64,000 nt of DNA, from assembly GCA_947589545.1 (NCBI GenBank), contig CANQBA010000011.1:1-64000 (forward strand), read 5' to 3'. A program made the position numbers and the translations under genes. Positions 1 to 64,000 of the stretch are shown piece after piece. How positions within the stretch are numbered: position 1 is the stretch's first letter; each line of letters starts with the position of its first letter. Origin of the DNA: an uncultured Oscillospiraceae bacterium (GTDB lineage Bacteria > Bacillota > Clostridia > Oscillospirales > Oscillospiraceae). A model generated the notes under the pieces. That model made no database searches. It saw only the letters and a list, made by a program, of their open reading frames with translations, and was not told the DNA's origin.

Positions 1-2
1 GT

Positions 3-140
3 TGGGTCAGGAAGGCACAGACGATCCCGTGGCTGGAAATCGAAAAGAGATACGCGGCTCTGTTCACAAATCGCAAGAGCATTTTGGAAAGTTTTCCGCA
101 CACCCCTACTGACGTGAATGTCCAACAGATAATTGAATGA
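3..140 (+). pseudogene. Transposase N-terminal remnant (IS1182/IS5-like)
   Basis: An open frame enters from the left edge and stops at 140. It contains IPWLEIEKRYAALF, which resembles the conserved start of IS1182/IS5-type transposases (the 'IPW-EIE-KYA-LF' region). In those families it is followed by the catalytic DDE domain. Here the similarity stops after about 25 residues and the frame closes 20 residues later, so no catalytic domain can be present. I read it as the scar of an insertion sequence. The family assignment rests on one short motif and the left part lies outside the window. Confidence 0.4.
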
Positions 141-322
141 TTTTTAATATATGGGTCTGTTGCTCGGTCTGGTAGCGTGCTCTCATCGCAACACCTATTT
201 CGGCTTATATTTATCCCTGCACATTGCGCTGAAGATCATTGCGGTTTTCTCAATAAGCATCGCTGCATGGAATCGATTTCCGAAAAAATCATTCCAATTC
301 CTCCCAAATACAAAAAAGCCGA

Positions 323-353
323 AAAGACGTAGTCGAGCTTCAACTACGTCTTT
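323..353. terminator. Bidirectional intrinsic terminator hairpin
   Basis: A perfect 11-base stem (AAAGACGTAGT / ACTACGTCTTT) with a 9-base loop. The T run on the right arm and A run on the left let it act in both directions. It lies in the gene-free stretch 141-547 between the transposase remnant and the 3' end of the SDR gene. Apart from this hairpin and the promoter at 504-532 I see nothing coding there; the 118-codon frame at 151-507 has no ribosome binding site and no recognisable motif. Confidence 0.65.
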
Positions 354-503
354 CGTTTTGCCGTACCATCTTGCCCCCCGGTTCACATTGTTACCCTATC
401 GCCACGGTCCCTCCAGGCGGCCCGTTTCTCGTTTTTCTGAAGATCTACCGTATAACACGTCCTTGAAATATTGTTGTTCACAAAAATTTAATTATTTTTA
501 CGC

Positions 504-532
504 TTGACAATATGATATAAATATAGTATAAT
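504..532 (+). promoter_or_regulatory. Consensus sigma-A promoter without an obvious gene
   Basis: TTGACA (504-509), a 17-base spacer and TATAAT (527-532) form a perfect sigma-A consensus. The promoter points rightward into the 3' end of the SDR gene, which is encoded on the opposite strand. Transcription from it would be antisense to that gene. It may be left over from a lost mobile element. Confidence 0.7.
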
Positions 533-547
533 TACTTCGTAATCAGA

Positions 548-1252
548 TCAGACCCCGAAGCCGCCGTCCACGCCGACGATTTGACCGGTGATAAAGCGAG
601 CCTCGTCGGAGCAGAGGAAGCGCACTGTCTCCGCCACGTCCTCCGGCGTGCCCAGGCGGCAGAGGGGGGTGTCGTCGGCCAGGCTTTCCAGCGTGGCCTG
701 ATCCAGTTGCGCGTTCATGTCCGTGTCGATGACGCCGGGGCACACGCAGTTGACCGTGATGCCGCTGGGCCCCAGCTCCTTGGCCAACGCGCGCGTGAGG
801 CCAATCAGCGCCGCCTTGGAGGCGGAGTAGGCCGCCTCACAGCTGGCCCCGTGGACGCCCCAGACGGAGGAGATCACCACGATCCGCCCGTATTTTTCGT
901 GGATCATGTGGGGTAGGGCGGCCCGGATCAGGTGGTACGCCCCGTCCACGTTGACGGCGAAAAGACGGCGCCAGTCCTCGGGGGTGGTGTCGGTGAAGAG
1001 CTTTTGCAGGGCGATACCGGCGTTGCATACCAGCGCGTCCACGGCCCCGGCCGCCTGAAACATCCGCTCCACCGCCTCCCGGTCGGATACGTCCGCCCCG
1101 ATGGCCGTGCCGCCCAGGGCGCGGGCCAGTGCCTCGGCCTCCCGGCGGCTTTTGTGGTAATTCACCACCACGTCGAAGCCGCCGGCCGCCAGAGCCCTGG
1201 CGCAAGCGGCGCCTATGCCCCGGGAGGCCCCGGAAATCAGCGCTTTTCTCAT
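548..1252 (-). CDS. fabG: SDR-family 3-oxoacyl-ACP reductase-like protein (FabG-like)
   Basis: A 234-residue short-chain dehydrogenase/reductase. The N-terminus has the NAD(P)-binding motif GASRGIG, the middle has NAG and the catalytic YSASK, and the C-terminus has the FITGQ...VDGG motif typical of FabG. FabG reduces 3-oxoacyl-ACP with NADPH in fatty acid synthesis, but closely similar SDRs act on other substrates. No fab cluster is nearby, so the exact substrate is uncertain. I chose ATG at 1252 because the Rossmann fold begins there and GAGG lies just upstream; the longer open frame adds 64 residues with no SDR similarity. It starts 8 bases after the bofA-like gene and probably shares its promoter at 1620-1648. 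Confidence 0.85.
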   Translation of the reverse strand: MRKALISGASRGIGAACARALAAGGFDVVVNYHKSRREAEALARALGGTAIGADVSDREAVERMFQAAGAVDALVCNAGIALQKLFTDTTPEDWRRLFAVNVDGAYHLIRAALPHMIHEKYGRIVVISSVWGVHGASCEAAYSASKAALIGLTRALAKELGPSGITVNCVCPGVIDTDMNAQLDQATLESLADDTPLCRLGTPEDVAETVRFLCSDEARFITGQIVGVDGGFGV

Positions 1253-1260
1253 ACCGCGCC

Positions 1261-1587
1261 TCACATAAGGCCGGCCCACCGCAGGGCCAGCAGCACCGCC
1301 ACGCCGGGGATGCCAAAGACGCCGGTGACCACCGCGTTTTGCCAGTTCATGGCCAGATGGATGCCGAACTGCGCCCCGAAGGTATTCAGCACCCACAGCG
1401 CCGCAAAGCCCACGCCGGTGTTGATGAGCAGCTTCAGGAACCACCGGATGGGCTTGGTAAACAGGAATACCGCCAGGAGCGCCAGAACAAAGATAGCCAC
1501 GGCGGCCATCTTCGGGTCGAGCCCGGTGAGCTGGCTCACCTCGTCGATCAGCTCCCCGGCGGCCTCTCCCATAAGTGTCAGATCCAT
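1261..1587 (-). CDS. bofA: BofA-like pro-sigma-K processing inhibitor family protein
   Basis: A 108-residue membrane protein with hydrophobic segments near residues 28-43 and 84-103. The region GVGFAALWVLNTFG and the ending GIPGVAVLLAL match the BofA family. In Bacillus, BofA sits in the outer forespore membrane and holds back SpoIVFB until pro-sigma-K should be cleaved. Related short proteins occur widely in Clostridia, where the role is less certain. The start is well supported by GGGAGGT before ATG. It is first in a two-gene minus-strand unit with the SDR gene; the pairing does not suggest a shared pathway. Confidence 0.75.
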   Translation of the reverse strand: MDLTLMGEAAGELIDEVSQLTGLDPKMAAVAIFVLALLAVFLFTKPIRWFLKLLINTGVGFAALWVLNTFGAQFGIHLAMNWQNAVVTGVFGIPGVAVLLALRWAGLM

Positions 1588-1619
1588 AAGTACCTCCCGT
1601 AAATTAACATAACGCGGTT

Positions 1620-1648
1620 ATTATACTCCAAAACGTGAAAAAAGGCAA
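1620..1648 (-). promoter_or_regulatory. Sigma-A-like promoter for bofA-SDR
   Basis: On the minus strand TTGCCT (1648-1643), a 17-base spacer and TATAAT (1625-1620) lie about 33 bases upstream of the bofA-like start. It is divergent from folC. Confidence 0.7.
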
Positions 1649-1709
1649 ACAGTTTATTTTTCATTGACAGACGGCCAAAAAAGGTATACCTTTTCAGGGG
1701 AAAGGGGCG

Positions 1710-2969
1710 ATGGCCGTGACTTATCAGGAAGCGCTGGACTTTATCCACTCCCGCCGCCACGGGGGGCCGGATCTGGGGAGAATGAGGAGCATTTTGGACA
1801 GGCTGGACGCCCCCGACCGGCGGACGCCCTACGTCCATGTGGCCGGCACCAACGGCAAGGGCTCCGTCTCGGTCTTTATCGCCTCGGTTTTGGAGAAAAG
1901 CGGCTTTATGACCGGGCTTTTCACCTCCCCCTATGTCCGCCGGTTCAATGAGCGGATCCGGGTGAACGGTATGGACATTTCGGATGAGGAGCTGGCCGCC
2001 GTCACGGCGCGCGTCCGGGCCGCCCTGGGCGAATTTGAGGACCGGGTGGCGGAGTTTGAGCTGGTGACCCTCATCGGCCTTACGTATTTTGCGCAGACAG
2101 GCTGTGACATCGCCGTTTTAGAGGTGGGAATGGGCGGCGTCCACGACGCCACCAACGTCATAGAAAAAAGCGAGGTGTCCGTCTTTACCGCTATCGGCCT
2201 GGATCACACCCAGTACCTGGGCAATACCGTGGAGGAGATCGCCGCCGTGAAGGCGGGGATCCTGAAGCCCCACGGCGCGGCTGTGGCGGCGGGGGATCCC
2301 GGCGGCGTCCTGTCGGAACGGTGCCGCGCCCTGGGCGCGTCCTTTACGCCGGTGGATCCGGCCTCTCTGCGGATCCTGTCCCGCTCGCCGGAGGGCATTG
2401 TTTTCGATTTTGACGGCCTGGAGGGGCTGAGGATCCGTCTGGCCGGCTCCTACCAGCCCGGCAACGCCGCTTTGGCCGTTACGGCCCTGCGGGAGCTGAG
2501 AAAACGGGGGTGGAACGTGCCGGACGCCGCCATACGGGCAGGACTGGAGGCCGCGTCCTGGCCGGGGCGGTTCGAGCTTTTGCGCCGCCGCCCGGATTTT
2601 CTCATCGACGGCGGCCACAATCCCCCGGCGGTGGAGGCCACGGTCAAAAGCCTTGCGGATCTCTGGCCGGGGAGAAAGGCGGCCTTCGTCCTGGGGGTCA
2701 TGGCGGACAAGGACGTGGCGGGGATCCTGGAGCGGCTCATGCCCGTGGCGGAGCGTTTTTACTGCGTCGCGCCGCCCGCCCCCCGGGCGCTTCCGGCGGA
2801 GAAGCTGGCGGAGATGATCGCAGAGCGCGGCGGCAAGGCCGTCCCCGAGCCCTCCGTTGCCGCCGCGGTGCGCAGGGCCCTGGAGGAGGCCGGACCGGAG
2901 GGGCTCGTCTGCGCCCTGGGTTCCCTCTATATTCTGGAGGAGGCCCGCCTGGCGCAGCGGAGCTTTTAG
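1710..2969 (+). CDS. folC: Folylpolyglutamate synthase / dihydrofolate synthase
   Basis: A 419-residue Mur-ligase-superfamily enzyme that adds glutamate to folates (and to dihydropteroate in bifunctional members) using ATP. Residues 46-52 are the P-loop GTNGKGS. It is followed by FTSPYVRRFNERI, the folate-binding region with the family-typical 'SP' motif, then GLDHTQYLGNT in the central domain and DGGHNPPA in the C-terminal ligase domain. Length is normal for the family. ATG 1710 follows AAAGGGG with good spacing. A TTGACA at 1664-1669 lies close upstream, but I see no good -10 partner. It stands alone between divergent bofA and the promoter of pyrG. Confidence 0.93.
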   Translation: MAVTYQEALDFIHSRRHGGPDLGRMRSILDRLDAPDRRTPYVHVAGTNGKGSVSVFIASVLEKSGFMTGLFTSPYVRRFNERIRVNGMDISDEELAAVTARVRAALGEFEDRVAEFELVTLIGLTYFAQTGCDIAVLEVGMGGVHDATNVIEKSEVSVFTAIGLDHTQYLGNTVEEIAAVKAGILKPHGAAVAAGDPGGVLSERCRALGASFTPVDPASLRILSRSPEGIVFDFDGLEGLRIRLAGSYQPGNAALAVTALRELRKRGWNVPDAAIRAGLEAASWPGRFELLRRRPDFLIDGGHNPPAVEATVKSLADLWPGRKAAFVLGVMADKDVAGILERLMPVAERFYCVAPPAPRALPAEKLAEMIAERGGKAVPEPSVAAAVRRALEEAGPEGLVCALGSLYILEEARLAQRSF

Positions 2970-3024
2970 TCAAAAACGCCCACAAGAAGGGCGGAATGGG
3001 ACGAAAAAACGGTAGATAAACGGC

Positions 3025-3053
3025 TTGCATTGCGGGCTGCTTTCAGATATAAT
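3025..3053 (+). promoter_or_regulatory. Sigma-A promoter for pyrG
   Basis: TTGCAT (3025-3030), 17 bases, TATAAT (3048-3053). It leaves a leader of roughly 90 bases before the pyrG start. The expected transcript start does not show the GGGC run used for CTP-sensed reiterative initiation in Bacillus pyrG, so that mechanism is not supported here. Confidence 0.75.
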
Positions 3054-3152
3054 AACATATGTTGTGTTTCCGATGGTGGAAGGACGGGCCGGTGGTCTGA
3101 CTTCGCCGTCGGCGCGTTCCCGATTCTTGAGAGAGAGGAAAGGGATCAGAAA

Positions 3153-4757
3153 ATGAGTAAATATATCTTTGTCACAGGCGGCGTGGTTTCGGGCCTGGGG
3201 AAGGGCATCACCGCCGCGTCGCTGGGGCGGCTTTTGAAGGCCAGGGGCCTCAAGGTGGCCGCCCAGAAGCTGGATCCCTACATCAACGTGGATCCCGGCA
3301 CCATGAGTCCCTATCAGCACGGGGAGGTTTTCGTGACCGAGGACGGGGCGGAGACGGATCTGGATCTGGGCCACTATGAGCGGTTCATCGACGAGGATCT
3401 GAACAAATTCTCCAACCTGACCACCGGCAAGGTCTACGGCAGCGTTATCGGCCGGGAGCGCCGGGGCGAGTATTTGGGCCACACGGTGCAGGTCATCCCC
3501 CACATCACCGACGCCATCAAGGAGTTTATCTACTCCGTGGGCAAGAAGACCAACGCCGACGTGGTCATCACCGAGATCGGCGGCACCGCCGGCGACATCG
3601 AGTCCCAGCCCTTCCTGGAGGCCATCCGCCAGGTGGGACTGGAGGTGGGGTATGATAACCGCCTCTTTATCCACGTGACGCTGGTGCCATATCTGAAGGC
3701 CAGCGGCGAGCACAAGTCCAAGCCCACCCAGCACTCCGTCAAGGAGCTGCAGGGCATGGGCATCAACCCGGATATCATCGTCCTTCGGTGCGACGAGCCC
3801 ATCGAGGACGAGGGGATCTTCCGGAAGATCGCGCATTTTTGCAATGTCAAGCCTGACTGCGTCATCGAGAACGTGACCCTGCCGGTCTTGTATGAGGCCC
3901 CGCTGATGCTGGAGGAGGAGCACTTCTCCGACGTGGTCTGCCGGGAGCTGAAGCTGGACACCCCCGCGCCGGAGCTCACCGAGTGGCGGGAGATGGTGGA
4001 GCGCATCAAAAACCTCCACAAGACCGTCACCATCGGCCTTGTGGGCAAATACGTCCAGCTCCACGACGCGTATCTGTCCGTCTCCGAGGCCCTGCGCCAC
4101 GCGGGCTTTGCCCTGGGGGCGAAGGTGGACATCGAGTGGATCGACTCCGAGACGGTGACGGAGGACAATTACAAAGAGGTTTTCGGCCGGCTGGACGGCA
4201 TCATCGTCCCCGGCGGCTTCGGGAGCCGGGGCATCGAGGGCATGATCCTGGCCGCCCGCTATGCCCGGGAGACAAGGACGCCGTATTTCGGCATCTGCCT
4301 GGGGATGCAGATCATGTGCATCGAGTTTGCCCGGAACGTCCTGGGCTGGCGGGACGCCAACTCGCGGGAATTTGACGAGGAGAGCGCCCACAAGGTCATC
4401 GACTTCATGCCCGGCCAGCACGACGATATCGACAAGGGCGGCACCCTGAGATTGGGGGCGTGGCCCTGCCACATCCGCATGAACACCGCCATGGAGCGGT
4501 GTTACAAGACCCAGCGCATCTCAGAGCGGCACCGCCACCGGTATGAGTTCAACAACGAGTATTACATGGATTTTGAATCCGGCGGCATGAGCTTTTCCGG
4601 CATGAGCCCGGACGGCAGGCTTGTGGAGACGGTGGAGTATCCGGGCTTCGATTTTTATGTCGGCGTCCAGTTCCACCCGGAGTTCAAGAGCCGGCCCAAC
4701 AAGGCACACCCGCTGTTCCTGGGCTTCATCGAAGCCTCCCTGAATAAGCGTCAGTGA
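3153..4757 (+). CDS. pyrG: CTP synthase
   Basis: A 534-residue enzyme, full length for the family, which aminates UTP to CTP using ATP and glutamine. The N-terminal synthetase domain opens with the P-loop-like [10 protein letters not shown] at residues 9-18. The C-terminal class I glutamine amidotransferase domain has the nucleophile Cys382 in FGICLGMQ and the His-Glu pair in FHPEF. I chose ATG 3153 because [10 protein letters not shown] is the conserved start and GAGAGAGGAAAGG lies upstream; the open frame extends 41 codons further without similarity. It is first in a run with glmS and the purine genes, consistent with a nucleotide-supply cluster. Confidence 0.97.
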
Positions 4758-4788
4758 CATCGCAGAGGCCGGACGCCCGGCCCGTGCT

Positions 4789-4806
4789 GGCTCCCCCGGG
4801 GGAGCC
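4789..4806. other. Perfect 18-base palindrome upstream of glmS
   Basis: A GC-only inverted repeat (GGCTCCCCCGGGGGAGCC) in the 66-base gap between pyrG and glmS, ending 17 bases before the glmS start. There is no T run after it, so it is not a classical terminator. It could weaken read-through or shape the glmS leader. Confidence 0.5.
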
Positions 4807-4823
4807 GGAAAGGAAGTGTTCTT

Positions 4824-6644
4824 ATGTGCGGAATCGTTGGTTTTACCGGTTCGCGTCAGGCCGCGCCCGTCCTCATCGACGGCCTTCGGCGGCTTGAATA
4901 CAGGGGATATGACTCCGCCGGCGTGGCTGTGTCCGACGGCGCGGCTATCAATGTGGCGAAGGTCAAGGGATATGTGAAAAACCTCTCGGAGATGACCCAC
5001 GACGGGGCGGATATCCGGGGGAAGATCGGTGTGGGCCACACCCGCTGGGCCACCCACGGTGCGCCCAACGACGTGAACGCCCACCCCCATATGTCCTCCG
5101 ACGGACGGTTTGCCGTGGTACACAACGGCATCATTGAAAATTACGCCCTTCTGCGGCAGGAGCTGACGAAAAAGGGCTATACCTTCGCCTCCGACACCGA
5201 TACCGAGGTGGTGGCGGCGCTTCTGGAGCTCTACTATGACGGCGACGCAAAAAGGGCCGTCATGAAGGCCGCCTCCCGGCTGGAGGGCTCCTACTCCTTG
5301 GGCATCATCTGCGCCGACGGGCGGCTTTTCGCCGTCCGGGAGCAGAGCCCGCTGATTTTGGGCCTGGGCGTGGGGGAGAACTACTTCGCCTCCGACGTGG
5401 CGGCCCTGGTGCCCCACACCAAGAACGTCATCTACCTGGACGACGGGGAGTTTGCAGAGCTTACGCCGGAGTCCATCACCGTCTACGATGTCCGGGGCCG
5501 CGCCATTGACAAGCCCGTCTCCAAGGTGGCCTGGGACGTGGAGGCCGCCGAGAAGGGCGGCTATGAGCATTTCATGCTCAAGGAGATCATGGAGCAGCCC
5601 GCCTGCTTCAAGGCCACCGTGGAGCCGCGGGTCAAGGACGGGCGCATTGAGTTTGAAAACTTTGACCTTACGGACGAGGAGCTTCGGGATATAAGCCGCA
5701 TCATCATCACCGCCTGCGGCTCCGCCGGGTACGCCGGACAGGTGGGGCGGTATATCCTGGAGGAGCTTTGCCGTATCCCGGTGGCCGTGGAGCTGGCCAG
5801 CGAGCTTCGCTACCGCAACCCCATCATCGACGAGCACACCCTGCTGATCGTGATCTCCCAGTCCGGCGAGACGGCGGACACCATTGCCGCCCTGCGGGAG
5901 TGCAAGGCCCGGGGCGCCAGGACGCTGGCTATCGTCAACGTGGTGGGGAGCACCATCGCAAAGCTGGCCGACCACGTGATCTACACCTGGGCCGGGCCGG
6001 AGATCGCCGTGGCCACCACAAAGGGCTACACCACCCAGGCGGCCGTTCTGGATATGCTGGCTATCTGGATGGCCGACAGGCTGGGGCTCATGGAGAAGGC
6101 CCGGTATGAAAGGCTGGTGGAGGCCCTGCACGAGATGCCCGGTCAGATCCAGCGGGCCATCGACTTAAACCGCAACATCCATAAGCTTGCCAAAAAGCTG
6201 TGCAAGTATAACGACATCTACTTCATCGGCCGCAACCTGGATTACGCCGTCTGCATGGAGGGCGCCCTGAAGCTCAAGGAGATCAGCTACATCTTCGCCG
6301 AGGCCTACGCCGCCGGGGAGCTGAAGCACGGCACCATCGCCCTTGTGGAGCAGGGGAGCCTGGTGGTGACTTTGGCCTGCTACGAGCCCTTGTTCGACAA
6401 GACCATGTCCAACATCGAGGAGGTCAAGGCCCGTGGCGCGGAGGTGCTGGCCGTGGCGCTGGAGGGCAACCGGAAGATCCTCTCCAAGGCCGACGACGTG
6501 ATCTTCGTCCCCCGCACGGAGCCGGTCTTCAACCCCATCGCCCAGATCGTCCCCCTGCAGCTCTTCGCCTACTACGTGGCGAAGGAGCGCGGATGCGATA
6601 TCGATAAGCCCAAGAATCTGGCAAAATCCGTCACCGTAGAGTAA
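4824..6644 (+). CDS. glmS: Glutamine-fructose-6-phosphate aminotransferase (isomerizing)
   Basis: A 606-residue enzyme that makes glucosamine-6-phosphate from fructose-6-phosphate and glutamine, the entry to cell-wall amino sugars. It begins MCGIVGF, so removal of Met exposes the catalytic Cys of the Ntn glutaminase domain. Two SIS sugar-isomerase domains follow, with SQSGETADT and the C-terminal AKSVTVE motif that ends the family. ATG 4824 has AAGGAAG upstream. Firmicutes glmS genes often carry a self-cleaving ribozyme in the leader; the gap here is only 66 bases and shows no room for one. It lies between pyrG and purB on the same strand. Confidence 0.97.
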   Translation: MCGIVGFTGSRQAAPVLIDGLRRLEYRGYDSAGVAVSDGAAINVAKVKGYVKNLSEMTHDGADIRGKIGVGHTRWATHGAPNDVNAHPHMSSDGRFAVVHNGIIENYALLRQELTKKGYTFASDTDTEVVAALLELYYDGDAKRAVMKAASRLEGSYSLGIICADGRLFAVREQSPLILGLGVGENYFASDVAALVPHTKNVIYLDDGEFAELTPESITVYDVRGRAIDKPVSKVAWDVEAAEKGGYEHFMLKEIMEQPACFKATVEPRVKDGRIEFENFDLTDEELRDISRIIITACGSAGYAGQVGRYILEELCRIPVAVELASELRYRNPIIDEHTLLIVISQSGETADTIAALRECKARGARTLAIVNVVGSTIAKLADHVIYTWAGPEIAVATTKGYTTQAAVLDMLAIWMADRLGLMEKARYERLVEALHEMPGQIQRAIDLNRNIHKLAKKLCKYNDIYFIGRNLDYAVCMEGALKLKEISYIFAEAYAAGELKHGTIALVEQGSLVVTLACYEPLFDKTMSNIEEVKARGAEVLAVALEGNRKILSKADDVIFVPRTEPVFNPIAQIVPLQLFAYYVAKERGCDIDKPKNLAKSVTVE

Positions 6645-6650
6645 TCTGGC

Positions 6651-6736
6651 TTTGAAGCCCTGACGGGCTTCAAATGCCAAGGGAACGTGCGGGATTTTTC
6701 CCGACGTACATGCCGCCGGGAAAAATATCGAATTCA
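6651..6736 (+). repeat. Two-hairpin intergenic element, copy 1
   Basis: Hairpin A is a 10-base stem (TTTGAAGCCC / GGGCTTCAAA, 6651-6674) around CTGACGG. Then come GGGAACGTGCGGGA (6681-6694) and hairpin B with stem TTTTTCCCG / CGGGAAAAA (6695-6703 / 6717-6725) around a 13-base loop ACGTACATGCCGC. A second copy lies at 17548-17724 with the same loops and altered but still pairing stems. Next to this copy, 6747-6767 forms a further GGGCGGG / CCCGCCC hairpin. Together they fill the 156-base gap between glmS and purB. Confidence 0.75.
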
Positions 6737-6800
6737 GACGCCGTAGGGGCGGGTTCCAAGCCCGCCCGCGTAGACACCCTCCGAAAGGACCGATACACCT

Positions 6801-8231
6801 ATGAAAGACCGCTATGAGAACCCCCTGTGCAGCCGCTACGCCTCCCGCGAGATGCAGTACATCTTCTCCCCGGACTTTAAATTCTCCACCTGGCGCAGGC
6901 TGTGGATCGCCCTGGCGGAGAGCGAGAAGGAGCTGGGCCTGCCCATCACCCGGGAGCAGATCGACGAGATGCGGGAGCACATCACCGATATCGACTACGA
7001 CCTGGCCGACCGGTACGAGCACAAGCTCCGCCACGACGTGATGGCCCACGTCCACACCTTCGGCGACGCCTGCCCCAAGGCCAAGCCCATCATTCACCTG
7101 GGGGCCACCAGCTGCTATGTGGGGGACAACACCGACATCATCCAGATGCGCGACGGCCTTTTGCAGGTGAAAAAGCTGCTTATAAACGCCATCGCGGCTC
7201 TGGCGGACTTTGCCCGCGCCCACAAGGACGTGCCCACCCTGGCCTACACCCACTTCCAGGCCGCCCAGCCCACCACCGTGGGCAAGCGGGCCACCCTGTG
7301 GGCGCAGGATCTGTGCATGGATCTGGAGCGGCTGGATTTTGAGCTGTCCCATCTGAAGCTTCTGGGGTGCAAGGGTACCACCGGCACCGGGGCGAGCTTC
7401 CTGGAGCTTTTTCACGGCGACCATGAGAAGGTGAAAGCCTTAGAAACGAAAATTGCGGAGAAGATGGGCTTTACGGCCTGTATGCCCGTCTCCGGCCAGA
7501 CCTACTCCCGCAAGGTGGACGCCTATGTGCTGAACGTCCTTGCGGATATCGCCGTAAGCTGCGCCAAGATGGCTACGGACATAAGGCTTCTGGCCCACAT
7601 GAAGGAGTTTGACGAGCCCTTTGAGACGAACCAGATCGGCTCCTCCGCTATGGCCTACAAGCGCAACCCCATGCGGTGCGAGCGGGTGGTTTCCTTAGCC
7701 CGGTACATTATAAACGTCGCCAAAAACGCCGGCGACACCGCCGCCGCCCAGTGGCTGGAGCGGACGCTGGACGACAGCGCCAACAGGCGCATCTCCATCC
7801 CGGAGGCGTTTTTGGGCGTGGATGCCATTCTGACGCTGATCATAAACGTGATCCGGAACGGGAAAATATACCCCAAGGTCATGGAAAAGCACCTCAATGA
7901 GGAGCTTCCCTTCATGGCCAGCGAGAACATCCTGATGGACGCCGTGGCCCGGGGCGGGGACAGGCAGGAGCTTCACGAGGCCATCCGCCAGTACTCCCAG
8001 GTGGCCGCCGCCAGGGTGAAGCTGGAGGGCGGGGACAACAACCTGCTGGAGCTGCTGCTCCGGGATCAGCGGTTCGGCCTGACGGAGGAGAGCCTGAAGG
8101 ACGTTTTGAACATCCGCAAATTTGTGGGCCGCGCCCCTGAGCAGACGGAGGAATTCCTGGCCTCAGTGACGGCCCCCGTACTGGAAGAAAACGCCGCGCT
8201 TCTGGGCCTGGACGCCCAGGTGCGGGTATAA
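6801..8231 (+). CDS. purB: Adenylosuccinate lyase
   Basis: A 476-residue member of the fumarase/aspartase superfamily. It acts twice in purine synthesis: release of fumarate from SAICAR and from adenylosuccinate. The superfamily signature appears as GSSAMAYKRNPMRCE in the second half, and HLGATSCYVGDN is the substrate-binding region near residue 95. Length and start (MKDRYENPLCSRYAS) fit the long PurB type found in Clostridia. CCGAAAGGA precedes ATG 6801. purA follows 11 bases later, giving the two AMP-branch steps side by side. Confidence 0.96.
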   Translation: MKDRYENPLCSRYASREMQYIFSPDFKFSTWRRLWIALAESEKELGLPITREQIDEMREHITDIDYDLADRYEHKLRHDVMAHVHTFGDACPKAKPIIHLGATSCYVGDNTDIIQMRDGLLQVKKLLINAIAALADFARAHKDVPTLAYTHFQAAQPTTVGKRATLWAQDLCMDLERLDFELSHLKLLGCKGTTGTGASFLELFHGDHEKVKALETKIAEKMGFTACMPVSGQTYSRKVDAYVLNVLADIAVSCAKMATDIRLLAHMKEFDEPFETNQIGSSAMAYKRNPMRCERVVSLARYIINVAKNAGDTAAAQWLERTLDDSANRRISIPEAFLGVDAILTLIINVIRNGKIYPKVMEKHLNEELPFMASENILMDAVARGGDRQELHEAIRQYSQVAAARVKLEGGDNNLLELLLRDQRFGLTEESLKDVLNIRKFVGRAPEQTEEFLASVTAPVLEENAALLGLDAQVRV

Positions 8232-8242
8232 GGAGACTGATT

Positions 8243-9514
8243 ATGTTAACTGCTGTTGTTGGTATCAACTGGGGCGACGAGGGCAAGGGCCGCATGGTGG
8301 ATCTTTTGAGCTCCCGTTACGACATCGTCATCCGCTATCAGGGCGGCAACAACGCCGGACACACCGTCATCAACGAGAAGGGCAAGTTCATCCTGAACCT
8401 CCTGCCCTCCGGCATCCTGCGGGACGAGACGGTGAACGTCATGGGCCCCGGCATGGTCATTGACTTAGAGCACCTGACAAACGAGATGGCGCGGCTCCGG
8501 GAGAAGGGCATCGAGATCACGCCGGAGCACTTGGTCATCTCCGACCGGGCCACCGTCTGTATGCCCTATCACAAGATGATGGACATCGTGGAGGAGGAGC
8601 GCCTGGGCGGCAAGGCCTACGGCTCCACCCGCCGGGGCATTGCGCCGGTGTATGCCGACAAATATATGAAAAAGACCGTCCGCATGGGCGACCTGTTCCA
8701 CCCCGAGACCTTAAAGGCCCATGTGAGGGAGCTTTGCGAGTGGAAGAATCTCACCGTGGCCGGGGGCTATAAGCATGAGCCCATCGACCCGGAGGAGATG
8801 GTCGCCTGGCTGGAGAAATACGGCTTCCCCCTGCGGGACTATGTGAAGGACACCACCCGGTATCTGACGGAGGCCGTGGATTCCGGCAAGTCCGTGATGT
8901 TCGAGGCCCAGCTGGGGGCGCTCCGGGACATCGATTTCGGCATCTACCCCTATACCTCCAGCTCCAGCACCATCGCCGCCTACGCCCCCATCGGCGCTGG
9001 CATCCCGGCCAAACGCTTAGATAACATCGTGGGCATCATGAAGGCATACTCCAGCTGCGTGGGCGCCGGCCCCTTCACCTGCGAGATGTTCGGCGCGGAG
9101 GCCGAGGCCCTGCGTGAGGCCGGCGGCGAGTACGGCGCGGCCACGGGCCGGCCCCGGCGTGTGGGCGGCTTTGACGTGGTGGCCTCCCGCTACGGGTGCC
9201 TGGTGCAGGGCGCCACGGAGATCGCGCTGACGAAGCTGGACGTGCTCTCCTACATGGACAGGATCCCCGTGGTCACCCACTACGAGGTGAACGGGAAGAT
9301 CGTCAATTATTTCCCCACCGGCGACGAGCTGGAGGCCGCAAAGCCCGTGATCGAGTATCTGCCCGGCTGGCACACCGACATCTCCGCCTGCCGCTCCTTT
9401 GAGGAGCTGCCCAGGGAGGCACAAGATTATGTAAACTTCATCGCCGAGTCCACCGGCACGCACATCAAGTACGTCTCCGTGGGTGCGGGGCGGGACGAGT
9501 ATTTTGAGATGTAA
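8243..9514 (+). CDS. purA: Adenylosuccinate synthetase
   Basis: A 423-residue GTP-dependent ligase joining IMP and aspartate on the way to AMP. The conserved start VVGINWGDEGKGRMVDLL contains the GDEGKG phosphate-binding motif, and GNNAGHT follows. The TGRPRR segment near residue 302 is the IMP/GTP-binding region. ATG 8243 has AAGGAGA upstream. It is tightly linked to purB upstream and has a 6-base gap to the P-loop gene downstream. Confidence 0.96.
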   Translation: MLTAVVGINWGDEGKGRMVDLLSSRYDIVIRYQGGNNAGHTVINEKGKFILNLLPSGILRDETVNVMGPGMVIDLEHLTNEMARLREKGIEITPEHLVISDRATVCMPYHKMMDIVEEERLGGKAYGSTRRGIAPVYADKYMKKTVRMGDLFHPETLKAHVRELCEWKNLTVAGGYKHEPIDPEEMVAWLEKYGFPLRDYVKDTTRYLTEAVDSGKSVMFEAQLGALRDIDFGIYPYTSSSSTIAAYAPIGAGIPAKRLDNIVGIMKAYSSCVGAGPFTCEMFGAEAEALREAGGEYGAATGRPRRVGGFDVVASRYGCLVQGATEIALTKLDVLSYMDRIPVVTHYEVNGKIVNYFPTGDELEAAKPVIEYLPGWHTDISACRSFEELPREAQDYVNFIAESTGTHIKYVSVGAGRDEYFEM

Positions 9515-9520
9515 GACGCG

Positions 9521-10192
9521 ATGAAGATCGGCATCAGTGACAACATCATAAAATACTATCTTCAAAACGTCTACTTCATCAACGGCCACAGCTATGCCGG
9601 GAAATCCACCATGGTGAGGATGCTCTCCCAGCGCTTTGACATGATCGGCTGCGGGGAGAACTATAGCGACGTCTTTCCACGGGACAAGCTCTCCCAATGG
9701 AAGCAGCCGGCGCTCTCCTATTTTGACACAATGTCCGGCTGGCGGGAGTGGCTGAGCCAGACGGCTGAGGAACACTGGCGTTGGACGCGGGCGACAGCCC
9801 GGGAGTGCGCGGAAATCGAGATCCTGGAGCTTGTCAGGCTCTCCGCGTCGGGGAAGAAGATCGTGGCGGACACCAACATCCCGCCGGACATCCTTCGGGA
9901 AATCTCCGACTACGACCACGTGGCGATCCTCCTCACCGACCCGCCGGACATCACCGCCGGGAGGTTTTTTGACCGGGACGACCCGGACAAAAAATTCATG
10001 CTGGAGCAGATCAATCTCTGCCCCGACCCGGAGGCGGCCATGGAGAACTTCAGATCCTGGCTCACCTACCGCCCGCCCCTGGATACGGACTGGGAACACA
10101 CGGGCTTTTGGACCTATACCCGCCGGGATTTTGAACACGATACAAGAGAGGACATGCTCGCGGCTCTGGCGGAGCATTTCAAGCTGGCGTGA
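9521..10192 (+). CDS. Unknown P-loop kinase-like protein
   Basis: A 223-residue protein I do not recognise at family level. Residues 22-29 are the Walker A motif GHSYAGKS, preceded by a hydrophobic strand (VYFINGH). IVADTNIP and HVAILLTDPP in the middle look like Walker B/lid segments of nucleoside- or shikimate-kinase-like folds. RFFDRDDPDKKFM is charged, as in a lid. It starts 6 bases after purA, so it is probably translated with the purine genes. The substrate is unknown; it could be a nucleoside or small-molecule kinase. No membrane segment or signal peptide is visible. Confidence 0.6.
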   Translation: MKIGISDNIIKYYLQNVYFINGHSYAGKSTMVRMLSQRFDMIGCGENYSDVFPRDKLSQWKQPALSYFDTMSGWREWLSQTAEEHWRWTRATARECAEIEILELVRLSASGKKIVADTNIPPDILREISDYDHVAILLTDPPDITAGRFFDRDDPDKKFMLEQINLCPDPEAAMENFRSWLTYRPPLDTDWEHTGFWTYTRRDFEHDTREDMLAALAEHFKLA

Positions 10193-10216
10193 AGATAGAG
10201 GCGCGGAATGTGAAAC

Positions 10217-10420
10217 GTGATCGATCCGCTTTTGCTGGACAGCTCGAGAAAATTGCTCAAGCTCAAAAAGGTCTACCGCTATCACCTGAAAAAGATCTCC
10301 GATATGACCGACGACGAGATCGTCAGAGCCTGCCATTGGTATGTCTGGGAAAATCACCTGGTTGATGGATTCGCGGCCTTCAGGGCTCAAAATGAGGACG
10401 TAGGCTCTGACACGATATAA
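10217..10420 (+). CDS. Small hypothetical protein
   Basis: A 67-residue frame beginning at GTG 10217, 24 bases after the P-loop gene and on the same strand. It contains MTDDEIVRACHWYVWENHLVDG and a basic N-terminal half. I know no family for it. A GAGG about 16 bases upstream is a poor ribosome binding site, so the start and even the reality of the gene are uncertain. Its position inside the purine run and the lack of a competing frame favour it being real. Confidence 0.45.
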   Translation: MIDPLLLDSSRKLLKLKKVYRYHLKKISDMTDDEIVRACHWYVWENHLVDGFAAFRAQNEDVGSDTI

Positions 10421-10464
10421 AACAATAAAAACAGATCAATAAAAACCCGGGAGGTTTTATAAAC

Positions 10465-11178
10465 ATGGAAAAGCGCGAACAGCTCTATGAGGGCAAGGCC
10501 AAGAAGGTCTTCGCCACCGACGATGCGAACCTTGTCATCGTCAGCTACAAGGACGACGCCACCGCCTTTGACGGCCTGAAAAAGGGCACCATCACGGGCA
10601 AGGGCTCCATCAACAACCGCATGACCAACTTCCTCATGCGCAAGCTGGAGGCCGCCGGCGTGCCCACCCATCTGGTGGAGGAGCTTTCCGACCGGGACAC
10701 GCTGGTCAGGAAGGTCAGCATCGTCCCCCTGGAGGTCATTATCCGCAACGTGTCCGCCGGCTCCTTCTCCAAGAAGTACGGCGTGCCCGAGGGGATCGTC
10801 TTTGACGCGCCTACCATCGAGTTCAGCTATAAAAACGACGACCTCCACGACCCCCTTCTCAACGCCTACCACGCCGTGGCGTTGAAGCTGGCCACATGGG
10901 AGGAGATCGAGCTCATCAAGAAGTACGCCTTCGCCGTCAACGATTTCCTGAAGGCCGAGATGCTCGCCTGCGGCGTGACCCTGGTGGACTTCAAGCTGGA
11001 GTTCGGCAAGACCGCCGACGGCAAGATCGTCCTGGCTGACGAGATAAGCCCCGACACCTGCCGCTTCTGGGATGTCAACACCCATGAGAAGCTGGACAAG
11101 GATCGCTTCCGCCGGGATCTGGGCAACGTGGAGGGCGCGTACCACGAAATGATGAAGAGGCTGGGGCTGGCCGAGTAA
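10465..11178 (+). CDS. purC: Phosphoribosylaminoimidazole-succinocarboxamide synthase
   Basis: A 237-residue SAICAR synthetase that condenses CAIR with aspartate using ATP. The start LYEGKAKKVFAT is the conserved first motif. SAGSFSKKYG and LVDFKLEFG plus ADEISPDTCRFWD are the family's signature regions. GGGAGGT lies 11 bases before ATG 10465. Its product feeds purB, encoded upstream, and purF follows 64 bases downstream. Confidence 0.97.
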   Translation: MEKREQLYEGKAKKVFATDDANLVIVSYKDDATAFDGLKKGTITGKGSINNRMTNFLMRKLEAAGVPTHLVEELSDRDTLVRKVSIVPLEVIIRNVSAGSFSKKYGVPEGIVFDAPTIEFSYKNDDLHDPLLNAYHAVALKLATWEEIELIKKYAFAVNDFLKAEMLACGVTLVDFKLEFGKTADGKIVLADEISPDTCRFWDVNTHEKLDKDRFRRDLGNVEGAYHEMMKRLGLAE

Positions 11179-11242
11179 AAAATCTTTACTTGCTCCGCAC
11201 AATTTGATATTTTTTGCAATGGGGCAGAAGGGATCATATTTT

Positions 11243-12664
11243 ATGGATATTTTTGACCATATCCATGAGGAGTGCGGCGTATTTGGGATATACGCCGCAA
11301 ATCCTTTTCATGTGGGGAATACGGTATATTACGGCCTCTACGCCCTCCAGCACCGGGGGCAGGAGAGTTGCGGGATCACTGTCTGTGACCGGGGCCATTT
11401 TACCACGGTGAAGGATCTGGGGCTGGTCAGCGAGGTCTTCACCCCGGCGCGGCTCAATGAGCTGGGGGAGGGGAGCATGGCCATCGGCCATGTGCGCTAT
11501 GGCACCACGGGCAATTCGGGCCGCGAGAACGCCCAGCCCATCGTGGTGAGCCACTTCACCGGGGCGCTGGCCACCGTCCACAACGGGAACCTCACCAATG
11601 CCGGGGAGCTTCGCCACGAGCTGGAGAGCCGGGGCGCTATCTTCCACACCACCTCGGACACGGAGATCATCTCCTACGTCCTGACCCAGGAGCGGCTGGA
11701 GACGTACACCCCGGAGGACGCCGTTCTGCGGGCTATGAACCGGCTCAAGGGGGCGTATTCGCTGATTTTGATGCTGGAGGACAAGCTCATCGCCGTCCGG
11801 GACAAGAACGGCTTCCGACCCCTGTGCTACGGCCGCAACGGCCACGGGGACTATATCATCGCCTCCGAGACATGCGCCTTAAGCTCCGTCAGCGCTGAGT
11901 ACATCCGGGACATCGAGCCCGGCGAGGTGGTGGTCTTTGACGGCACAGGCGTGCACTCCATCCGGGACAACTGCGGCAAGGCCCCGGAGGCCATGTGCGT
12001 CTTTGAGTATATCTACTTCTCCCGGCCGGATTCCCGCATCTACGGCGCCTCTATCCACCACGCGCGGCTGCGGGCCGGGAGATTCCTGGCCCGGGATTAC
12101 TCGGTGGAGGCGGACATCGTCATCGGCGTCCCCGACTCCGGCACCGACGGGGCCATCGGCTACTCCCAGGAGAGCGGTATCCCCTACGATATCGGCCTCA
12201 TCAAGAACAAGTATATCGGCCGCACCTTCATCAGCCCCGGCCAGAAGTCCCGGGAACAGGGGGTGCGCATCAAGCTCAACGCCGTCCGGGAGACGGTGGA
12301 GGGCAAGCGCGTGGTGCTGGTGGACGACTCCATCGTCCGCTCCACCACCATCGCCCGCACCGTGGCGATCCTGCGGGAGGCCGGGGCCACTCAGGTCCAT
12401 GTGCGCGTCACCGCGCCGCCGTTTTTGAATCCTTGCTATTACGGGGTGGATATCGACTCCCGGGAAAACCTCATCGCCTGCAAATACACCGTCCCCGAGA
12501 TCTGCCAGCTCATCGGCGCGGACAGTCTGGGGTACCTGGGCATCCAGCACCTGACCGCCCTGCCGGGGCTGGAGGGCCGGGGCTTCTGCACCGCCTGCTT
12601 CACCGGGGAGTACAAGACCCGCATCCCGGAGGAGACAAAGCGGGATATGTTTGAGGGGGAGTAA
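11243..12664 (+). CDS. purF: Amidophosphoribosyltransferase
   Basis: A 473-residue enzyme of the first committed step of purine synthesis (PRPP + glutamine to phosphoribosylamine). A short propeptide precedes ECGVFGIY, where the Cys becomes the N-terminal nucleophile after cleavage. The PRPP-binding motif is VVLVDDSIVRSTT. Cysteines in CVFEYIYFSRP, NPCYYGVD and FCTACFTGEY fit the [4Fe-4S] cluster of Bacillus-type PurF. I chose ATG 11243 over TTG 11204 and ATG 11219 because AGAAGGG lies at the right distance only from 11243. It ends the purine run. Confidence 0.95.
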   Translation: MDIFDHIHEECGVFGIYAANPFHVGNTVYYGLYALQHRGQESCGITVCDRGHFTTVKDLGLVSEVFTPARLNELGEGSMAIGHVRYGTTGNSGRENAQPIVVSHFTGALATVHNGNLTNAGELRHELESRGAIFHTTSDTEIISYVLTQERLETYTPEDAVLRAMNRLKGAYSLILMLEDKLIAVRDKNGFRPLCYGRNGHGDYIIASETCALSSVSAEYIRDIEPGEVVVFDGTGVHSIRDNCGKAPEAMCVFEYIYFSRPDSRIYGASIHHARLRAGRFLARDYSVEADIVIGVPDSGTDGAIGYSQESGIPYDIGLIKNKYIGRTFISPGQKSREQGVRIKLNAVRETVEGKRVVLVDDSIVRSTTIARTVAILREAGATQVHVRVTAPPFLNPCYYGVDIDSRENLIACKYTVPEICQLIGADSLGYLGIQHLTALPGLEGRGFCTACFTGEYKTRIPEETKRDMFEGE

Positions 12665-12978
12665 AAAACGGCCCCGGCAAAAATGGAGCCGGTTGTAAAA
12701 CAGTATTAAAAAGGCCGTTGATTATTCACCAGGGAGCCGGTGTATCAATGGTCTTTTTTTGGTATTTAATTTTCAGACTTGCCTGACAGGTAAAGACGCG
12801 AAGCGGGTTTATCTGTTCGGCAAATAAATTGGGAATAGCCACATGAGCGTGCAAGGGGGTGCAGAACCCTTGAGGTCGCAAAGGGACAGAACCTCTCGGA
12901 GGTTGGCTTACTGCTGTCAGAGAGAGCCTTCCGAGCGTACGATACATGGTCGAGAGACTATGTATAGAAATGCGCCCT
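12665..12978. other. Non-coding stretch with hairpins after purF
   Basis: The first part holds nested inverted repeats (AACGGCC 12667-12673 with GGCCGTT 12713-12719; CCGGC with GCCGG inside) that may end purF transcription, though without a clean T run. The rest, roughly 12770-12960, has no supported gene. The minus strand gives a 73-codon frame of the kind seen as a spurious translation near mobile elements in gut Firmicutes. I take it as flanking DNA of the AT-rich insertion that follows. Confidence 0.4.
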
Positions 12979-13608
12979 TTAGTTCCTAAAGGGTTTTACA
13001 ACGTCTTGATAAATTTGAATTTGTAATTTGCTATTCGTTTGTTTTCTAATAATAAAGAAATAAGCCAAAAGACAGGCAAGGTCACTTAACGCTGAAAAAA
13101 GTTTTGTCTTACAAGTAAATACCCAATAGAAAAGAATAACTGTTTCTATCAGCATAAATACTGCTGGCAGTAATCGAAGTGTTTTTCCCCATAGAGAATT
13201 TTTTCTTCCAGACCATAGAACAATTCCCAACAAAGCGCATACCAACGCGGGCGGAATACTGTACAACAACCAACCTCCAATATGGTTTACTGCCAGTTCA
13301 GATAGTGAGTTAAATTGCGTGACTCCACTTTGATTAATTTGAAGAGATTGATGTGCAGTTGTGATAAGGAACATTAGGAATATGTATATTCCCGCATTGA
13401 ACGCCGCACACTTCCTGTTTTCACTAAATAAAACAATCAAAGAGGTCGAAAACATCCAAAATCCGAATGTACTTGAACTCCAATAATAAAATGACCATAA
13501 GCTATTGTCTGGAAGTTCAATAAAAAGTACAACGGAAAGCCCTGCGAGCATACCTAACGCAATCACTAAACAATAAGATTTTATTTTATCTCGAAAAAAC
13601 ACTTTCAT
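12979..13608 (-). CDS. Hypothetical multi-pass membrane protein
   Basis: A 209-residue protein with about six hydrophobic segments (roughly residues 12-30, 43-62, 70-88, 112-130, 142-163 and 168-187) and a basic C-terminal tail. No family is recognisable. It is AT-rich, unlike purF before it and the RNHCP gene after it, and has weak initiation signals, which suggests recent acquisition. The flanking gaps (12665-12978 and 13609-13903) hold no other supported gene; a 78-codon plus-strand frame at 13631 has no ribosome binding site. Function unknown. Confidence 0.6.
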   Translation of the reverse strand: MKVFFRDKIKSYCLVIALGMLAGLSVVLFIELPDNSLWSFYYWSSSTFGFWMFSTSLIVLFSENRKCAAFNAGIYIFLMFLITTAHQSLQINQSGVTQFNSLSELAVNHIGGWLLYSIPPALVCALLGIVLWSGRKNSLWGKTLRLLPAVFMLIETVILFYWVFTCKTKLFSALSDLACLLAYFFIIRKQTNSKLQIQIYQDVVKPFRN

Positions 13609-13903
13609 TTGATTAATCCCAACACCAGTAATGAAATCTCCTTTTCAACTGCCGATTTGTCGAACAGTCGCCCACTCGACATTTAATATTATATCACGCA
13701 AATGTGAAGAAATCTATCACTCATTAGGCACGTTTATCAAAAACTTTTCCTTAAATCTTTGTGTATATCAAATAGAAAACGCCCCGGCGATTTTGTCGTC
13801 CAGAGCGTTCCTATCCGCTGTTCCGGCTCGCCTTAAAGACAAGCTCAAACAACATACTGTTTTATGACCAGCCCGCGAAATGCCGGGGCCGGTTTTGGGG
13901 GGA

Positions 13904-14332
13904 TCAGAGTTTTCTTTCGTCCTTGCTTTCAAGAAGCTCCGTCAATTCTTCAATGCGCTCAAGGGGGAACGGGGGAGAGGAGACGGGCTTCATAGCGAGG
14001 CTCAGGAGCTTCACCGGGTTGTCGTCTGCGGCGATCCGGTTGGAGCTGAGGGCGCCGCAGACGTGGCACCGATGGATCAGCGCCCACTCGCCGCCCTTGC
14101 GCACCCAGACGGCGATGGGTTCCATAGTCCCGCCGCACGCGGCGGCCCGGTCGCCGGGCTCCACATCCAGATGCTTGCTGGAGAGGCAGTAGGGGCAGTG
14201 GTTCCTGTGCGCCGTTCCGGCCCCCTCCGGGCGCACAAGACGCCCGCAGACCTGGCAGGTAAAGCTCTCCTGGCAGGGGGGAGTTGCGTAGCAACCTTTT
14301 CCGAACGATTTTTTCTTATGTTCCCTGTTCAC
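13904..14332 (-). CDS. RNHCP domain protein
   Basis: A 142-residue zinc-ribbon-like protein. It has FTCQVCGRLV, then the name-giving AHRNHCPYCLSSKHLD, then CGG.MEPIAVW and a final CHVCG. RNHCP proteins are short bacterial proteins that probably bind metal through these cysteines; their role is unknown. I chose GTG 14332 because AGGAGGT lies 7 bases upstream (14346-14340), whereas the longer open frame starting 45 bases earlier lacks one. It is transcribed from a promoter at 14487-14515, which leaves a leader of about 150 bases. Confidence 0.85.
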   Translation of the reverse strand: MNREHKKKSFGKGCYATPPCQESFTCQVCGRLVRPEGAGTAHRNHCPYCLSSKHLDVEPGDRAAACGGTMEPIAVWVRKGGEWALIHRCHVCGALSSNRIAADDNPVKLLSLAMKPVSSPPFPLERIEELTELLESKDERKL

Positions 14333-14486
14333 GGGAATGACCTCCTGAAGTGAATATATGTCTTCGGAGGCTTGCATTTTTGCGACAAACCTCCCGGTTA
14401 TGCCGCAAGCACATTCCTACTCGTCATATTCATAAAATCTCCTTTTTACATGGCAAGATTTAAACGCTTTGCGCGTTTATTGATCT

Positions 14487-14515
14487 ATTATACCAGCCGC
14501 GATCCTCCTTTTCAA
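14487..14515 (-). promoter_or_regulatory. Sigma-A promoter for the RNHCP gene
   Basis: On the minus strand TTGAAA (14515-14510), 17 bases, TATAAT (14492-14487), with an extended -10 TGG before TATAAT. It is divergent from the promoter at 14555-14583. Confidence 0.75.
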
Positions 14516-14554
14516 CAAAAACTCCGCGGCGCGGCGAAAAAAAGCGCGGGGGAG

Positions 14555-14583
14555 TTGAAAAAATCCGGATGATGTGGTAAAAT
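14555..14583 (+). promoter_or_regulatory. Sigma-A promoter for the aminotransferase
   Basis: TTGAAA (14555-14560), 17 bases, TAAAAT (14578-14583), with TG at the extended -10 position. It lies about 34 bases upstream of the start codon. Confidence 0.7.
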
Positions 14584-14616
14584 ACATCTAATTATGACTG
14601 TGCGGGGGGCGCGCTG

Positions 14617-15810
14617 ATGATTTCCGCGAAGATGATAAAGATGACCGAGGGCGGGAGCGCCATTCGGGCGATGTTTGAGGAGGGGGCGCGGATGTCCGCC
14701 CAATTCGGACAGGAAAATGTGTTCGATTTCTCCCTGGGAAACCCCAACATCCCGGCGCCGGAGAAGGTGCGGGAGGAGATCGTCCGCATCGCCGCCGAGA
14801 CGGATCCCATGGAGCTGCACGGCTACATGTCCAACGCCGGGTACCCTGAGGTGAGGGCCAGGGTGGCGGCGTCCCTGAACCGGCGCTTTGGCACGGACTT
14901 TACCGAGGACAATATCCTCATGACCGTGGGGGCCGCCGGGGGTCTCAACGTGATCCTCAAGACCCTTCTGGATCCCGGGGACGAGGTGCTGGTGTTCGCG
15001 CCGTATTTTCTGGAGTACGGCAACTACGTCTCCAATTTTGACGGCGTTTTAAAGGCCATCCCCGCCAATATTGAGGGCAATTTCCAGCCGGATCCTGAGG
15101 CCCTCCGGGCGGCCATAACCCCCAAAACCAAGGCCCTGCTCCTCAATAACCCCAATAACCCCACCGGCGTTATCTATACGGAGAAGACCGTCAAGGCCAT
15201 CGCGGCGGTGCTGGAGGAGAAGCAGGCCGAGCTTGGCACCAGCATCTATCTCATCTCCGACGAGCCCTACCGGGAGCTGGCCTACGACGGCAAAGAGGCG
15301 CCGTATCTGACACGATATTACCGCAACACCCTGGTGGGCTATTCCTGGTCAAAATCCCTGTCCCTGCCGGGGGAGCGCATCGGCTACGTGGTCGTTCCCT
15401 CTGCCTGCGACGACGCGGGGCTCATCTTCGACGCGGCGGTGATCGCCAACCGGATCCTGGGCTTTGTCAACGCCCCCAGCCTCCAGCAAAGGCTGGTGGC
15501 GGAGTGCTTGGAGGAGCAGACCGACGTGGCCGCCTACGACAGGAACCGAAAAGCCCTCTACGAGGGCCTGACGGAGGCCGGCTTCACCTGCGTCTACCCG
15601 GACGGGGCCTTCTATATGTGGATGAAGACGCCGGGGGACGACAGGGAGTTCTCCGAGAACGCCAAAAAGCACCGTATCCTGGTGGTGCCGGGAACCTCCT
15701 TCGCCTGTCCCGGGTATGTGCGCATCGCCTATTGCGTAAGCTATAACACGATCCTCCGCTCCCTCCCGGCCTTCCGGGCCCTGGCGGCGGAGTACGGAGT
15801 TTCAAAATAA
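14617..15810 (+). CDS. Class I/II PLP-dependent aminotransferase
   Basis: A 397-residue fold-type I aminotransferase. LNNPNNPTGVIY is the conserved substrate/cofactor segment, SDEPYREL carries the Asp and Tyr that hold PLP, and SWSKSLSLPGERIGY contains the Schiff-base Lys. The family includes aspartate, alanine and aromatic aminotransferases and the sequence does not decide among them. ATG 14617 is preceded by a purine-rich GCGGGGGGC. It appears monocistronic with its own promoter and sits between RNHCP and GNAT genes, which gives no pathway hint. Confidence 0.88.
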   Translation: MISAKMIKMTEGGSAIRAMFEEGARMSAQFGQENVFDFSLGNPNIPAPEKVREEIVRIAAETDPMELHGYMSNAGYPEVRARVAASLNRRFGTDFTEDNILMTVGAAGGLNVILKTLLDPGDEVLVFAPYFLEYGNYVSNFDGVLKAIPANIEGNFQPDPEALRAAITPKTKALLLNNPNNPTGVIYTEKTVKAIAAVLEEKQAELGTSIYLISDEPYRELAYDGKEAPYLTRYYRNTLVGYSWSKSLSLPGERIGYVVVPSACDDAGLIFDAAVIANRILGFVNAPSLQQRLVAECLEEQTDVAAYDRNRKALYEGLTEAGFTCVYPDGAFYMWMKTPGDDREFSENAKKHRILVVPGTSFACPGYVRIAYCVSYNTILRSLPAFRALAAEYGVSK

Positions 15811-15895
15811 ACACGCAAGATATCATCTCGCAAAGTTTGAGACAAAACCGAGGAATGATCAGGCGCGACAAGTTGGACTTTGCGGAGGATGAGAT

Positions 15896-16417
15896 ATGAG
15901 CCGTTTTAATATATTTACAGAGCGTATGGTTTTGACGCCGCTCGGAACCGACTTTCTTCACTCGGTAAATGAATATGCTCTGGATTATGAGAACACAAAA
16001 TATATGTGTCATCTACCGAAAAGAGATTCTGAAGAAACGCTTGATTTTTTGAAGAATGTCGAGGCAGAATGGAATAAAAAAAGACCGAACTTTTATGAAT
16101 TTGCAATGCTCTATCAGGACAGACACGTTGGCGCGGTAAGCGTGTATTATGAAAATGGCATCGGTGAGCTTGGATGGATCGTGAATAAACAGTATTGGGG
16201 AAAGGGATTTGCTTACGAGGCCGCAAAAGCTGTCATTCAATACTTTGCGACCAATATGGGAACAACTCATTTTATTGCCCACTGCGACACCGCTAACATT
16301 GCGTCATACAAAACAATGGAAAAATTGGGTATGATGCGCATAGGCGAATATAAAGGACGAAAAAATAGAGCGGCAGATCAAGAGTCCTTTGAATATCAGT
16401 ATGAAATGGTACTGTGA
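15896..16417 (+). CDS. GNAT N-acetyltransferase (RimJ/RimL type)
   Basis: A 173-residue acetyltransferase. The start FTERMVLTPLG resembles RimJ/RimL-type GNATs ('TERL-LRPL'), and GWIVNKQYWGKGFAYEAAKAV is the acetyl-CoA-binding motif A region. ANIASYKTMEKLGM is the conserved 'N-AS-V-EKLGF' motif. Such enzymes acetylate protein N-termini or small amines; the substrate is unknown. GGAGGATGAG lies just before ATG 15896. Its base composition is more AT-rich than both neighbours, a possible sign of transfer. Confidence 0.85.
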   Translation: MSRFNIFTERMVLTPLGTDFLHSVNEYALDYENTKYMCHLPKRDSEETLDFLKNVEAEWNKKRPNFYEFAMLYQDRHVGAVSVYYENGIGELGWIVNKQYWGKGFAYEAAKAVIQYFATNMGTTHFIAHCDTANIASYKTMEKLGMMRIGEYKGRKNRAADQESFEYQYEMVL

Positions 16418-16529
16418 GATTTCCCGGTTTTGGTCTGTTAAAGAAGAAATTCCCATATTGCCAATGCGATAAGACCATTCTCACTCGTATCAAAATCAGC
16501 AAAAACATAGAGGACATAGAGGAAAAACC

Positions 16530-17543
16530 ATGGAAAACACAGAAAATAAGACAAAAAAAGTGATGCTGTCCGGCATCCAGCCCAGCGGTGAGCTGCATTT
16601 GGGCAACTATCTTGGGCCCCTTCAGCATTGGCCCCAGATGATCGAGGACTTTGACTGCTACTTCTTTCTCGCCGACCTGCACACCATCACCGTGCGGCAG
16701 GATCCGGCGGCCCTGAGAAGGCAGACGCTGACGCTCCTGGCCAACTACATCGCCTGCGGCCTGGATCCGGAGAAGTGTACGCTGTTTATCCAGTCCCACG
16801 TCCACCAGCACGCGGAGCTGGGCTGGGTCTTGAACTGCTACGCCATGTTCGGGGAGCTTACCCGCATGACCCAGTTCAAGGACAAGTCGGCCAAGCACGC
16901 GGAAAACGTCAACGGGGGCTTGTTCACCTATCCGTGCCTCATGGCGGCGGATATCCTGCTCTATCAGCCGGACTTCGTGCCCGTGGGGGAGGATCAGCGG
17001 CAGCACGTGGAGCTGTGCCGGAACATCGTACAGCGGTTCAACGGCATCTACGGGGACGTGTTCAAGATGCCGGAGCCCTACATCCAGAAGGTGGGGGCCC
17101 GCATCATGTCCCTGAATACCCCGGAGAGCAAGATGTCCAAATCCCAGCCCGAGGGGTGCGTGTTCCTGCTGGAGAAGCCGGAGGACATCGCCCGGAAGTT
17201 CAAGCGGGCGGTGACCGACAGCGACACGGAGAACTGCGTCCGCTACGACCAGGCCAACAAGTCGGGCGTTGCCAATCTGATCCAGATTTACGCCGCCGCC
17301 ACCGGAAAGACCTTTGAGGAAGTGGAGAGGGAGTTCGCCGGGTGCGGCTATGGGAAATTCAAGCCCGCGGTGGGGGAGGCTGTCATCGAGACGCTCCGGC
17401 CCATCCGGGAGGAGACGGAGCGTCTTTTGAAGGACAGAGCGTATCTGGAATCGGTCTACCGCCAGGGCGCGGAGAAGGCGTCCTATGTGGCCGAAAAGAC
17501 GCTTCGCAAGGTGTATAAAAAGGTGGGCTTCCTTCAGCGGTGA
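16530..17543 (+). CDS. trpS: Tryptophanyl-tRNA synthetase
   Basis: A 337-residue class I aminoacyl-tRNA synthetase charging tRNA-Trp. The start SGIQPSGELHLGNYLGPLQ contains the HIGH-type signature HLGN, and SKMSKSQP is the KMSKS motif. Length is normal. AGAGGA lies before ATG 16530. The upstream gap of 112 bases shows no T-box specifier or terminator structure, so tryptophan attenuation of that type is not supported. A hairpin terminator and a copy of the two-hairpin element follow. Confidence 0.96.
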   Translation: MENTENKTKKVMLSGIQPSGELHLGNYLGPLQHWPQMIEDFDCYFFLADLHTITVRQDPAALRRQTLTLLANYIACGLDPEKCTLFIQSHVHQHAELGWVLNCYAMFGELTRMTQFKDKSAKHAENVNGGLFTYPCLMAADILLYQPDFVPVGEDQRQHVELCRNIVQRFNGIYGDVFKMPEPYIQKVGARIMSLNTPESKMSKSQPEGCVFLLEKPEDIARKFKRAVTDSDTENCVRYDQANKSGVANLIQIYAAATGKTFEEVEREFAGCGYGKFKPAVGEAVIETLRPIREETERLLKDRAYLESVYRQGAEKASYVAEKTLRKVYKKVGFLQR

Positions 17544-17547
17544 GACT

Positions 17548-17578
17548 GTCGAAAAAGCTCTGACGGACTTTTTCCGAC
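17548..17578 (+). terminator. Terminator-like hairpin after trpS
   Basis: GTCGAAAAAG pairs with CTTTTTCCGAC around CTGACGG, with one bulged base. The right arm carries the T run. It is also hairpin A of the repeat element copy 2. Confidence 0.6.
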
Positions 17579-17724
17579 AAGGGGAACGTGCGGGAAAAAT
17601 TTCTGAATTTTGCGAAATTCAGAAATTTCCCCCTGCCGTCGCCCTGCGCGCACGCAGAGCGCACGCTTGTGCGACAAAAGGGCTTTTTTCCGACGTACAT
17701 GCCGCCGGAAAAAACATCGGATTC
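17548..17724 (+). repeat. Two-hairpin intergenic element, copy 2
   Basis: Hairpin A (17548-17578) has the same CTGACGG loop as copy 1. GGGAACGTGCGGGA follows at 17582-17595. An inserted hairpin with a perfect 14-base stem (17597-17610 / 17615-17628, loop TGCG) and a GC-rich stretch come next. Hairpin B has stem TTTTTTCCG / CGGAAAAAA (17684-17692 / 17706-17714) and the identical 13-base loop ACGTACATGCCGC. Stem bases differ from copy 1 but remain paired. It fills most of the 241-base gap between trpS and the TagO-like gene. Confidence 0.75.
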
Positions 17725-17784
17725 GAGTTTTTGTGACAAGCTGTCCTTCAAAGGTAAGGGAAAGACACACAGAGGGATCGAGAT

Positions 17785-18939
17785 ATGAACATAGCTTTGG
17801 ACGATTTGCTGAAGATCGGGCTGGCGCTGGGGGTGGCGCTCCTGGTTTGCTTTGTCATGACGCCGCTGGTTCGCTCCTTCGCGGTGAAGGTGGGCGCGGT
17901 GGACGTGCCGAAGGACAACCGGCGTATGCACGATCACCCCATCCCCAGGCAGGGCGGCCTTGCCATCTTTCTGGGCTTTTTAGTGGCGGTGGTGCTGTTT
18001 GCCGACTTGGACAGACAGGTGCAGGGCATCCTGTTGGGCTCCGTCATCATCGTCACCATGGGCGCTATCGACGACATCGTACCCCTTCCCGCGCTGTTGA
18101 AATTTGTGGTGCAGATCGCCGCCGCCGGCGTGGCGGTGGCCTTCGGCGTGCGGTTTGAGTTCATTGCCAACCCCTTCTTCTGGTCGGATACGCTTTATAT
18201 CAGCTTCGGCGCCTGGTCTATCCCTATTACCATTTTCTGGATCGTGGGCATCACCAACTCTATCAACCTCATCGACGGGCTGGACGGCCTGGCCTGCGGC
18301 GTGTCCGCCATCTCCTCCCTGACCTTCCTGGTCATCTCCATGGTGTGGGGGCAGGTGAACGTGACCGTCCTTCTGGCGGCCATTCTGGGTGCGTGCCTGG
18401 GCTTCATCCCCTACAACCTGAACCCCGCCAAGATCTTCATGGGCGACACCGGGGCCCTGCTTTTGGGGTATGTGCTGTCCACCATATCGGTGATCGGCCT
18501 CTTTAAATTTTACACCATCATCTCCTTTACCGTCCCCCTGCTGGCCCTGGCCCTGCCCATCTTCGATACCTGCTTTGCCATCATCCGCCGGCTCCTGAAG
18601 GGCCAGAACCCCATGAGCCCTGACCGGGGACACTTCCACCACAGGCTTATCGACATGGGCCTTTCCCAGAAGCAGTCCGTGGCGGTGCTCTACTCCATAT
18701 CCGCCGTGCTGGGCCTATCCGCGGTGCTCATCACCACCACCGGGGCCATGAAGGTGCTGATCCTGGCCCTTGCCTTCTGCGTGGCCATCATCATCGGGAT
18801 CGCTCTCCTGCGCAGCTACGATACCCATAAGGAAAAGCTCCAGGAGGAGCAGAAGGCGGAGGCCGAGCATACCGCGCCCCCCCGCCCGGAGATCCCGGAA
18901 GAGGCCGGCACACAGGATGGGGAATCGGAACAAAAATAA
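17785..18939 (+). CDS. tagO: Undecaprenyl-phosphate N-acetylglucosaminyl 1-phosphate transferase (TagO/WecA-like)
   Basis: A 384-residue polytopic membrane enzyme of the MraY/WecA/TagO family. It moves a sugar-1-phosphate from a UDP-sugar to undecaprenyl phosphate and so starts synthesis of teichoic acid or another glycopolymer. Visible motifs are DNRRMHDHPIPRQGG near residue 45, AIDDI, the aspartate-rich NLIDGLDGLA, IFMGDTGALLLG and the cytoplasmic GHFHHRLIDMG. About ten hydrophobic segments alternate with these loops. The tail after residue 350 is charged and proline-rich. wecB, whose product can supply UDP-ManNAc to such pathways, lies 5 kb downstream. Confidence 0.9.
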   Translation: MNIALDDLLKIGLALGVALLVCFVMTPLVRSFAVKVGAVDVPKDNRRMHDHPIPRQGGLAIFLGFLVAVVLFADLDRQVQGILLGSVIIVTMGAIDDIVPLPALLKFVVQIAAAGVAVAFGVRFEFIANPFFWSDTLYISFGAWSIPITIFWIVGITNSINLIDGLDGLACGVSAISSLTFLVISMVWGQVNVTVLLAAILGACLGFIPYNLNPAKIFMGDTGALLLGYVLSTISVIGLFKFYTIISFTVPLLALALPIFDTCFAIIRRLLKGQNPMSPDRGHFHHRLIDMGLSQKQSVAVLYSISAVLGLSAVLITTTGAMKVLILALAFCVAIIIGIALLRSYDTHKEKLQEEQKAEAEHTAPPRPEIPEEAGTQDGESEQK

Positions 18940-18975
18940 AAAGGACAGGGAGGCGGCGCCTCCCTGTTTGTGCGG

Positions 18976-19344
18976 TTATTCATCTTTATCCTTGTGAAAG
19001 AGGGAGATCCCCACCACGATCAGGATGATGAGGAAATCCTCGTCCTTGCTCTCCGAGTAGAGGAAAAGCAGCATAGCCGCCAGAAAGAGGTCGCCGGGAT
19101 CCAAGCCCTCCGGCAGTACCTGCTCCAGGGCCCCGGCGAGGCCGCCCTTTTTTGGAGGGGGCGCGTTTCCGGGCCGCTGTGATCCGCCGCGCTCCGGCGC
19201 GCCGCCGGGCGGCGGCGGGGGAGGGGCGGAGACGCCGGGGGCCGCGCTTTTCGGCGGCCGGGGCCCGTATCCCGGCCGGGGCCGCGCGTTCTGGCGGTAA
19301 TACCAGTCCGGCTGGCCGCGTCTATAGTCCGAGATCCGGATCAC
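18976..19344 (-). CDS. Small proline-rich hypothetical protein with C-terminal hydrophobic segment
   Basis: About 122 residues. The N-terminal half is rich in Pro, Gly and Arg (PPPPPPGG at its centre). It is followed by GLAGALEQVLPEGLDPGDLF, which resembles a short helical element, and a hydrophobic C-terminus (FLIILIVVGISLF) ending in charged HKDKDE. I place the start at GTG 19344, where GGTGAG precedes it and the frame overlaps the end of the next gene; TTG 19365 is also possible. It is last of three small minus-strand genes that look like one operon. I know no family or function. Confidence 0.5.
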   Translation of the reverse strand: MIRISDYRRGQPDWYYRQNARPRPGYGPRPPKSAAPGVSAPPPPPPGGAPERGGSQRPGNAPPPKKGGLAGALEQVLPEGLDPGDLFLAAMLLFLYSESKDEDFLIILIVVGISLFHKDKDE

Positions 19345-19702
19345 CCCCCAGCTCACCCATGACAAGACGGGCCGCCCGGGCGATTTTGGCGATCTTCAGG
19401 GCACGATCCAGCGCCTCCCGCCGTTCGGGCCGCACATAGGGCTTCATGGACGCGATCAGCGCCGCCTTGCCGTCCCCGGAGGCGTTGAGGCCGCCCAGGA
19501 TCCTGCCCAAGGCGGTCAGAAGCTTGGGGCTTATGTCCCCAAGACCGGGGATGGACGAGGCCGCCTCCGGTTCCGGCTTCCGCTCCGGCTCCGGCGCGGC
19601 CTCGGGGCCCCCGCCCGACAGCTCCCGGGCCAGGCCCATGATCTTCTCCATGTCCTTGGGGGAGGAGAGGATGGAGCCCAGCATCTCCTCAAAATCGCCC
19701 AT
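19322..19702 (-). CDS. Small hypothetical protein, helical with Pro/Glu-rich linker
   Basis: A 126-residue protein. Residues 1-30 (MGDFEEMLGSILSSPKDMEKIMGLAREL) form a likely helix. A PEPERKPEPE linker follows, then a helical C-terminal half (KLLTALGRILGGLNASGDGKAALIASMKPYVR). The C-terminal part recalls short Clostridia proteins of unknown function found near sporulation or envelope genes. It overlaps the downstream gene by about 23 bases and begins 12 bases after the 88-residue gene. No enzymatic motif is visible. Confidence 0.6.
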   Translation of the reverse strand: MGDFEEMLGSILSSPKDMEKIMGLARELSGGGPEAAPEPERKPEPEAASSIPGLGDISPKLLTALGRILGGLNASGDGKAALIASMKPYVRPERREALDRALKIAKIARAARLVMGELGGDPDLGL

Positions 19703-19714
19703 GGGCTCACCCCC

Positions 19715-19981
19715 TTACTTCTTCTCCATCAGCGCCTTGAGATTTTTAACAAGTCTGGCGCCGGACTCCGTTTTCATGACCTGCTCCAGGGAGGCGCGCA
19801 GGGCTCCTGTGTCGCCCCGCCGTACCGCGTCCTCAAAGCCGCCGGCCTCCAGCATGGTTCTGACCCGCTCCCCGTCGGTGGAGGAGGCGATGCGCTCGAT
19901 GTCCGCCTTTTTGCCGGAGAGCTTTTTTCCCTCGGAGCCGGAGAGAAAATCACGGGACAGGCGGTCAAATTCATTCTCCAT
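19715..19981 (-). CDS. Small charged helical hypothetical protein
   Basis: An 88-residue protein, strongly charged and apparently all helix (FDRLSRDFLSGSEGKKLSGKKADIERIASS at its start, ARLVKNLKALMEKK at its end). It is first of the three-gene minus-strand unit ending at 18976. No known family is recognised. The partners are all small and non-enzymatic, so a structural or regulatory role is possible, but this is a guess from composition only. Confidence 0.6.
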   Translation of the reverse strand: MENEFDRLSRDFLSGSEGKKLSGKKADIERIASSTDGERVRTMLEAGGFEDAVRRGDTGALRASLEQVMKTESGARLVKNLKALMEKK

Positions 19982-20044
19982 GTCAATACACCTCGATTTT
20001 CGCTTTCAAACCAGTATATTCACCGGGAAGGGGAATTGCCACCT

Positions 20045-20506
20045 ATGAAGATCCTTGTTTTTGCCGACTCCCACCGCTTCGTCCAGCCCATGGTGGACGC
20101 CGTGGCGGCGGAGTCGCCCCACCAGATCATCCATCTGGGCGACGTGGAACCGGACGCCGACGAGCTGCGGCGGCTCTTTCCGTGCATCCCCGTGGCTTCC
20201 GTCCCCGGCAACTGCGATTTCGGCTCCACAAACGAGGTCACTCTCCAATTCACCCTGGCGGGGAAGCGGTTTTTCATCACCCACGGCCACCGGTACGGGG
20301 TGAAGACGGGGCTGGCCGGCCTTGTCAACACCGGCCTCACCGCCCGCGCCGACGTCATCCTTTTCGGGCACACCCATGAGGCCTTTTCCACCTGGCTGGA
20401 CGGCACCCTGATCGCCAACCCCGGCGCCGTGGGCTACGGGGCGCGGGCCTACGGGGTCATTACCGTTGAAAACGGGGAAATGACCTACGAGGCAAAAAGA
20501 GCGTAA
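20045..20506 (+). CDS. YfcE/MJ0936-type metallophosphoesterase
   Basis: A 153-residue calcineurin-like phosphodiesterase. The metal ligands appear in order: FADSHR (D-x-H, residues 7-9), HLGDVE (GD), GNCDFG (GN), then THGHRYGVK and LFGHTHEAF. This is the small family that includes E. coli YfcE and archaeal MJ0936, which hydrolyse phosphodiesters in vitro; the natural substrate is usually unknown. ATG 20045 begins MKILVFADSH and follows AAGGGG. It diverges from the three-gene unit on the minus strand. Confidence 0.88.
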   Translation: MKILVFADSHRFVQPMVDAVAAESPHQIIHLGDVEPDADELRRLFPCIPVASVPGNCDFGSTNEVTLQFTLAGKRFFITHGHRYGVKTGLAGLVNTGLTARADVILFGHTHEAFSTWLDGTLIANPGAVGYGARAYGVITVENGEMTYEAKRA

Positions 20507-20885
20507 AAAAGCAGCGGGAAATATAACAACGGGCCGCCGGCGTCGTCGCGGAACCGGCGATGGCTCGGGCTGCAAGTGTTTGCCCTCGCTTGCACGGTTC
20601 GCTCCTCCTTTCCCCATCGGGCAACGGCCCGATGGGGGCCCCAATGCGGCCCGTACGGCGTCTAAGGGGGATTTTCGGGAATTCGACACACGGGCCGGCC
20701 GGGTATCCGGCCCGTACGGAAGCGTATAAATCGGATATTGCGGAAATCGGTGGTGCCATGGTTCCAGAGGGGGGAAATACGAAATCCTCCTCTGGTTGCT
20801 TTCTCCTCTTTTGACGGGACAAAAGAGGAGAAAGCAAATTCCCGTCCGCCGTTAAGGCGGACACCTTATAATCCCCCCGGCGGGG
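20507..20885. other. Non-coding stretch rich in hairpins between the phosphoesterase and sigE
   Basis: No gene is supported here. It holds many inverted repeats, including GGGCCGG / CCGGCCC around 20694 and 20712, and the cluster 20764-20862 listed separately. Such GC-rich palindromic filler is common between convergent genes in this group. The gene on the left reads rightward and sigE reads leftward, so the region terminates both. Confidence 0.5.
20764..20862. terminator. Cluster of three hairpins at the 3' side of sigE
   Basis: Hairpin 1: CCAGAGG / CCTCTGG (20764-20770 / 20789-20795). Hairpin 2: a perfect 18-base stem (20796-20813 / 20820-20837) with loop ACGGGA. Hairpin 3: GTCCGCC / GGCGGAC (20844-20850 / 20856-20862). 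The convergent position makes transcription termination the simplest role. The 18-base perfect stem is unusually long for that. Confidence 0.55.
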
Positions 20886-21611
20886 TCACCCGGCGTCACT
20901 GAGCTTTCGGGACATGTCTCTTCTCAGGCGCAGGATGATGCGTTTTTCCAGGCGGCTGATGTAGGATTGGGAGATGCCCAGCCTGTCGGCTACCTCCTTC
21001 TGGGTGAGCTCCCGGCCTCCGGCCAGGCCGTAGCGCAGGGTGATCAGCGTCTTCTCCCGTTCGGAGAGCCGGGACAGCGCTTCCCGGAGAAGCTGTCTGT
21101 CTACGTCGTCCTCCAGGGGCCGCATCACCATATCGTTGTCCGTGCCCAGGATATCGGAGAGCAGCAGCTCGTTCCCGTCCCAGTCGGTGTTCAGCGGCTC
21201 GGAGAGGGACACCTCCGCCCGGAGCGGCGTCACCTTCCGCAGATACATGAGGATCTCGTTTTCGATGCACCGGGAGGCGTAGGTGGCCAGACGAATGTTT
21301 TTGCCGCCGTCAAAGGTGCTGATGGCCTTGATGAGGCCGATGGCGCCGATGGAGATCAGATCCTCCAGGTTGACGCCGGTGTTTTCAAACCTCCGCGCGA
21401 TGTACACCACCAGCCGCAGATTGTGCTCGATGAGCTTGTCGCGGGCCTGGGCGGAGCCGGCCAACAGCGCCGTCAACGCCTCCTGCTCCTCCTCCTTGGG
21501 CAGGGGCGGCGGCAGATAGTCCGGGCCGCCTATGTAGTGGATCTCCTCCGGGAAGAGCGCGGAGCGCATCTTCGCCAGAAGAAGTGTTATCTTCAAAAGA
21601 AGCTCGTTCAT
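20886..21611 (-). CDS. sigE: RNA polymerase sporulation sigma factor sigma-E precursor
   Basis: A 241-residue sigma-70 family factor that directs the mother-cell programme of sporulation. A hydrophobic/basic pro-sequence (about residues 1-24) precedes [16 protein letters not shown], the cleavage and mature-start region. Region 2 contains [16 protein letters not shown] and [18 protein letters not shown]; region 4 ends with the helix-turn-helix [14 protein letters not shown] 21611 has AGGAGA upstream. spoIIGA, encoding the protease that activates it, lies 15 bases upstream in the same unit. Confidence 0.96.
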
Positions 21612-21626
21612 ACAAATCTCCTTTCC

Positions 21627-22463
21627 TTATACGCCCACAATGGCGGTATAGCCCTGGCACCGGCCCGCGCCGGCGGCGTCGATGGCCACGGCGCAGACAA
21701 GCTCCCGCCCGCCAAGCCGCGCCCCGTCGGGACGGAAGGCGGCCAGGATACCGCCGGGATTTCCAACGGCGGCGTAGGGGACGGGGAAGAAGCCGAAAAA
21801 TCCCGCCCGGGACAGGGCCAGGAGCGCCCGGGAGGCGTCCGGCTCCCGCCGCAGGATCGCCGCCGCCTCCCGGGGCAGCAGCGGCTCCACCGCCTCCAGG
21901 GAGCACACCGTCACGGGCAGGCCGCCGGAGGGGGTGCGCAGGGAGTTGCCCGTATCCAAAAGCGCCGTCACTGTCACCGTCCGTCCGCCCCAGGTGAGGG
22001 CGAGAGGGGCCGTGCCGCCCCGGAGCTTCCGCCGGGCCAGGGAGGCGAAGGCGGCGGTAAAGAGGGCGTAGAAGGCGGCGAAGGCCGCCAGCAGGCTGAC
22101 GGGGCTGACGGCCCCCACATAGGCGTTCCCTACGCCCTCCCCCCGGATCATGGCCCCGGCCATAACGGCCCCGGCGAAGGCGGCGGACAGGGCGAAGAAG
22201 AGCAGCGCCGTCCGGGCCAGATGGGCGGACACGCCGAAGACCACCGCCGCCATCAGCCCGCCCATCAGGAGCTTCACGGCCAGGGAGGAGAGGAACCGGC
22301 CGCCCACCGCCGCGGCGACGGCGTAAAGCCCTCCGGCGGCGGCCGCCGCCCAGATTCGCCGGCGCTTGACGGCGCATCCCGCCAGCCGCGCCGTGACCAG
22401 GAGCAGCAGATAGTCCAGCAGGAGATTGAGAAGAAAAACCTCGTCGGCATAGATGACCTTCAC
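21627..22463 (-). CDS. spoIIGA: Sigma-E processing peptidase SpoIIGA
   Basis: A 278-residue integral membrane aspartic protease that removes the pro-sequence of sigma-E. The N-terminal half has five or so hydrophobic segments beginning with YADEVFLLNLLLDYLLLLV, the conserved family start. The C-terminal half carries the catalytic LLDTGNSL motif and later GRELVCAVAI. I chose GTG 22463 because GGGAGG lies 7 bases upstream and KVIYADE is the usual start; an ATG 30 bases earlier is open but lacks a ribosome binding site. It forms a two-gene unit with sigE. Confidence 0.93.
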   Translation of the reverse strand: MKVIYADEVFLLNLLLDYLLLLVTARLAGCAVKRRRIWAAAAAGGLYAVAAAVGGRFLSSLAVKLLMGGLMAAVVFGVSAHLARTALLFFALSAAFAGAVMAGAMIRGEGVGNAYVGAVSPVSLLAAFAAFYALFTAAFASLARRKLRGGTAPLALTWGGRTVTVTALLDTGNSLRTPSGGLPVTVCSLEAVEPLLPREAAAILRREPDASRALLALSRAGFFGFFPVPYAAVGNPGGILAAFRPDGARLGGRELVCAVAIDAAGAGRCQGYTAIVGV

Positions 22464-22608
22464 GCGCCCGCCTCCCGTGTGGAATGAGTTCATTATAGTT
22501 TGCGTACAATAAAAAGGCTGTCGAAGGGGCGGCGGCGGGGAAATTTCTCTCCGCGGTGAAAATTGTAAAAAAATTTAAATTCTGACCCTATCTTTTGCGC
22601 TCCGGGTG

Positions 22609-22617
22609 TGCTATAAT
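22609..22617 (+). promoter_or_regulatory. Extended -10 promoter for nfeD
   Basis: TGCTATAAT (extended -10, TATAAT at 22612-22617) lies 30 bases before the nfeD start. No good -35 is visible at the expected distance (22589-22594, TATCTT). Confidence 0.55.
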
Positions 22618-22647
22618 ACGATTATCAATAGGAAGGGGGAAACCGGA

Positions 22648-23088
22648 ATGTTGTTCTGGATCATCGTCATGCTGGTTTTTCTGGGCGTTGAGGCGGCGAC
22701 GGTGGGGCTTGTGTCCATCTGGTTTGCCTTTGGCGCCTGCGCGGCGCTGATCGCCACGGCGCTGAAGGCCAATTTAGTCCTCCAGATCGTGATTTTCCTG
22801 GCTGTGTCTGGCCTCAGTCTGCTGGCGCTGAAGCCCTTGGCGAAAAGGACGCTGCAGGTGCGCAAAAAGCCCACCAATGCCGACCGGGTGCTGGGCGTCA
22901 TCTGCTCAGTCACCCAGGACATCGACAACATCGCCGGCACCGGCGCGGTGACCGCCGAGGGGAAGACGTGGACGGCCCGGAGCCTTACCGGCGTCAATAT
23001 CCCGGCGGGGGCGTATGTGCGCGTGGATTCCATCCAGGGCGTGAAGCTCATCGTGGAGCCGGTTGTGCAGACAGCGGACGTGGAATGA
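22648..23088 (+). CDS. NfeD-family membrane protein
   Basis: A 146-residue short NfeD protein. Two or three hydrophobic segments (residues 1-20, 25-45 and 50-70) are followed by an OB-fold-like C-terminal domain (GAVTAEGKTWTARSLTGVNIPAGAYVRV). NfeD proteins pair with SPFH/stomatin proteins and are thought to stabilise membrane microdomains; the exact function is unclear. ATG 22648 follows GGAAGGGGG. The partner SPFH gene begins 46 bases downstream, the classic pairing. Confidence 0.88.
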   Translation: MLFWIIVMLVFLGVEAATVGLVSIWFAFGACAALIATALKANLVLQIVIFLAVSGLSLLALKPLAKRTLQVRKKPTNADRVLGVICSVTQDIDNIAGTGAVTAEGKTWTARSLTGVNIPAGAYVRVDSIQGVKLIVEPVVQTADVE

Positions 23089-23134
23089 TGTACTCAAGCC
23101 GCCGGGGGCGGAAAAAATATAAGGAGGTAAACCT

Positions 23135-24028
23135 ATGGGCCCATTGGAATATGTTTTGATTCTGATCGTCCTGATTGTCATCGTCGTCATCGCCAGGAGC
23201 ATCCGGGTGGTACAGCAGGCCAAGGCGTACGTCATCGAGCGCCTGGGCGCGTACTCCACCACCTGGAGCGTCGGCCTGCACTTCAAGATCCCCTTCATCG
23301 AGAGGGTCGCCAAGATCGTCTCCCTGAAGGAGCAGGTGGCGGATTTCCCGCCCCAGCCCGTGATCACCAAGGACAACGTCACCATGCAGATCGACACCGT
23401 TGTCTACTTTGAGATCACCGACCCCAAGCTTTACACCTACGGCATAGAAAACCCCATGACCGCCATCGAGAATCTGTCCGCCACCACCCTGCGTAACATC
23501 ATCGGCGATTTGGAGCTGGATCAGTGCCTTACCAGCCGCGACATCATCAACTCCAAGATGCGCGTCATCCTGGACGAGGCCACCGACCCCTGGGGCATCA
23601 AGGTCAACCGCGTGGAGCTGAAGAACATCCTGCCGCCCAAGGAGATCCAGTCCGCCATGGAGAAGCAGATGAAGGCCGAGCGCGAGCGCCGCGAGGCGAT
23701 CCTGAAGGCCGAGGGCGAGAAGCGGGCCGCCATTCTCTCCGCCGAGGGCGAGAAGGAGTCCGCCATCCTCCGGGCCGACGCCAAGAAGCAGGCCGCGATC
23801 CTGGAGGCCGAGGGCCACGCCGAGGCCATCCTGAAGGTCCAGCAGGCCACTGCCGAGGGCTTGAAGCTCTTGAACGAGGCCGCCCCCACCGATCAGGTGG
23901 TGAAGATCCGCGCCTTGGAGGCGTTTGCCGCCGCCGCCAACGGACAGGCCACCAAGATCATCATCCCCTCCGAGATCCAGGGCCTTGCCGGTCTGGCAGA
24001 AGGCATCGTGGAGAGCGTCAAAAAGTAA
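23135..24028 (+). CDS. SPFH/Band 7 (stomatin-like, QmcA-type) protein
   Basis: A 297-residue protein. An N-terminal membrane anchor (LIVLIVIVVIARSI) is followed by the SPFH domain (VIERLGAYSTTW ... VDTVVYFEITDP ... DQCLTSRDIINSKM). A coiled-coil region built of repeats then follows (AILKAEGEKRAAILSAEGEK and similar). Members oligomerise on the membrane and organise lipid microdomains or regulate proteases. Taken with the adjacent nfeD gene this is a standard NfeD/SPFH pair. AAGGAGG precedes ATG 23135. A strong terminator follows. Confidence 0.93.
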   Translation: MGPLEYVLILIVLIVIVVIARSIRVVQQAKAYVIERLGAYSTTWSVGLHFKIPFIERVAKIVSLKEQVADFPPQPVITKDNVTMQIDTVVYFEITDPKLYTYGIENPMTAIENLSATTLRNIIGDLELDQCLTSRDIINSKMRVILDEATDPWGIKVNRVELKNILPPKEIQSAMEKQMKAERERREAILKAEGEKRAAILSAEGEKESAILRADAKKQAAILEAEGHAEAILKVQQATAEGLKLLNEAAPTDQVVKIRALEAFAAAANGQATKIIIPSEIQGLAGLAEGIVESVKK

Positions 24029-24043
24029 ATTCCTTAAAAAATG

Positions 24044-24071
24044 AAGCCCCCGTCCGGTTGGACGGGGGCTT
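24044..24071. terminator. Intrinsic terminator between SPFH gene and wecB
   Basis: A perfect 12-base stem (AAGCCCCCGTCC / GGACGGGGGCTT) with loop GGTT between convergent genes. A runs on the left and T residues on the right let it serve both strands. Confidence 0.85.
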
Positions 24072-24093
24072 TCGCATCATGTTACATGGGAAA

Positions 24094-25212
24094 TTACACC
24101 GTGGCGCGGCCTTTGGTGAGGATATCCGCGATGCGGCAGGAGGCCAGACCGTCGCCGTAGGGGTTCTGGGCGGTGCTCATGGCGTTGTAGCGCTCCTCGT
24201 CGGTGAGGAGAGCCTTGAATTCCTGATAGATCACGTCCTCATTGGTGCCGATGACCCGCAGAGTGCCGGCCTTGACGCCCTCCGGCCGCTCGGTCACGTC
24301 CCGGAGGACAAGCACCGGCTTGCCCAGGGACGGGGCCTCCTCCTGGATGCCGCCGGAGTCGGTGAGGATCATGTAGGAGCGGGCCAGGAAGTTGTGGAAG
24401 GCCACCACGTCCAGAGGCTCGATGAGCCGGACGCGCTCACAGCCCATCAGATCCTCCGCCGCGGCCTGACGCACCAGGGGGTTTAAATGGATGGGGTAGA
24501 TGACCTTCACGTCGTCAAACTCCTCCACCACCCGCCGGACGGCCCGGAAGATGTGGTGCAGAGGCTCGCCCCAGTTCTCCCGCCGGTGGGCCGTCAGGAT
24601 GACGAGGCGGGAGCCCTCCGCCCAGGTGAGCTCCGGGTGCTCAAAGCCGCTGACCACGGTGGTGCCCAGGGCGTCGATAGCGGTGTTGCCGGTGACCCAG
24701 ATGCTCTGAGGCGGCTTGCCCTCCCGGAGCAGGTTGTCCCGGGCCAGGGCCGTGGGGGCGAAATTGTAGGAGGCGATGGAGCCCACCGCCTGCCGGTTGA
24801 ATTCCTCCGGGTAAGGCGCGCGGATGTTGTATGTACGCAGTCCCGCCTCCACATGGCCCACGGGGATCCCCAGGTAGAAGCAGGCCAGGGCGGAAGCGAA
24901 GGTGGTGGTGGTGTCCCCGTGGACAAGCACCACGTCGGGCTTTGCCTCCGCCAGCACCGCTTTCATGCCCTCCAGCACCCGCTCCGTCACGTCGAAGAGG
25001 GTCTGGCCCGGCTTCATCACCGCCAGATCGTAGTCCGGCTCCACCCGGAAGGCATCCAGCACCTGGCGGAGCATCTCCCGGTGCTGGCCCGTGACGCAGA
25101 CCACCGTCTCCACACCGCGGCGGGTTTTCAGCTCATTGACCAGCGGGCACATTTTGATGGCTTCGGGCCGCGTCCCGAAGACCAGCATGATCTTTTTCGG
25201 ATTCCCGTTCAT
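24094..25212 (-). CDS. wecB: UDP-N-acetylglucosamine 2-epimerase (non-hydrolysing)
   Basis: A 372-residue GT-B-fold epimerase interconverting UDP-GlcNAc and UDP-ManNAc for teichoic acid or capsule precursors. The start MLVFGTRPEAIKMCPLV, then HGDTTTTFASALACFY, HVEAGLRTYN, and the C-terminal TDSGGIQEEAPSLGKPVLVLRD are all hallmarks. Length is normal. It has its own promoter at 25254-25282 and is convergent with the SPFH gene. Functionally it fits with the TagO/WecA-like gene at 17785. Confidence 0.96.
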   Translation of the reverse strand: MNGNPKKIMLVFGTRPEAIKMCPLVNELKTRRGVETVVCVTGQHREMLRQVLDAFRVEPDYDLAVMKPGQTLFDVTERVLEGMKAVLAEAKPDVVLVHGDTTTTFASALACFYLGIPVGHVEAGLRTYNIRAPYPEEFNRQAVGSIASYNFAPTALARDNLLREGKPPQSIWVTGNTAIDALGTTVVSGFEHPELTWAEGSRLVILTAHRRENWGEPLHHIFRAVRRVVEEFDDVKVIYPIHLNPLVRQAAAEDLMGCERVRLIEPLDVVAFHNFLARSYMILTDSGGIQEEAPSLGKPVLVLRDVTERPEGVKAGTLRVIGTNEDVIYQEFKALLTDEERYNAMSTAQNPYGDGLASCRIADILTKGRATV

Positions 25213-25253
25213 ATTCCCACTCCCGGACGAGATATTGATTCTTTACCGTATAT

Positions 25254-25282
25254 ATTGTACCAGCTTTTCCGCGGGAATACAA
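25254..25282 (-). promoter_or_regulatory. Sigma-A-like promoter for wecB
   Basis: On the minus strand TTGTAT (25282-25277), 17 bases, TACAAT (25259-25254), with an extended -10 TGG. It lies about 42 bases upstream of wecB. Confidence 0.65.
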
Positions 25283-25340
25283 GGGGTACAGACGGAAAAA
25301 CCGTTTGCACCCCAATTTTGCGTGTCTATCGCTGCCGGCG

Positions 25341-25607
25341 TCAGAGAAGGAGGGTCAGCAGCCACGCCGCGCCCATGCCCCCGGCGCCCATCAGGGAAAA
25401 CGCCCACCAGGGCAGCTGTGCAAGCCGGCGTTCCCGCTGGGAGCGGGCGAAGTTCTCCGCCACGGCCTGGGCTTCCTTTAAAAGCCGCTCCGTAGTCACC
25501 CCCGGTCCCCGTCCTGTCTCCTCCCGTACCAGGAAAATGGCCTCGTCAAATACCTTCGGATCCGGCGACTTTACCACCACGACCCTTCTCGCGATCCCCT
25601 TGACCAT
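25341..25607 (-). CDS. Small membrane-anchored hypothetical protein
   Basis: An 88-residue protein. The first half is a small alpha/beta-looking segment (RVVVVKSPDPKVFDEAIFLV), the second half ends in a hydrophobic tail (WWAFSLMGAGGMGAAWLLTLLL) likely to anchor it in the membrane. Short proteins of this pattern are common in Clostridia without assigned function. ATG 25607 follows GAGGTGA with suitable spacing; the open frame extends 16 codons further without a signal. It reads away from the ABC transporter leader. Confidence 0.65.
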   Translation of the reverse strand: MVKGIARRVVVVKSPDPKVFDEAIFLVREETGRGPGVTTERLLKEAQAVAENFARSQRERRLAQLPWWAFSLMGAGGMGAAWLLTLLL

Positions 25608-25722
25608 CAAATCACCTCGCGGAAAGTTTTTCCGGTTTTCTGGGAAAATATACATGACGCGGAAGAAGGCTCACGGCACCGGAAAAATGCCACAAATAGA
25701 CATCTTTTCGCGGTCTATGTCC

Positions 25723-25751
25723 TTTACAAATTTGACAAAATGTGCTATATT
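25723..25751 (+). promoter_or_regulatory. Promoter of the ABC transporter leader
   Basis: TTTACA (25723-25728), 17 bases, TATATT (25746-25751), with an extended -10 TGC. The transcript would begin right at or just after the structured leader's first stem. Confidence 0.6.
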
Positions 25752-25755
25752 AAAT

Positions 25756-25899
25756 TTGCCACACAGTTCAATACACATTCAGACGGGCATACTATGGGTA
25801 AAAACGTATGCCTTGGCTGTTTTCCTGTCTGAATGGAACTGTGTGGCAACAGAAGGCCGGGCCGCGTTTTTCGCGCGCGGCGTACTGCCGCGCGTTTTT
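25756..25899 (+). ncRNA. Candidate structured leader RNA with terminator (riboswitch- or attenuator-like)
   Basis: Three nested helices are directly readable: P1, 14 perfect pairs (25756-25769 / 25836-25849); a 6-base bulge on the left; P2, 9 pairs (25776-25784 / 25827-25835); an asymmetric internal loop; and P3, 7 pairs (25786-25792 / 25806-25812) with a 13-base loop. AAAAC in the P3 loop can pair with GTTTT at 25819-25823, giving a possible pseudoknot. An intrinsic terminator follows at 25874-25899. GCCGCG (25861-25866) can pair with CGCGGC (25876-25881) as a competing antiterminator. I recognise no known riboswitch class. The ABC transporter starts 40 bases after the terminator. Confidence 0.6.
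25874..25899 (+). terminator. Intrinsic terminator in the ABC transporter leader
   Basis: CGCGCGGC / GCCGCGCG (25874-25881 / 25887-25894), loop GTACT, followed by TTTTT (25895-25899). It stands between promoter and first gene, so transcription must pass it for the transporter to be expressed. Confidence 0.8.
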
Positions 25900-25938
25900 A
25901 TGTAGTCCGGCTTATTGAAAAGATCGGAGGTATACCTG

Positions 25939-26670
25939 ATGCTTGAAGTTTCCCATGTCACCAAGAAATACGGCAAGGTCACAGCCTGCGACGACGTCAC
26001 CTTCTGTCTGGAGCCGGGGAGCGTCACGGTGCTGTTGGGCCCCAACGGGGCGGGGAAAAGCACTCTGATGAAGTCCGTCATCGGCTTTCTCAAGTTCGAG
26101 GGCGCCATCACCGTGGGGGGATACCCCAACAAGACGGTGGAGGCCCGCCGCCTGCTGGGCTACATCCCGGAGATGCCGTCCCTGTACCCCAACCTGACGG
26201 TGTCCGAGCACATGGAATTTCTGGCCCGGGCCTATAAGCTGACGGACTACAAGAGCCGCATCGACGAGCTTTTCCGCCGCTTTGAATTAGAGGACAAGCG
26301 GCGCAAATTCGGAGACGAGCTGTCCAAGGGGATGCAGCAGAAGCTGAACATTTGCCTGGGCCTCCTGCCGGAGCCGCGGGTCATCCTTCTGGACGAGCCC
26401 ATGATCGGCCTGGATCCCCACGCCATCAAGGAGCTGAAGCTCATCATCGAGGAGCTGCGCTCCCGGGGCTGTACCCTCCTGGTCAGCACCCACATCATCG
26501 ACAGTGTGGATATGCTGTGGGATCGGGCCCTCATTATGGACGCCGGACAGATCCGGGCCAACGTGGGTCGGGAGGAGCTGGCGGAGCGGGGCGAGACGCT
26601 GGAGCAGCTCTTCTTTGACGTGACGGAGGGGCAGAGCGCCGAGACGCCGGAGGAGGGGACGCCGGAATGA
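25939..26670 (+). CDS. ABC transporter ATP-binding protein
   Basis: A 243-residue ABC ATPase. Walker A is GPNGAGKS near residue 34, the signature is an LSKGMQQ variant of LSGGQ as in ABC-2-type exporters, Walker B is VILLDEPMIGLDP, and the switch His is in STHIIDSVD. I chose ATG 25939 because GGAGG lies 8 bases upstream; a TTG at 25915 would add eight residues. Its stop overlaps the start of the permease gene by four bases (ATGA), so the two form one exporter. It is the first gene behind the structured leader. Confidence 0.92.
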   Translation: MLEVSHVTKKYGKVTACDDVTFCLEPGSVTVLLGPNGAGKSTLMKSVIGFLKFEGAITVGGYPNKTVEARRLLGYIPEMPSLYPNLTVSEHMEFLARAYKLTDYKSRIDELFRRFELEDKRRKFGDELSKGMQQKLNICLGLLPEPRVILLDEPMIGLDPHAIKELKLIIEELRSRGCTLLVSTHIIDSVDMLWDRALIMDAGQIRANVGREELAERGETLEQLFFDVTEGQSAETPEEGTPE

Positions 26671-29300
26671 GCTTTTTCGGATATTACGCCCTCCACACCT
26701 TCAAAAATCAGCTGAAAAAGCTCTTCAAGACCTGGGTGCTTGTGTTCTTCCTGGTCTGCGTTTTGCTGGGCGTGGCCATCGGCTTTATCGCGGCGCTGGT
26801 GGACGGCGGGGAGGACGGGGATCTGCCCCCGGAGGGGGAGATCGTTGAGGAGATCGAGGAGCCCGACGAGGCGCCGGATACTGAAACCGTCGCAACTGTT
26901 GTGGAGCTGGCGGCGGGGGCCCTTGTGATGGTGATTTTCTTCTTTTACGCCCTAAACGCGGACAAGAACGGCAGCGCCATCTTCCAGCCGGCGGACGTGA
27001 ATCTGCTGTTTCCGTCGCCCATGCGGCCCCAGTCGGTGCTGATGTTCCGGCTGGCTACCCAGATGGGCGTGGGGATCCTGGGCAGCGTCTATATGCTCTT
27101 TCAACTCCCCAACCTGACGATGGGCCTGGGCCTCAGCCTGTGGTCGGCGCTGGCGCTGATGGGGGCCTGGTGCTTCACTGTGGTTTTCGGCGTGCTGATC
27201 CAGCTGGCCCTCTACACCCTCTCCGCCACCTATCCCGCCGTGAAGCGCAATCTCCGCCGGGGACTTTACCTGCTGGTGGCGGCGATCGCCGTGGCCTTCA
27301 TCCTCTACGCCTCCCGGTCGGGGGAGGGGTGGCTGCCGGCGGCGAACAGCTTCTTCAACGCTCCCGTCACCCGTTTCATCCCCTTCTGGGGCTGGATCAA
27401 GGGCTTCGCCGGCTTTGCTGTCCGGGGGAATGTGACCGGCGCGCTCCTGTCCCTGCTGGCCCTGCTCCTGGGCGGAGGTCTGCTCGTCTATATTATCTGG
27501 AACATCAAGGCTGACTTCTACGAGGACGCCATGGCCAAGAGCGAGGAGCGGGCGGAGCTGATGGCCGCCGCCCAGTCCGATGCCGCCGGCGTGGCCGTCC
27601 GGCGCAAGAAGGATCGGAACGAAAAGCTTCTGCGGGACGGCCTCAACCGGGGGCGCGGCGCCAACGTGTACTTCTGGAAGACCATGTATAACCGCCGCCG
27701 CTTCGCCCATCTGGGCTTTCTCACCAAGACCATGGAGACGTACATCGCCGCCGCCCTGCTGGTGGCCGCCGTGTGCCGGTTCGCCGCCCACACCGACCCG
27801 CTGATTCCCATGGCCCTGACGGTGGGGGCGCTGGCCTTCTTCCGGTCGCTGGGCAACCCCCTGGTCCAGGACACGGGTATGGGGTTCTTCCTGCTGATCC
27901 CCGAATCCACCTGGGCCAAGCTGTTCTGGTCGCTGATGGGGAGCACTGTCTGCTGCGCCCTGGATGTGCTTCCGGCGTTGCTTCTGGGGGCGCTCCTGGG
28001 CGGGTCAAACCTGCTTTACGCCCTGCTGACGGTGCCCGCCATCGTCTCGGTGGACTTCTACGCCACCGCCGTGGGCGTGTTTATCGGCCTCTCCGCCCCT
28101 GTCTCCGCCGGGAAGATGCTCAAGCAGATCCTCCAGGTCGTGTTCTTCTACTTCGGCCTTCTGCCGGATGTCGTCATCGCCGTGGTGGGAATGGCTGTGT
28201 TCCACGCCGCCCCTGTGGCTATCCTGTGCGCGGCGGCCTGCAACGTGGCCCTGGGCGCGATCTTCTTCGCCCTGGCGCCGATCTTCATTGACCCCAAGGG
28301 CGGGAGGGTGAGAGCCGCCGGCGGCGACGGGGATCTGAACGAGGCTAAAAAACGGTTCTCCCGCCTGGGGCAAGGCGTCTTCGTCATCTATGCCTCCGCC
28401 GCCCTTTTCCAGCTCCTTTTTGCCGCTGTCATCGGCCTCGTCTGGCCCGAGGGCGGCGAGCCCGGCTGGATGCTGTGGCTTGTCACCTTCGTGCCCATGT
28501 ACGTCCTGGCCGTCCCCCTGGGGCTCCTGGTGATCCGCAAGGTTCCGGCGACGCCCCGGGAGAAAAAGCCCCTGGGCGCGGGGCATTTCGCCGCCATCGC
28601 AATCATCGCCGTCTTTGTGATGTACGCCAGCAACCTTCTGGGAACACTGCTCCTGAGCCTCCTCCAGTCCGCCTCCGGGGCCGCCTCGGCAAATCCCCTG
28701 GAGACATTTACCACCGGCGAATACCCGCTTTTGCAGGCGTTGGTGATGGTGATCCTGGCCCCGCTCATCGAGGAATACGTCTTCCGCAAACAGCTTATCG
28801 ACCGGATGAGCGTCTATGGCGAGCGGCTGGCCGTGGTCACGTCGGCGCTGATGTTCGGCCTTTTCCACGGGAATCTGAGCCAGTTTTTCTACGCCTTCGC
28901 CCTGGGCCTGGTGCTTGGGTATGTGTACCTGAAAACAGGCCGCCTGAGCTTCTCCGTCTCCATCCATATGTTCATCAACTTCCTGGGCGGCGTCCTGGCC
29001 CCCTGGCTGATCGGGCGTGTGGATCCGGAGGCGCTGGAGAACCTTGACCCGGCGAATACCGCCGCTATCCTGGAGCTGGGAAATCAGCTCCTGCCCCTGA
29101 TGGCCTACGGCCTTGTGATCCTGGTGCTGTGCGTCGCCGGCTTCGTGCTCTTCTGCGTCCGGTGCCGCCGCGCCTCCTTCGACCCTGCCCCCCGGGAGCT
29201 TCCACGCCGGGGCCGCCTCCGGGCGGTGTGGCTGAATCCCGGCATGATCGCCTTTACCGTGCTGTGCTTGGCGTCCGTCGTGCTGATGTTTGTGGTTTGA
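26667..29300 (+). CDS. ABC-2-type permease fused to a CPBP-family intramembrane protease
   Basis: An 877-residue membrane protein. Residues 1 to about 560 resemble a two-unit ABC exporter permease: many hydrophobic segments, an early acidic loop, and a cytoplasmic linker with KKDRNEKLLRDG. After another hydrophobic block, the C-terminal part is a CPBP (CAAX protease and bacteriocin-processing) domain. It shows EEYVFRKQL (the EExxxR motif), FGLFHGN (FxxxH) and HMFINF (HxxxN-like). CPBP proteases process or protect against peptides such as bacteriocins, so the fusion suggests export coupled to peptide processing or immunity; this is inference. It ends before a terminator. Confidence 0.82.
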   Translation: MSFFGYYALHTFKNQLKKLFKTWVLVFFLVCVLLGVAIGFIAALVDGGEDGDLPPEGEIVEEIEEPDEAPDTETVATVVELAAGALVMVIFFFYALNADKNGSAIFQPADVNLLFPSPMRPQSVLMFRLATQMGVGILGSVYMLFQLPNLTMGLGLSLWSALALMGAWCFTVVFGVLIQLALYTLSATYPAVKRNLRRGLYLLVAAIAVAFILYASRSGEGWLPAANSFFNAPVTRFIPFWGWIKGFAGFAVRGNVTGALLSLLALLLGGGLLVYIIWNIKADFYEDAMAKSEERAELMAAAQSDAAGVAVRRKKDRNEKLLRDGLNRGRGANVYFWKTMYNRRRFAHLGFLTKTMETYIAAALLVAAVCRFAAHTDPLIPMALTVGALAFFRSLGNPLVQDTGMGFFLLIPESTWAKLFWSLMGSTVCCALDVLPALLLGALLGGSNLLYALLTVPAIVSVDFYATAVGVFIGLSAPVSAGKMLKQILQVVFFYFGLLPDVVIAVVGMAVFHAAPVAILCAAACNVALGAIFFALAPIFIDPKGGRVRAAGGDGDLNEAKKRFSRLGQGVFVIYASAALFQLLFAAVIGLVWPEGGEPGWMLWLVTFVPMYVLAVPLGLLVIRKVPATPREKKPLGAGHFAAIAIIAVFVMYASNLLGTLLLSLLQSASGAASANPLETFTTGEYPLLQALVMVILAPLIEEYVFRKQLIDRMSVYGERLAVVTSALMFGLFHGNLSQFFYAFALGLVLGYVYLKTGRLSFSVSIHMFINFLGGVLAPWLIGRVDPEALENLDPANTAAILELGNQLLPLMAYGLVILVLCVAGFVLFCVRCRRASFDPAPRELPRRGRLRAVWLNPGMIAFTVLCLASVVLMFVV

Positions 29301-29349
29301 GGCGCAGAAAATCCCGCCGAGCGCGGGGCCAATAAGGATATACAGATAG

Positions 29350-29375
29350 GCGCGGTCTTTCGGGGCCGCGCTTTT
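29350..29375 (+). terminator. Intrinsic terminator after the ABC permease
   Basis: GCGCGG / CCGCGC (29350-29355 / 29366-29371) followed by TTTT. It closes the exporter unit about 50 bases after its stop codon. Confidence 0.8.
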
Positions 29376-29485
29376 GCCGTTAAAAAATACAACCATCCGT
29401 TGAAAAACATCAAAAACGCCTCCGTTAAACTCAACTGGCATTTTTGCTATAATTCAACTGTCGAGACGAAAGGACGGCGCATGGC

Positions 29486-29635
29486 ATGGCAAGCGAACTG
29501 AGCGAGCGAATCGCCGCTTTGCGTAAAGAGCACGGCCTCACACAGGAGCAGCTGGGAAACATGGTGGGCGTATCCGCCCAGGCAGTGAGCAAATGGGAGA
29601 AAGGCGGCACGCCGGATGTGGAGCTGCTGGGCTGA
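29486..29635 (+). pseudogene. Truncated XRE-type helix-turn-helix regulator
   Basis: A 49-residue frame that is almost entirely one HTH_3 domain: ERIAALRKEHGLTQEQLGNMVG, then VSAQAVSKWEKGGTPDVELL. Members of this type continue with a dimerisation or sensor domain after 'PD-ELL', but here a TGA follows at once. AAAGGA stands before ATG 29486, so a short DNA-binding peptide could still be made. I read it as the remaining N-terminus of a regulator. Confidence 0.7.
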
Positions 29636-29948
29636 ATCTACAGACGCAATGTGGGCTGGTTTTCACCGGGCGTTGTGATGAAGTCTCTGCAAATGCCGCA
29701 GAAACGGAGGAGAAGCTGCTGGGGGGTGTTGACTGAGCGAAAAATGATGTTTTCCATGGAGCTTGAGTTAGAGGACGGCAAGGCGACCGTCTATACGGTG
29801 GTGGAGCCTTTGAGGCTGATCCCCTTTCTCCTGCTGGGGAGGGCGCTCATGCAAAATGATTCAAATATCATGCGACTTGGCGACGCCGCGCCGGTTCTGG
29901 AGCCGGACGAGCGCTGAGCATGAGAAAAACGCATGGGGAGGAACTATC
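29636..29948 (+). other. Degraded coding remnants between the HTH fragment and the TraB-like pseudogene
   Basis: No intact gene is supported. Short frames succeed one another: 29632-29737 reads on from the HTH fragment beyond its stop, and 29744-29917 encodes 57 residues beginning MMFSMELELEDGKATVYTVV. They look like pieces of one or two decayed proteins; I cannot name the families. Confidence 0.4.
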
Positions 29949-30483
29949 ATGAAATTAAGGCTTTTCGGTTCGGTACACAGTAATATGTCGCAATTTGGGT
30001 TTGATGATAAACGGGTCTGTGAGCTCTTTGACCGGTTCAAGTCGGACATTCTCTGAGGCGAGGTACGGCGCGAGGACTTAGAGCAAAACTGCGCGTATCA
30101 GGGGCCGGGGGAATACCGGCGGTTTATCTTCCCGTATTGCAAGGAGCGCGGGATACGGTTCGTCCCCTGCGATCAATATGAGGATTCCGACGAAGAGTAT
30201 GACCGCCGGATGGAGGAGATCGAGGTGGAAAGCGAGGAGGAGGCCCGGCGCATTCAACGACGTGGTGGAGGAGAAGCAGGCGTTCCAGGGAAAGCTCCAC
30301 CCGGAGGAGCAGGAGATCGTCTGGGTTCGGCGAAACAACGCGATCGCGGACAACATTCTGCAGGTGATTCGCGAGAACCCCGGCGCGAGTGTGCTGGTGG
30401 TGTTTGGCGCGGAGCACATCTACTGGCTTAAAAAGGCTTTTTTGAAGCTGGAGAATGTTGGAATCGTCTTTCCGCTTGCCTGA
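29949..30483 (+). pseudogene. TraB/GumN-like protein, broken by TGA and a frameshift
   Basis: The frame begins MKLRLFGSVHSNMSQFG at ATG 29949, with GGAGG upstream, and meets an in-frame TGA at 30054-30056. It then continues in frame as GEVRREDLEQNCAYQGPGEYRRF. Around 30250 a one- or two-base change moves the reading to another frame, which continues FNDVVEEKQAFQGKLHPEEQ and ends IADNILQVIRENPGASVLVVFGAEHI. The 'RN-AI--NI ... VLVVFGA-H' ending resembles the TraB/GumN family. Two lesions in about 180 codons make it a pseudogene, not a recoding site. Confidence 0.65.
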
Positions 30484-30884
30484 CTCCGGCCGTTTGGTAT
30501 TAGAGGGCTCCCAGCCTGTGAGGCAGTTGCTCCAACGGCATCGGCGTTGTGGCGCAGTTCCCGCTGAGATTGAACCAGCGATCTCCTGCGTGTGAACCGA
30601 TTTTTAAAACTTTTTCCGACCATTTCTAATGCTTTTTGATAGTCTTTGCTACAAATCAAATACTCTCCGCCCCTCTTTCCTCCGCCCCGGTACGATGTCT
30701 CCGAGCGTGTCTGTGGCGAAACATGTGGTCAGAATCCACCACACCCTCACCCGGCAAGCCGGGTGAGGGTGTGGGTGTATTGTAGCTTGAGAGGAGGGGG
30801 GATGTCAAGTAATTTAATTATAAAAAATCCCTGGACTTTCCTCCAACCTTGTGGTATTTGTTGTTCCAACAAGGAGGTGCTAAA
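30484..30884. other. Gene-free stretch with a strong hairpin
   Basis: No gene is supported. A near-perfect 17-base stem (30739-30755 / 30758-30774, CCACACCCTCACCCGGC and its complement) forms the most prominent structure and could end transcription from the left. On the minus strand around 30560-30600 a T-arm-like GGTTCAATC segment appears, but no full tRNA can be drawn. AAGGAGGTG at 30870-30878 belongs to the next small gene. Confidence 0.45.
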
Positions 30885-30962
30885 ATGGCACGGAAACTGA
30901 ACATGAAAAGAGAGCGGCTCGTTGGGGCCGCTCTTTCACTGTGTAGGAGGGAAGAAAAATGA
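30885..30962 (+). CDS. 25-residue basic peptide, coupled to the DUF6809 gene
   Basis: ATG 30885 follows a very strong ribosome binding site (AAGGAGGTG, 6 bases upstream). The frame MARKLNMKRERLVGAALSLC... ends with TGA overlapping the ATG of the next gene (ATGA). Inside it lies a hairpin AGAGCGGC / GCCGCTCT (30911-30918 / 30927-30934) followed by T residues. It could be a leader peptide whose translation controls the downstream gene. Its reality rests on the ribosome binding site and the coupling. Confidence 0.45.
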   Translation: MARKLNMKRERLVGAALSLCRREEK

Positions 30963-31240
30963 AGGTGATCGAAGAACTCTGGTATGGAAACCTCAAAATG
31001 TGCGAAAGGGAAGTCCCCAAAGACTCGCCGCTTCGCAAGTCCATGAACCAGGCATCCAAGGCGGAGGAAAAGCTCACGGAGACGCTAAACGAGGAGCAGC
31101 TCAAAATGCTTGAGACCCTCTTGGACAAGCACCTGACTCTCACCGCAGACCTTGAGTGCGACGCCTTCACAACCGGCGTCCGCTTTGGGGCGCGGATGAT
31201 GATGGAGATTCTTGGCGCGGACGACGGTCAAAATTTGTGA
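30959..31240 (+). CDS. DUF6809-like small protein
   Basis: A 93-residue protein beginning MKVIEELWYGNLKMCE and ending GVRFGARMMMEILG. This matches the pattern of DUF6809 proteins ('ILEELWYGN ... F-YGFRLGARM--E'), short helical proteins common in Clostridia on mobile or accessory DNA. Function unknown. GTAGGAGGG lies upstream of ATG 30959. The last seven codons (DDGQNL and stop) are part of a 35-base repeat that recurs, without the rest of the gene, at 37581-37615. Confidence 0.75.
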   Translation: MKVIEELWYGNLKMCEREVPKDSPLRKSMNQASKAEEKLTETLNEEQLKMLETLLDKHLTLTADLECDAFTTGVRFGARMMMEILGADDGQNL

Positions 31241-31253
31241 CGGTATAAGCAAA
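31219..31253 (+). repeat. 35-base direct repeat, copy 1
   Basis: Identical over 35 bases to 37581-37615. It covers the end of the DUF6809 gene and the next 13 bases. A shorter variant (27 of its bases, one mismatch) lies at 31631-31657, and a weak relative near 63928-63958. Both long copies or the variant stand just past the 3' end of a fructosamine-kinase-like gene. Confidence 0.85.
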
Positions 31254-31262
31254 AAGAGAGAT

Positions 31263-31580
31263 TTACAGAAGTTGCTCTATCTGCGCCCGAAAGTCGTCGC
31301 TGAAGCCGTCAAGGTCTGCCGGCGTGATGACATTTTCCCGCAACAGGAGCATCAGATTTTGTAGCATCATGGACCGGCGCATCTCTATCTGCACTCCGAT
31401 GCTTCGCTTGTCGCGCCGTATCCTGTCATGCAATGCCCAAAACCTCTCTGACGGGTTGCCGCCACTGCTAAGGAGATCCGCGTATTCTTTGCAAAGCCCG
31501 TCCATATACCTCTCCTGCCATCCGGGAACCTTTTCCCGGAAGACCCGCCAGTCTTTTTCGGAAATGTTGTAATCGTTCAC
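31263..31580 (-). CDS. Helical hypothetical protein
   Basis: A 105-residue protein, mostly helical and charged (NDYNISEKDWRVFREKVPG at its start, then RFWALHDRIRRDKRSIGVQIEM). The pattern resembles small Clostridia proteins of unknown role found in multigene families; I cannot name one. I chose GTG 31580 because AGGAGG lies 7 bases upstream. It follows the kinase-like gene on the same strand after 85 bases and sits between two copies of the repeat, so it may have been inserted beside the kinase after duplication. Confidence 0.65.
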   Translation of the reverse strand: MNDYNISEKDWRVFREKVPGWQERYMDGLCKEYADLLSSGGNPSERFWALHDRIRRDKRSIGVQIEMRRSMMLQNLMLLLRENVITPADLDGFSDDFRAQIEQLL

Positions 31581-31630
31581 TAAATAGCCTCCTGTCTGGG
31601 TTTGTGGAATGGGGTTTTTGTATAGCGAAT

Positions 31631-31657
31631 TCAAAATTTGTGACGCTATAAGCAAAA
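31631..31657 (+). repeat. Variant copy of the 35-base repeat
   Basis: Matches 31228-31253 and 37590-37615 except for a G-to-C change (GACGCTATAAGC for GACGGTATAAGC). It lies 9 bases past the 3' end of the first kinase-like gene. Confidence 0.7.
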
Positions 31658-31665
31658 TAGGAAAT

Positions 31666-32532
31666 TCAGGCGTAACGCTCCGCAAGGGCCTTTACCTCGG
31701 CGAGGTAGGGGAGGCCGAAAAGGTTGAGGTGGTTGAGGAGGTGGTAGAGGTTGTATAGGTCGCGGCGGTCTGGGTAGGCGCGGTCAATGGGATTGATTTC
31801 GTTGTAGGATTGGTAGAAGCGGGCGGGGAAGGCGCCGAAGAGCTCAGTCATGGCGAGGTCAGCTTCAAAGTGGGCGACGTAGGTCGCGGGGTCCAGGATC
31901 CAGGCTTTGCCGTCGGGGCCGCAGAGGGAGTTGCCGGACCAGAGGTCGCCGTGGATGAGGGAGGGGAAGGAAGGTTCCGGGAGGAGAGAGTCGAGGCGGG
32001 CGGCGATATGGGTGAGATTGCGGCGGGTGCGGTCGTCTAAAAGGTTCCAGGCGAGCTTCATTTGCAGGATAAGGCGGCGGTCACGGAAGAACGACACCCA
32101 GCTGTCTGAAGGAACGTTTTGCTGGGGCGTGGAGCCGATGTAGTTATCGGTCGGAAAGCCGAATTTGGGGCCGCACTTTGCCCGGTGGAGCATTGCAAGC
32201 TCGCGGCCGAAGGTCTCCCAGCAGTCGGGGCGACGCGGGGCTGATTCGAGGTATTCCATTATCAAAAATGCCTCGGTGTTGTCCGCTCCGGCCGCCAGCG
32301 GCTCCGGTACGCCGATGGTGCCGGTGGCCTTCAGAGCATTGAGGCCATCGGCTTCGGCGGTGAACATGCCGAGAAGATCGGGGTGGTTGCATTTGAGAAA
32401 GACGCGCTCACCATTGGAAAGCGACAACCTGTACGTGCGGTTTATGTCCCCGCCGGACACCCTTTGCCGGTCGGCTACCGTGACCGAGGGACCGAAAAGG
32501 GTGAAGATCGCTTCGCTTATCGAATTTGCCAT
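31666..32532 (-). CDS. Fructosamine kinase-family protein, copy A
   Basis: A 288-residue protein of the fructosamine/ketosamine-3-kinase family (protein-kinase-like fold). Motifs: VSGGDINRTYRLSLSNGERVFLKC (nucleotide-binding strand and Lys), EAFLIMEYLES (hinge), LIHGDLWSGNSL (catalytic HGD-W-GN) and WILDPATYVAHFEADLAM (the D-P metal-binding segment and family tail). Such enzymes phosphorylate sugar-derived amines so that the adduct falls off proteins. ATG 32532 aligns with its paralogue at 37625-38497, from which it differs by scattered substitutions. Both have a repeat copy right after the stop. Confidence 0.88.
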   Translation of the reverse strand: MANSISEAIFTLFGPSVTVADRQRVSGGDINRTYRLSLSNGERVFLKCNHPDLLGMFTAEADGLNALKATGTIGVPEPLAAGADNTEAFLIMEYLESAPRRPDCWETFGRELAMLHRAKCGPKFGFPTDNYIGSTPQQNVPSDSWVSFFRDRRLILQMKLAWNLLDDRTRRNLTHIAARLDSLLPEPSFPSLIHGDLWSGNSLCGPDGKAWILDPATYVAHFEADLAMTELFGAFPARFYQSYNEINPIDRAYPDRRDLYNLYHLLNHLNLFGLPYLAEVKALAERYA

Positions 32533-32624
32533 GAGCACTTATATCACCGCCAAAATCAGATACGTCCATTTTACCCCACAGCGTCCGATTTTTCAAAAAA
32601 TAACCTTAAATCCACATGTTCCGG

Positions 32625-32653
32625 TTGGCTTGACAGGTCACGCGTGATATAAT
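32625..32653 (+). promoter_or_regulatory. Promoter of the beta-helix gene
   Basis: TTGGCT (32625-32630), 17 bases, TATAAT (32648-32653), with an extended -10 TGA. It lies 33 bases upstream of the GTG start. Confidence 0.7.
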
Positions 32654-32685
32654 GGGTCCAGCCTTAAAATAGGAGGGTGCGGCCC

Positions 32686-34713
32686 GTGAGAACATATATA
32701 ATGACCACCGAACGGACGCTGAGGGAGCAGATCGGGGAGATTCGGGAGGACGAGGTGAGATTAGTGTTCCCGGAGGGGCTGTATTTTGCCGGCGGGGACG
32801 AGACGGAGTGTCTGCGCATTAAAAAGGAGCGGCTCATCATGGAGGGGCAGGGCGACGCGGCGATCTACGACAACCGGGGCCACATGATAAACGCCCATCC
32901 AAAGCCCATGGAGCCGTCGTCGCTTGCGCACACCGTGCTAATCGAGACGCGGGAGGCGGAGATCCGGGGGCTTACCTTCGTCAACGGGTGCAATATCGAT
33001 TTTGAGTATCGGGGAAAGCTCCTGCCGAAGGTCAGCGACGTGGTCACCCAGGCCTACGCCTTCGGGGCGTGGGATACGGAGCGGATTTGTATTGAAAAAT
33101 GCGGGTTTTACTCAATTTTAGATACCTTCGGCTTTAAAAATGTTAGCGACGTGACCGTCACGGGCAGCTACATTCAGGGCAACAACGACTTTCTGCCAAT
33201 CGGGGACTCAACCTACCTCAAAAACTGCCGCGTCCGGCACATGGGGCCATATCCCATGTGGTCCGCCGGTGCGAAAAGGTGCGTCTTTGACGGGTGTGAA
33301 TTTCGCATTGACCCGGAGGTGGAGGACTTCGCCTTCACCAAGCGGGGCGGAAATCTGGCGTTTCTGAACTGCCGGATATTCGGCGGGCTCCCGGAGCTTC
33401 GGATGGAGATCGAGCCACGGCGGGAGTCCCGGTATTACCTTTTTAACACCACGTACAACGGGCAGAAGGCCCGATTCCGGGGCTGGGAGGAGTCCTTCAT
33501 TGACCTCAGTGAGAGTGAGGCGGATGAACTGAGGCGTGTCCGGCCGGATACGCTGACAATCGGTGTGGAGGGCTCCCGGAAGCTTGAGAGGGCCGGGAAA
33601 TTACTGCTGGGCCGGACACCGGACGCGGTGAGCGCGTCGGATAACGTGGATTTTAGGCTTGATGGGCGGGAAATCCTTTTGACCTCCGATGCCGTTGGCC
33701 GCGACCGGGAGGGGTGGCTGGAGCTCCGGTTGGGGCCGCTCCGTCAGCGGGCGTACCTTGAGGTGATTGGCGAGAAAATCAAAGAGCCGGAAATCGCGAG
33801 GGCGCTTACGTACACCGTTGAAAACGGGCGTCTGCGGGTGGATTTTGAGGTTTTGGGGGACGACGAAAATCTCTCATTTGTCCAGGTGGGTGAGCTTTGC
33901 CGGCTTCGGGCCGGGGAGGCGATGGACCTGACCACATCGGACGTGGGCAAAAAAATTCCCCTCACCCTCCACGCGATGACGGCGGAGACGAGGGAGACGG
34001 TGTGCGAGCCGGTGCTGACGAGGGAGATTGCCGCCGGGGACGTGGGGAGCGGTCTTGAAATTTCGGACTTCCGGGGGTATTTCCTTACGGACCCGGAGCA
34101 CCTCCATATGGGCAAGAGCGACTTTGCCTACCTCGGTGAGGAGGTGCCGAATGTGGTCCGATTTGTCCATGCCGGCGAAGCGCCATTCACATACGCCTAC
34201 GGCGCCGACGGCGCGGCGGGCGTCCGGGGGCTTCTCTACACTGGTCGGGGAGGATGCATTGTAAATCCAACCGCTGAGCCGGTGAAAACCCTGTCGCTGG
34301 AGATCGATTTGGCCGTGGAAAAGTCCACCGGAGAGGGCTTTGGCAGCGCCAACGGGCAGTATCTGGAGCTCATCATGGGCAATCTGGAGCGAGGCATCGC
34401 CCTGAGACTTGAGCGGGAGGCGTCCTCGGACCGGGGCGTTTTCATGTCCGCGAGGCGGTATTTGGGCGGCGTCAATGAGCTTATCGGCGAGAAGATTTTT
34501 ACTGAAAATTACAAGACATACTGCACTCTCAGCGCCGACTTTGACGGGAAGAGTCTTGCTTTCTGCATTGAGCATGACGGCGATGTAGATACCGTAACTG
34601 TGCCGTGTGAATCGCTTACCACGGAATTTATGCTCCGCTCATCAGGCACGGTGGGCGTTGGAAACAGGTTTTTACTGATGGGGCTGAGGCTGGTCACGTC
34701 CAAAGCTCTGTGA
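32686..34713 (+). CDS. Right-handed beta-helix (pectin lyase-like) protein
   Basis: A 675-residue protein. The first 270 or so residues read like a parallel beta-helix with strand-turn repeats (LIMEGQGDAAIYDNRG, AEIRGLTFVNGCNIDF, VSDVTVTGSYIQGNNDF, NLAFLNCRIFGG). The region resembles the pectinesterase/pectin lyase superfamily and other carbohydrate-binding or -cleaving helices. The C-terminal half is beta-rich and could be a sandwich domain that binds sugar. No signal peptide is visible, so it is probably cytoplasmic. I chose GTG 32686 because AGGAGG lies 9 bases upstream. The 3' end overlaps the GNAT pseudogene on the other strand by 20 bases. Confidence 0.7.
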   Translation: MRTYIMTTERTLREQIGEIREDEVRLVFPEGLYFAGGDETECLRIKKERLIMEGQGDAAIYDNRGHMINAHPKPMEPSSLAHTVLIETREAEIRGLTFVNGCNIDFEYRGKLLPKVSDVVTQAYAFGAWDTERICIEKCGFYSILDTFGFKNVSDVTVTGSYIQGNNDFLPIGDSTYLKNCRVRHMGPYPMWSAGAKRCVFDGCEFRIDPEVEDFAFTKRGGNLAFLNCRIFGGLPELRMEIEPRRESRYYLFNTTYNGQKARFRGWEESFIDLSESEADELRRVRPDTLTIGVEGSRKLERAGKLLLGRTPDAVSASDNVDFRLDGREILLTSDAVGRDREGWLELRLGPLRQRAYLEVIGEKIKEPEIARALTYTVENGRLRVDFEVLGDDENLSFVQVGELCRLRAGEAMDLTTSDVGKKIPLTLHAMTAETRETVCEPVLTREIAAGDVGSGLEISDFRGYFLTDPEHLHMGKSDFAYLGEEVPNVVRFVHAGEAPFTYAYGADGAAGVRGLLYTGRGGCIVNPTAEPVKTLSLEIDLAVEKSTGEGFGSANGQYLELIMGNLERGIALRLEREASSDRGVFMSARRYLGGVNELIGEKIFTENYKTYCTLSADFDGKSLAFCIEHDGDVDTVTVPCESLTTEFMLRSSGTVGVGNRFLLMGLRLVTSKAL

Positions 34714-35098
34714 TGAACATGGGAACCTCGCCGGCGCCGACCTTGAAGCCGCAGGACTCGTAAAACGGCACCGCCGCGTCGTAGCTCAGGAGCATGAGCC
34801 GCAGGTAGTCACGGTAGCGGTCCTTCACAAGCTCCACCAGCCGCCGCCCGATGCCCCGGCGCTGGTACTCCGGGCGCACAAGTAAATAATGCACGTAGGC
34901 CGTCATCACACCGTCGTCCATGGCCGCGGCCAGTCCAACCAGCCGCCCGCCATCCCACGCGGATATGACGGTCTCGTAATTTTTCATGGCCGCGGCCAGC
35001 TTCTCCGGAAAATGCCCGGAGGATCAGTTGACGGACAAAAACAGATCCTGGAGGTCGGATTGAGTGAAGTCGCGGGAGGTGGTGTAGGTGATGGACAT
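34694..35098 (-). pseudogene. GNAT acetyltransferase interrupted by one in-frame TGA
   Basis: ATG 35098, preceded by GAGGT, begins MSITYTTSRDFTQSDLQDLF and runs to SVN, then TGA at 35026-35024, then in the same frame SSGHFPEKLAAAMKNYETV and on to a normal end. Relatives have SV-W-S---PEKL here, so the TGA replaces a Trp codon (TGG). The rest is a normal GNAT: YVHYLLVRPEYQRRGIGRRLV (acetyl-CoA loop) and AAVPFYESCGFKVG. Only one base separates it from an intact 134-residue enzyme. Translation could restart at ATG 34987, giving a 97-residue product without the first strand and helix. Confidence 0.75.
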
Positions 35099-35215
35099 GG
35101 GGGGTACCTCGGTGTGGGAAGGATTTTTTGGTATCACTATAACAGGGTGAGGGGAGAAAATCAAGGGAGGGAAGGTGTGAACAAAAAGAGTATGGTGTGA
35201 TTCTTGAAATAAAAC

Positions 35216-35245
35216 GGCCCAGACTACGTTGGTGTGGTCTGGGCC
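35216..35245. terminator. Intrinsic terminator of the aldo/keto reductase unit
   Basis: GGCCCAGAC / GTCTGGGCC (35216-35224 / 35237-35245). On the minus strand the stem is followed by GTTTTATTT, so it best serves the reductase gene ending at 35263. Confidence 0.8.
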
Positions 35246-35262
35246 TTTGACGTTTATGGTGG

Positions 35263-36354
35263 TTATTTTCCGAAATACTCCGCGATTTCCCTCATCCTGT
35301 CCTCTTGCTTTACGTGGAATGGACAGCGGCTTTCGCAGTGGCCGCAGTGGAGGCAGGAGGAGGCGTGGAGGGGGAGATTGAGGTAGTGGTTCTTTGCCAG
35401 CTCGTCGCCGATGCGGGCAAGGTCGTAGTATTTGTTGATGAGGCCCACGTTCAGGCCGGCGGGGCAGGGCTGGCAGTGGTTGCAGTAGACGCACACGCCT
35501 TCGGCATCACGGGGCGTGAAGCGGCTGATATCCGAATAATCCAGTTCCTCTGGCGTGGCATCCACGTAGTGGAGCGCGGTTTGGAGGTCCGTCATGTCCC
35601 GGACGCCGGGGAGCACCGTCAGCACGGCGGGGCGGTCCAGGGCGTACTGGAAACACTGAACATGGGTGAGGGCGTGGCCGAAAAGGGAGCGTTTTTCGTC
35701 AAGGAGCTGGCCTCCGGCGAAGGGCTTCATCACGGAGATGCCCACGCCCATCCTCTCGCAATCCCGGTAAAGGGCGGCGCGCTGGGCGACCTCGCCGATG
35801 GCGTACTCGCCCTTCTGGTAGTCGTAGGCAGGATTTATGCTGAACATGAATAAATCAATGAGCCCGGTGTCCAGAACCCGCCTCGCGATGGTGGGATCGT
35901 GGGAGGAAAACCCCAGGTGCCGGATGACGCCGTCCGCCTTGAGGCCCTTCATGTAGTCCCAGAGGCCGCCGTTCAGCACCTCGTCAAGATCCTCCGCGTC
36001 GTCAACGCAGTGGATGAAGCCGAAGTCCGTATAGTCCATTTTGAGAGTGCGGAAATTCCAGGCGATCTGCTCCTTGATCTCGTCAAGGTCGCGAGTCCAG
36101 CCGTACTCGCCGGTTTTGTAGATCGCGCCGAAGTGCATCTGGGTGAGGATCTTGTCACGCCTCCCGGCGAAGGTTTCAGCGTAGGCGAACAATGGTGCTT
36201 CAACGGACGGGGCCAGGTCGAAGTAGTTGATGCCGTTATCAATGGCGGCGTTCAGCACGGCGACCATCTCGTCCTTCGTGCCGGAAAGGCTCCCGGCGCC
36301 GAGGCCGATGACGCTGATTTTCTCGCCGCCGTGGGGCAGTGTGCGATATTCCAT
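35263..36354 (-). CDS. Aldo/keto reductase with C-terminal 4Fe-4S ferredoxin domain
   Basis: A 363-residue protein. The N-terminal TIM barrel is an aldo/keto reductase: VIGLGAGSLSGT, the catalytic-Asp region INYFDLAPS, and LGFSSHDPTIARR. The usual catalytic Tyr of DTA-x(4)-Y is not obvious (FDLAPSVEAPLFAY). The C-terminus has two CxxC-type clusters, CVYCNHCQPCP and CLHCGHCESRCPF, suited to two [4Fe-4S] clusters. Such fusions are common in gut Clostridia and their substrates are unknown. I chose ATG 36354 (MEYRTLPHG) with GAGGT before it. It follows the lipoprotein gene after 7 bases. Confidence 0.85.
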   Translation of the reverse strand: MEYRTLPHGGEKISVIGLGAGSLSGTKDEMVAVLNAAIDNGINYFDLAPSVEAPLFAYAETFAGRRDKILTQMHFGAIYKTGEYGWTRDLDEIKEQIAWNFRTLKMDYTDFGFIHCVDDAEDLDEVLNGGLWDYMKGLKADGVIRHLGFSSHDPTIARRVLDTGLIDLFMFSINPAYDYQKGEYAIGEVAQRAALYRDCERMGVGISVMKPFAGGQLLDEKRSLFGHALTHVQCFQYALDRPAVLTVLPGVRDMTDLQTALHYVDATPEELDYSDISRFTPRDAEGVCVYCNHCQPCPAGLNVGLINKYYDLARIGDELAKNHYLNLPLHASSCLHCGHCESRCPFHVKQEDRMREIAEYFGK

Positions 36355-36361
36355 ATGTACC

Positions 36362-36838
36362 TCATTCCTCCATGGACAGGGTGATGACAACGTCGCCGTT
36401 TGAGAGAAGCCGCGCCATCTCCTCATCCGTTTTGTCTATGATATGTCCGAGCCGCGTATACGCCCAGGAGTTGGAGCCGTAGAACACCACGATCTGGTCG
36501 CCGGAGTAGAGCACGATGTCGCCGGACTTCGTCACGGTTTGCGTGTCATTCCGCGGCAAATCGGCACCGAGGGAGCCCACCTGCTCGAAGCCGCCGTACA
36601 TGGACATTTGGACTGTGAGTGGGCCGCCTTGAGCGAGTTTTTGGAGGGCCGCGACGGTCTCGTTGTCCTCCCATTCCACCGAAACGTCCGCGTCGGCGAT
36701 CTTCATTTTCAATGTCCCGTTCATTTGAATTTCCTCCTTGTCTGTTGCGGATGTCTCCTCTTGCCCCTCCCCGCCGGAGCATGACGCAAGAGCGAGAAGC
36801 ATGACGGGGAGGAGCAGTAAAATCGTGAGTTTTTTCAT
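36362..36838 (-). CDS. Cyclophilin-like-fold lipoprotein
   Basis: A 158-residue secreted lipoprotein. The signal peptide KKLTILLLLPVMLLALASC ends in a lipobox with Cys20. After a Glu/Thr-rich spacer, the domain LKMKIADADVSVEWEDNETV ... LPRNDTQTVTKSGDIVLY ... QIVVFYGSNSWAYTRLGHI matches the 'cyclophilin-like' family found alone or with reductases in gut bacteria. The function is not established. It lies between the PD-(D/E)XK-like gene and the aldo/keto reductase on one strand; the pairing of a cyclophilin-like protein with an aldo/keto reductase is common. Confidence 0.82.
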   Translation of the reverse strand: MKKLTILLLLPVMLLALASCSGGEGQEETSATDKEEIQMNGTLKMKIADADVSVEWEDNETVAALQKLAQGGPLTVQMSMYGGFEQVGSLGADLPRNDTQTVTKSGDIVLYSGDQIVVFYGSNSWAYTRLGHIIDKTDEEMARLLSNGDVVITLSMEE

Positions 36839-36858
36839 ATTTCAACGCCGTTTCTGTG

Positions 36859-37494
36859 TTATTTGCGATCTGAATAAATCTCAGAAGACAACTTGTCCAC
36901 TATAGCTTTGATTTCGCCATAAGGGCATTTCAAAGCGCCGATTCGCGCAAGACCGGGAATGGAGATCTGCCGCTGGTTGCCCAAAAGGCGGTCGATTACA
37001 CTGGTTTTAACTATGTAAAATTCCCACTGGTCAAGGTCGAGCGGATTTGCCGCGGAGCGCCTCTTTTCGGCGAAAAGGCAAAATACATAAATTTCAGAAC
37101 GGCGTTTCGGAGGCCCGCCGTCTCTGCCGGAATAGTAAAAGCCGTGCTCATTTTCGGAAATGTCGCAATTCAGCGTCTTGGCGATGGAAAAGGTCGGGGT
37201 CGAGAGCTTTTCGCGCTCCCAAGCCTGGAGATAGGTTGAGCATTTGACTTCGATCCTGATTGGACCATCTTTGTATGGGTAGACAATGTCGCACTCACCC
37301 CAGCCCTTTTTGGGGATGGTCATATCCATTCCGAGGGCAGTGTTGACGATAAATTCCGCCAGGTCGCCACGCGGACCGTCCGCCATGAGCCTCGACCTGG
37401 CCCACGCCCAGAAGTCCACGACCTTCGCTGTGGTCGGAGCGCCGTTGAGTACAAACGGCTCCGAGGGAGATAAGATTTTATGCTTCATTTCCAT
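36859..37494 (-). CDS. PD-(D/E)XK nuclease-like hypothetical protein
   Basis: A 211-residue protein with an arrangement that fits a restriction-endonuclease-like core. A helix with Glu (GDLAEFIVNTALGM) is followed by ECDIVYPYKDGPIRIEVKCS (Asp, then Glu-x-Lys), then a beta/alpha region ending WEFYIVKTSV. The positions agree with E...D...ExK of PD-(D/E)XK enzymes. It might be an orphan restriction-type nuclease. The start is uncertain between ATG 37494 and 37488; neither has a good ribosome binding site. It leads the minus-strand run into the lipoprotein gene. Confidence 0.55.
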   Translation of the reverse strand: MEMKHKILSPSEPFVLNGAPTTAKVVDFWAWARSRLMADGPRGDLAEFIVNTALGMDMTIPKKGWGECDIVYPYKDGPIRIEVKCSTYLQAWEREKLSTPTFSIAKTLNCDISENEHGFYYSGRDGGPPKRRSEIYVFCLFAEKRRSAANPLDLDQWEFYIVKTSVIDRLLGNQRQISIPGLARIGALKCPYGEIKAIVDKLSSEIYSDRK

Positions 37495-37580
37495 TTTGAT
37501 GTCTTCATGCCGTGCAACTCATACTTGCGTTGCTGCGTTCATTATAGCGTAAAAAGCGCAAAAGCACAAGACCGCCGGGT

Positions 37581-37615
37581 GACGACGGTCAAAATTTGTG
37601 ACGGTATAAGCAAAA
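37581..37615 (+). repeat. 35-base direct repeat, copy 2
   Basis: Identical to 31219-31253. Here it carries only the last codons of a DUF6809 gene with no gene in front, so it marks one edge of a duplicated segment. The second kinase-like gene ends 10 bases later. Confidence 0.85.
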
Positions 37616-37624
37616 TAAGGCGTA

Positions 37625-38497
37625 TCAGGCGTAATGCTCCGCAATGGCTTTCACCTCGGCGAGGTAGGGGAGGCCGAAAAGGTTTAGGTGGTTGAGGAGG
37701 TGGTAGAGGTTGTAGAGGTCGCGGCGGTTTGGATAGGAGCGGTCAATGGAGTTTACCTCGTTGTAGGCCCGGTAGAAACGCTCCGGGAAGCCGCCGAAAA
37801 GCTCGGTCATGGCGAGGTCGGCTTCAAAGTGGGCGACGTAGGTCGCGGGATCCAGGACCCAGGCTTTGCCGTCGTGGCCGCAGAGGGCATTGCCGGACCA
37901 GAGGTCGCCGTGGATGAGGGAGGGGAAGGCGGGCTCCGGGAGGAGGGAGTCGAGGCGGTCGGTGACGCGGGTGAGGTTTCGGCGGGTGTGCTCGTCTAAT
38001 AGTCCCCAGGCGAGCTTCATTTGGGGCAGGAGGCGGCGGTCGCGGAAGAACGACACCCAGCTGCCTGAGGGAGCGTTTTGCTGGGGCGTGGAGCCGATGT
38101 GGTTATCGGTTGAAAAGCCGAAGCGGGGGCCGCACTTTGCCCGGTGGAGCATTGCGATCTCGCGGCCGAAGGTCTCCCAATAGTCGGTACGGCGCGGGGC
38201 TGATTCGAGGTATTCCATTATCAAAAATGCCTCGCTGTTGTCCGCTCCGACCGCCAGCGGCTCCGGTACGCCGATGGCGCCGGTGGCCCTCAGAGCATTG
38301 AGGCCATCGGCCTCGGCGGTGAATATGCCGAGGAGATCGGGGCGGTTGCATTTAAGAAAGACGCGCTCACCATTGGAAAGCGCCAACTTGTACGCGCGGT
38401 TTATGTCTCTGCCGGAAACTCTCTGTCGGTCAACGACCTTGACTGAGGGGTCGAAAAGAGTAGAGATTGCACTATCTATTGAGTTCACAGAAAGCAT
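37625..38497 (-). CDS. Fructosamine kinase-family protein, copy B
   Basis: A 290-residue paralogue of the protein at 31666-32532. Most residues are identical and all the motifs are kept: VSGRDINRAYKLALSNGERVFLKC, EAFLIMEYLES, LIHGDLWSGNAL, WVLDPATYVAHFEADLAMTELFG. Both copies therefore look active. I chose ATG 38497 since GGTGAT precedes it and the homology starts three residues later; ATG 38503 or GTG 38509 are possible. It is divergent from the defence operon, whose promoter lies 180 bases away. Confidence 0.88.
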   Translation of the reverse strand: MLSVNSIDSAISTLFDPSVKVVDRQRVSGRDINRAYKLALSNGERVFLKCNRPDLLGIFTAEADGLNALRATGAIGVPEPLAVGADNSEAFLIMEYLESAPRRTDYWETFGREIAMLHRAKCGPRFGFSTDNHIGSTPQQNAPSGSWVSFFRDRRLLPQMKLAWGLLDEHTRRNLTRVTDRLDSLLPEPAFPSLIHGDLWSGNALCGHDGKAWVLDPATYVAHFEADLAMTELFGGFPERFYRAYNEVNSIDRSYPNRRDLYNLYHLLNHLNLFGLPYLAEVKAIAEHYA

Positions 38498-38678
38498 TGT
38501 CATCACCACAGTATCACTTTATCGTTATCCTCCATATAGACAATCAGGAAAAACAATAAAGTATTGAAAAAAATGTCGATTTGGAGCATAATAGTACCAA
38601 TATAGCAGCCCTCATACAAGATATCAAGAGAGATGTATTTCTTTAGAATCCCTAAGATAGTGATTTTCAATATACCCG

Positions 38679-38708
38679 TTGAAAGCATGACAATAGTCAT
38701 GGTATAAT
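38679..38708 (+). promoter_or_regulatory. Sigma-A promoter of the phosphorothioation-type operon
   Basis: TTGAAA (38679-38684), 18-base spacer, TATAAT (38703-38708). It lies about 66 bases before the first start codon. No other good promoter is seen within the nine-gene run, whose gaps are all under 45 bases. The rest of 38510-38774 is AT-rich with no supported gene. Confidence 0.7.
38686..38701. promoter_or_regulatory. Operator-like inverted repeat in the promoter spacer
   Basis: CATGAC-AATA-GTCATG, a perfect 6-base inverted repeat with 4-base centre, sits wholly between the -35 and -10 boxes. A dimeric repressor bound here would block RNA polymerase. No regulator gene lies beside the operon in this window. 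Confidence 0.45.
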
Positions 38709-38774
38709 ACACAATGTGCTAGTATATGCCAGGCTTTATGCTAATTTCATATACGGAAGGAGGAAAATCGGAGC

Positions 38775-40490
38775 ATGTGGTGCAAGCACTGCAATTTGGA
38801 GACTAACGAGCCGACTTGCCCGGTCTGCAAACGCGAGACCTGTGAGGATGTTCCGGTAGAAATCTACTGGTGCAAAAACTGTATGCTTCCGATCATTCAT
38901 CTTTCCACGGCGGCAGATAAGGGCATATGTCCGATTTGCGGGGAAGAGACTGAGTATTTGGCTTCTGATTTAAGGCCAGTTTTCCCGGAAGAACGACTTC
39001 TGCTTGCAATTCTACTCAATAAGAAGCCAGAAGAATACATGAATCATTCTGTTTGGGCAGCAAATAGCAGATATTATATTGATGGAAAAAGCCGTTCCAT
39101 TTCTCTAAAAGTTTTTTCTGAGGCGGATACAGATAAAATAGCTCAGGAAGTTAAAAGACAATCAAATAAAATCGATTATACATATTTCAATCATAACATA
39201 GCTCAATTTATTAGAGCCAATCAGCATAGATTAGCCTACCTTAAAGATGAAGCATATGAGTTTATTCGCCAGGCTACAGAAAAGGTCAGTGAAGAGGATA
39301 TTGTGCTTTCTTTTTCCGGAGGAAAGGATTCAACTGTAACAGCGGATCTGGTCACAAAAGCATTGAGCAATCCATGCTTGGTACATATCTTTGGGAACAC
39401 GACACTCGAGTTCCCTATGACGATTGAATACGCAGATCGGTATCGCGATGAGCATCCCATGGCTATTTTTCAGGTCGCCAAAAATGATGACCAGGTTTTT
39501 TACGATGTGTGCAAGGACATTGGCCCACCTGCCCGAATGATGCGGTGGTGCTGCTCAATGTTCAAAACAGGTCCAATATCAAGAATTATTAACAGCTTAT
39601 ACGGAAGCCAGCAAATATTGACGTTCTATGGTATAAGAAAATCGGAATCGGTAAGCCGAAGCAAGTATAATAGAATTGAGGACGATCCTGAATCCGTTAA
39701 AATTCAACAACAGACCGTTGCTTCTCCGATTTTCTTTTGGAAGGATATCGACATATGGTTATATATACTTGCTGAAGAAATCGACTTCAATTCAGCATAT
39801 AGACTTGGTTATGATCGCGTTGGTTGTTGGTGCTGTCCAAATAATAATCAGCGCGCGCAATTTCTTTCCCGAATCTATATGCCTGAAGAGTCAAAAAAGT
39901 GGCGTGATTTTCTCATTGATTTTGCGAAAAATGTCGGAAAACCAGACCCTGAAGTATACGTGGACAGTGGGAAGTGGAAGGCGCGTCAGGGAGGAAATGG
40001 ACTTGCGTCAGCAAATGACGTGAAAATACGGTTTACCAACTGCACAACAGAAAATCACGCAAAGATATACCAGCTTGTCAGGCCGTTTGATGATGAACTC
40101 GTCGGGATGTTTGTCCCATTTGGCAAGGTCGCGCCGGAGCTTGGGAAGAAACTTTTGCGAGAGACTATAATACTTGATGCTCATACGAATGTGCCGATTC
40201 TATCAATCCAACCGTTCAACCAAGACGGCTATGATTACGCAGTTAAGGTAAGAACCATGAATGTGTCTGATCATGAAAAATTGCAACGCATGGCAGGCTA
40301 TCAAATCAGGAAATTCAATGCCTGTAGGAAGTGCCTTAAATGCGAATCTATCTGTAGACAAGGGGCTATCTCCATTATTGGAGACAGCTACTATATCGAT
40401 CCAGGTAAGTGCATCCATTGTAAAATGTGCATGACGGCCAAATATCTCGACGGCGGCTGCATGATGGATAAATATTTACGGACAAAGTAA
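38775..40490 (+). CDS. DndC/SspD-like phosphorothioation protein (PAPS reductase family) with zinc ribbon and ferredoxin domain
   Basis: A 571-residue protein. Residues 1-60 carry zinc-ribbon cysteines (C3, C6, C15, C18 and CKNC at 33-36, CPIC at 52-55). The core is a PAPS reductase/ATP pyrophosphatase domain with PP-loop SGGKDS at residues 181-186, followed by HIFGNTTLEFP and RWCCSMFKTGP. CWCCPNN comes later. The C-terminus (about 515-565) is a ferredoxin-like CRKCLKCESICRQGAI and CIHCKMC. DndC and SspD activate the DNA backbone for sulfur insertion. The zinc ribbon and ferredoxin make this a long variant. AAGGAGG precedes ATG 38775. It is first in the nine-gene operon. Confidence 0.85.
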   Translation: MWCKHCNLETNEPTCPVCKRETCEDVPVEIYWCKNCMLPIIHLSTAADKGICPICGEETEYLASDLRPVFPEERLLLAILLNKKPEEYMNHSVWAANSRYYIDGKSRSISLKVFSEADTDKIAQEVKRQSNKIDYTYFNHNIAQFIRANQHRLAYLKDEAYEFIRQATEKVSEEDIVLSFSGGKDSTVTADLVTKALSNPCLVHIFGNTTLEFPMTIEYADRYRDEHPMAIFQVAKNDDQVFYDVCKDIGPPARMMRWCCSMFKTGPISRIINSLYGSQQILTFYGIRKSESVSRSKYNRIEDDPESVKIQQQTVASPIFFWKDIDIWLYILAEEIDFNSAYRLGYDRVGCWCCPNNNQRAQFLSRIYMPEESKKWRDFLIDFAKNVGKPDPEVYVDSGKWKARQGGNGLASANDVKIRFTNCTTENHAKIYQLVRPFDDELVGMFVPFGKVAPELGKKLLRETIILDAHTNVPILSIQPFNQDGYDYAVKVRTMNVSDHEKLQRMAGYQIRKFNACRKCLKCESICRQGAISIIGDSYYIDPGKCIHCKMCMTAKYLDGGCMMDKYLRTK

Positions 40491-40509
40491 GGACTTGGAG
40501 GACTCAGCA

Positions 40510-41421
40510 ATGCCTATGAAATTCAGAGCTCACGAAACATTTTTTATCAGGAAGGGATGGCTCAGCAAAGGCATGCGCTGTGTAGCGGACAATCCGGAAG
40601 TCTTTATTTCCCGCGAAGAAAATCCCATGGATGTGCTCGGCATTGGCGCGAATATGGTCAAGGCGTTACGCTATTGGCTGCAAGCCGTTGGACTTACCGA
40701 AGAACCGGAAAGAGGCAGACGGTTCCAAGCCTTCACGGCACTTGGTGAATTGATTTATGAGCGTGATAGATATATCGAAGAATTAGGGACCCTTTGTCTA
40801 TTACAGTATCGTCTTGCCTCTCAAAAGGATGACGCCACAGCTTGGTACTTCTTTTTCAACGAGTTTTCCGTTTCAGAATTTTCAAGGGAAGATTATGTTG
40901 TTGCCTTGCAGAAATACATTAAAATGCGCGACGGCGAGGTTGACGTTGCAATCAGGTCACTGAACGACGATTTCCAATGTATTATAAATACCTATCTTCC
41001 TCGCTATAAAGTGAATACGGTGCGAGTATCCCCTGAAAATAATATTGATTGTCCTCTGGGAGAGCTCGGCCTTGTAGATGTTCTTAACAAACGGAAAAAG
41101 ACTTACAGAAAGAGCATTCCGGCCAGCAATACCCTTGACCCATATATTATGTTGGCGGTCATAGTTGACAATGCTGGAGGGAAAAAAGAAATCAGTCTGA
41201 ATGAGCTATTGACGGCGCCCTGCAATATTGGAAGAGTATTTAATCTCGATTCAATCACAATGCTTGATGTGCTGTATCGAATCGAGAAACTTGGACTTAT
41301 CAAAATCAACCGCACAGCAGGTCTGGACGTTATAAATATACAAGAAGAACTTGATTTCTATGATTGCGTAGAGCGATATTATGCGTCTATCAATGAGCAA
41401 GGTCAGGAGAGAGCAATATGA
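40510..41421 (+). CDS. DUF4007 protein, SspB-like
   Basis: A 303-residue protein starting MPMKFRAHETFFIRKGWLSKGM, the hallmark DUF4007 start ('F-GHETF--R--WL-KG'). Residues 50-70 (DVLGIGANMVKALRYWL) fit the same family. The C-terminus (LDSITMLDVLYRIEKLGLIKINRTAGL) looks like a winged helix. As I recall, DUF4007 is the family of SspB, the nicking protein of single-strand phosphorothioation, which stands beside SspC and SspD. I chose ATG 40510 because GGAGG lies 8 bases upstream (TTG 40495 is open too). The stop overlaps the next start (ATGA). Confidence 0.82.
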   Translation: MPMKFRAHETFFIRKGWLSKGMRCVADNPEVFISREENPMDVLGIGANMVKALRYWLQAVGLTEEPERGRRFQAFTALGELIYERDRYIEELGTLCLLQYRLASQKDDATAWYFFFNEFSVSEFSREDYVVALQKYIKMRDGEVDVAIRSLNDDFQCIINTYLPRYKVNTVRVSPENNIDCPLGELGLVDVLNKRKKTYRKSIPASNTLDPYIMLAVIVDNAGGKKEISLNELLTAPCNIGRVFNLDSITMLDVLYRIEKLGLIKINRTAGLDVINIQEELDFYDCVERYYASINEQGQERAI

Positions 41422-44400
41422 GAGACATGATTTCTGTCGCTTCTGGCTTCCAATATTCTGTAAATATTGGATATGATCTTGGAAGTGATGATAAATTAAG
41501 AAATTTTATCCCGACTAAATCAGCGATCAACTTGCTGGAAGATATACTCCTGAGTATATCCCCGACCTCTACTGATCGAGCCAGGGTGCTGATTGGCGCA
41601 TACGGCAAAGGAAAGTCGCACATTGTACTAACGATTCTCTCCTTGCTTTTAAAGCGAGATCTCTCCCTCTTTGAGAAGCTGATGCCGAGACTCCGGGAAA
41701 ATCCGAGGCTTTATCAACTTGTTTTAAATTATTATGACAGTGACAACAAGATCCTTCCGGTTGTCATCAACGGCAGTAACACAAGCCTTACCCAGGCGTT
41801 CCTGATTTCTCTGCAGCGCACACTTTCAGAATATGACCTTGTGACAGCCATGCCAGAGACAAACTACAAGGCGGCTGCCGGGGTCATTGTGCGTTGGGAA
41901 AAAGAATTTCCGGATACATATAAGGAGTTTCAGAAGTGTATTGATGATCCGGCTGAGGTGTTCATTTCGCGACTGGAGAACTTTGATGTTACCGCATATG
42001 AAGTTTTCGAGCGTATATACCCGACGTTGACGTCAGGTAGTGTTTTTAATCCCTTCCTGGGCTTTGACGTAGTCGACCTTTATGAAAGTGTTGCTAAAAG
42101 CCTTAAGTCCAAAGGTTATTCCGGTATCTATGTTGTTTATGATGAGTTCAGCAAATTTTTGGAGGCCAATATTGTAGACGCTTCTGTGAGCGACACGAAG
42201 ATGCTCCAGGATTTTGCCGAAAAGTGTTGCCGCAGTGGAGATATGCAGCTCCACCTTATGCTGATTTCTCACAAGGAGATATCAAATTATATTGATAAAC
42301 TCCCTAAGGAGAAGACCGATGGATGGCGCGGGGTATCCGAACGCTTCAAGCACATCCACATGAACAACAACTTTACCCAGACATATGAGATCATCTCATC
42401 CGTTATACAACATAAGGACCCGCTCTGGAATACATTCTGCGAAGATCATGAGCGCGATTTTGATGCGCTGTTCAACATATATAGAACGCACCAGATGTTC
42501 ACAGATGCACAAGGGGAGATAAGCACCGCAATCAAAGGTTGCTTCCCTCTCCACCCTGTATCAACTTTTATTCTCCCTCGGCTTTCTGAGCGCATTGCCC
42601 AGAATGAACGTACACTATTTACTTTTCTGTCAGCAGAAGGAACAGCCACGCTTTCGGCCTTTTTGGATGAGTACAAAGATGACTTCTCTCTGGTCACACC
42701 CGATCAGATATACGATTATTTTGAGCCATTACTGAGAAAAGAGGTATATGCCGGAGAAATACATGACACTTTCGTCCTTACAAGTACTATTCTAAGTCAG
42801 CTCCAGGAAGGATCGATTGGCAGTAAAATAATAAAAACAATCTCGCTGATTTATATCCTTGAACAGTTCGAACGCCTTTGTCCTACTATGGAGCAAATCA
42901 TAAACACATATTCGAGCTCTTATGACGTTGAGGACATTAGGCGAGCTGTCAAAGACCTTGTTGAAAAAGAGTTTGTCATTTACGTTAAGAGAGGCAATGA
43001 CTATCTCAGATTGAAGCAAACCTCCGGTGTAGATATTCAACAGAAGATTCGCGATTTAATGGAGCTGCAATCCGGAAAGATTTCAACTAAGGACATCCTT
43101 AACGCATCCAATTTTGACAACTATATGTATCCAACGCGTTATAATGACGAGCACGAAATGACACGCTTCTTTTCATTCCAGTTCATATCCGGCGCGGAAG
43201 TTACAGAAAATGTAGACTGGAATATTAAAAGTGAGTCAATTAAGGCTGATGGCGTTATCTATGGTATAATTCCGGACGGCGAATCGGAGTTGACAAATAT
43301 TGCAGACATTATCAGACGCACGAGCCAAGGCTGTGACAGATATATTTTTGTGCTTCCCAAGCATTATTCAGATGTGAAAGAGCTCGTTGGAGAGTACGCC
43401 GCCGTTTTGAGTCTACGCGACCAAGCAGTGGACGACCCTGTATTGTTTGATGAGTATGAGGTGGTATTCGAGGACCTGCAGGAGGTTATAAACAGCTTTA
43501 TTGGCGCATACACGCGTCCGGAAAGCTATCAGTCTGTCTATATCCATGACGGAGACACACTAAATATACGGCGGAAATCCGGCTTGACCGAAACTCTGTC
43601 ACGAATTTGCGACAGAGTTTATGACATGACCCCGATTATCAACAACGAATCCGTAAATAAAAACGAGATTACCATCATGGCGCAGAACAGTCGCAATAAG
43701 ATCATCAGCGCCTTGTTGAGAAGTGAGCTTGAGCCGAACCTTGGTCTTACCGGGACGGGTCAGGAAGTATCTATCATGCGCAGTACGCTCCTTCGGACGG
43801 GGATTTGGAGTGAAGAGGCCGGGATTCAGCAAATAAACCTTCACCCGGATGATCCGGCAATGCGCAATATGTTGAAAACGATAGAAAACTTTATTCATGA
43901 AGCTCAACAAAATGGGCGAGTCAGCTTTTCTGTACTCTATGACCGTCTGACTTCTCCGGAAAACCACATAGGGCTGAGATATGGCTTGATTCCAATTTAT
44001 GTTGCAGCAGTCATGCACAATTACCGCCAGCAGACCGTTATACATGGCCGCTTTGAACCTGTCCCGGCAAGTGCGGATGTGCTGGTGCAAATAAACAGTG
44101 ATCCAAGCGGCTTTGCCCTGGAGTACTTAGATTGGAATCCGGAAAAAGAGAACTATGTCGCCCGATTGGCAAGGGCATTTGGTGAGTATGTCGTTCCCGC
44201 AGAAAAAGCAGGCAATCCTTACGACTATGTCGCGAATGCGATGCACCGCTGGCATATGGCACTCCCAAAGTATTCCAAAGAGAGCACAAAACGGCCAAGC
44301 GGAGAGAAACTCCACAGAAGACAGCTTGAAATGATAAAGCTTCTCCGGCAGAACATCAGTAGTTCTGATTTGCTTTTTAGAAGATTGCCGGAAGCAATGG

Positions 44401-45023
44401 ACTACCATGAAAACTATGATGATGCCGCTGCAGACATTATTGATGCAAAAGGCGTTTTTGATGGGCTTTTGAACGAGCTGAAGCAAGAACTGATTCAAGA
44501 AACTAAAATGGCGTTTCTCCCCAAAAAAGACAAAAAATCCGGGAAGAACTTATCTCTGACAGACGTGGCAAAAGAATGGTGCGACCGGCTTGATCAAAAG
44601 AGCTTTGAGCAGCTTTTCCCGGATGGAACGGACCGGTTTCTTCAGCATGTAAGGGACATGACGAACGACGAGGAGCTTTTTATAACTCGCCTTGCAAAGC
44701 TGGCCACGGGACTTCGACTCGAGGACTGGGACAGCAAAACCGCAAATCACTATTCTGAATCAATTATCGGCTTTATAAAAACTGCAGAGAAGTTCCACAG
44801 TGACGCAGTCGCCGAGACTATCAACGAAACATCCAGCTATCAGGTGACCTTCGCGGATGAAGAAGGTGTCAATACGACGAGGCGGTTTGACAAGGTCGAA
44901 ATATCGGCCCGTGGAAAACTCCTGTTTAAACAAATCACCGCGTCACTTGCAGCGATGGGACAGTCGATTTCTGAACAGGAAAAGAGACAGATTTTAATGG
45001 AAGTGCTAAAGAAGCTTTGCTGA
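41418..45023 (+). CDS. Giant P-loop ATPase, SspC-like position
   Basis: A 1201-residue protein. Walker A is GAYGKGKS at residues 60-67, Walker B is VVYDEFSKFL with Asp242-Glu243, and GCFPLHPVSTFILPRLSE appears near residue 374. The PLHP segment also occurs in PglY/BrxC-type ATPases of BREX and in the operon's last protein. The C-terminal 800 residues are mixed helix/beta without a known motif. In Ssp systems an ATPase (SspC) is encoded directly after SspB, as here, so I infer that role; the length is larger than I remember for typical SspC. Translation is coupled to the DUF4007 gene by a 4-base overlap. Confidence 0.75.
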   Translation: MRDMISVASGFQYSVNIGYDLGSDDKLRNFIPTKSAINLLEDILLSISPTSTDRARVLIGAYGKGKSHIVLTILSLLLKRDLSLFEKLMPRLRENPRLYQLVLNYYDSDNKILPVVINGSNTSLTQAFLISLQRTLSEYDLVTAMPETNYKAAAGVIVRWEKEFPDTYKEFQKCIDDPAEVFISRLENFDVTAYEVFERIYPTLTSGSVFNPFLGFDVVDLYESVAKSLKSKGYSGIYVVYDEFSKFLEANIVDASVSDTKMLQDFAEKCCRSGDMQLHLMLISHKEISNYIDKLPKEKTDGWRGVSERFKHIHMNNNFTQTYEIISSVIQHKDPLWNTFCEDHERDFDALFNIYRTHQMFTDAQGEISTAIKGCFPLHPVSTFILPRLSERIAQNERTLFTFLSAEGTATLSAFLDEYKDDFSLVTPDQIYDYFEPLLRKEVYAGEIHDTFVLTSTILSQLQEGSIGSKIIKTISLIYILEQFERLCPTMEQIINTYSSSYDVEDIRRAVKDLVEKEFVIYVKRGNDYLRLKQTSGVDIQQKIRDLMELQSGKISTKDILNASNFDNYMYPTRYNDEHEMTRFFSFQFISGAEVTENVDWNIKSESIKADGVIYGIIPDGESELTNIADIIRRTSQGCDRYIFVLPKHYSDVKELVGEYAAVLSLRDQAVDDPVLFDEYEVVFEDLQEVINSFIGAYTRPESYQSVYIHDGDTLNIRRKSGLTETLSRICDRVYDMTPIINNESVNKNEITIMAQNSRNKIISALLRSELEPNLGLTGTGQEVSIMRSTLLRTGIWSEEAGIQQINLHPDDPAMRNMLKTIENFIHEAQQNGRVSFSVLYDRLTSPENHIGLRYGLIPIYVAAVMHNYRQQTVIHGRFEPVPASADVLVQINSDPSGFALEYLDWNPEKENYVARLARAFGEYVVPAEKAGNPYDYVANAMHRWHMALPKYSKESTKRPSGEKLHRRQLEMIKLLRQNISSSDLLFRRLPEAMDYHENYDDAAADIIDAKGVFDGLLNELKQELIQETKMAFLPKKDKKSGKNLSLTDVAKEWCDRLDQKSFEQLFPDGTDRFLQHVRDMTNDEELFITRLAKLATGLRLEDWDSKTANHYSESIIGFIKTAEKFHSDAVAETINETSSYQVTFADEEGVNTTRRFDKVEISARGKLLFKQITASLAAMGQSISEQEKRQILMEVLKKLC

Positions 45024-45037
45024 GGAAGTGAAATTAA

Positions 45038-46183
45038 ATGGCGTATTTTGATAACGCGGCTACCACATATCCGAAGCCGGATGAAGTCTATGCTTTTATG
45101 GACAGCTTCTACCGTATGTACGGAGGGAGTGCAGGCCGCGGAGAATATGCCCTTGCCAACAGCGCCAGAGGACTCATAGATGAGACAAGGAGATTGCTTC
45201 AGGAGCTCTTACATTGTTCTGCAAAGCAAGTGATTTTCACTCCAACGGCAACTATTGCCTTGAACATGATTATTCAAGGAGTGATCAGGGGGGGAGCAAA
45301 GAGCGTTTACATTAGCCCCTTTGAACATAATGCGGTCACGCGTGTTCTTTATCACTTTGAGCAGCTCGGTCAAATAACTGTTACAGAATTGGCGGTTTCT
45401 GAAACGCTTGAATATGATTTAGCCAGAATACGCTATCAGTTTGATGCTGTTCACCCTGATTTTGTGATTGTGAGCCATGCAAGCAATGTCATTGGCCTGA
45501 TAGCCCCGGTGGAAGACATTTTTGCGTTAGCAAAAAAGTATGATGCTGTGACATTAGTAGATATGGCACAGACAGCTGGACTTGTTGACTTAAACGTTGG
45601 ATTCGATACAATTGATTTTGCCGTTTTTGCAGGGCATAAAACGCTGCTTGGCCCAACAGGGCTATCTGGATTTTTGATAGCCCCATCGATCCTTCTGCCG
45701 CCAGTCCTGTTTGGAGGAACGGGGTATGACTCCGCAAATCAGGATATGCCCGACAGCCTTCCTGAAAAGTATGAGATGGGAACCATCAATACGATAGGCG
45801 TTGCCGGCCTGAACGCGGCCCTAAAATGGATAGACCGTCAGACAGTAGAGAAACTTTGCCAGCTGGAACAACTCCACAGGATCAGGCTTTTGGAGATACT
45901 GCGTGATTACGATTTTGTGACGACTGTAGGAGTCGTAGAAGGCCGAAAGTATGTCGGCATCGTCTCCTGCCTGATCGATGGGATCAGCAGCGACAGCGCC
46001 GGGAGCATTTTTAGCTCAAAAGGTGTTGCTGTACGGACGGGGCTCCAATGTGCGCCCCGAACGCACAAGAGGTTGGGGACGTTCCCGGCGGGCACGGTAC
46101 GGTTTAGCGTAGGACCTTTCACGGATGAGAAGGATTATGCCGAGCTGGCTGCTGCCCTTGACTATATCGCTGAGAATATGTAG
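45038..46183 (+). CDS. Cysteine desulfurase (SspA/DndA-like)
   Basis: A 381-residue class V PLP enzyme that takes sulfur from cysteine. It starts AYFDNAATTYPKPDEV, has the PLP Lys201 in AGHKTLLGPTG, and the sulfur-carrying Cys338 in GLQCAPRTHKRLGTFPAGTVR. The sequence type is that of the 'IscS-like' short class V desulfurases in Firmicutes. In Dnd and Ssp systems the desulfurase passes sulfur to DndC/SspD, here encoded at 38775-40490. GAGGAAG precedes ATG 45038. Its place inside the operon, 14 bases after the ATPase, ties it to DNA sulfur modification and not to iron-sulfur assembly. Confidence 0.9.
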   Translation: MAYFDNAATTYPKPDEVYAFMDSFYRMYGGSAGRGEYALANSARGLIDETRRLLQELLHCSAKQVIFTPTATIALNMIIQGVIRGGAKSVYISPFEHNAVTRVLYHFEQLGQITVTELAVSETLEYDLARIRYQFDAVHPDFVIVSHASNVIGLIAPVEDIFALAKKYDAVTLVDMAQTAGLVDLNVGFDTIDFAVFAGHKTLLGPTGLSGFLIAPSILLPPVLFGGTGYDSANQDMPDSLPEKYEMGTINTIGVAGLNAALKWIDRQTVEKLCQLEQLHRIRLLEILRDYDFVTTVGVVEGRKYVGIVSCLIDGISSDSAGSIFSSKGVAVRTGLQCAPRTHKRLGTFPAGTVRFSVGPFTDEKDYAELAAALDYIAENM

Positions 46184-46223
46184 TGGCCGATGAACCGAGA
46201 CAGATCATGAGTGGGGGTTGAAT

Positions 46224-47912
46224 ATGTCTGAAATGATCTCGAAGTTTCCGAATGAGAGTTTTGTCGATTATCTCAATACGCTTCATAACGCCAGCGCCAA
46301 CAATCAGAGCGCCATCGCGGAATTGAATATCACCAACCCGTTCTTTGCAAAAACGATGGTACAGCGTGAGGTTGGCGAGTACATCAAGAAGCAGCTTGAG
46401 GGTGAGCCCCATATTTTTGTGTTAACAGGACACGCCGGAGACGGAAAAACAGGCTTACTGTATCAAACGCTGAGAGATTGGAATGTCATCAAGGCCAGGG
46501 ACGGGCTGAAAACAGAGAATATCGTGGAGTCCCCAAACGGCAGGAAGGTGAACTATGTCAAAGACTTCAGCGAGCTCACCGCAGAGGATAGACGGCCAAT
46601 CTTAGAAACGGCGAAAGCCGCTTGCTCCCAAGGGATAACCACCTTTTTGGTGGCTAACACCGGACCGCTCATCAAGACCTTTGATGAGTGCTTTTCCGAT
46701 TCGACATCCGCCTTGCTCCTTGATGCGATCGACAACAACGATGGGCAAACCAAACTATATGACGGGATACCTGTTGCGGTTATCAATGTGGCGACGATAG
46801 ATAATTCGACGTTTGTAAAGCCCTTTCTACATAATCTCCTGTCGGAGGAGCTGTGGAGTCCCTGCAGTACCTGCGGTAAGAGGGACTATTGCCCCATCTA
46901 TTCCAATCGCAGATTAATGAATCAGTCGAGTGACCGAATCGACGATTTCATAACGAAACACTATATTTTTCAACAGGAGTATGGCGAGAAGTTGACCATC
47001 CGCCAAATTGTAGGGCATCTCAGTTTTACCTTAACAGGCGGTTTAACTTGCCAAGGCGTATCGAATAGCAAAAGTGCCCTGTTTAAGTTCCTCTTTTCTA
47101 ACAACTTCTTTGGATATAAGGGTATACATATCAACCGAGAATCGCTGAATATGAGGGCCGTTGCGGATATCGCCCGAGCTGCTTATGACCAGAAGCGGCT
47201 CAGGGCGGATGAATCCTTGTTCATTAAGCGGGACCTGGCTGGTATTTTTACGAAGTATATCGCAGAGCTTCTTGATAGAGAAGGGGAGCGGTTGCACTAT
47301 AATGAAGACTGGCAGCGAGCCGTGCGGCGGGCATATATGTTCTTGAACATTGACACCTCTGAGACGAGCCGAAAAGAGATGCTGCAGGACGTTTTTTCTT
47401 ACTGGTTCCCGCGTTATTTACAGCTGAGAAGCGGAGCGCCGGCTTCGGGCGCCGACAAAGAATTGGTTCAGGACGCTCTTCAGATGATTTTTACGGAATC
47501 CATTTCCGGAACAGAAAAAGATATTCCAATCACAATGAAACGTGAAAATGGCGTCTCTCAGAGCGTCCAGTTAGTCTATGATTCGATCGTAAAGAAAAAA
47601 GTCAGGATAGAGCCTAAAGCGGTTTCAGATTACAGCAAAAGCAAACGGTATTTGATTTACATTTCCGTTGAGGGGGAGCGGGTCAATACACAAATTTCCT
47701 TACCCATGTTTGATTATTTTGAAGAGATCCGGCGGGGGGCTATTGCGACAAATATCGATCCGATGCTCTCCCAGGGGATTGACAGCCTGAAGGCGCAGAT
47801 CATTTCGCTGTTTGATGCAGATAGATCGGAAATTGAACTCCTTACCCTGACGGGCTCCAGATGGGAATCTATCATTGCTGAATACGAAGCGGGTGATTGG
47901 AGAATTGTTTGA
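46224..47912 (+). CDS. dptF: DptF-like phosphorothioation-dependent restriction protein
   Basis: A 562-residue P-loop protein. Walker A is GHAGDGKT at residues 69-76 (VLTGHAGDGKTGLL). A zinc-type cluster CSTCGKRDYCPI lies near residue 213, and DEESL-type helical stretches follow. This arrangement matches DptF (DndF), the first gene of the dptFGH restriction module. DndFGH restricts DNA lacking phosphorothioate in Dnd systems. I chose ATG 46224 over TTG 46218 because GTGGGGG lies at the better distance. It is followed by the dptG-like gene after 14 bases. Confidence 0.78.
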   Translation: MSEMISKFPNESFVDYLNTLHNASANNQSAIAELNITNPFFAKTMVQREVGEYIKKQLEGEPHIFVLTGHAGDGKTGLLYQTLRDWNVIKARDGLKTENIVESPNGRKVNYVKDFSELTAEDRRPILETAKAACSQGITTFLVANTGPLIKTFDECFSDSTSALLLDAIDNNDGQTKLYDGIPVAVINVATIDNSTFVKPFLHNLLSEELWSPCSTCGKRDYCPIYSNRRLMNQSSDRIDDFITKHYIFQQEYGEKLTIRQIVGHLSFTLTGGLTCQGVSNSKSALFKFLFSNNFFGYKGIHINRESLNMRAVADIARAAYDQKRLRADESLFIKRDLAGIFTKYIAELLDREGERLHYNEDWQRAVRRAYMFLNIDTSETSRKEMLQDVFSYWFPRYLQLRSGAPASGADKELVQDALQMIFTESISGTEKDIPITMKRENGVSQSVQLVYDSIVKKKVRIEPKAVSDYSKSKRYLIYISVEGERVNTQISLPMFDYFEEIRRGAIATNIDPMLSQGIDSLKAQIISLFDADRSEIELLTLTGSRWESIIAEYEAGDWRIV

Positions 47913-47926
47913 GGAGGACAGCCAAG

Positions 47927-49489
47927 GTGAAAGTAAAATATCCGTTGAACGGTTCCTGCGAAAACTTGGAGAATCCTGCTATACGGATCTACGGCAACCG
48001 TTTTCACAATGACCAGTCTCTATATGAATACCTGATCGAGTTTTTGCTGGTCTTCTCCTCCGCGAAAGCGCCTGATGGCACAGGAGAGATGTCGTTCCAT
48101 AGCGATGAGCCCTTGTACTATTATGTGAAACCAAGAAATGGGCTTCGTCGGTTTATTTTCTTTGATCAAGCCAAACGGACAAAAAGGATCCCCGGAGACG
48201 AAAGAGCAAACGAGAGTATCAAGGGGATTTTACTGAAGCATATAGAAGCGGATAAGGAGAGCGAAAAAGAGGAGTTCCTCAGCGCCGTCCAAGACCTGTT
48301 TCGGGGTTACGCCGCTGTCCTCAAGAATCGCTCCTGGTGTGCGCAGGCCCTTCTCCCTCTTTGCCCAGAGATGATCTTCTGCGAGGAGATGCCTAATGAT
48401 AAAAAACGCTTAAAATGGGAGAAAGGTTCAGAAGCTGACAAGGCCGCATTCCGGAAAAAGTATTCTGGAGATGTTGCTGCCGGATATTCCGTTGAGGATA
48501 CCTTTTTTGACTCTTCCTTTGACCTGACCAGGCACAATTTCTTGGCCCGCGGGGGAGAGGTATTTTATCTGCACCTGTTACAGGTCCTCAAGGATGACCC
48601 TGAGGCAAAAGAATGGCTCCAATTGTTGCTCGTTAATCTTCTTACCGACAAGAGTTCAGATTTTTCTCAACTGGCCAATTGGATACAGGGCACATGGGAG
48701 AAGGAGAAAAATATTGATCCTAACCACCTTGTGACGAAGATGAATATTGGCTGTATTCCTGCAGGAGCGTATCTTAAATCCGGTAAGTTTGCTGTAGAGG
48801 AACTGACCTGCTTCTTGTCCAATGAGCTTCACCCTGTTAAGCGTGTGGAATTGCTTGCCAAGGGGATTATGTTGCAGATCATGCGAATGCAGGTCGAACA
48901 GACGGAAGAATATCTTTTCAGAGAAAGATTGCCCTGGATCATCGATATGCGCAGCGCCGGGAATAAAACGGTCAAAAAACTCTCTTCCCAGAGCTTCATC
49001 AGGATATCAGAGGCGATCATGAGCGCGATTAATCAGGAAATCATCAACAGTCGAGATCCGCACAAGGAAGGGTATGATTTGACAGAGGAGTATAAGCTCT
49101 TTGTCAAGGCGAGAAAAGAATCGTTGGATATTTTTAAGAGCAAAGGGAAAGAAATACAGTGTATTATCCCTTTAAACGGGCCGGATGAGCGTTTCTCCAT
49201 TTCGGAAGATGTGATTAAATTCTTAGTGCTCTCTTTAGTCCCCGCCGGAGGAAAAATGGATTTAGACAGTTTTTTGGAAAAACTGTATGATCATTACTCC
49301 TTCGTAATTGGTCCGAACGAATATAAACGCTGTCAAATGACTGATGAGCTTGATAAGGGCCTCTCAGACAGTTTCACTAGCAATAAGGTGGCCTTTCAGA
49401 AGTTCCTGAAGGATGCCGGATTCCTCCGGGATTTATCGGATGCTACTTCCATTGTTGTAAACCCATATAAGGGGGTTGAAATAGAGTGA
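47927..49489 (+). CDS. dptG: DptG-like phosphorothioation-dependent restriction protein
   Basis: A 520-residue protein without Walker motifs. It begins KVKYPLNGSCENLENPAIRIYGNRFH and is largely helical. Its place between DptF- and DptH-like genes with tight spacing, and its length, fit DptG (DndG), which bridges the restriction complex in Dnd systems. I chose GTG 47927 because GAGGAGG precedes it; the frame is open back to TTG 47897, inside dptF. Its stop overlaps the start of the next gene (GTGA). Sequence motifs alone would not name it; context carries the call. Confidence 0.7.
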   Translation: MKVKYPLNGSCENLENPAIRIYGNRFHNDQSLYEYLIEFLLVFSSAKAPDGTGEMSFHSDEPLYYYVKPRNGLRRFIFFDQAKRTKRIPGDERANESIKGILLKHIEADKESEKEEFLSAVQDLFRGYAAVLKNRSWCAQALLPLCPEMIFCEEMPNDKKRLKWEKGSEADKAAFRKKYSGDVAAGYSVEDTFFDSSFDLTRHNFLARGGEVFYLHLLQVLKDDPEAKEWLQLLLVNLLTDKSSDFSQLANWIQGTWEKEKNIDPNHLVTKMNIGCIPAGAYLKSGKFAVEELTCFLSNELHPVKRVELLAKGIMLQIMRMQVEQTEEYLFRERLPWIIDMRSAGNKTVKKLSSQSFIRISEAIMSAINQEIINSRDPHKEGYDLTEEYKLFVKARKESLDIFKSKGKEIQCIIPLNGPDERFSISEDVIKFLVLSLVPAGGKMDLDSFLEKLYDHYSFVIGPNEYKRCQMTDELDKGLSDSFTSNKVAFQKFLKDAGFLRDLSDATSIVVNPYKGVEIE

Positions 49490-52400
49490 AATACATCGTT
49501 GACACAATCATCAAAACCATTAGCAGTCAAAATCCCCGGCCGAATGAGCAGCTTCGCATTCGCATAAGCGGATTTGAGGATGTGAGAATTTATGAGGCTG
49601 TCGCAAAGCGCCTTCATGATACCTATGACGGGAGACTTGCCGTCGAGACGAGACTGTCAAAAGAGAAGTGTAATGAGTTTAAAAAAGATTCTCAATCGAA
49701 CCAAACAGCCATGCTCTCATTAGAGGCGCATGGTTGGGTCGCCATGAAGAATAGCCTCACCTACTATAGAAACCTTCCGCTGAGTGAGGCTCAGTTGATC
49801 GTGATCATGGGCACCGAGGCGGTGGACGATCAGGGCGGATTAAGTGACTTTTATTATCTTGACCCTGAAAAGCTGGTTTCTGAGCTTGTCCCGAATTACT
49901 ATTTAGCGTTTTCACCTATTGCGGGCGGGTGGACCGATGACGAGAAGAAATGCGTCAATAAACTGTATGGTGATTTGTTTTCCCTTGTGCCGATCAACCT
50001 CTGCAAATTCAGTGATTTGGCAGATTCATGGGGAACGCTATCTACTATAGAGGATTTCGTTGAAAGGTTTTTTGAGCAGCTCCCGTTGTGGGGCTTATGC
50101 CGTGTTCGAGACACGCTTCCAACGGTCAATCAAATCATCAAGACCGGCAGGAAGAACCTGCTTCAAACGAACTATGACTTTATTACCCGTAAACTGTTTG
50201 CAAAAATGACGATCAAACAGTTTAATAATTATTTAAATAAAGTTGAGTTATATCAGAACGGCACAGAAACGAACAAGGAGAACACAAAAAAGTACCCTGA
50301 GGATTGGACAGGCTGGTCAAATCAGAGCGTAAAGTCCCTACTGACATATTCCAATTCCCTCTCTCAATTTATCCGCGGAGAGAACATAGAGGAAAACCGC
50401 AGGCAGCTCCAAGGAGTGGATTTTGCCATTACGGAGTACGTTCTGGGAATCACACTGCCTGATGTCGTTGTTCACAAGAAAAAGAAGTTGTCCGTCACTG
50501 GTGACCCCTATTTCGCTTTTTTAAAGGCGATATGCGCCTCAATTGCCTGTGAGGATACTGAGCCCTTCGACACGATCAGGGTAAAGGTATCTTCAATTGA
50601 GCTGGCCGATGCTGTCGACTCGCTGATAGATGCGGATGAATCGGCGCAATTAGCAACTGCCTGGAAAAAGGTATGTTGGTTTGCCGGGGGAGTCATCGAG
50701 TATATCAATAGCATCGGATTTGAGGTCAATGGAAACGAAATAAGCATCGAGAGCGATGATTCTTCCCCATTTGACTCAAAATGTGTGGAGCTTAATATCT
50801 CAGAGGGGCTCATTTCTACAGCGGCGGCCAGCAAAAAGCTGGACAAAGTGAGTTTTGAGGTGGCTCACTACCACCAGGGGAAGTCCACGGACATTCGGCA
50901 CAGCTTTGAGTGGACCTTTACCCTTCACGACGATTGGGTCATCGCCTTTGACCAGATGTGCTTGCAATACGAGCAATGGGATGAAGATCAAATCGACGCA
51001 GCCGTACCTGTGTTGACGGTAGACAAGTATGAGGCTTTGATGAACGCGAAGAGCGAAGAGGAGTTCCTTGACGTCTTTGAGTTATCCTCCCTCTCCTTTG
51101 ACTTGAACCTAAGCGCCGAGGCGCAAAAACAGCTTGTGCCCGATGGGACGATCGAATGGCGTGCGGAGTATTCAGCCCTTGGCCGGAGCTTTGTGAGTTT
51201 TTGCAGGAGCCTTACCAGCGTTGGATTCTACGCGGATATTCTTCAAAACCAGAAGGGCGAGTGCAAAGCCAACCGGTTTATTGACGGATATGTCAAACTC
51301 GGCGATTTGATCGTGAACAGTACCTTCACTCAGAAGTCAGAGTGGGTGATGGATTATTTTACCCATGCTTTTGCTATTGAAAGTTCTACAAGAGCGATCA
51401 CAACTGGTGAAAACGATACCGGGTGTATCATTCCGCCCTTCCACCCCGCTATACTGCAAAAAATGATTGATAGGGTCGTTTTTGTGGCGGATGGGTGCCG
51501 TGAATGGCTTCATGATAACGAGGAGATGCACGCCTCGTTTGATAAGATCTGTTCCATGGTGAATGAGCTGGCTCAGCTGTCACAGATCCAAGAGGGGGTT
51601 GACATTTTCCCCAGTATAAAGGGTACATTTTTTGGAACAACACAGGGTTTTGCCAACTACTGCATTTGCGGGGAATGCGAAAGATCTTCTAAAATGCGGA
51701 TGACAGCCCTTATGAAGAAAGACGCCGTGTTTGACGATGATTTTTCTGACGGAGCTCTCAAGACAATGAACGTCTCAGCAAAAATGTTTGCTGATGTTCT
51801 GGAGACGTACAAAAAGGCACTGCCGAACTATTCTTTTAATCTCTCCATAGCGGTGATCAATCCAGAGGACCTGCAGCCAATCATTGCGGCTCTCTATCAA
51901 TATATCAGCACAGTAAAGAAAGAGCCCGGAGCAGATGAAAAAGCCATTCAAATCAGATTGCATGTCCTTGTTCGTCCTAAAAACAAGGGGGGGAAGAACT
52001 ATCTGTCCTACTGGGCAAATACGTTCTTCAATCAAGATGAAAATGTCGATTTGAAAATCTATCTGAACGAGTGGAATAACAATGACGACCTTGAAAAGCT
52101 GTTGGACACGAATCTGGACCTGATTTTCCTGATGGATGTGTTGGTGCTGAACCAACTGCGATTTGTGCGGCAAAATGCGGAATCGAGTGGAAGCGGGCTC
52201 AGCGACTGCCGGTTTCCCATTGTGTTTAAACCGGCACCTGTTTCGGTTGCATATGTCAAGAGAAGTATCGAGCTGACACAACAACAATTTGGCGCGGCAA
52301 CGATCCACAGTCAGGTCGTTTACTACAGGGAGACCTACGAGTCATTCCCTTACCAAAAACAGCTTGTCGTTCGAGAGGCGAGTATTGACAAAGAACGCAA

Positions 52401-54768
52401 GGACTTGATTGTGATGCTCCACCGAAAATCCAATTGGGTAGTTTGTGTGGACAGCGGGATGGACGGTGCATTGCTCCGAGACAGGGAAGGCAAAAACCAG
52501 GATTATTCTATTATCGGCTTCAGCACAGGTAAGGGGCCGCATGGGCAATATAACCTGACGATAACAGCTAGAAATTCTATTATCAACGCTGTTGAGGCAA
52601 AGCTAAAAAGGAGACTGCAAAAGTCCTTTTCCTGGGACAAGTTGAAAACGACGGTGGCGGCTCGAGTCTGCATGGATGAGGCCAGGAATCTGGACGGGGT
52701 GAGTTTGCTAAGTGCCATCAACCCGAAAGACGAAAACATCCATGAGTTTTTGGCCTATGTCCTTACTTCTCTCCAGGCGAAAAAGGAACGCAGCGCATCA
52801 GCTCTGCAGGTCGTGGTTCATCTCGATTCCTATCAGCACTGGTTTGAGAGCAACATCCTTGAGGAGAAGGTCGAGAACAGATCAAGACCTAATTTCCTTC
52901 AAGTGTCGGCGGACATTGGCGACGATGGCAAAATCCATCTTGACGCAACCGTCATAGAATGCAAAATCGCAAAATATGACAATGCGGAAGAGCGAAAAGC
53001 CGATGCGATCCAGCAGGTCAAACACGGGATAGAGCATCTTTCAAAACTGTTTGACCCAAGATCGACGTCCATTCGCCGCCGTTATTGGTTCGCACAATTA
53101 TATAGAGCTTTGGCCTTTTCGCAAATCACGTTCCAATCGGATACGCTGGCGTTTCAGCGCCTTTCCGAGCAGATGCGAGACATTCTCGAGGGCAGCTTTG
53201 AGATCTCTTGGTTCGGGAAGATCATGGGCTATTGGAAGGATATGCCCGGAGAGAATGAGATCATAACCACCATGTCCATGGTCCCCATGATCAAGTTACA
53301 TGAGGTTCCGCAAAAAAGGATCCAGAGGATACTCCTTGATGATGACGATGCTGCGGTCGAGTTTGTGTCAGTTGTCGAGGAGGACGAAACAGATATCCCC
53401 GAGGAAGAGGAGGACGAGAGCGTTTCCGTTCAAGCCGCCCATGAAACAACTCCTGCGAAAGAGACTGCGGAAGAGGTTTCGACAGACCTGAGCGCGACAA
53501 ACGAAAACAGTTACTCCGGCGAGACTGCCTCTACCTCTCAGGAAGAAGAGAAGGCCCCCGTGCTTGAACCGGTATTGGATACGGGAAAACAGCCGACGCC
53601 CCCCTCCCAAGCTAAAACTGAGAAGCCTGAAGTTATCCAGAAAAGAGCTCTGGAGGATGTCAGAGTATTCATCGGAAAGGACAAGGCCGGGAATAAAGTC
53701 TTTTGGGATTTTGGCCATCCGAAACTTGCTAACCGCCATCTGCTCATAACCGGCACTTCCGGCCAAGGAAAGACCTATAGCATTCAGGCCATGTTGAAGG
53801 AGCTGGCCGAGAACGGTATCTCCTCTGTGATTTTTGATTACACAGAGGGATTCCGCGAGGACCAGCTTGAACCGGCGTTTAGAAACGCTTTGGCAGATCG
53901 AATCTCTCAACAGGTCGTTTATGTGTCGGGGATTCCCATTGATCCCTTCAGACGTCATGAGATCGAGATCGGAGATTTTAAGGTGCCGGAGAAGGTTTCA
54001 GACGTCTCTCAGAGGATCGCCGCCATCTTCACACACGTCTATAACTTTGGCGAACAGCAATTTGGCGCTATATACTCAGCGTGCAGTGACGCCATGAACA
54101 CCTACGGGGACCAGACAGATATATTCAAATTTAGGGAAAAACTCAAGGAGCTGGGCAATCCTGCCGCAAAATCGGTCCTGACAAAGATGGCCCCGTTCTT
54201 TGACAGCGTGGAGTTCCAAAAGGATGCCGAATTTGACTGGAACTCAGTTATCCGCTCTGATGGGTCAATCATCATTTTCCAGTTGACGCATTATGTGAGG
54301 GAGATCCAGGTGATCATCACGGAAATGATGCTGTGGGACGCTTGGCATTATTTCAAAAAGAATGGTGATAAGAACACGCCCTTTGTAGTGGTGCTTGACG
54401 AGGCGCAGAACCTCTCCATGAAAGACGGTTCTCCCGCGGAGGTCATCCTACGGGAGGGAAGGAAATTTGGCTGGTCAGCGTGGTTCGCTACGCAAAGTCT
54501 GAAATCACTGTCGGAAAATGAGGTAGTCAACCTCCGCCAGGCTCCATTTTCACTCTATTTCAAGCCTACGGATGATGAGATCCTTAAGATCGCAAAGCAG
54601 ATCGATCCCACATCCAGCAACAGCTGGGTGACCCAGATCAAGGGATTGCACAAGGGGCAGTGCGTTGTAGTTGGTGACCGAGTTCGCACGGATGGTACTT
54701 TTGGTACATTCAAGCCAACGGTCACGAATGTCACGTCATTTGAAGAAAGAGAACATGAAGAAGTATAA
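49486..54768 (+). CDS. dptH: DptH-like HerA/FtsK-type ATPase of a phosphorothioation-dependent restriction complex
   Basis: A 1760-residue protein, the right size for DptH (DndH). The first 1270 residues are mixed and contain no known motif. An acidic, low-complexity linker rich in Glu, Ser and Thr spans about 1295-1400. The C-terminal domain is a HerA/FtsK-like translocase: Walker A GTSGQGKT at 1423-1430 and Walker B VVLDEAQNLS with Asp1638-Glu1639, then WFATQSLKSL. DndH provides the ATPase/translocase of the DndFGH complex. It begins at GTG 49486, four bases inside dptG, and its end overlaps the next gene by 14 bases. Confidence 0.82.
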   Translation: MKYIVDTIIKTISSQNPRPNEQLRIRISGFEDVRIYEAVAKRLHDTYDGRLAVETRLSKEKCNEFKKDSQSNQTAMLSLEAHGWVAMKNSLTYYRNLPLSEAQLIVIMGTEAVDDQGGLSDFYYLDPEKLVSELVPNYYLAFSPIAGGWTDDEKKCVNKLYGDLFSLVPINLCKFSDLADSWGTLSTIEDFVERFFEQLPLWGLCRVRDTLPTVNQIIKTGRKNLLQTNYDFITRKLFAKMTIKQFNNYLNKVELYQNGTETNKENTKKYPEDWTGWSNQSVKSLLTYSNSLSQFIRGENIEENRRQLQGVDFAITEYVLGITLPDVVVHKKKKLSVTGDPYFAFLKAICASIACEDTEPFDTIRVKVSSIELADAVDSLIDADESAQLATAWKKVCWFAGGVIEYINSIGFEVNGNEISIESDDSSPFDSKCVELNISEGLISTAAASKKLDKVSFEVAHYHQGKSTDIRHSFEWTFTLHDDWVIAFDQMCLQYEQWDEDQIDAAVPVLTVDKYEALMNAKSEEEFLDVFELSSLSFDLNLSAEAQKQLVPDGTIEWRAEYSALGRSFVSFCRSLTSVGFYADILQNQKGECKANRFIDGYVKLGDLIVNSTFTQKSEWVMDYFTHAFAIESSTRAITTGENDTGCIIPPFHPAILQKMIDRVVFVADGCREWLHDNEEMHASFDKICSMVNELAQLSQIQEGVDIFPSIKGTFFGTTQGFANYCICGECERSSKMRMTALMKKDAVFDDDFSDGALKTMNVSAKMFADVLETYKKALPNYSFNLSIAVINPEDLQPIIAALYQYISTVKKEPGADEKAIQIRLHVLVRPKNKGGKNYLSYWANTFFNQDENVDLKIYLNEWNNNDDLEKLLDTNLDLIFLMDVLVLNQLRFVRQNAESSGSGLSDCRFPIVFKPAPVSVAYVKRSIELTQQQFGAATIHSQVVYYRETYESFPYQKQLVVREASIDKERKDLIVMLHRKSNWVVCVDSGMDGALLRDREGKNQDYSIIGFSTGKGPHGQYNLTITARNSIINAVEAKLKRRLQKSFSWDKLKTTVAARVCMDEARNLDGVSLLSAINPKDENIHEFLAYVLTSLQAKKERSASALQVVVHLDSYQHWFESNILEEKVENRSRPNFLQVSADIGDDGKIHLDATVIECKIAKYDNAEERKADAIQQVKHGIEHLSKLFDPRSTSIRRRYWFAQLYRALAFSQITFQSDTLAFQRLSEQMRDILEGSFEISWFGKIMGYWKDMPGENEIITTMSMVPMIKLHEVPQKRIQRILLDDDDAAVEFVSVVEEDETDIPEEEEDESVSVQAAHETTPAKETAEEVSTDLSATNENSYSGETASTSQEEEKAPVLEPVLDTGKQPTPPSQAKTEKPEVIQKRALEDVRVFIGKDKAGNKVFWDFGHPKLANRHLLITGTSGQGKTYSIQAMLKELAENGISSVIFDYTEGFREDQLEPAFRNALADRISQQVVYVSGIPIDPFRRHEIEIGDFKVPEKVSDVSQRIAAIFTHVYNFGEQQFGAIYSACSDAMNTYGDQTDIFKFREKLKELGNPAAKSVLTKMAPFFDSVEFQKDAEFDWNSVIRSDGSIIIFQLTHYVREIQVIITEMMLWDAWHYFKKNGDKNTPFVVVLDEAQNLSMKDGSPAEVILREGRKFGWSAWFATQSLKSLSENEVVNLRQAPFSLYFKPTDDEILKIAKQIDPTSSNSWVTQIKGLHKGQCVVVGDRVRTDGTFGTFKPTVTNVTSFEEREHEEV

Positions 54769-55564
54769 TTTGAACTTTCATCAAACTTTTCCTCCAACAG
54801 CCGAGTACATTACGCGGCTGTTGGAGGTGTGCGATCATGGAGAAGCCCTCACAAAAGAACAAATCTCCGAGCTTACGGGGATACCGACAGGGACAAGCAG
54901 CGGGAAGGTCGAGCCACATATCTGCTACGGGGAATATATGGGCCTGTTGCGGGATGACCGTGCCGAGGGAAAACACCTTTTGCGGCTGACGTCTCTTGGT
55001 AAAGAGCTTCTGGAGCAGGATCCTGGTCTGCGAGAAAAGGTATCGACCGCCGTTTGCCATGCGAGGATCACATCCCGTTACGGCGGTGCGACACTTTGGA
55101 CAGTGATCATAAAGGATATATTCCCAAAATACCCGCAGGGGATCAGCGATGCGCTTCTTAAGGATGAACTGGAAAAGAGATATGGCATGCCCACGAAAAC
55201 CGGTCCCTTCTTCAGCTCCTACTCTGGCATGTTCGATAACCTTGCACTGTTCAATAAAACGGGAAACCTGGTCGGCTTGGGCAGCGGGATTATAGATAGG
55301 GAATTGCTCTACGTTTACGCTTACGCCCTTTTGTATGAGTGGGAAAACGCATTTCCGGACCAGGTGGAAATCACCGCACCGGAGCTGGGCTCCCTGAGTA
55401 TTGCTGAGACATTTGCCTTTTCGGGAAAAGTGTTTTACGAGGTCATTGAGCTGCTGGCAGAGAAGGGGATCGTTCGCTTCAACCGTCAACTTGCTCCGTA
55501 TACCCTTTTGCGTTTGCGTGGTTCAGAGGATATAATACCGTCCCTTTATAGCGAACTTTGCTGA
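54755..55564 (+). CDS. Winged-helix protein related in layout to DUF4007
   Basis: A 269-residue protein. It starts MKKYNLNFHQTFPPTAEYITRLLE, where FHQTFP resembles the FRAHETF of the DUF4007 protein at 40510. The region KEQISELTGIPTGTSSGKVEPH reads as a helix-turn-helix. The C-terminus (FSGKVFYEVIELLAEKGIVRFNRQL) is winged-helix-like, as in the first DUF4007 protein. It starts inside dptH (14-base overlap) and is followed by a giant ATPase after 19 bases, repeating the DUF4007 + ATPase order seen at the front. I propose an SspB-like partner; no exact family is recognised and the start is poorly marked. Confidence 0.62.
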   Translation: MKKYNLNFHQTFPPTAEYITRLLEVCDHGEALTKEQISELTGIPTGTSSGKVEPHICYGEYMGLLRDDRAEGKHLLRLTSLGKELLEQDPGLREKVSTAVCHARITSRYGGATLWTVIIKDIFPKYPQGISDALLKDELEKRYGMPTKTGPFFSSYSGMFDNLALFNKTGNLVGLGSGIIDRELLYVYAYALLYEWENAFPDQVEITAPELGSLSIAETFAFSGKVFYEVIELLAEKGIVRFNRQLAPYTLLRLRGSEDIIPSLYSELC

Positions 55565-55583
55565 TGAGTGGGAGGCCGTAAAT

Positions 55584-58500
55584 ATGAGATTTGGCGAAGT
55601 ATTGTCTTTCCGAAAAGATATTTTCTTTGACGGAGCCGTACAGATCGATTGGTTTTATAACCCGGTACGGACGAAGACCGTTGCGGAGAACTTTGTATTC
55701 CACGGCAGTGAATACTTTGGCGTAAGTGATTCGGGTGGCAAAAAACTGACCGATACGGTCCAGTTTGTCCATGACATCGTCATGAAAGTATCTGACGACC
55801 AGCATGTGAACCCTCTTTCCCTTGCTATAGCTGGCTATGGCACCGGAAAGTCGCATTTGGCGGTCACACTGGCGGATCTGCTCTCTGGTGAAGACTATCA
55901 GCCTGATGTCCATAGGACCATCATCAAAAATATTGCGGCAATAGATGGGCAAAAGGCCGCCTTGATCGCTCAAGCCACCGGGCGCCCTAACCTGGTATTG
56001 GTTCTCAACGGGATGAAGGACTTTAACCTCAACTATGAGCTGCTCAGAGCCGCACAGAGATCACTTCGCCTCTATGGTTGCTCTGATGACAATTTGAAAA
56101 AACTGAACCGAGCGATAGAAACGGCATTCCGCTTTTTTGAGCGCAATGCCTCCTCCTTGCTCGGCCTGTTTGAAGAAAAGGCCCGTTCTTTCGGTTATTC
56201 ACAAACGGGTCAAGAGTTGGTTGATATACTGCGTCTACAGCTTGGTGAGGAAGAATCGGCGTTTGATGTGATCAACGCTGTCTACAATGAAATAAATGGC
56301 AACGAGATCCGCTGGGATGAGGGGGTTTCCGCGACCTCAGTTTTAGAGACCTTGCTGAGTGAATACTGCGGGATCAGCGGCCCCTTTAACAAGATCGTTC
56401 TCATCTTTGACGAGTTTGGAAGATATTTAGAGTATGCGTCTGCGACCACGACAGCGCGTTCAGGAGATTCCGCTCTTCAGCAGATTTTTGAGTGCGCCCA
56501 GAATGCGGAAGGGGCCATTCAAGTCGTTAATTTCATCCAGTCCGATATTAAGAGTTACCTGCAGCGCGTCGATCAGACGAGCAACATCAGCAGATACATA
56601 GGCCGGTATGACGCCAGCGATAAATATTATCTCTCATCAAACCTGGAAACCGTTTTTGCCAACCTTATTCAACGTGTTGATAAGGATGCCTTTGGAAGGA
56701 CGATCCGTCCTTGGCAGCAGGGGAGAGAGGCCCTTTGGAATGATATTTTCAAGGACATGAATCGCTGGCTTCCCACCAAGGGTGTGTGGAAGGACTACTC
56801 CTTGTTCCGCCAGGTCGTTGTTGAGGGGATATATCCCCTTCACCCCTTGGCGACTTACATGCTGTCACAGCTATCAGACTATTTACAGAACCGCTCCTCG
56901 CTGATGCTCCTGGGGCGATATGTGAACGAGTATGAAAATACAGAGCTCACCCCAGAAGCGATTCCTTTAGTCTACCCCGAGACCTTGCTGTCGGGGGACT
57001 TATTTACGGAGATGCTGTCCGCAGAGGAAGAGGGACGGCAGTACAGCCAGCACTGTATTCGATACAGTAACATCCTCCGAAAATACGAGGATAAGCTGTC
57101 TGACCATTCTAAGATGATCCTGAGAGCGAACCTTGCTATGCGCATCCTTCGCTGCAGGATCGACAGCTATGAGGACGTCAAGCACGCAATCAGTATTTTT
57201 TCTGGACTTGATCAAGGGGTCATCGAGGAAGAACTCGTATGGCTTGAAAACGAGTATGCGATCCTCGGATACGACGAGCACTCATACTGCTTCGATTTTT
57301 TGGAGGACTCCAGTGGTGCCCATGATTTCAAAACGTTTTTCAAGCGGCTTCGGGCAAATACAGCTTTTTCATACAGTGTACTTGAAGAATCGAAGATCCG
57401 GGAATGGGCCGATGTCCTTACGCCCCAGACATCCAATTTTGCCGCGAAACACAAGATCAAAACCAACGAGTGGCAATATGAGCAGGATCTCTTCTCAATA
57501 AACGAACTGTCGGAACCCTTTGTTCAGACCTGCATAGAGGCCTGGAAAGCGGCCATCACTCCTGATAAACTGAAAGGAAAACTGATTTGGCTTTACCTGA
57601 ACAGGGATTCAGCAAGCAATGCGTTGGAACTGGCCTGTTCTCTGGCTAAGAAGGTCGAGGGAACACCGATCGTGTTCATGCTTCTGAATGATACAGAGGA
57701 CAGACTAAACAACGCCCTGTGCGACTATCTCGCTCTGCAAGCTGTCTCAGAGGCTGACCGACAGAAATATGGCCGCCATTATATTGATAAGCTCGAGCAA
57801 ACGGAAGAGAATATCAAAAATGCCTTTGATCAACTGAAAAAGCAGAGACAAAGGATCACCGGGCACGGCGTACAAACTCTCGAGAGCCGTTTGGCGGTCG
57901 CATTAACAGATATCTTTGAGAACGTTTACCCGAAGGTCATCCCCTTTGATTTTGACGGATTTGACAGCAAGCAGCCCGGAAAAGCGAGAAAAGCATTTTG
58001 TTCCATCGTCCGTCTGCTCCTATCGGGGTCGGTCAACGGAGATACGATCCATTCGTTTCCCTCCGAAGTCAGGAACCGTCTTGAGGCGACACTTTTTCAT
58101 ACAGGTGCTTTTTCCTGGAAGGTCATTAACGCAAATTATCAGATCATCCCTCCCGAACAGAAAAATGTGCGGGCTGTTTATGAGGAGATCGTTGATATGC
58201 TTCCCGAGGGAAACGAGATCCCTCTGGACAGATTGATCGCCAAATTGGTCGCACCCCCTTACGGCCTGAATGATTACGTCTCCGTGTATTTGCTGTTTAC
58301 CCTGTGCGCAAATATGAGCTATTGCCTGCGTGTAGTGGTGAATGGAGCAGTATACAGCATTGCGGCATGGAGAGATGAAGTTATACAGGACAGCAAAATC
58401 GACCTGGGGACAATCAGGAAGTCCACATTGAAGCGAGTCAATGCCGGCGCAGTGGCTGACAGCTTTTTGCGGATGTTTGCTCGGATAGATAACAATGTGG

Positions 58501-60191
58501 ATATCGGCCAGGTTGACGCGCTTTCACAAGAGTTGGAGACTTTGAAGCGGGCGGAGAATATTCCGGAAGCCCTTAATGCTCAGTACCAGCTTGCGCTCAA
58601 TAAGATCCAGGAAGGGCGCCGTATCAAAAAGAGATGGGATGGTCTCAAAGATGAAGTGAATGAAAAATACGGTGAATTTCTGGACAAGAGAGATGTCTAT
58701 TCCGGGCTGTTGGCGATTCAGAAGCTTGGAGGCATGTCCTTCTACAATTGTTTTTCTGATTCACCATATGCGATGACGGAGGAGCAGAGGAACGAGATAA
58801 CATCCCAGAGACAAGAAATAGAACAATTTGTAAATCCCTTCCTCCAGGGGTGGATCTTAGAGCAACGTTGTAAAGGCGTTGAGAGCATTTCTCAATATCG
58901 AAAACATATGGAAAGGCTCAAGAATCTTCTCCAAGATGTGGGCTACGATACAGCTGCTAAACAGGTAAAGGACAGGGCCGAACAGGAGTTGAGCAACGTT
59001 GAGAATATCAGGGCCCGTCAGCAGCTCCGCTCTAACTGCTCTGATTATCTGCAAAACTGTGTTGTCAAGGCTGTGGTCCCCTATACTCGCCTGGTTGAAT
59101 GGAAAAAGCAGGGGGAGGTGTTGCTGGGCCAAATCCAGAAGTTTTCCGCTTCTCTGGGCAGTGAAGCGGAAGGAATAAATAAGAATATTTCCAATCGGGT
59201 GGCTGAGGTCGATAAGTCCATTGAACGGATCAAGAAGGATATGAATGACATCTATGATGACATTTATTCCGTTTCCAGCGTCGAAGACATCAGCGATATG
59301 ATCAGCAGGATTCAGCAGGTTTGTCAGAAGGGGATTCCCTCGACGGACATTGCGGATTTTGAAGAACTTAAGAGTACGCTTGAATCCTTTTTGACTGACA
59401 TCAGGGCTCTTTCGGACTGCCAAGAGGATTGGGAGGCTTTCAATATAGAGCATGATGAGCTGATGAGGAAGTATGCGGATAATGAATATGATTTCGATGT
59501 TGTCTCCATACTTGAGCAAGTGTCCGCTGCCATTCAAGATTCGCTCAAAAAACGTGATGTTGACTGGTCTGCAAAATACCTATCTAAGGCTCTGAACAGC
59601 CGTGTGGATCTGCTAGCCTGGGTAGACGGCACTCGAATGACTCCCAAGTATCTTTCCGAAGAGACGAAAGCCAAGTTCTTAGAACGCAGTAAAGAGGTCG
59701 CCGAGCGCCTGAGCAAAGCTAAGATCGACGACGTGATCTATAGCTTTATCAAACTGGAAGAGAAGGAAAAGGAGCTGTGCTTTGACCGCCTGATAGAGAT
59801 ATACCAGAACCATGATACAAACGAGCCAAACGTTATCGAAGCCACCATCTCGCGGAACAAGAAATGGGACCTTGAGGAATGGGTCGTACTGGCCAAGCTC
59901 TATTTCGAGAACAGAGGAAAAACTCGCACTGAACTCGCAGATGAACTATCTGCGCTCTCTGCGATGCTGGTCCGTAGAGCGGACATCCTCGAAATAGAGC
60001 ATGACGGGAAATACCGGAACGTCAATGGCCTTGCCATGCAACTTGACCGGATCAAGTACATTGATACAAAGGGCGAGAGAGGACTATCCGCCTACAGCGA
60101 GTTAGCGGAGGCAGCCGTCTCCATGTACCATGTTGACCGGGAAGGGTTTGAGCTGATCGCCAAGAAATGTTGGGAGAAGTATGAAAAATGA
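55584..60191 (+). CDS. Second giant P-loop ATPase (PglY/BrxC/SspC-like)
   Basis: A 1535-residue protein. Walker A is GYGTGKS at 84-90, Walker B is LIFDEFGRYLEY with Asp276-Glu277, and YPLHPLATYMLSQLSDYL near residue 415 matches the PLHP segment of the ATPase at 41418. Residues 980-1350 are rich in coiled coil (for example ERIKKDMNDIYDDIYS). The C-terminal 120 residues look like a helix-turn-helix (TRTELADELSALSAMLVRRADILEIEHDG). It resembles the large ATPases of BREX (PglY/BrxC) and of phosphorothioation clusters. It is last in the operon. Its role alongside DptFGH is not established by any precedent I can name. Confidence 0.72.
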   Translation: MRFGEVLSFRKDIFFDGAVQIDWFYNPVRTKTVAENFVFHGSEYFGVSDSGGKKLTDTVQFVHDIVMKVSDDQHVNPLSLAIAGYGTGKSHLAVTLADLLSGEDYQPDVHRTIIKNIAAIDGQKAALIAQATGRPNLVLVLNGMKDFNLNYELLRAAQRSLRLYGCSDDNLKKLNRAIETAFRFFERNASSLLGLFEEKARSFGYSQTGQELVDILRLQLGEEESAFDVINAVYNEINGNEIRWDEGVSATSVLETLLSEYCGISGPFNKIVLIFDEFGRYLEYASATTTARSGDSALQQIFECAQNAEGAIQVVNFIQSDIKSYLQRVDQTSNISRYIGRYDASDKYYLSSNLETVFANLIQRVDKDAFGRTIRPWQQGREALWNDIFKDMNRWLPTKGVWKDYSLFRQVVVEGIYPLHPLATYMLSQLSDYLQNRSSLMLLGRYVNEYENTELTPEAIPLVYPETLLSGDLFTEMLSAEEEGRQYSQHCIRYSNILRKYEDKLSDHSKMILRANLAMRILRCRIDSYEDVKHAISIFSGLDQGVIEEELVWLENEYAILGYDEHSYCFDFLEDSSGAHDFKTFFKRLRANTAFSYSVLEESKIREWADVLTPQTSNFAAKHKIKTNEWQYEQDLFSINELSEPFVQTCIEAWKAAITPDKLKGKLIWLYLNRDSASNALELACSLAKKVEGTPIVFMLLNDTEDRLNNALCDYLALQAVSEADRQKYGRHYIDKLEQTEENIKNAFDQLKKQRQRITGHGVQTLESRLAVALTDIFENVYPKVIPFDFDGFDSKQPGKARKAFCSIVRLLLSGSVNGDTIHSFPSEVRNRLEATLFHTGAFSWKVINANYQIIPPEQKNVRAVYEEIVDMLPEGNEIPLDRLIAKLVAPPYGLNDYVSVYLLFTLCANMSYCLRVVVNGAVYSIAAWRDEVIQDSKIDLGTIRKSTLKRVNAGAVADSFLRMFARIDNNVDIGQVDALSQELETLKRAENIPEALNAQYQLALNKIQEGRRIKKRWDGLKDEVNEKYGEFLDKRDVYSGLLAIQKLGGMSFYNCFSDSPYAMTEEQRNEITSQRQEIEQFVNPFLQGWILEQRCKGVESISQYRKHMERLKNLLQDVGYDTAAKQVKDRAEQELSNVENIRARQQLRSNCSDYLQNCVVKAVVPYTRLVEWKKQGEVLLGQIQKFSASLGSEAEGINKNISNRVAEVDKSIERIKKDMNDIYDDIYSVSSVEDISDMISRIQQVCQKGIPSTDIADFEELKSTLESFLTDIRALSDCQEDWEAFNIEHDELMRKYADNEYDFDVVSILEQVSAAIQDSLKKRDVDWSAKYLSKALNSRVDLLAWVDGTRMTPKYLSEETKAKFLERSKEVAERLSKAKIDDVIYSFIKLEEKEKELCFDRLIEIYQNHDTNEPNVIEATISRNKKWDLEEWVVLAKLYFENRGKTRTELADELSALSAMLVRRADILEIEHDGKYRNVNGLAMQLDRIKYIDTKGERGLSAYSELAEAAVSMYHVDREGFELIAKKCWEKYEK

Positions 60192-60481
60192 TTCGATTCC
60201 ACAAAAACTTTTACGTCTATCATGCAAGAATGGTTCAAGTGGTGTAGTGATGATTTGGGTCAAAACCACTGTGCTGCGCTGGATGTGTTGATATCTGAGA
60301 GGCAGTGATCAAAATGAGCTTAAATTGCAATTGGGGAAAAAGATGTGCTACTATCTGAATAAAGGAGCTTAAGACCTTCAGGCTTGCGTTATATTTTGAA
60401 AATAATACCGGTTTACGGTGATGCTTTGCGTATTAGGGTAACTCTGTAATCTTAAATTTCTATATTGAGAGGATGAAATAG
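60192..60481 (+). other. Gap between the defence operon and the SLATT-like gene
   Basis: An AT-rich 290-base stretch. Tiny frames at 60188-60247 and 60222-60308 have no support as genes. No convincing promoter or terminator can be drawn; a TGTAAT at 60445-60450 is a possible -10 for the next gene without a good -35. Confidence 0.4.
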
Positions 60482-61090
60482 ATGAAAGAAATAAAATGCG
60501 AAATAAAACAGAAAGAAATAGATAAGGAAGAAATCAGCAAGTTGAAGAGTCAGATATGGTTGACGAGAATGTCTCGAATTAACGCAGAAAAGCGAATGCT
60601 TCATAATGAGAACTTTGTTCAAGGGATAAACATATATTATTTGTGCGTTATTACTCTGGTATCAATTTGTCTCCTCAGATGGAAAGAATCTAATCTTGAT
60701 TTACTTGTGACATTTATGTCAGTGGCGCTTCTAGTTGTAATCCTTTATTTAAAGAGCTTAAGATTTTCTGAACGTGCATTGGACTTTCACAAACTATATC
60801 CCAAACTTCAACAATTAGAGTTTAGACTGGAGAAAAAAGGAATAACAGATGAAGATATTGAAGATGTTAAAAAACAATATTCAATATTAATGGCTAAAGG
60901 GGAAAATCATATTACTTATGATTATTATAAAGCGATATATGATAGTACTGGAGACTATCGGGAAAAGAATTGTACGTCAAAAATATGGTGTGGATTTTGG
61001 CGAGGAAAAATTTGGCGCGGTCTAATAATGATGGCAGTTGTTTTGTTCCCCATTTTAATTGCTCTACCATACTTTCTGCACTTGAAATAA
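60482..61090 (+). CDS. SLATT-domain-like two-helix membrane protein
   Basis: A 202-residue protein. A basic N-terminus leads to RMSRINAEKRMLHNENFVQG, then two membrane helices (IYYLCVITLVSICLL and LLVTFMSVALLVVILYL), a helical segment LRFSERALDFHKLYPKLQQLEFRLE, and a further hydrophobic C-terminus (LIMMAVVLFPILIALPYFL). The 'R---AEKR ... YY ... two helices' pattern matches SLATT proteins, proposed pore-forming effectors that occur with nucleotide-signalling enzymes or reverse transcriptases. No such partner lies in the window. GAGAGGATG precedes ATG 60482. Low GC and position put it in the defence island. Confidence 0.7.
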   Translation: MKEIKCEIKQKEIDKEEISKLKSQIWLTRMSRINAEKRMLHNENFVQGINIYYLCVITLVSICLLRWKESNLDLLVTFMSVALLVVILYLKSLRFSERALDFHKLYPKLQQLEFRLEKKGITDEDIEDVKKQYSILMAKGENHITYDYYKAIYDSTGDYREKNCTSKIWCGFWRGKIWRGLIMMAVVLFPILIALPYFLHLK

Positions 61091-61177
61091 GTAAGGAGTA
61101 TAGGTGACACTTTTTGTAAAGCCCATAAAAACGGCGCTCCCGCTGTTATGATGGGTTTACCTATTGAAAAACATTAA

Positions 61178-61213
61178 AAAAGACGGCCGGTGATTTCTCA
61201 CAGGCCGTCTTTT
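61178..61213. terminator. Bidirectional terminator
   Basis: AAAAGACGGCC / GGCCGTCTTTT (61178-61188 / 61203-61213) with a 14-base loop. It lies between the SLATT-like gene and the convergent GNAT gene. Confidence 0.82.
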
Positions 61214-61220
61214 GATATTT

Positions 61221-61640
61221 TCAAATCGCCTTCATCAGAAACAGCTCCATCGGCTGTGCGTGACCCGGAGTGTTCAGAACCAGGTCGCCGCAGTCGTGGT
61301 AGCCGAGGGCGCGGTAGAAGTGCTGGGCCGATTCGTCCACTTGTGTGGAGGTCAGGACCAGGTCGAAACCTTGGGCGCGCATATCTGATTCCCAAAACTC
61401 CATGAGGGCTCGGCCACAGCCGGTGCGCTGGTGGGCGGAATCCACGTAGAGCAGGGTGCAGGAGGGGGTGTTGTCCCAAAAGAGGTTGTACCTCAATATC
61501 CCAACGGGCGTGGTGTCCTCAGTGAGGACATACGCCCGTTTTAAATTTACCTTGTTCTCAAACTCCGCCTCCGACAGGTGCCGGTCGAGGCTGAACCAGA
61601 AATCCCTGTCGCTCATTTGCGCGTATCTGATTTTCCGCAT
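61221..61640 (-). CDS. GNAT family N-acetyltransferase
   Basis: A 139-residue acetyltransferase. RYAQMSDRDFWFSLDRHLS is the N-terminal strand/helix, LLYVDSAHQRTGCGRALMEF contains the acetyl-CoA loop (Q/R-x-x-G-x-G/A variant), and AQHFYRALGYHDCGDLVLN is the typical C-terminal 'A--FY--LGY' motif. The substrate is unknown. AGGAGGTTCAC precedes ATG 61640. It is higher in GC than the defence genes and starts the region where composition returns to that of the core. Confidence 0.87.
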   Translation of the reverse strand: MRKIRYAQMSDRDFWFSLDRHLSEAEFENKVNLKRAYVLTEDTTPVGILRYNLFWDNTPSCTLLYVDSAHQRTGCGRALMEFWESDMRAQGFDLVLTSTQVDESAQHFYRALGYHDCGDLVLNTPGHAQPMELFLMKAI

Positions 61641-61658
61641 ATGTGAACCTCCTGAATG

Positions 61659-62159
61659 TCAATAGTAAAATCCTTTCCGGCGCAGGAGCTTGCAGAAGTC
61701 GTAATACTCCCCGGCGGGTTTGTCGAAGGGGAAGGAGAAGGCGAAGCCGATCTCTCGCTCATCGGAGGCGCGGATCGCCTCGCGCATGGCATCGACGCTC
61801 CCGTCGGGGCGGTAGTATGTGTCGTAATAGTGCTCCACGCCGAAGACCTCCACGGGAATGCCGTCGAAGATTCCCATGTCCAGAGCCAGGGCGTCGTCTC
61901 GTTTCAGCCTCGCGGTGACGGTGACCTCGGCGGGCTCGATGTGTATCTCGCTGAAGCCCTTCACGGTGATGACGGGGACGGGGAAGCGGTCAATCTGCCA
62001 CGTCCCATCGGGCAATTCGTGCTCGTGACCGCTGTACCAGCCGGCATCGACCTGAAAGATCCTGTGCGTCAGCGCCACGGCGATCTGCGTCATCTTTGAA
62101 GACAGCTCGGAGTACATCTTGTTGAGCTCGCGCCGGAAGTCCTCTGTCATTTCAAACAT
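61659..62159 (-). CDS. Hypothetical protein
   Basis: A 166-residue soluble protein. It begins FEMTEDFRRELNKMYSELS, a helix, and continues as a beta-rich domain (RFPVPVITVKGFSEIHIEP, VTVTARLKRDDALALDMG). It ends EYYDFCKLLRRKGFYY. I recognise no family or catalytic motif. ATG 62159 has GAGGAGG 6 bases upstream. It ends 19 bases before the GNAT start, so the two probably share a transcript. The 227 bases between it and the gene to the right hold no supported feature. Confidence 0.6.
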   Translation of the reverse strand: MFEMTEDFRRELNKMYSELSSKMTQIAVALTHRIFQVDAGWYSGHEHELPDGTWQIDRFPVPVITVKGFSEIHIEPAEVTVTARLKRDDALALDMGIFDGIPVEVFGVEHYYDTYYRPDGSVDAMREAIRASDEREIGFAFSFPFDKPAGEYYDFCKLLRRKGFYY

Positions 62160-62386
62160 CGTCTGCCTCCTCAAAAGTTTTTAGAAAAAGTTCGCATTGG
62201 AACCCTGAAATCAGAAAATAAATTCGATTTTTAAGAAACAGGGGCATAGAAATGAAAATTTTTTCACAATAGGGGATTGAGATTGTGCGGCGGGGTTGGA
62301 GGTATACAAAAAACGAATAAATTTTTTTCAAAAATCAAGTACGCTTTTGGGCCTTGGGAGTTGTGGTAATAGGAGTGAGGGGGAAA

Positions 62387-63196
62387 TCACTCCGCCGTGT
62401 CGGATTTCCGCTTTCTGCTCCGGCTCACGTTCTCCACGTTACGGCACGACGCCGAGCAATACTCCGCTCTGGTGCCGTGGGTGAGGAGAGGGGCGCCGCA
62501 GTGTTTGCAAAGGCGCACGGCGGGCTTGGGGCAGGTCAGCATTTCCATCATGTAAAAGTCGACAAGGCTCTTGAGAGAGTCGTACCAGACCCGCCGCCGG
62601 CCGATGCCGCCGCATAGCTCGTACCGGAGCTCCACGTTGCCGTGCAAAAGCACCATGTCCTCTCCGGCCTGGGCCCGCCGCATCAGGTCATAAAGCTGAA
62701 GCCCGTATCTCCCGTACCACACCACGGCCTCGGAGTTGTAGTAGTCCGGGTGCAGGACCGGCTCTCGATTATCCTGAAGCGGCAGCTCATCGACGCGCTG
62801 AATACTCACCCTCCGGCTCTGCCGCCGCTGCTCCTTCGGAAACAGGCGGAACAGGTCAATGTACTCCCTCTGCGTCGCGGCCTTCCGGCCCAGGATGTTC
62901 CCGGCGTAGAACTTCACGGACTTGTCGTCGTAGGTCTTCTCTACCAGCGCGTCCTCAAATCCCAGCAGTCCGAATCGGATGCAGAAGCTCTGGACGTCGC
63001 GGGAGTAGTCCTGATGCTTTTCATACTTACGCCCGATGCGCAGAAGCTCCAGCACGATCTCCGGCATGACCTCCATCGGGTCATACTCTCTGCTGTACAC
63101 GTCCAGGTTCCCCACCACGCACAGCTCGTCCCGGTGGTTGTATTCCAGACTGTAATACCGCCCGGTGCTCCAGCGGTCAACGTACTCGTCCCGCAC
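62387..63196 (-). CDS. DUF6076-like protein with C-terminal zinc motif
   Basis: A 269-residue protein. The bulk is helical with conserved-looking aromatics (SEAVVWYGRYGLQLYDLMRR). The C-terminus RLCKHCGAPLLTHGTRAEYCSASCRN forms a CxxC...CxxxC zinc-binding motif like that of DUF6076 and CGNR-type proteins in gut Clostridia. The function is unknown; these genes are often on accessory DNA. The start is GTG 63196 with GAGGATG upstream. A long gene-free stretch lies before it. Confidence 0.6.
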   Translation of the reverse strand: MRDEYVDRWSTGRYYSLEYNHRDELCVVGNLDVYSREYDPMEVMPEIVLELLRIGRKYEKHQDYSRDVQSFCIRFGLLGFEDALVEKTYDDKSVKFYAGNILGRKAATQREYIDLFRLFPKEQRRQSRRVSIQRVDELPLQDNREPVLHPDYYNSEAVVWYGRYGLQLYDLMRRAQAGEDMVLLHGNVELRYELCGGIGRRRVWYDSLKSLVDFYMMEMLTCPKPAVRLCKHCGAPLLTHGTRAEYCSASCRNVENVSRSRKRKSDTAE

Positions 63197-64000
63197 AGAT
63201 CAACATCCTCTGCTAATAGAAATGAAATGATACTATTATCCTATCACACCTTGCCGCAAAAGTCACGGGGATTTTTTCAGACGCCGGAGATATTGGCGGG
63301 GCGTGATTCTCCGTCGAACCTGATAAAAATGAGTGGCCTAAAATGTGCAGGTCTACAAAAACATAAGTTTTTTCTGAAATTCCTTGGTCACCACCCTTCC
63401 GTTTCGGGAATAGAGGTGAGAGGACTTTTTTCGGTCATGGTGCAGAGAAGAAAAAATATCAACACCCCCCTCATTTTGGCGCGTAGATGTCCGATGAATA
63501 GTGAGGGGATACGAAGGCGGTGGAAATGAATTGATGCATTTTTTGTAAGAGAAGGTTATAGATACGAGAAAAATTCGGCAATAGGGAATGGGGAGGGAGA
63601 GTCGGTGATGTCGCCAATGAGAATATAAAATCCCGAAAAATTTTTTCAAGGCAGGGTGTGATTTGAAGTAAAAATGTCCGTAGTAAAGAGAGGGGTATAA
63701 AGATCAGAGAGGATAAATTGATGCGATTATTGAATTAGAAGGTTGACGATGCGAAAAAAATCGGGCAATAGGGAAGTAGGAGGATGAGTTGCGATGGTGG
63801 CGGAGGCAAGGCCCGGATGGGGTGTGAAGTCAGGAGCTCTGAATTGGGTGAGGAAAAAATCAAAATTTTTTCCGAGAGGGGGGTTGTGGTTTGAGGTGAA
63901 AATGTCCGTTGTTGGGTGAGGGGGTATTCAAAAACAATGACGCAATAAGCAAAAAGAGGAGTGAGAGCTCGATGAGTGATCGGCATGGGTAGTCGCGGAG
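63197..64000. other. Gene-free stretch at the right edge
   Basis: About 800 bases with no supported gene. It holds A- and G-rich runs and the degenerate tandem repeat at 63487-63960. The composition (G-rich and A-rich runs, T tracts such as AAAATTTTTTC) is unlike coding DNA on either strand. Confidence 0.6.
63487..63960. repeat. Degenerate tandem repeat, period about 190-230 bases
   Basis: Markers recur at a constant offset of 187: ATGTCCG at 63487 and 63674, TTGATGC at 63531 and 63718, CAATAGGGAA at 63579 and 63766. A later block differs by 225-228 (T run at 63641 and 63866; ATGTCCG at 63674 and 63902), so an insertion of about 40 bases separates the units. Two units and the start of a third are visible. 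Its end (63928-63958) also resembles the 35-base repeat. Confidence 0.65.

Follow-up and report, generated by a model that had tools for sequence, protein, structure and literature searches.

The nine genes at positions 38775..60191 of the window (the whole stretch analysed, 64,000 nucleotides of contig CANQBA010000011.1 from an uncultured gut Oscillospiraceae bacterium) most likely encode, by analogy with characterised relatives, an anti-phage system in which self DNA would be tagged with sulfur and untagged DNA attacked. We propose that this system is a variant of SspABCD-SspFGH with a restriction module of five genes, F-G-H-B2-C2, and that the B2-C2 pair may act as a DNA scanner on the attacking side, guiding FGH to unmodified DNA. 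We assign this reading a probability of about one half. The general type, a phosphorothioate writer combined with an FGH attack module, is known already, and the second scanner pair appears to be the new part.

Gene content of the operon

All nine open reading frames lie on the + strand in uninterrupted succession, with intergenic distances of -16 to +34 bases, which confirms the tight packing reported in a preliminary description of this DNA:

38775..40490, + strand: PAPS reductase-like sulfurtransferase of the SspD/BrxP type (571 aa, with a C-terminus resembling ferredoxin)
40495..41421, + strand: SspB (DUF4007), 308 aa from a TTG start; ATG at 40513
41418..45023, + strand: SspC ATPase (1201 aa; PADLOC SspC 9e-131)
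45038..46183, + strand: SspA cysteine desulfurase (381 aa; TIGR01977 1.7e-123, SspA 2.4e-38)
46218..47912, + strand: SspF, a P-loop protein (564 aa; PADLOC SspF 5.7e-35)
47897..49489, + strand: SspG (530 aa; PADLOC SspG 2.6e-33)
49486..54768, + strand: SspH, with an SspH-like middle part, a nuclease-like motif and a DptH-type HerA motor
54755..55564, + strand: B2, a diverged SspB relative (269 aa)
55584..60191, + strand: C2, a diverged SspC relative (1535 aa)

Profile tests identify a full SspABCD set, consisting of a cysteine desulfurase, a DUF4007 protein, an SspC ATPase and a PAPS reductase-like protein. The latter (38775-40490) matches Pfam PAPS_reduct (5.5e-32); among PADLOC profiles BrxP scores best (6.4e-81), followed by DndC (1.9e-12) and SspD (3.3e-12), in agreement with its earlier designation as DndC/SspD-related. 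Its ferredoxin matches fall slightly under the Pfam cut-offs (Fer4_7, 3.3e-4; Fer4, 5.9e-4). SspB is recognised by Pfam DUF4007 (1.7e-83), PADLOC SspB (2.9e-57) and the SspB structure 6juf in the PDB (4.2e-23), and comparison of SspC with solved structures returned chance-level matches only. As established for relatives of these proteins, SspA and SspD would supply sulfur, and the SspB-SspC pair would set it into host DNA, the mark expected of an Ssp module being single-strand phosphorothioate at C*CA.

The preliminary description had assigned the following three genes to DptFGH, and had suggested that Ssp chemistry is joined here to a genuine Dnd restriction complex. This is very improbable, and largely refuted for F and G, which match SspF and SspG profiles instead. 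In SspF the motifs GHAGDGK (residues 71-77) and N147-T148-G149 do not vary among 16 aligned rows; its match to the PADLOC DndF profile reaches only 0.0057, and profile comparison with two DptF sequences yields a weak match (84.8%, E 6.5e-6) that speaks somewhat for the Dpt assignment. G is not matched by the PADLOC DndG profile, and its profile comparison with DptG gave 0.2% and no match, on two DptG rows only; a profile comparison of G with SspB found nothing. On these values, F and G were rejected as Dnd-type relatives of DptF and DptG. What stands of the assignment is the motor of H: residues 1388-1755 (approximately) share 42% identity with Priestia DptH over 373 columns (2e-90), whereas H and DptH show no significant match outside this HerA part. 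PADLOC matches H with DndH (9e-74) over residues 1156-1683, the HerA and nuclease part, and with SspH (4.9e-22). Judged by its sequence, H is a mixed protein that combines a DptH-type HerA motor with an SspH-like middle part. Its nuclease-like motif, RP(D)...ECK, lies at 1134-1160. At position 1136, the putative catalytic site, 34 of 35 aligned rows have Asp and the window's copy has Asn. Because the expected catalytic Asp is replaced, this SspH may not cut DNA, unless the Asn stems from an assembly error.

The absence of DndD, DndE and SspE from the window, as previously described, holds as far as the searches reach. Matches to dndD or dndE elsewhere in the draft genome, which might have served this operon, were likewise not found: the DndD search, positive in 9 of 14 control genomes, had no match in the whole draft genome, and neither had the DndE search, which was positive in 0 of 14 controls, so that the absence of DndE is weak evidence. 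The only DUF262 (SspE-type) protein of the draft genome is encoded on another contig and matches the SspE profile weakly (2e-4), and no SspE adjoins sspBCD. PglZ and BrxL are absent from the nine proteins by PADLOC and Pfam; a separate type-4 BREX is located on contig C43 of the same genome. No Pbe-named family occurs among the PADLOC matches of the nine proteins, in a library whose coverage of Pbe models is unconfirmed.

The B2-C2 pair beside F-G-H

A second small protein and giant ATPase had been listed in the preliminary description without a conclusion; this pair is the novel part of the locus, and its presence in the attack half of such a system has apparently not been described so far. 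Profile-profile comparison relates B2 to SspB (99.4%, E 5.6e-22 over 257 columns), although Pfam DUF4007 gives a sub-cut-off match only (8.5e-4), and no PADLOC family matches B2 at E 0.01. C2 matches PADLOC SspC (4.4e-18), and its Walker A (G86-x-G88-K89) and Walker B (D276-E277) motifs are kept in 41 of 41 rows. Residues 1418-1535 of C2 form an added domain to which matching separate small ORFs correspond in relatives; for neither this tail nor a free-standing relative was a Pfam family found. In phylogenetic trees, B2 forms one clade apart from B, and C2 likewise apart from C, by which a duplication of the writer pair within the same lineage was rejected. These trees are quick searches with SH-aLRT support alone and long-branch warnings; two of them omit five near-duplicate loci (L024, L026, L027, L030, L056), and the B tree omits the short L064_B.

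The order H-B2-C2 on one strand is preserved in 48 of 51 loci found via C2, from several phyla. In these loci G was also seen in 34 and F in 31, the others ending at contig edges. A search seeded with SspG (398 + 395 genomes) yielded 13 strong matches, with B2-C2 after H in 11 of 11 readable loci, or 8 of 8 new ones if already known loci are excluded. In readable loci with a weak SspG, the pair is missing. A strong SspB-type DUF4007 occurs in 28 of 398 genomes sampled from this phylum; 8 of these 28, including the window's genome, carry the B2-C2 subtype, and one (G675) carries a weak-SspG system. It is improbable, at rather long odds, that the locus is a plain SspABCD-SspFGH system in which B2-C2 is a separate defence module hitch-hiking beside FGH and irrelevant to it. 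Canonical SspFGH, as described (PMC8092258) and as seen in G498 and G675, lacks the pair, and by the published description it works; however, the pair is never lost from H in the 11 readable G-seeded loci, nor in the 48 loci of several phyla, and it co-varies with FGH.

The writer genes, by contrast with the fixed block, occur around it in six arrangements (31 loci). In four of 30 genomes carrying the cassette, no full SspB was seen, and a Dnd writer was rejected as its partner, as none of the 30 cassette genomes searched, drawn from the 51 loci, has a DndC match above the cut-off. Distance matrices of 19 loci correlate at r 0.91-0.97 within F, G, H, B2 and C2, and at 0.68-0.83 between these and D, B and C, without a significance test and with pairs that are not independent. 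The correlation took 19 of 24 loci; L014, L022, L056 and L064 were excluded manually because genes were absent or broken, and L065 since the fetched piece contained no whole F. A natural exchange of the writer is seen between two Bacilli: L025 (Domibacillus) and L026 (Mesobacillus), both with an intact SspH motif, are 89.4% identical in DNA over a 13,388-base stretch running from F into C2, while their SspB and SspC proteins share 32% and 29% identity. Fixed order with H, co-variation with F-G-H and this exchange place B2-C2 in the restriction module. The boundary of the exchange lies inside C2, whose last ~120 residues are ~36% alike; part of C2 may hence travel with the writer.

Possible role of B2-C2

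Scanning, mark sensing, loading and cutting are activities that we infer for this module. B2-C2 would constitute a scanning ATPase with its own DNA-binding partner, checking DNA for missing phosphorothioate or for writer activity, and would load or license F-G-H at unmodified DNA; H would then translocate via its HerA motor and cut via its nuclease domain. Possession of its own scanner would allow the attack module to stay fixed while the writer is swapped. Such a scanner would be dispensable in general, because canonical SspFGH works without B2-C2 by the published account (PMC8092258).

Alternatively, B2-C2 could be a second writer that shares SspA and SspD with SspB-SspC and modifies a second motif, so that self-protection from FGH would require both marks. 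That the pair as a whole is homologous to SspB/SspC suits this idea, and a single D and A could serve both pairs. We nevertheless consider it unlikely: of 11 residues that never vary across 23 SspB, eight are not conserved in 24 B2; correlations of D are higher with B and C (r 0.84, 0.87) than with B2 and C2 (0.73, 0.78); and the pair tracks the subtype of FGH rather than the type of writer, with G675 combining a similar D-B-C-A writer with FGH that lacks B2-C2. Quite unlikely, too, is a brake or regulator restraining FGH (or the writer) until infection. Its fixed place by H and co-variation with FGH would suit any partner of FGH, but no regulator family was matched, and the intact Walker motifs of C2 are at least as compatible with an active motor.

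Returning to the attack-side scanner, a broader and more tentative hypothesis is that phosphorothioate defences recurrently split DNA surveillance between two related machines, each an AAA+ protein with a DNA binder, SspB-SspC for writing and B2-C2 for attack, and that this kind of scanner, reading sulfur and not the motif, serves two unrelated attackers, SspFGH and PglZ-BrxL. Sensing of sulfur would let the same attack module work with exchanged writers. Two plasmids carry a B2-C2-like pair beside PglZ-BrxL, plus a separate SspB-C-D. Two further candidates for a B2-C2 pair were not counted: in Abditibacteriota L132, at first taken for another two-pair case, the pair is closer to SspB/SspC than to B2/C2 and no SspD was seen, and in G658, where two pairs stand beside PglZ-like and BrxL genes, the second pair is likewise closer to SspB/SspC.

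Relation to known systems and significance

The sharing of one operon by an Ssp-type writer and an F-G-H module is borne out by the profile matches, but it is neither new nor does it force FGH to read an unusual mark, as had been supposed: SspABCD-SspFGH was published in 2021 and defends E. coli, according to its description (PMC8092258). In Vibrio anguillarum FF-93, that system is described with the same SspA/B/C/D writer and adjacent F-G-H genes, a Walker A in F and an FtsK/HerA-like end of H, but as a three-gene module in need of no B2-C2 (PMC8092258). Canonical SspH (G498, PADLOC SspH E=0) and the window's H are weakly alike (34 bits), the HerA motor of the latter being DptH-type. DndABCDE-DndFGH (DptFGH) resembles the window in this motor and, as far as described, in the motif pattern of DndF (PMC10853773); in contrast, the window lacks a DndC/D/E partner, its F and G profiles are Ssp and DptG is unmatched, and Priestia dptFGH has no adjacent B2-C2. 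Type-4 BREX (BrxP, BrxC, PglZ, BrxL) has SspD/SspB/SspC relatives in the published account (PMC12839542), and the window's SspD is BrxP-type, but PglZ and BrxL have no counterpart among the nine genes. HerA/FtsK capture systems with an Orc/CDC6 ATPase and a DndG/SspB-like wHTH protein resemble the window in their general plan, a HerA, an Orc/CDC6-type ATPase and an SspB-like DNA binder in one operon, but by description their ATPase contains inactive REase inserts, and they lack an SspBCD writer plus F-G-H (PMC10853773). The HerA-centred BREX-related capture system has HerA, DUF4007, a BrxC-like ATPase (DUF6079) and a STAND NTPase in common, but as described includes PglZ, without SspBCD writer or F-G-H (PMC12839542).

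In the account of Wang et al., no partner was found for 2,211 of 2,678 sspBCD sets. Their queries would probably fail to detect the B2-C2 subtype, as it has diverged far from canonical SspFGH. How FGH complexes distinguish modified from unmodified DNA with only 10-15% of sites bearing sulfur is described as an open question (PMC8092258). If our reading is true, a dedicated scanner pair on the attacking side would be a direct and testable answer to FGH self-recognition for the B2-C2 subtype.

The operon and its SspFGH-type module

Nine open reading frames span positions 38775 to 60191 on a contig of 80.9 kb, part of a draft genome of 3.83 Mb in 148 contigs. The preliminary description of nine tightly packed genes is borne out, and since they are spaced by only −16 to +34 bases, a single operon is suggested. 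By their predicted products, D, B, C and A (SspD, SspB, SspC, SspA) are the Ssp writer for phosphorothioate modification, and F, G and H form a module of SspFGH type. The nearest profile to the window SspD is BrxP, and a 2026 paper (PMC12839542) describes the ferredoxin-like end of BrxP as common to a subset of SspD. A SLATT_5 membrane effector-type gene (Pfam, 2.5e-28) lies at 60482-61090, 290 bases past the last gene.

SspF carries GHAGDGK and an invariant N-T-G at the place expected for the Walker B Asp. This parallels the Asn described in Walker B of DndF (PMC10853773), a likeness by eye for which a weak profile match is the sole further support. SspH consists of three parts, namely a middle with weak SspH likeness (34 bits, 20% identity), an R-P-D ... 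E-C-K motif, and a HerA motor that shares 42% identity with DptH from a dndBCDE-dptFGH plasmid of Priestia. The earlier assignment of these proteins as DptFGH-like holds for the HerA motor, the module itself being of SspFGH type. The motif is read as a putative PD-(D/E)xK nuclease, from the motif and the published description of DndH. At this motif, residue 1136 (52891-52893) is Asn in the window and Asp in 34 of 35 aligned SspH; hence, this copy may be nuclease-dead, or else the assembly may be wrong.

According to PMC8092258, SspABCD-SspFGH protects E. coli and becomes toxic when phosphorothioate is missing; the pairing of an Ssp writer with SspFGH is already known. The same source states zero sequence homology between SspFGH and DndFGH, and a 2025 review (PMC12707154) terms sspFGH homologs of dndFGH. 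The window H sequence supports such a link, at least in its HerA part. Canonical SspFGH manages without the last two genes of the operon, B2 and C2.

B2 and C2 as relatives of SspB and SspC

54755-55564, forward strand: B2, downstream of H, SspB relative by profile comparison
55584-60191, forward strand: C2, downstream of B2, Walker A and Walker B kept

In profile comparison B2 matches SspB along its length (99.4%, E 5.6e-22). In a joint alignment of 23 SspB and 24 B2, B2 does not conserve 8 of the 11 residues invariant in SspB, with residues F, G and D kept at three positions. Both Walker motifs of C2 are intact in 41/41 rows. In trees, which are quick searches with long-branch warnings, one branch of support 100 splits B2 (24 rows) from B (23), and another, also of support 100, splits C2 (23 rows) from C (24). 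Canonical writers from genomes with F-G-H but not B2-C2 (G498, G675) group among the remaining writers, the SspC of the window and of G675 being a sister pair (support 91, not starred).

The tail of the window C2 (residues 1418-1535) matched no Pfam family. Relatives were located at L020:14273-14617, L067:14276-14686 and L016:15791-16159 of fetched loci; two relatives have the tail as a small gene of its own 3' of C2, and in genome G246 it is a free gene adjoining a Dnd-like locus.

The literature searched, exclusive of supplements, preprints and most subscription papers, describes no SspB/SspC-like pair attached to SspFGH. The nearest anticipation is in PMC10853773, which describes systems where HerA is coupled with Orc/CDC6 ATPases and with SspB-like proteins.

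Association of the pair with the attack genes

Scanning species genomes with the C2 alignment gave 51 loci, assigned by their titles to Bacillota, desulfobacterial groups, Pseudomonadota, Chloroflexota, Verrucomicrobia, Sumerlaeota, Atribacteria and Bacteroidales. H, B2 and C2 follow in this order on a single strand in 48 of them; G is also present in 34 and F in 31. Two non-conforming loci start at a contig edge (L029, L034), and the third (L069) is a C2 fragment 1.3 kb from the contig start. Open reading frames are inserted in 3 of the 48, between B2 and C2 (L040:8326-9847) or between H and B2 (L065:7300-9125, L070:4649-6444); by eye, these inserts comprise an ATPase-like or ParA-like protein, each with a small protein.

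Because these loci had been found through C2, a reverse search was seeded with SspG in two phyla, that of the window (398 genomes) and that of genome G309 (395 genomes). Strong matches (E 1.9e-118 or better) numbered 8 and 5, respectively. In G691 and G861 the contig stops ahead of B2; B2-C2 follows H in all 11 remaining loci, eight of eight new ones and three known beforehand (the window's genome, G309, G315). Among weak matches (E 1.7e-22 or weaker), F-G-H stands without B2-C2 in the complete genome G675 and in a second locus of G1306 (contig C11), and in G830 the contig ends. An SspG-profile search of 295 genomes added G498, G587 and G605, with no B2-C2 seen in the fetched stretches; G498 is canonical by PADLOC (SspH E=0, SspF 1e-215). 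In G587 (L081-L082) and G605 (L085-L086), SspF-G-like sets occur twice, with very large frames nearby (2538 and 2319 aa), the Ssp writer not being seen within the fetched stretch.

Writer genes, seen in 31 loci, take six arrangements: B-C-D ahead of F (12, once with A), D-B-C-A ahead of F (8), B-C-D following C2 (8, with D on the opposite strand in L100), and, in one locus each, divergent from F (G311), convergent after C2 (G314) and D-B-C-A after C2 (G753). Protein distance matrices (171 non-independent pairs without significance test, from 19 of 24 loci, 5 left out) fall into two blocks, with correlations of 0.91-0.97 within F, G, H, B2 and C2, 0.84-0.96 within D, B and C, and 0.68-0.83 between blocks.

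Between the Domibacillus (L025) and Mesobacillus (L026) loci, the 13,388 bases running from F into C2 are 89.4% identical as DNA, with protein identities of 88% (F), 91% (G), 91% (H), 88% (B2) and 86% (C2), and of 32% (B), 29% (C) and 62% (D) for the writer. This exchange extends into C2, of which the final ~120 residues are ~36% alike; this may mark a crossover point, or else a C2 tail fitted to the writer. The DNA identity ends near position 13905, ~350 bases short of the C2 end, and does not resume across SspB-SspC.

Among 30 cassette-bearing genomes picked from the 51 loci, 26 contain a full SspB, within ~17 kb on the cassette contig in 22 and on another contig in 4; it was not found in G307, G313, G319 and G320. 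DndC above cut-off was found in none of the 30. Our reading of these comparisons is that the B2-C2 pair goes with the attack genes.

Proposed mechanism and a second setting

The comparisons show gene content, order, co-variation, exchange and the separate clades; the steps of the mechanism proposed here are inferred. SspB-SspC would write the phosphorothioate mark; B2-C2 would scan DNA using ATP and its own DNA binder, sense missing sulfur or a missing writer, and bring F-G-H to the DNA, which H would pull and then cut. SspC has been modelled as a DNA-encircling Orc/CDC6-type ATPase partnered with SspB (PMC10853773). However, canonical SspFGH operates without the pair, and the Asn of the window SspH, possibly a dead nuclease, also speaks against a scanner. 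B2-C2 is unlikely to be a second writer, and a role as a brake appears slightly less probable still.

Two DUF4007/SspC-like pairs occur together with PglZ and BrxL in BREX-type loci of Pseudanabaena, Thermomicrobium and genome G658 (L079:5678-24272, L130:8416-23979, L133/L136). The window genome has a type-4 BREX locus on contig C43 (L019:4853-14772), with BrxP (850 aa, PADLOC 8e-248), an SspC-like protein (1157 aa), PglZ (810 aa, 6e-80) and BrxL (477 aa), and on contig C60 (16773-17513; L109) a DUF262 protein of 592 aa (best PADLOC HEC-05, 6e-19; weak SspE, 2e-4). Frames at L079:2950-5064, L083:9411-11303 and L088:10674-12701 adjoin ssp loci; one carries the annotation 'DNA phosphorothioation-associated putative methyltransferase', and the N-termini of the other two look similar (by eye only).

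Plasmids from Pseudanabaena galeata and Thermomicrobium roseum have, after SspB-SspC-SspD, another DUF4007 gene and another giant ATPase with a small frame between them, then PglZ, BrxL and a desulfurase. These second pairs cluster with B2 (97) and C2 (99) in trees. A pair found with two unrelated attackers is more readily understood as part of the attack side. Against this reading, such firm PglZ-BrxL loci number two only, and in look-alikes from Abditibacteriota and G658 the second or sole pairs are closer to SspB/SspC.
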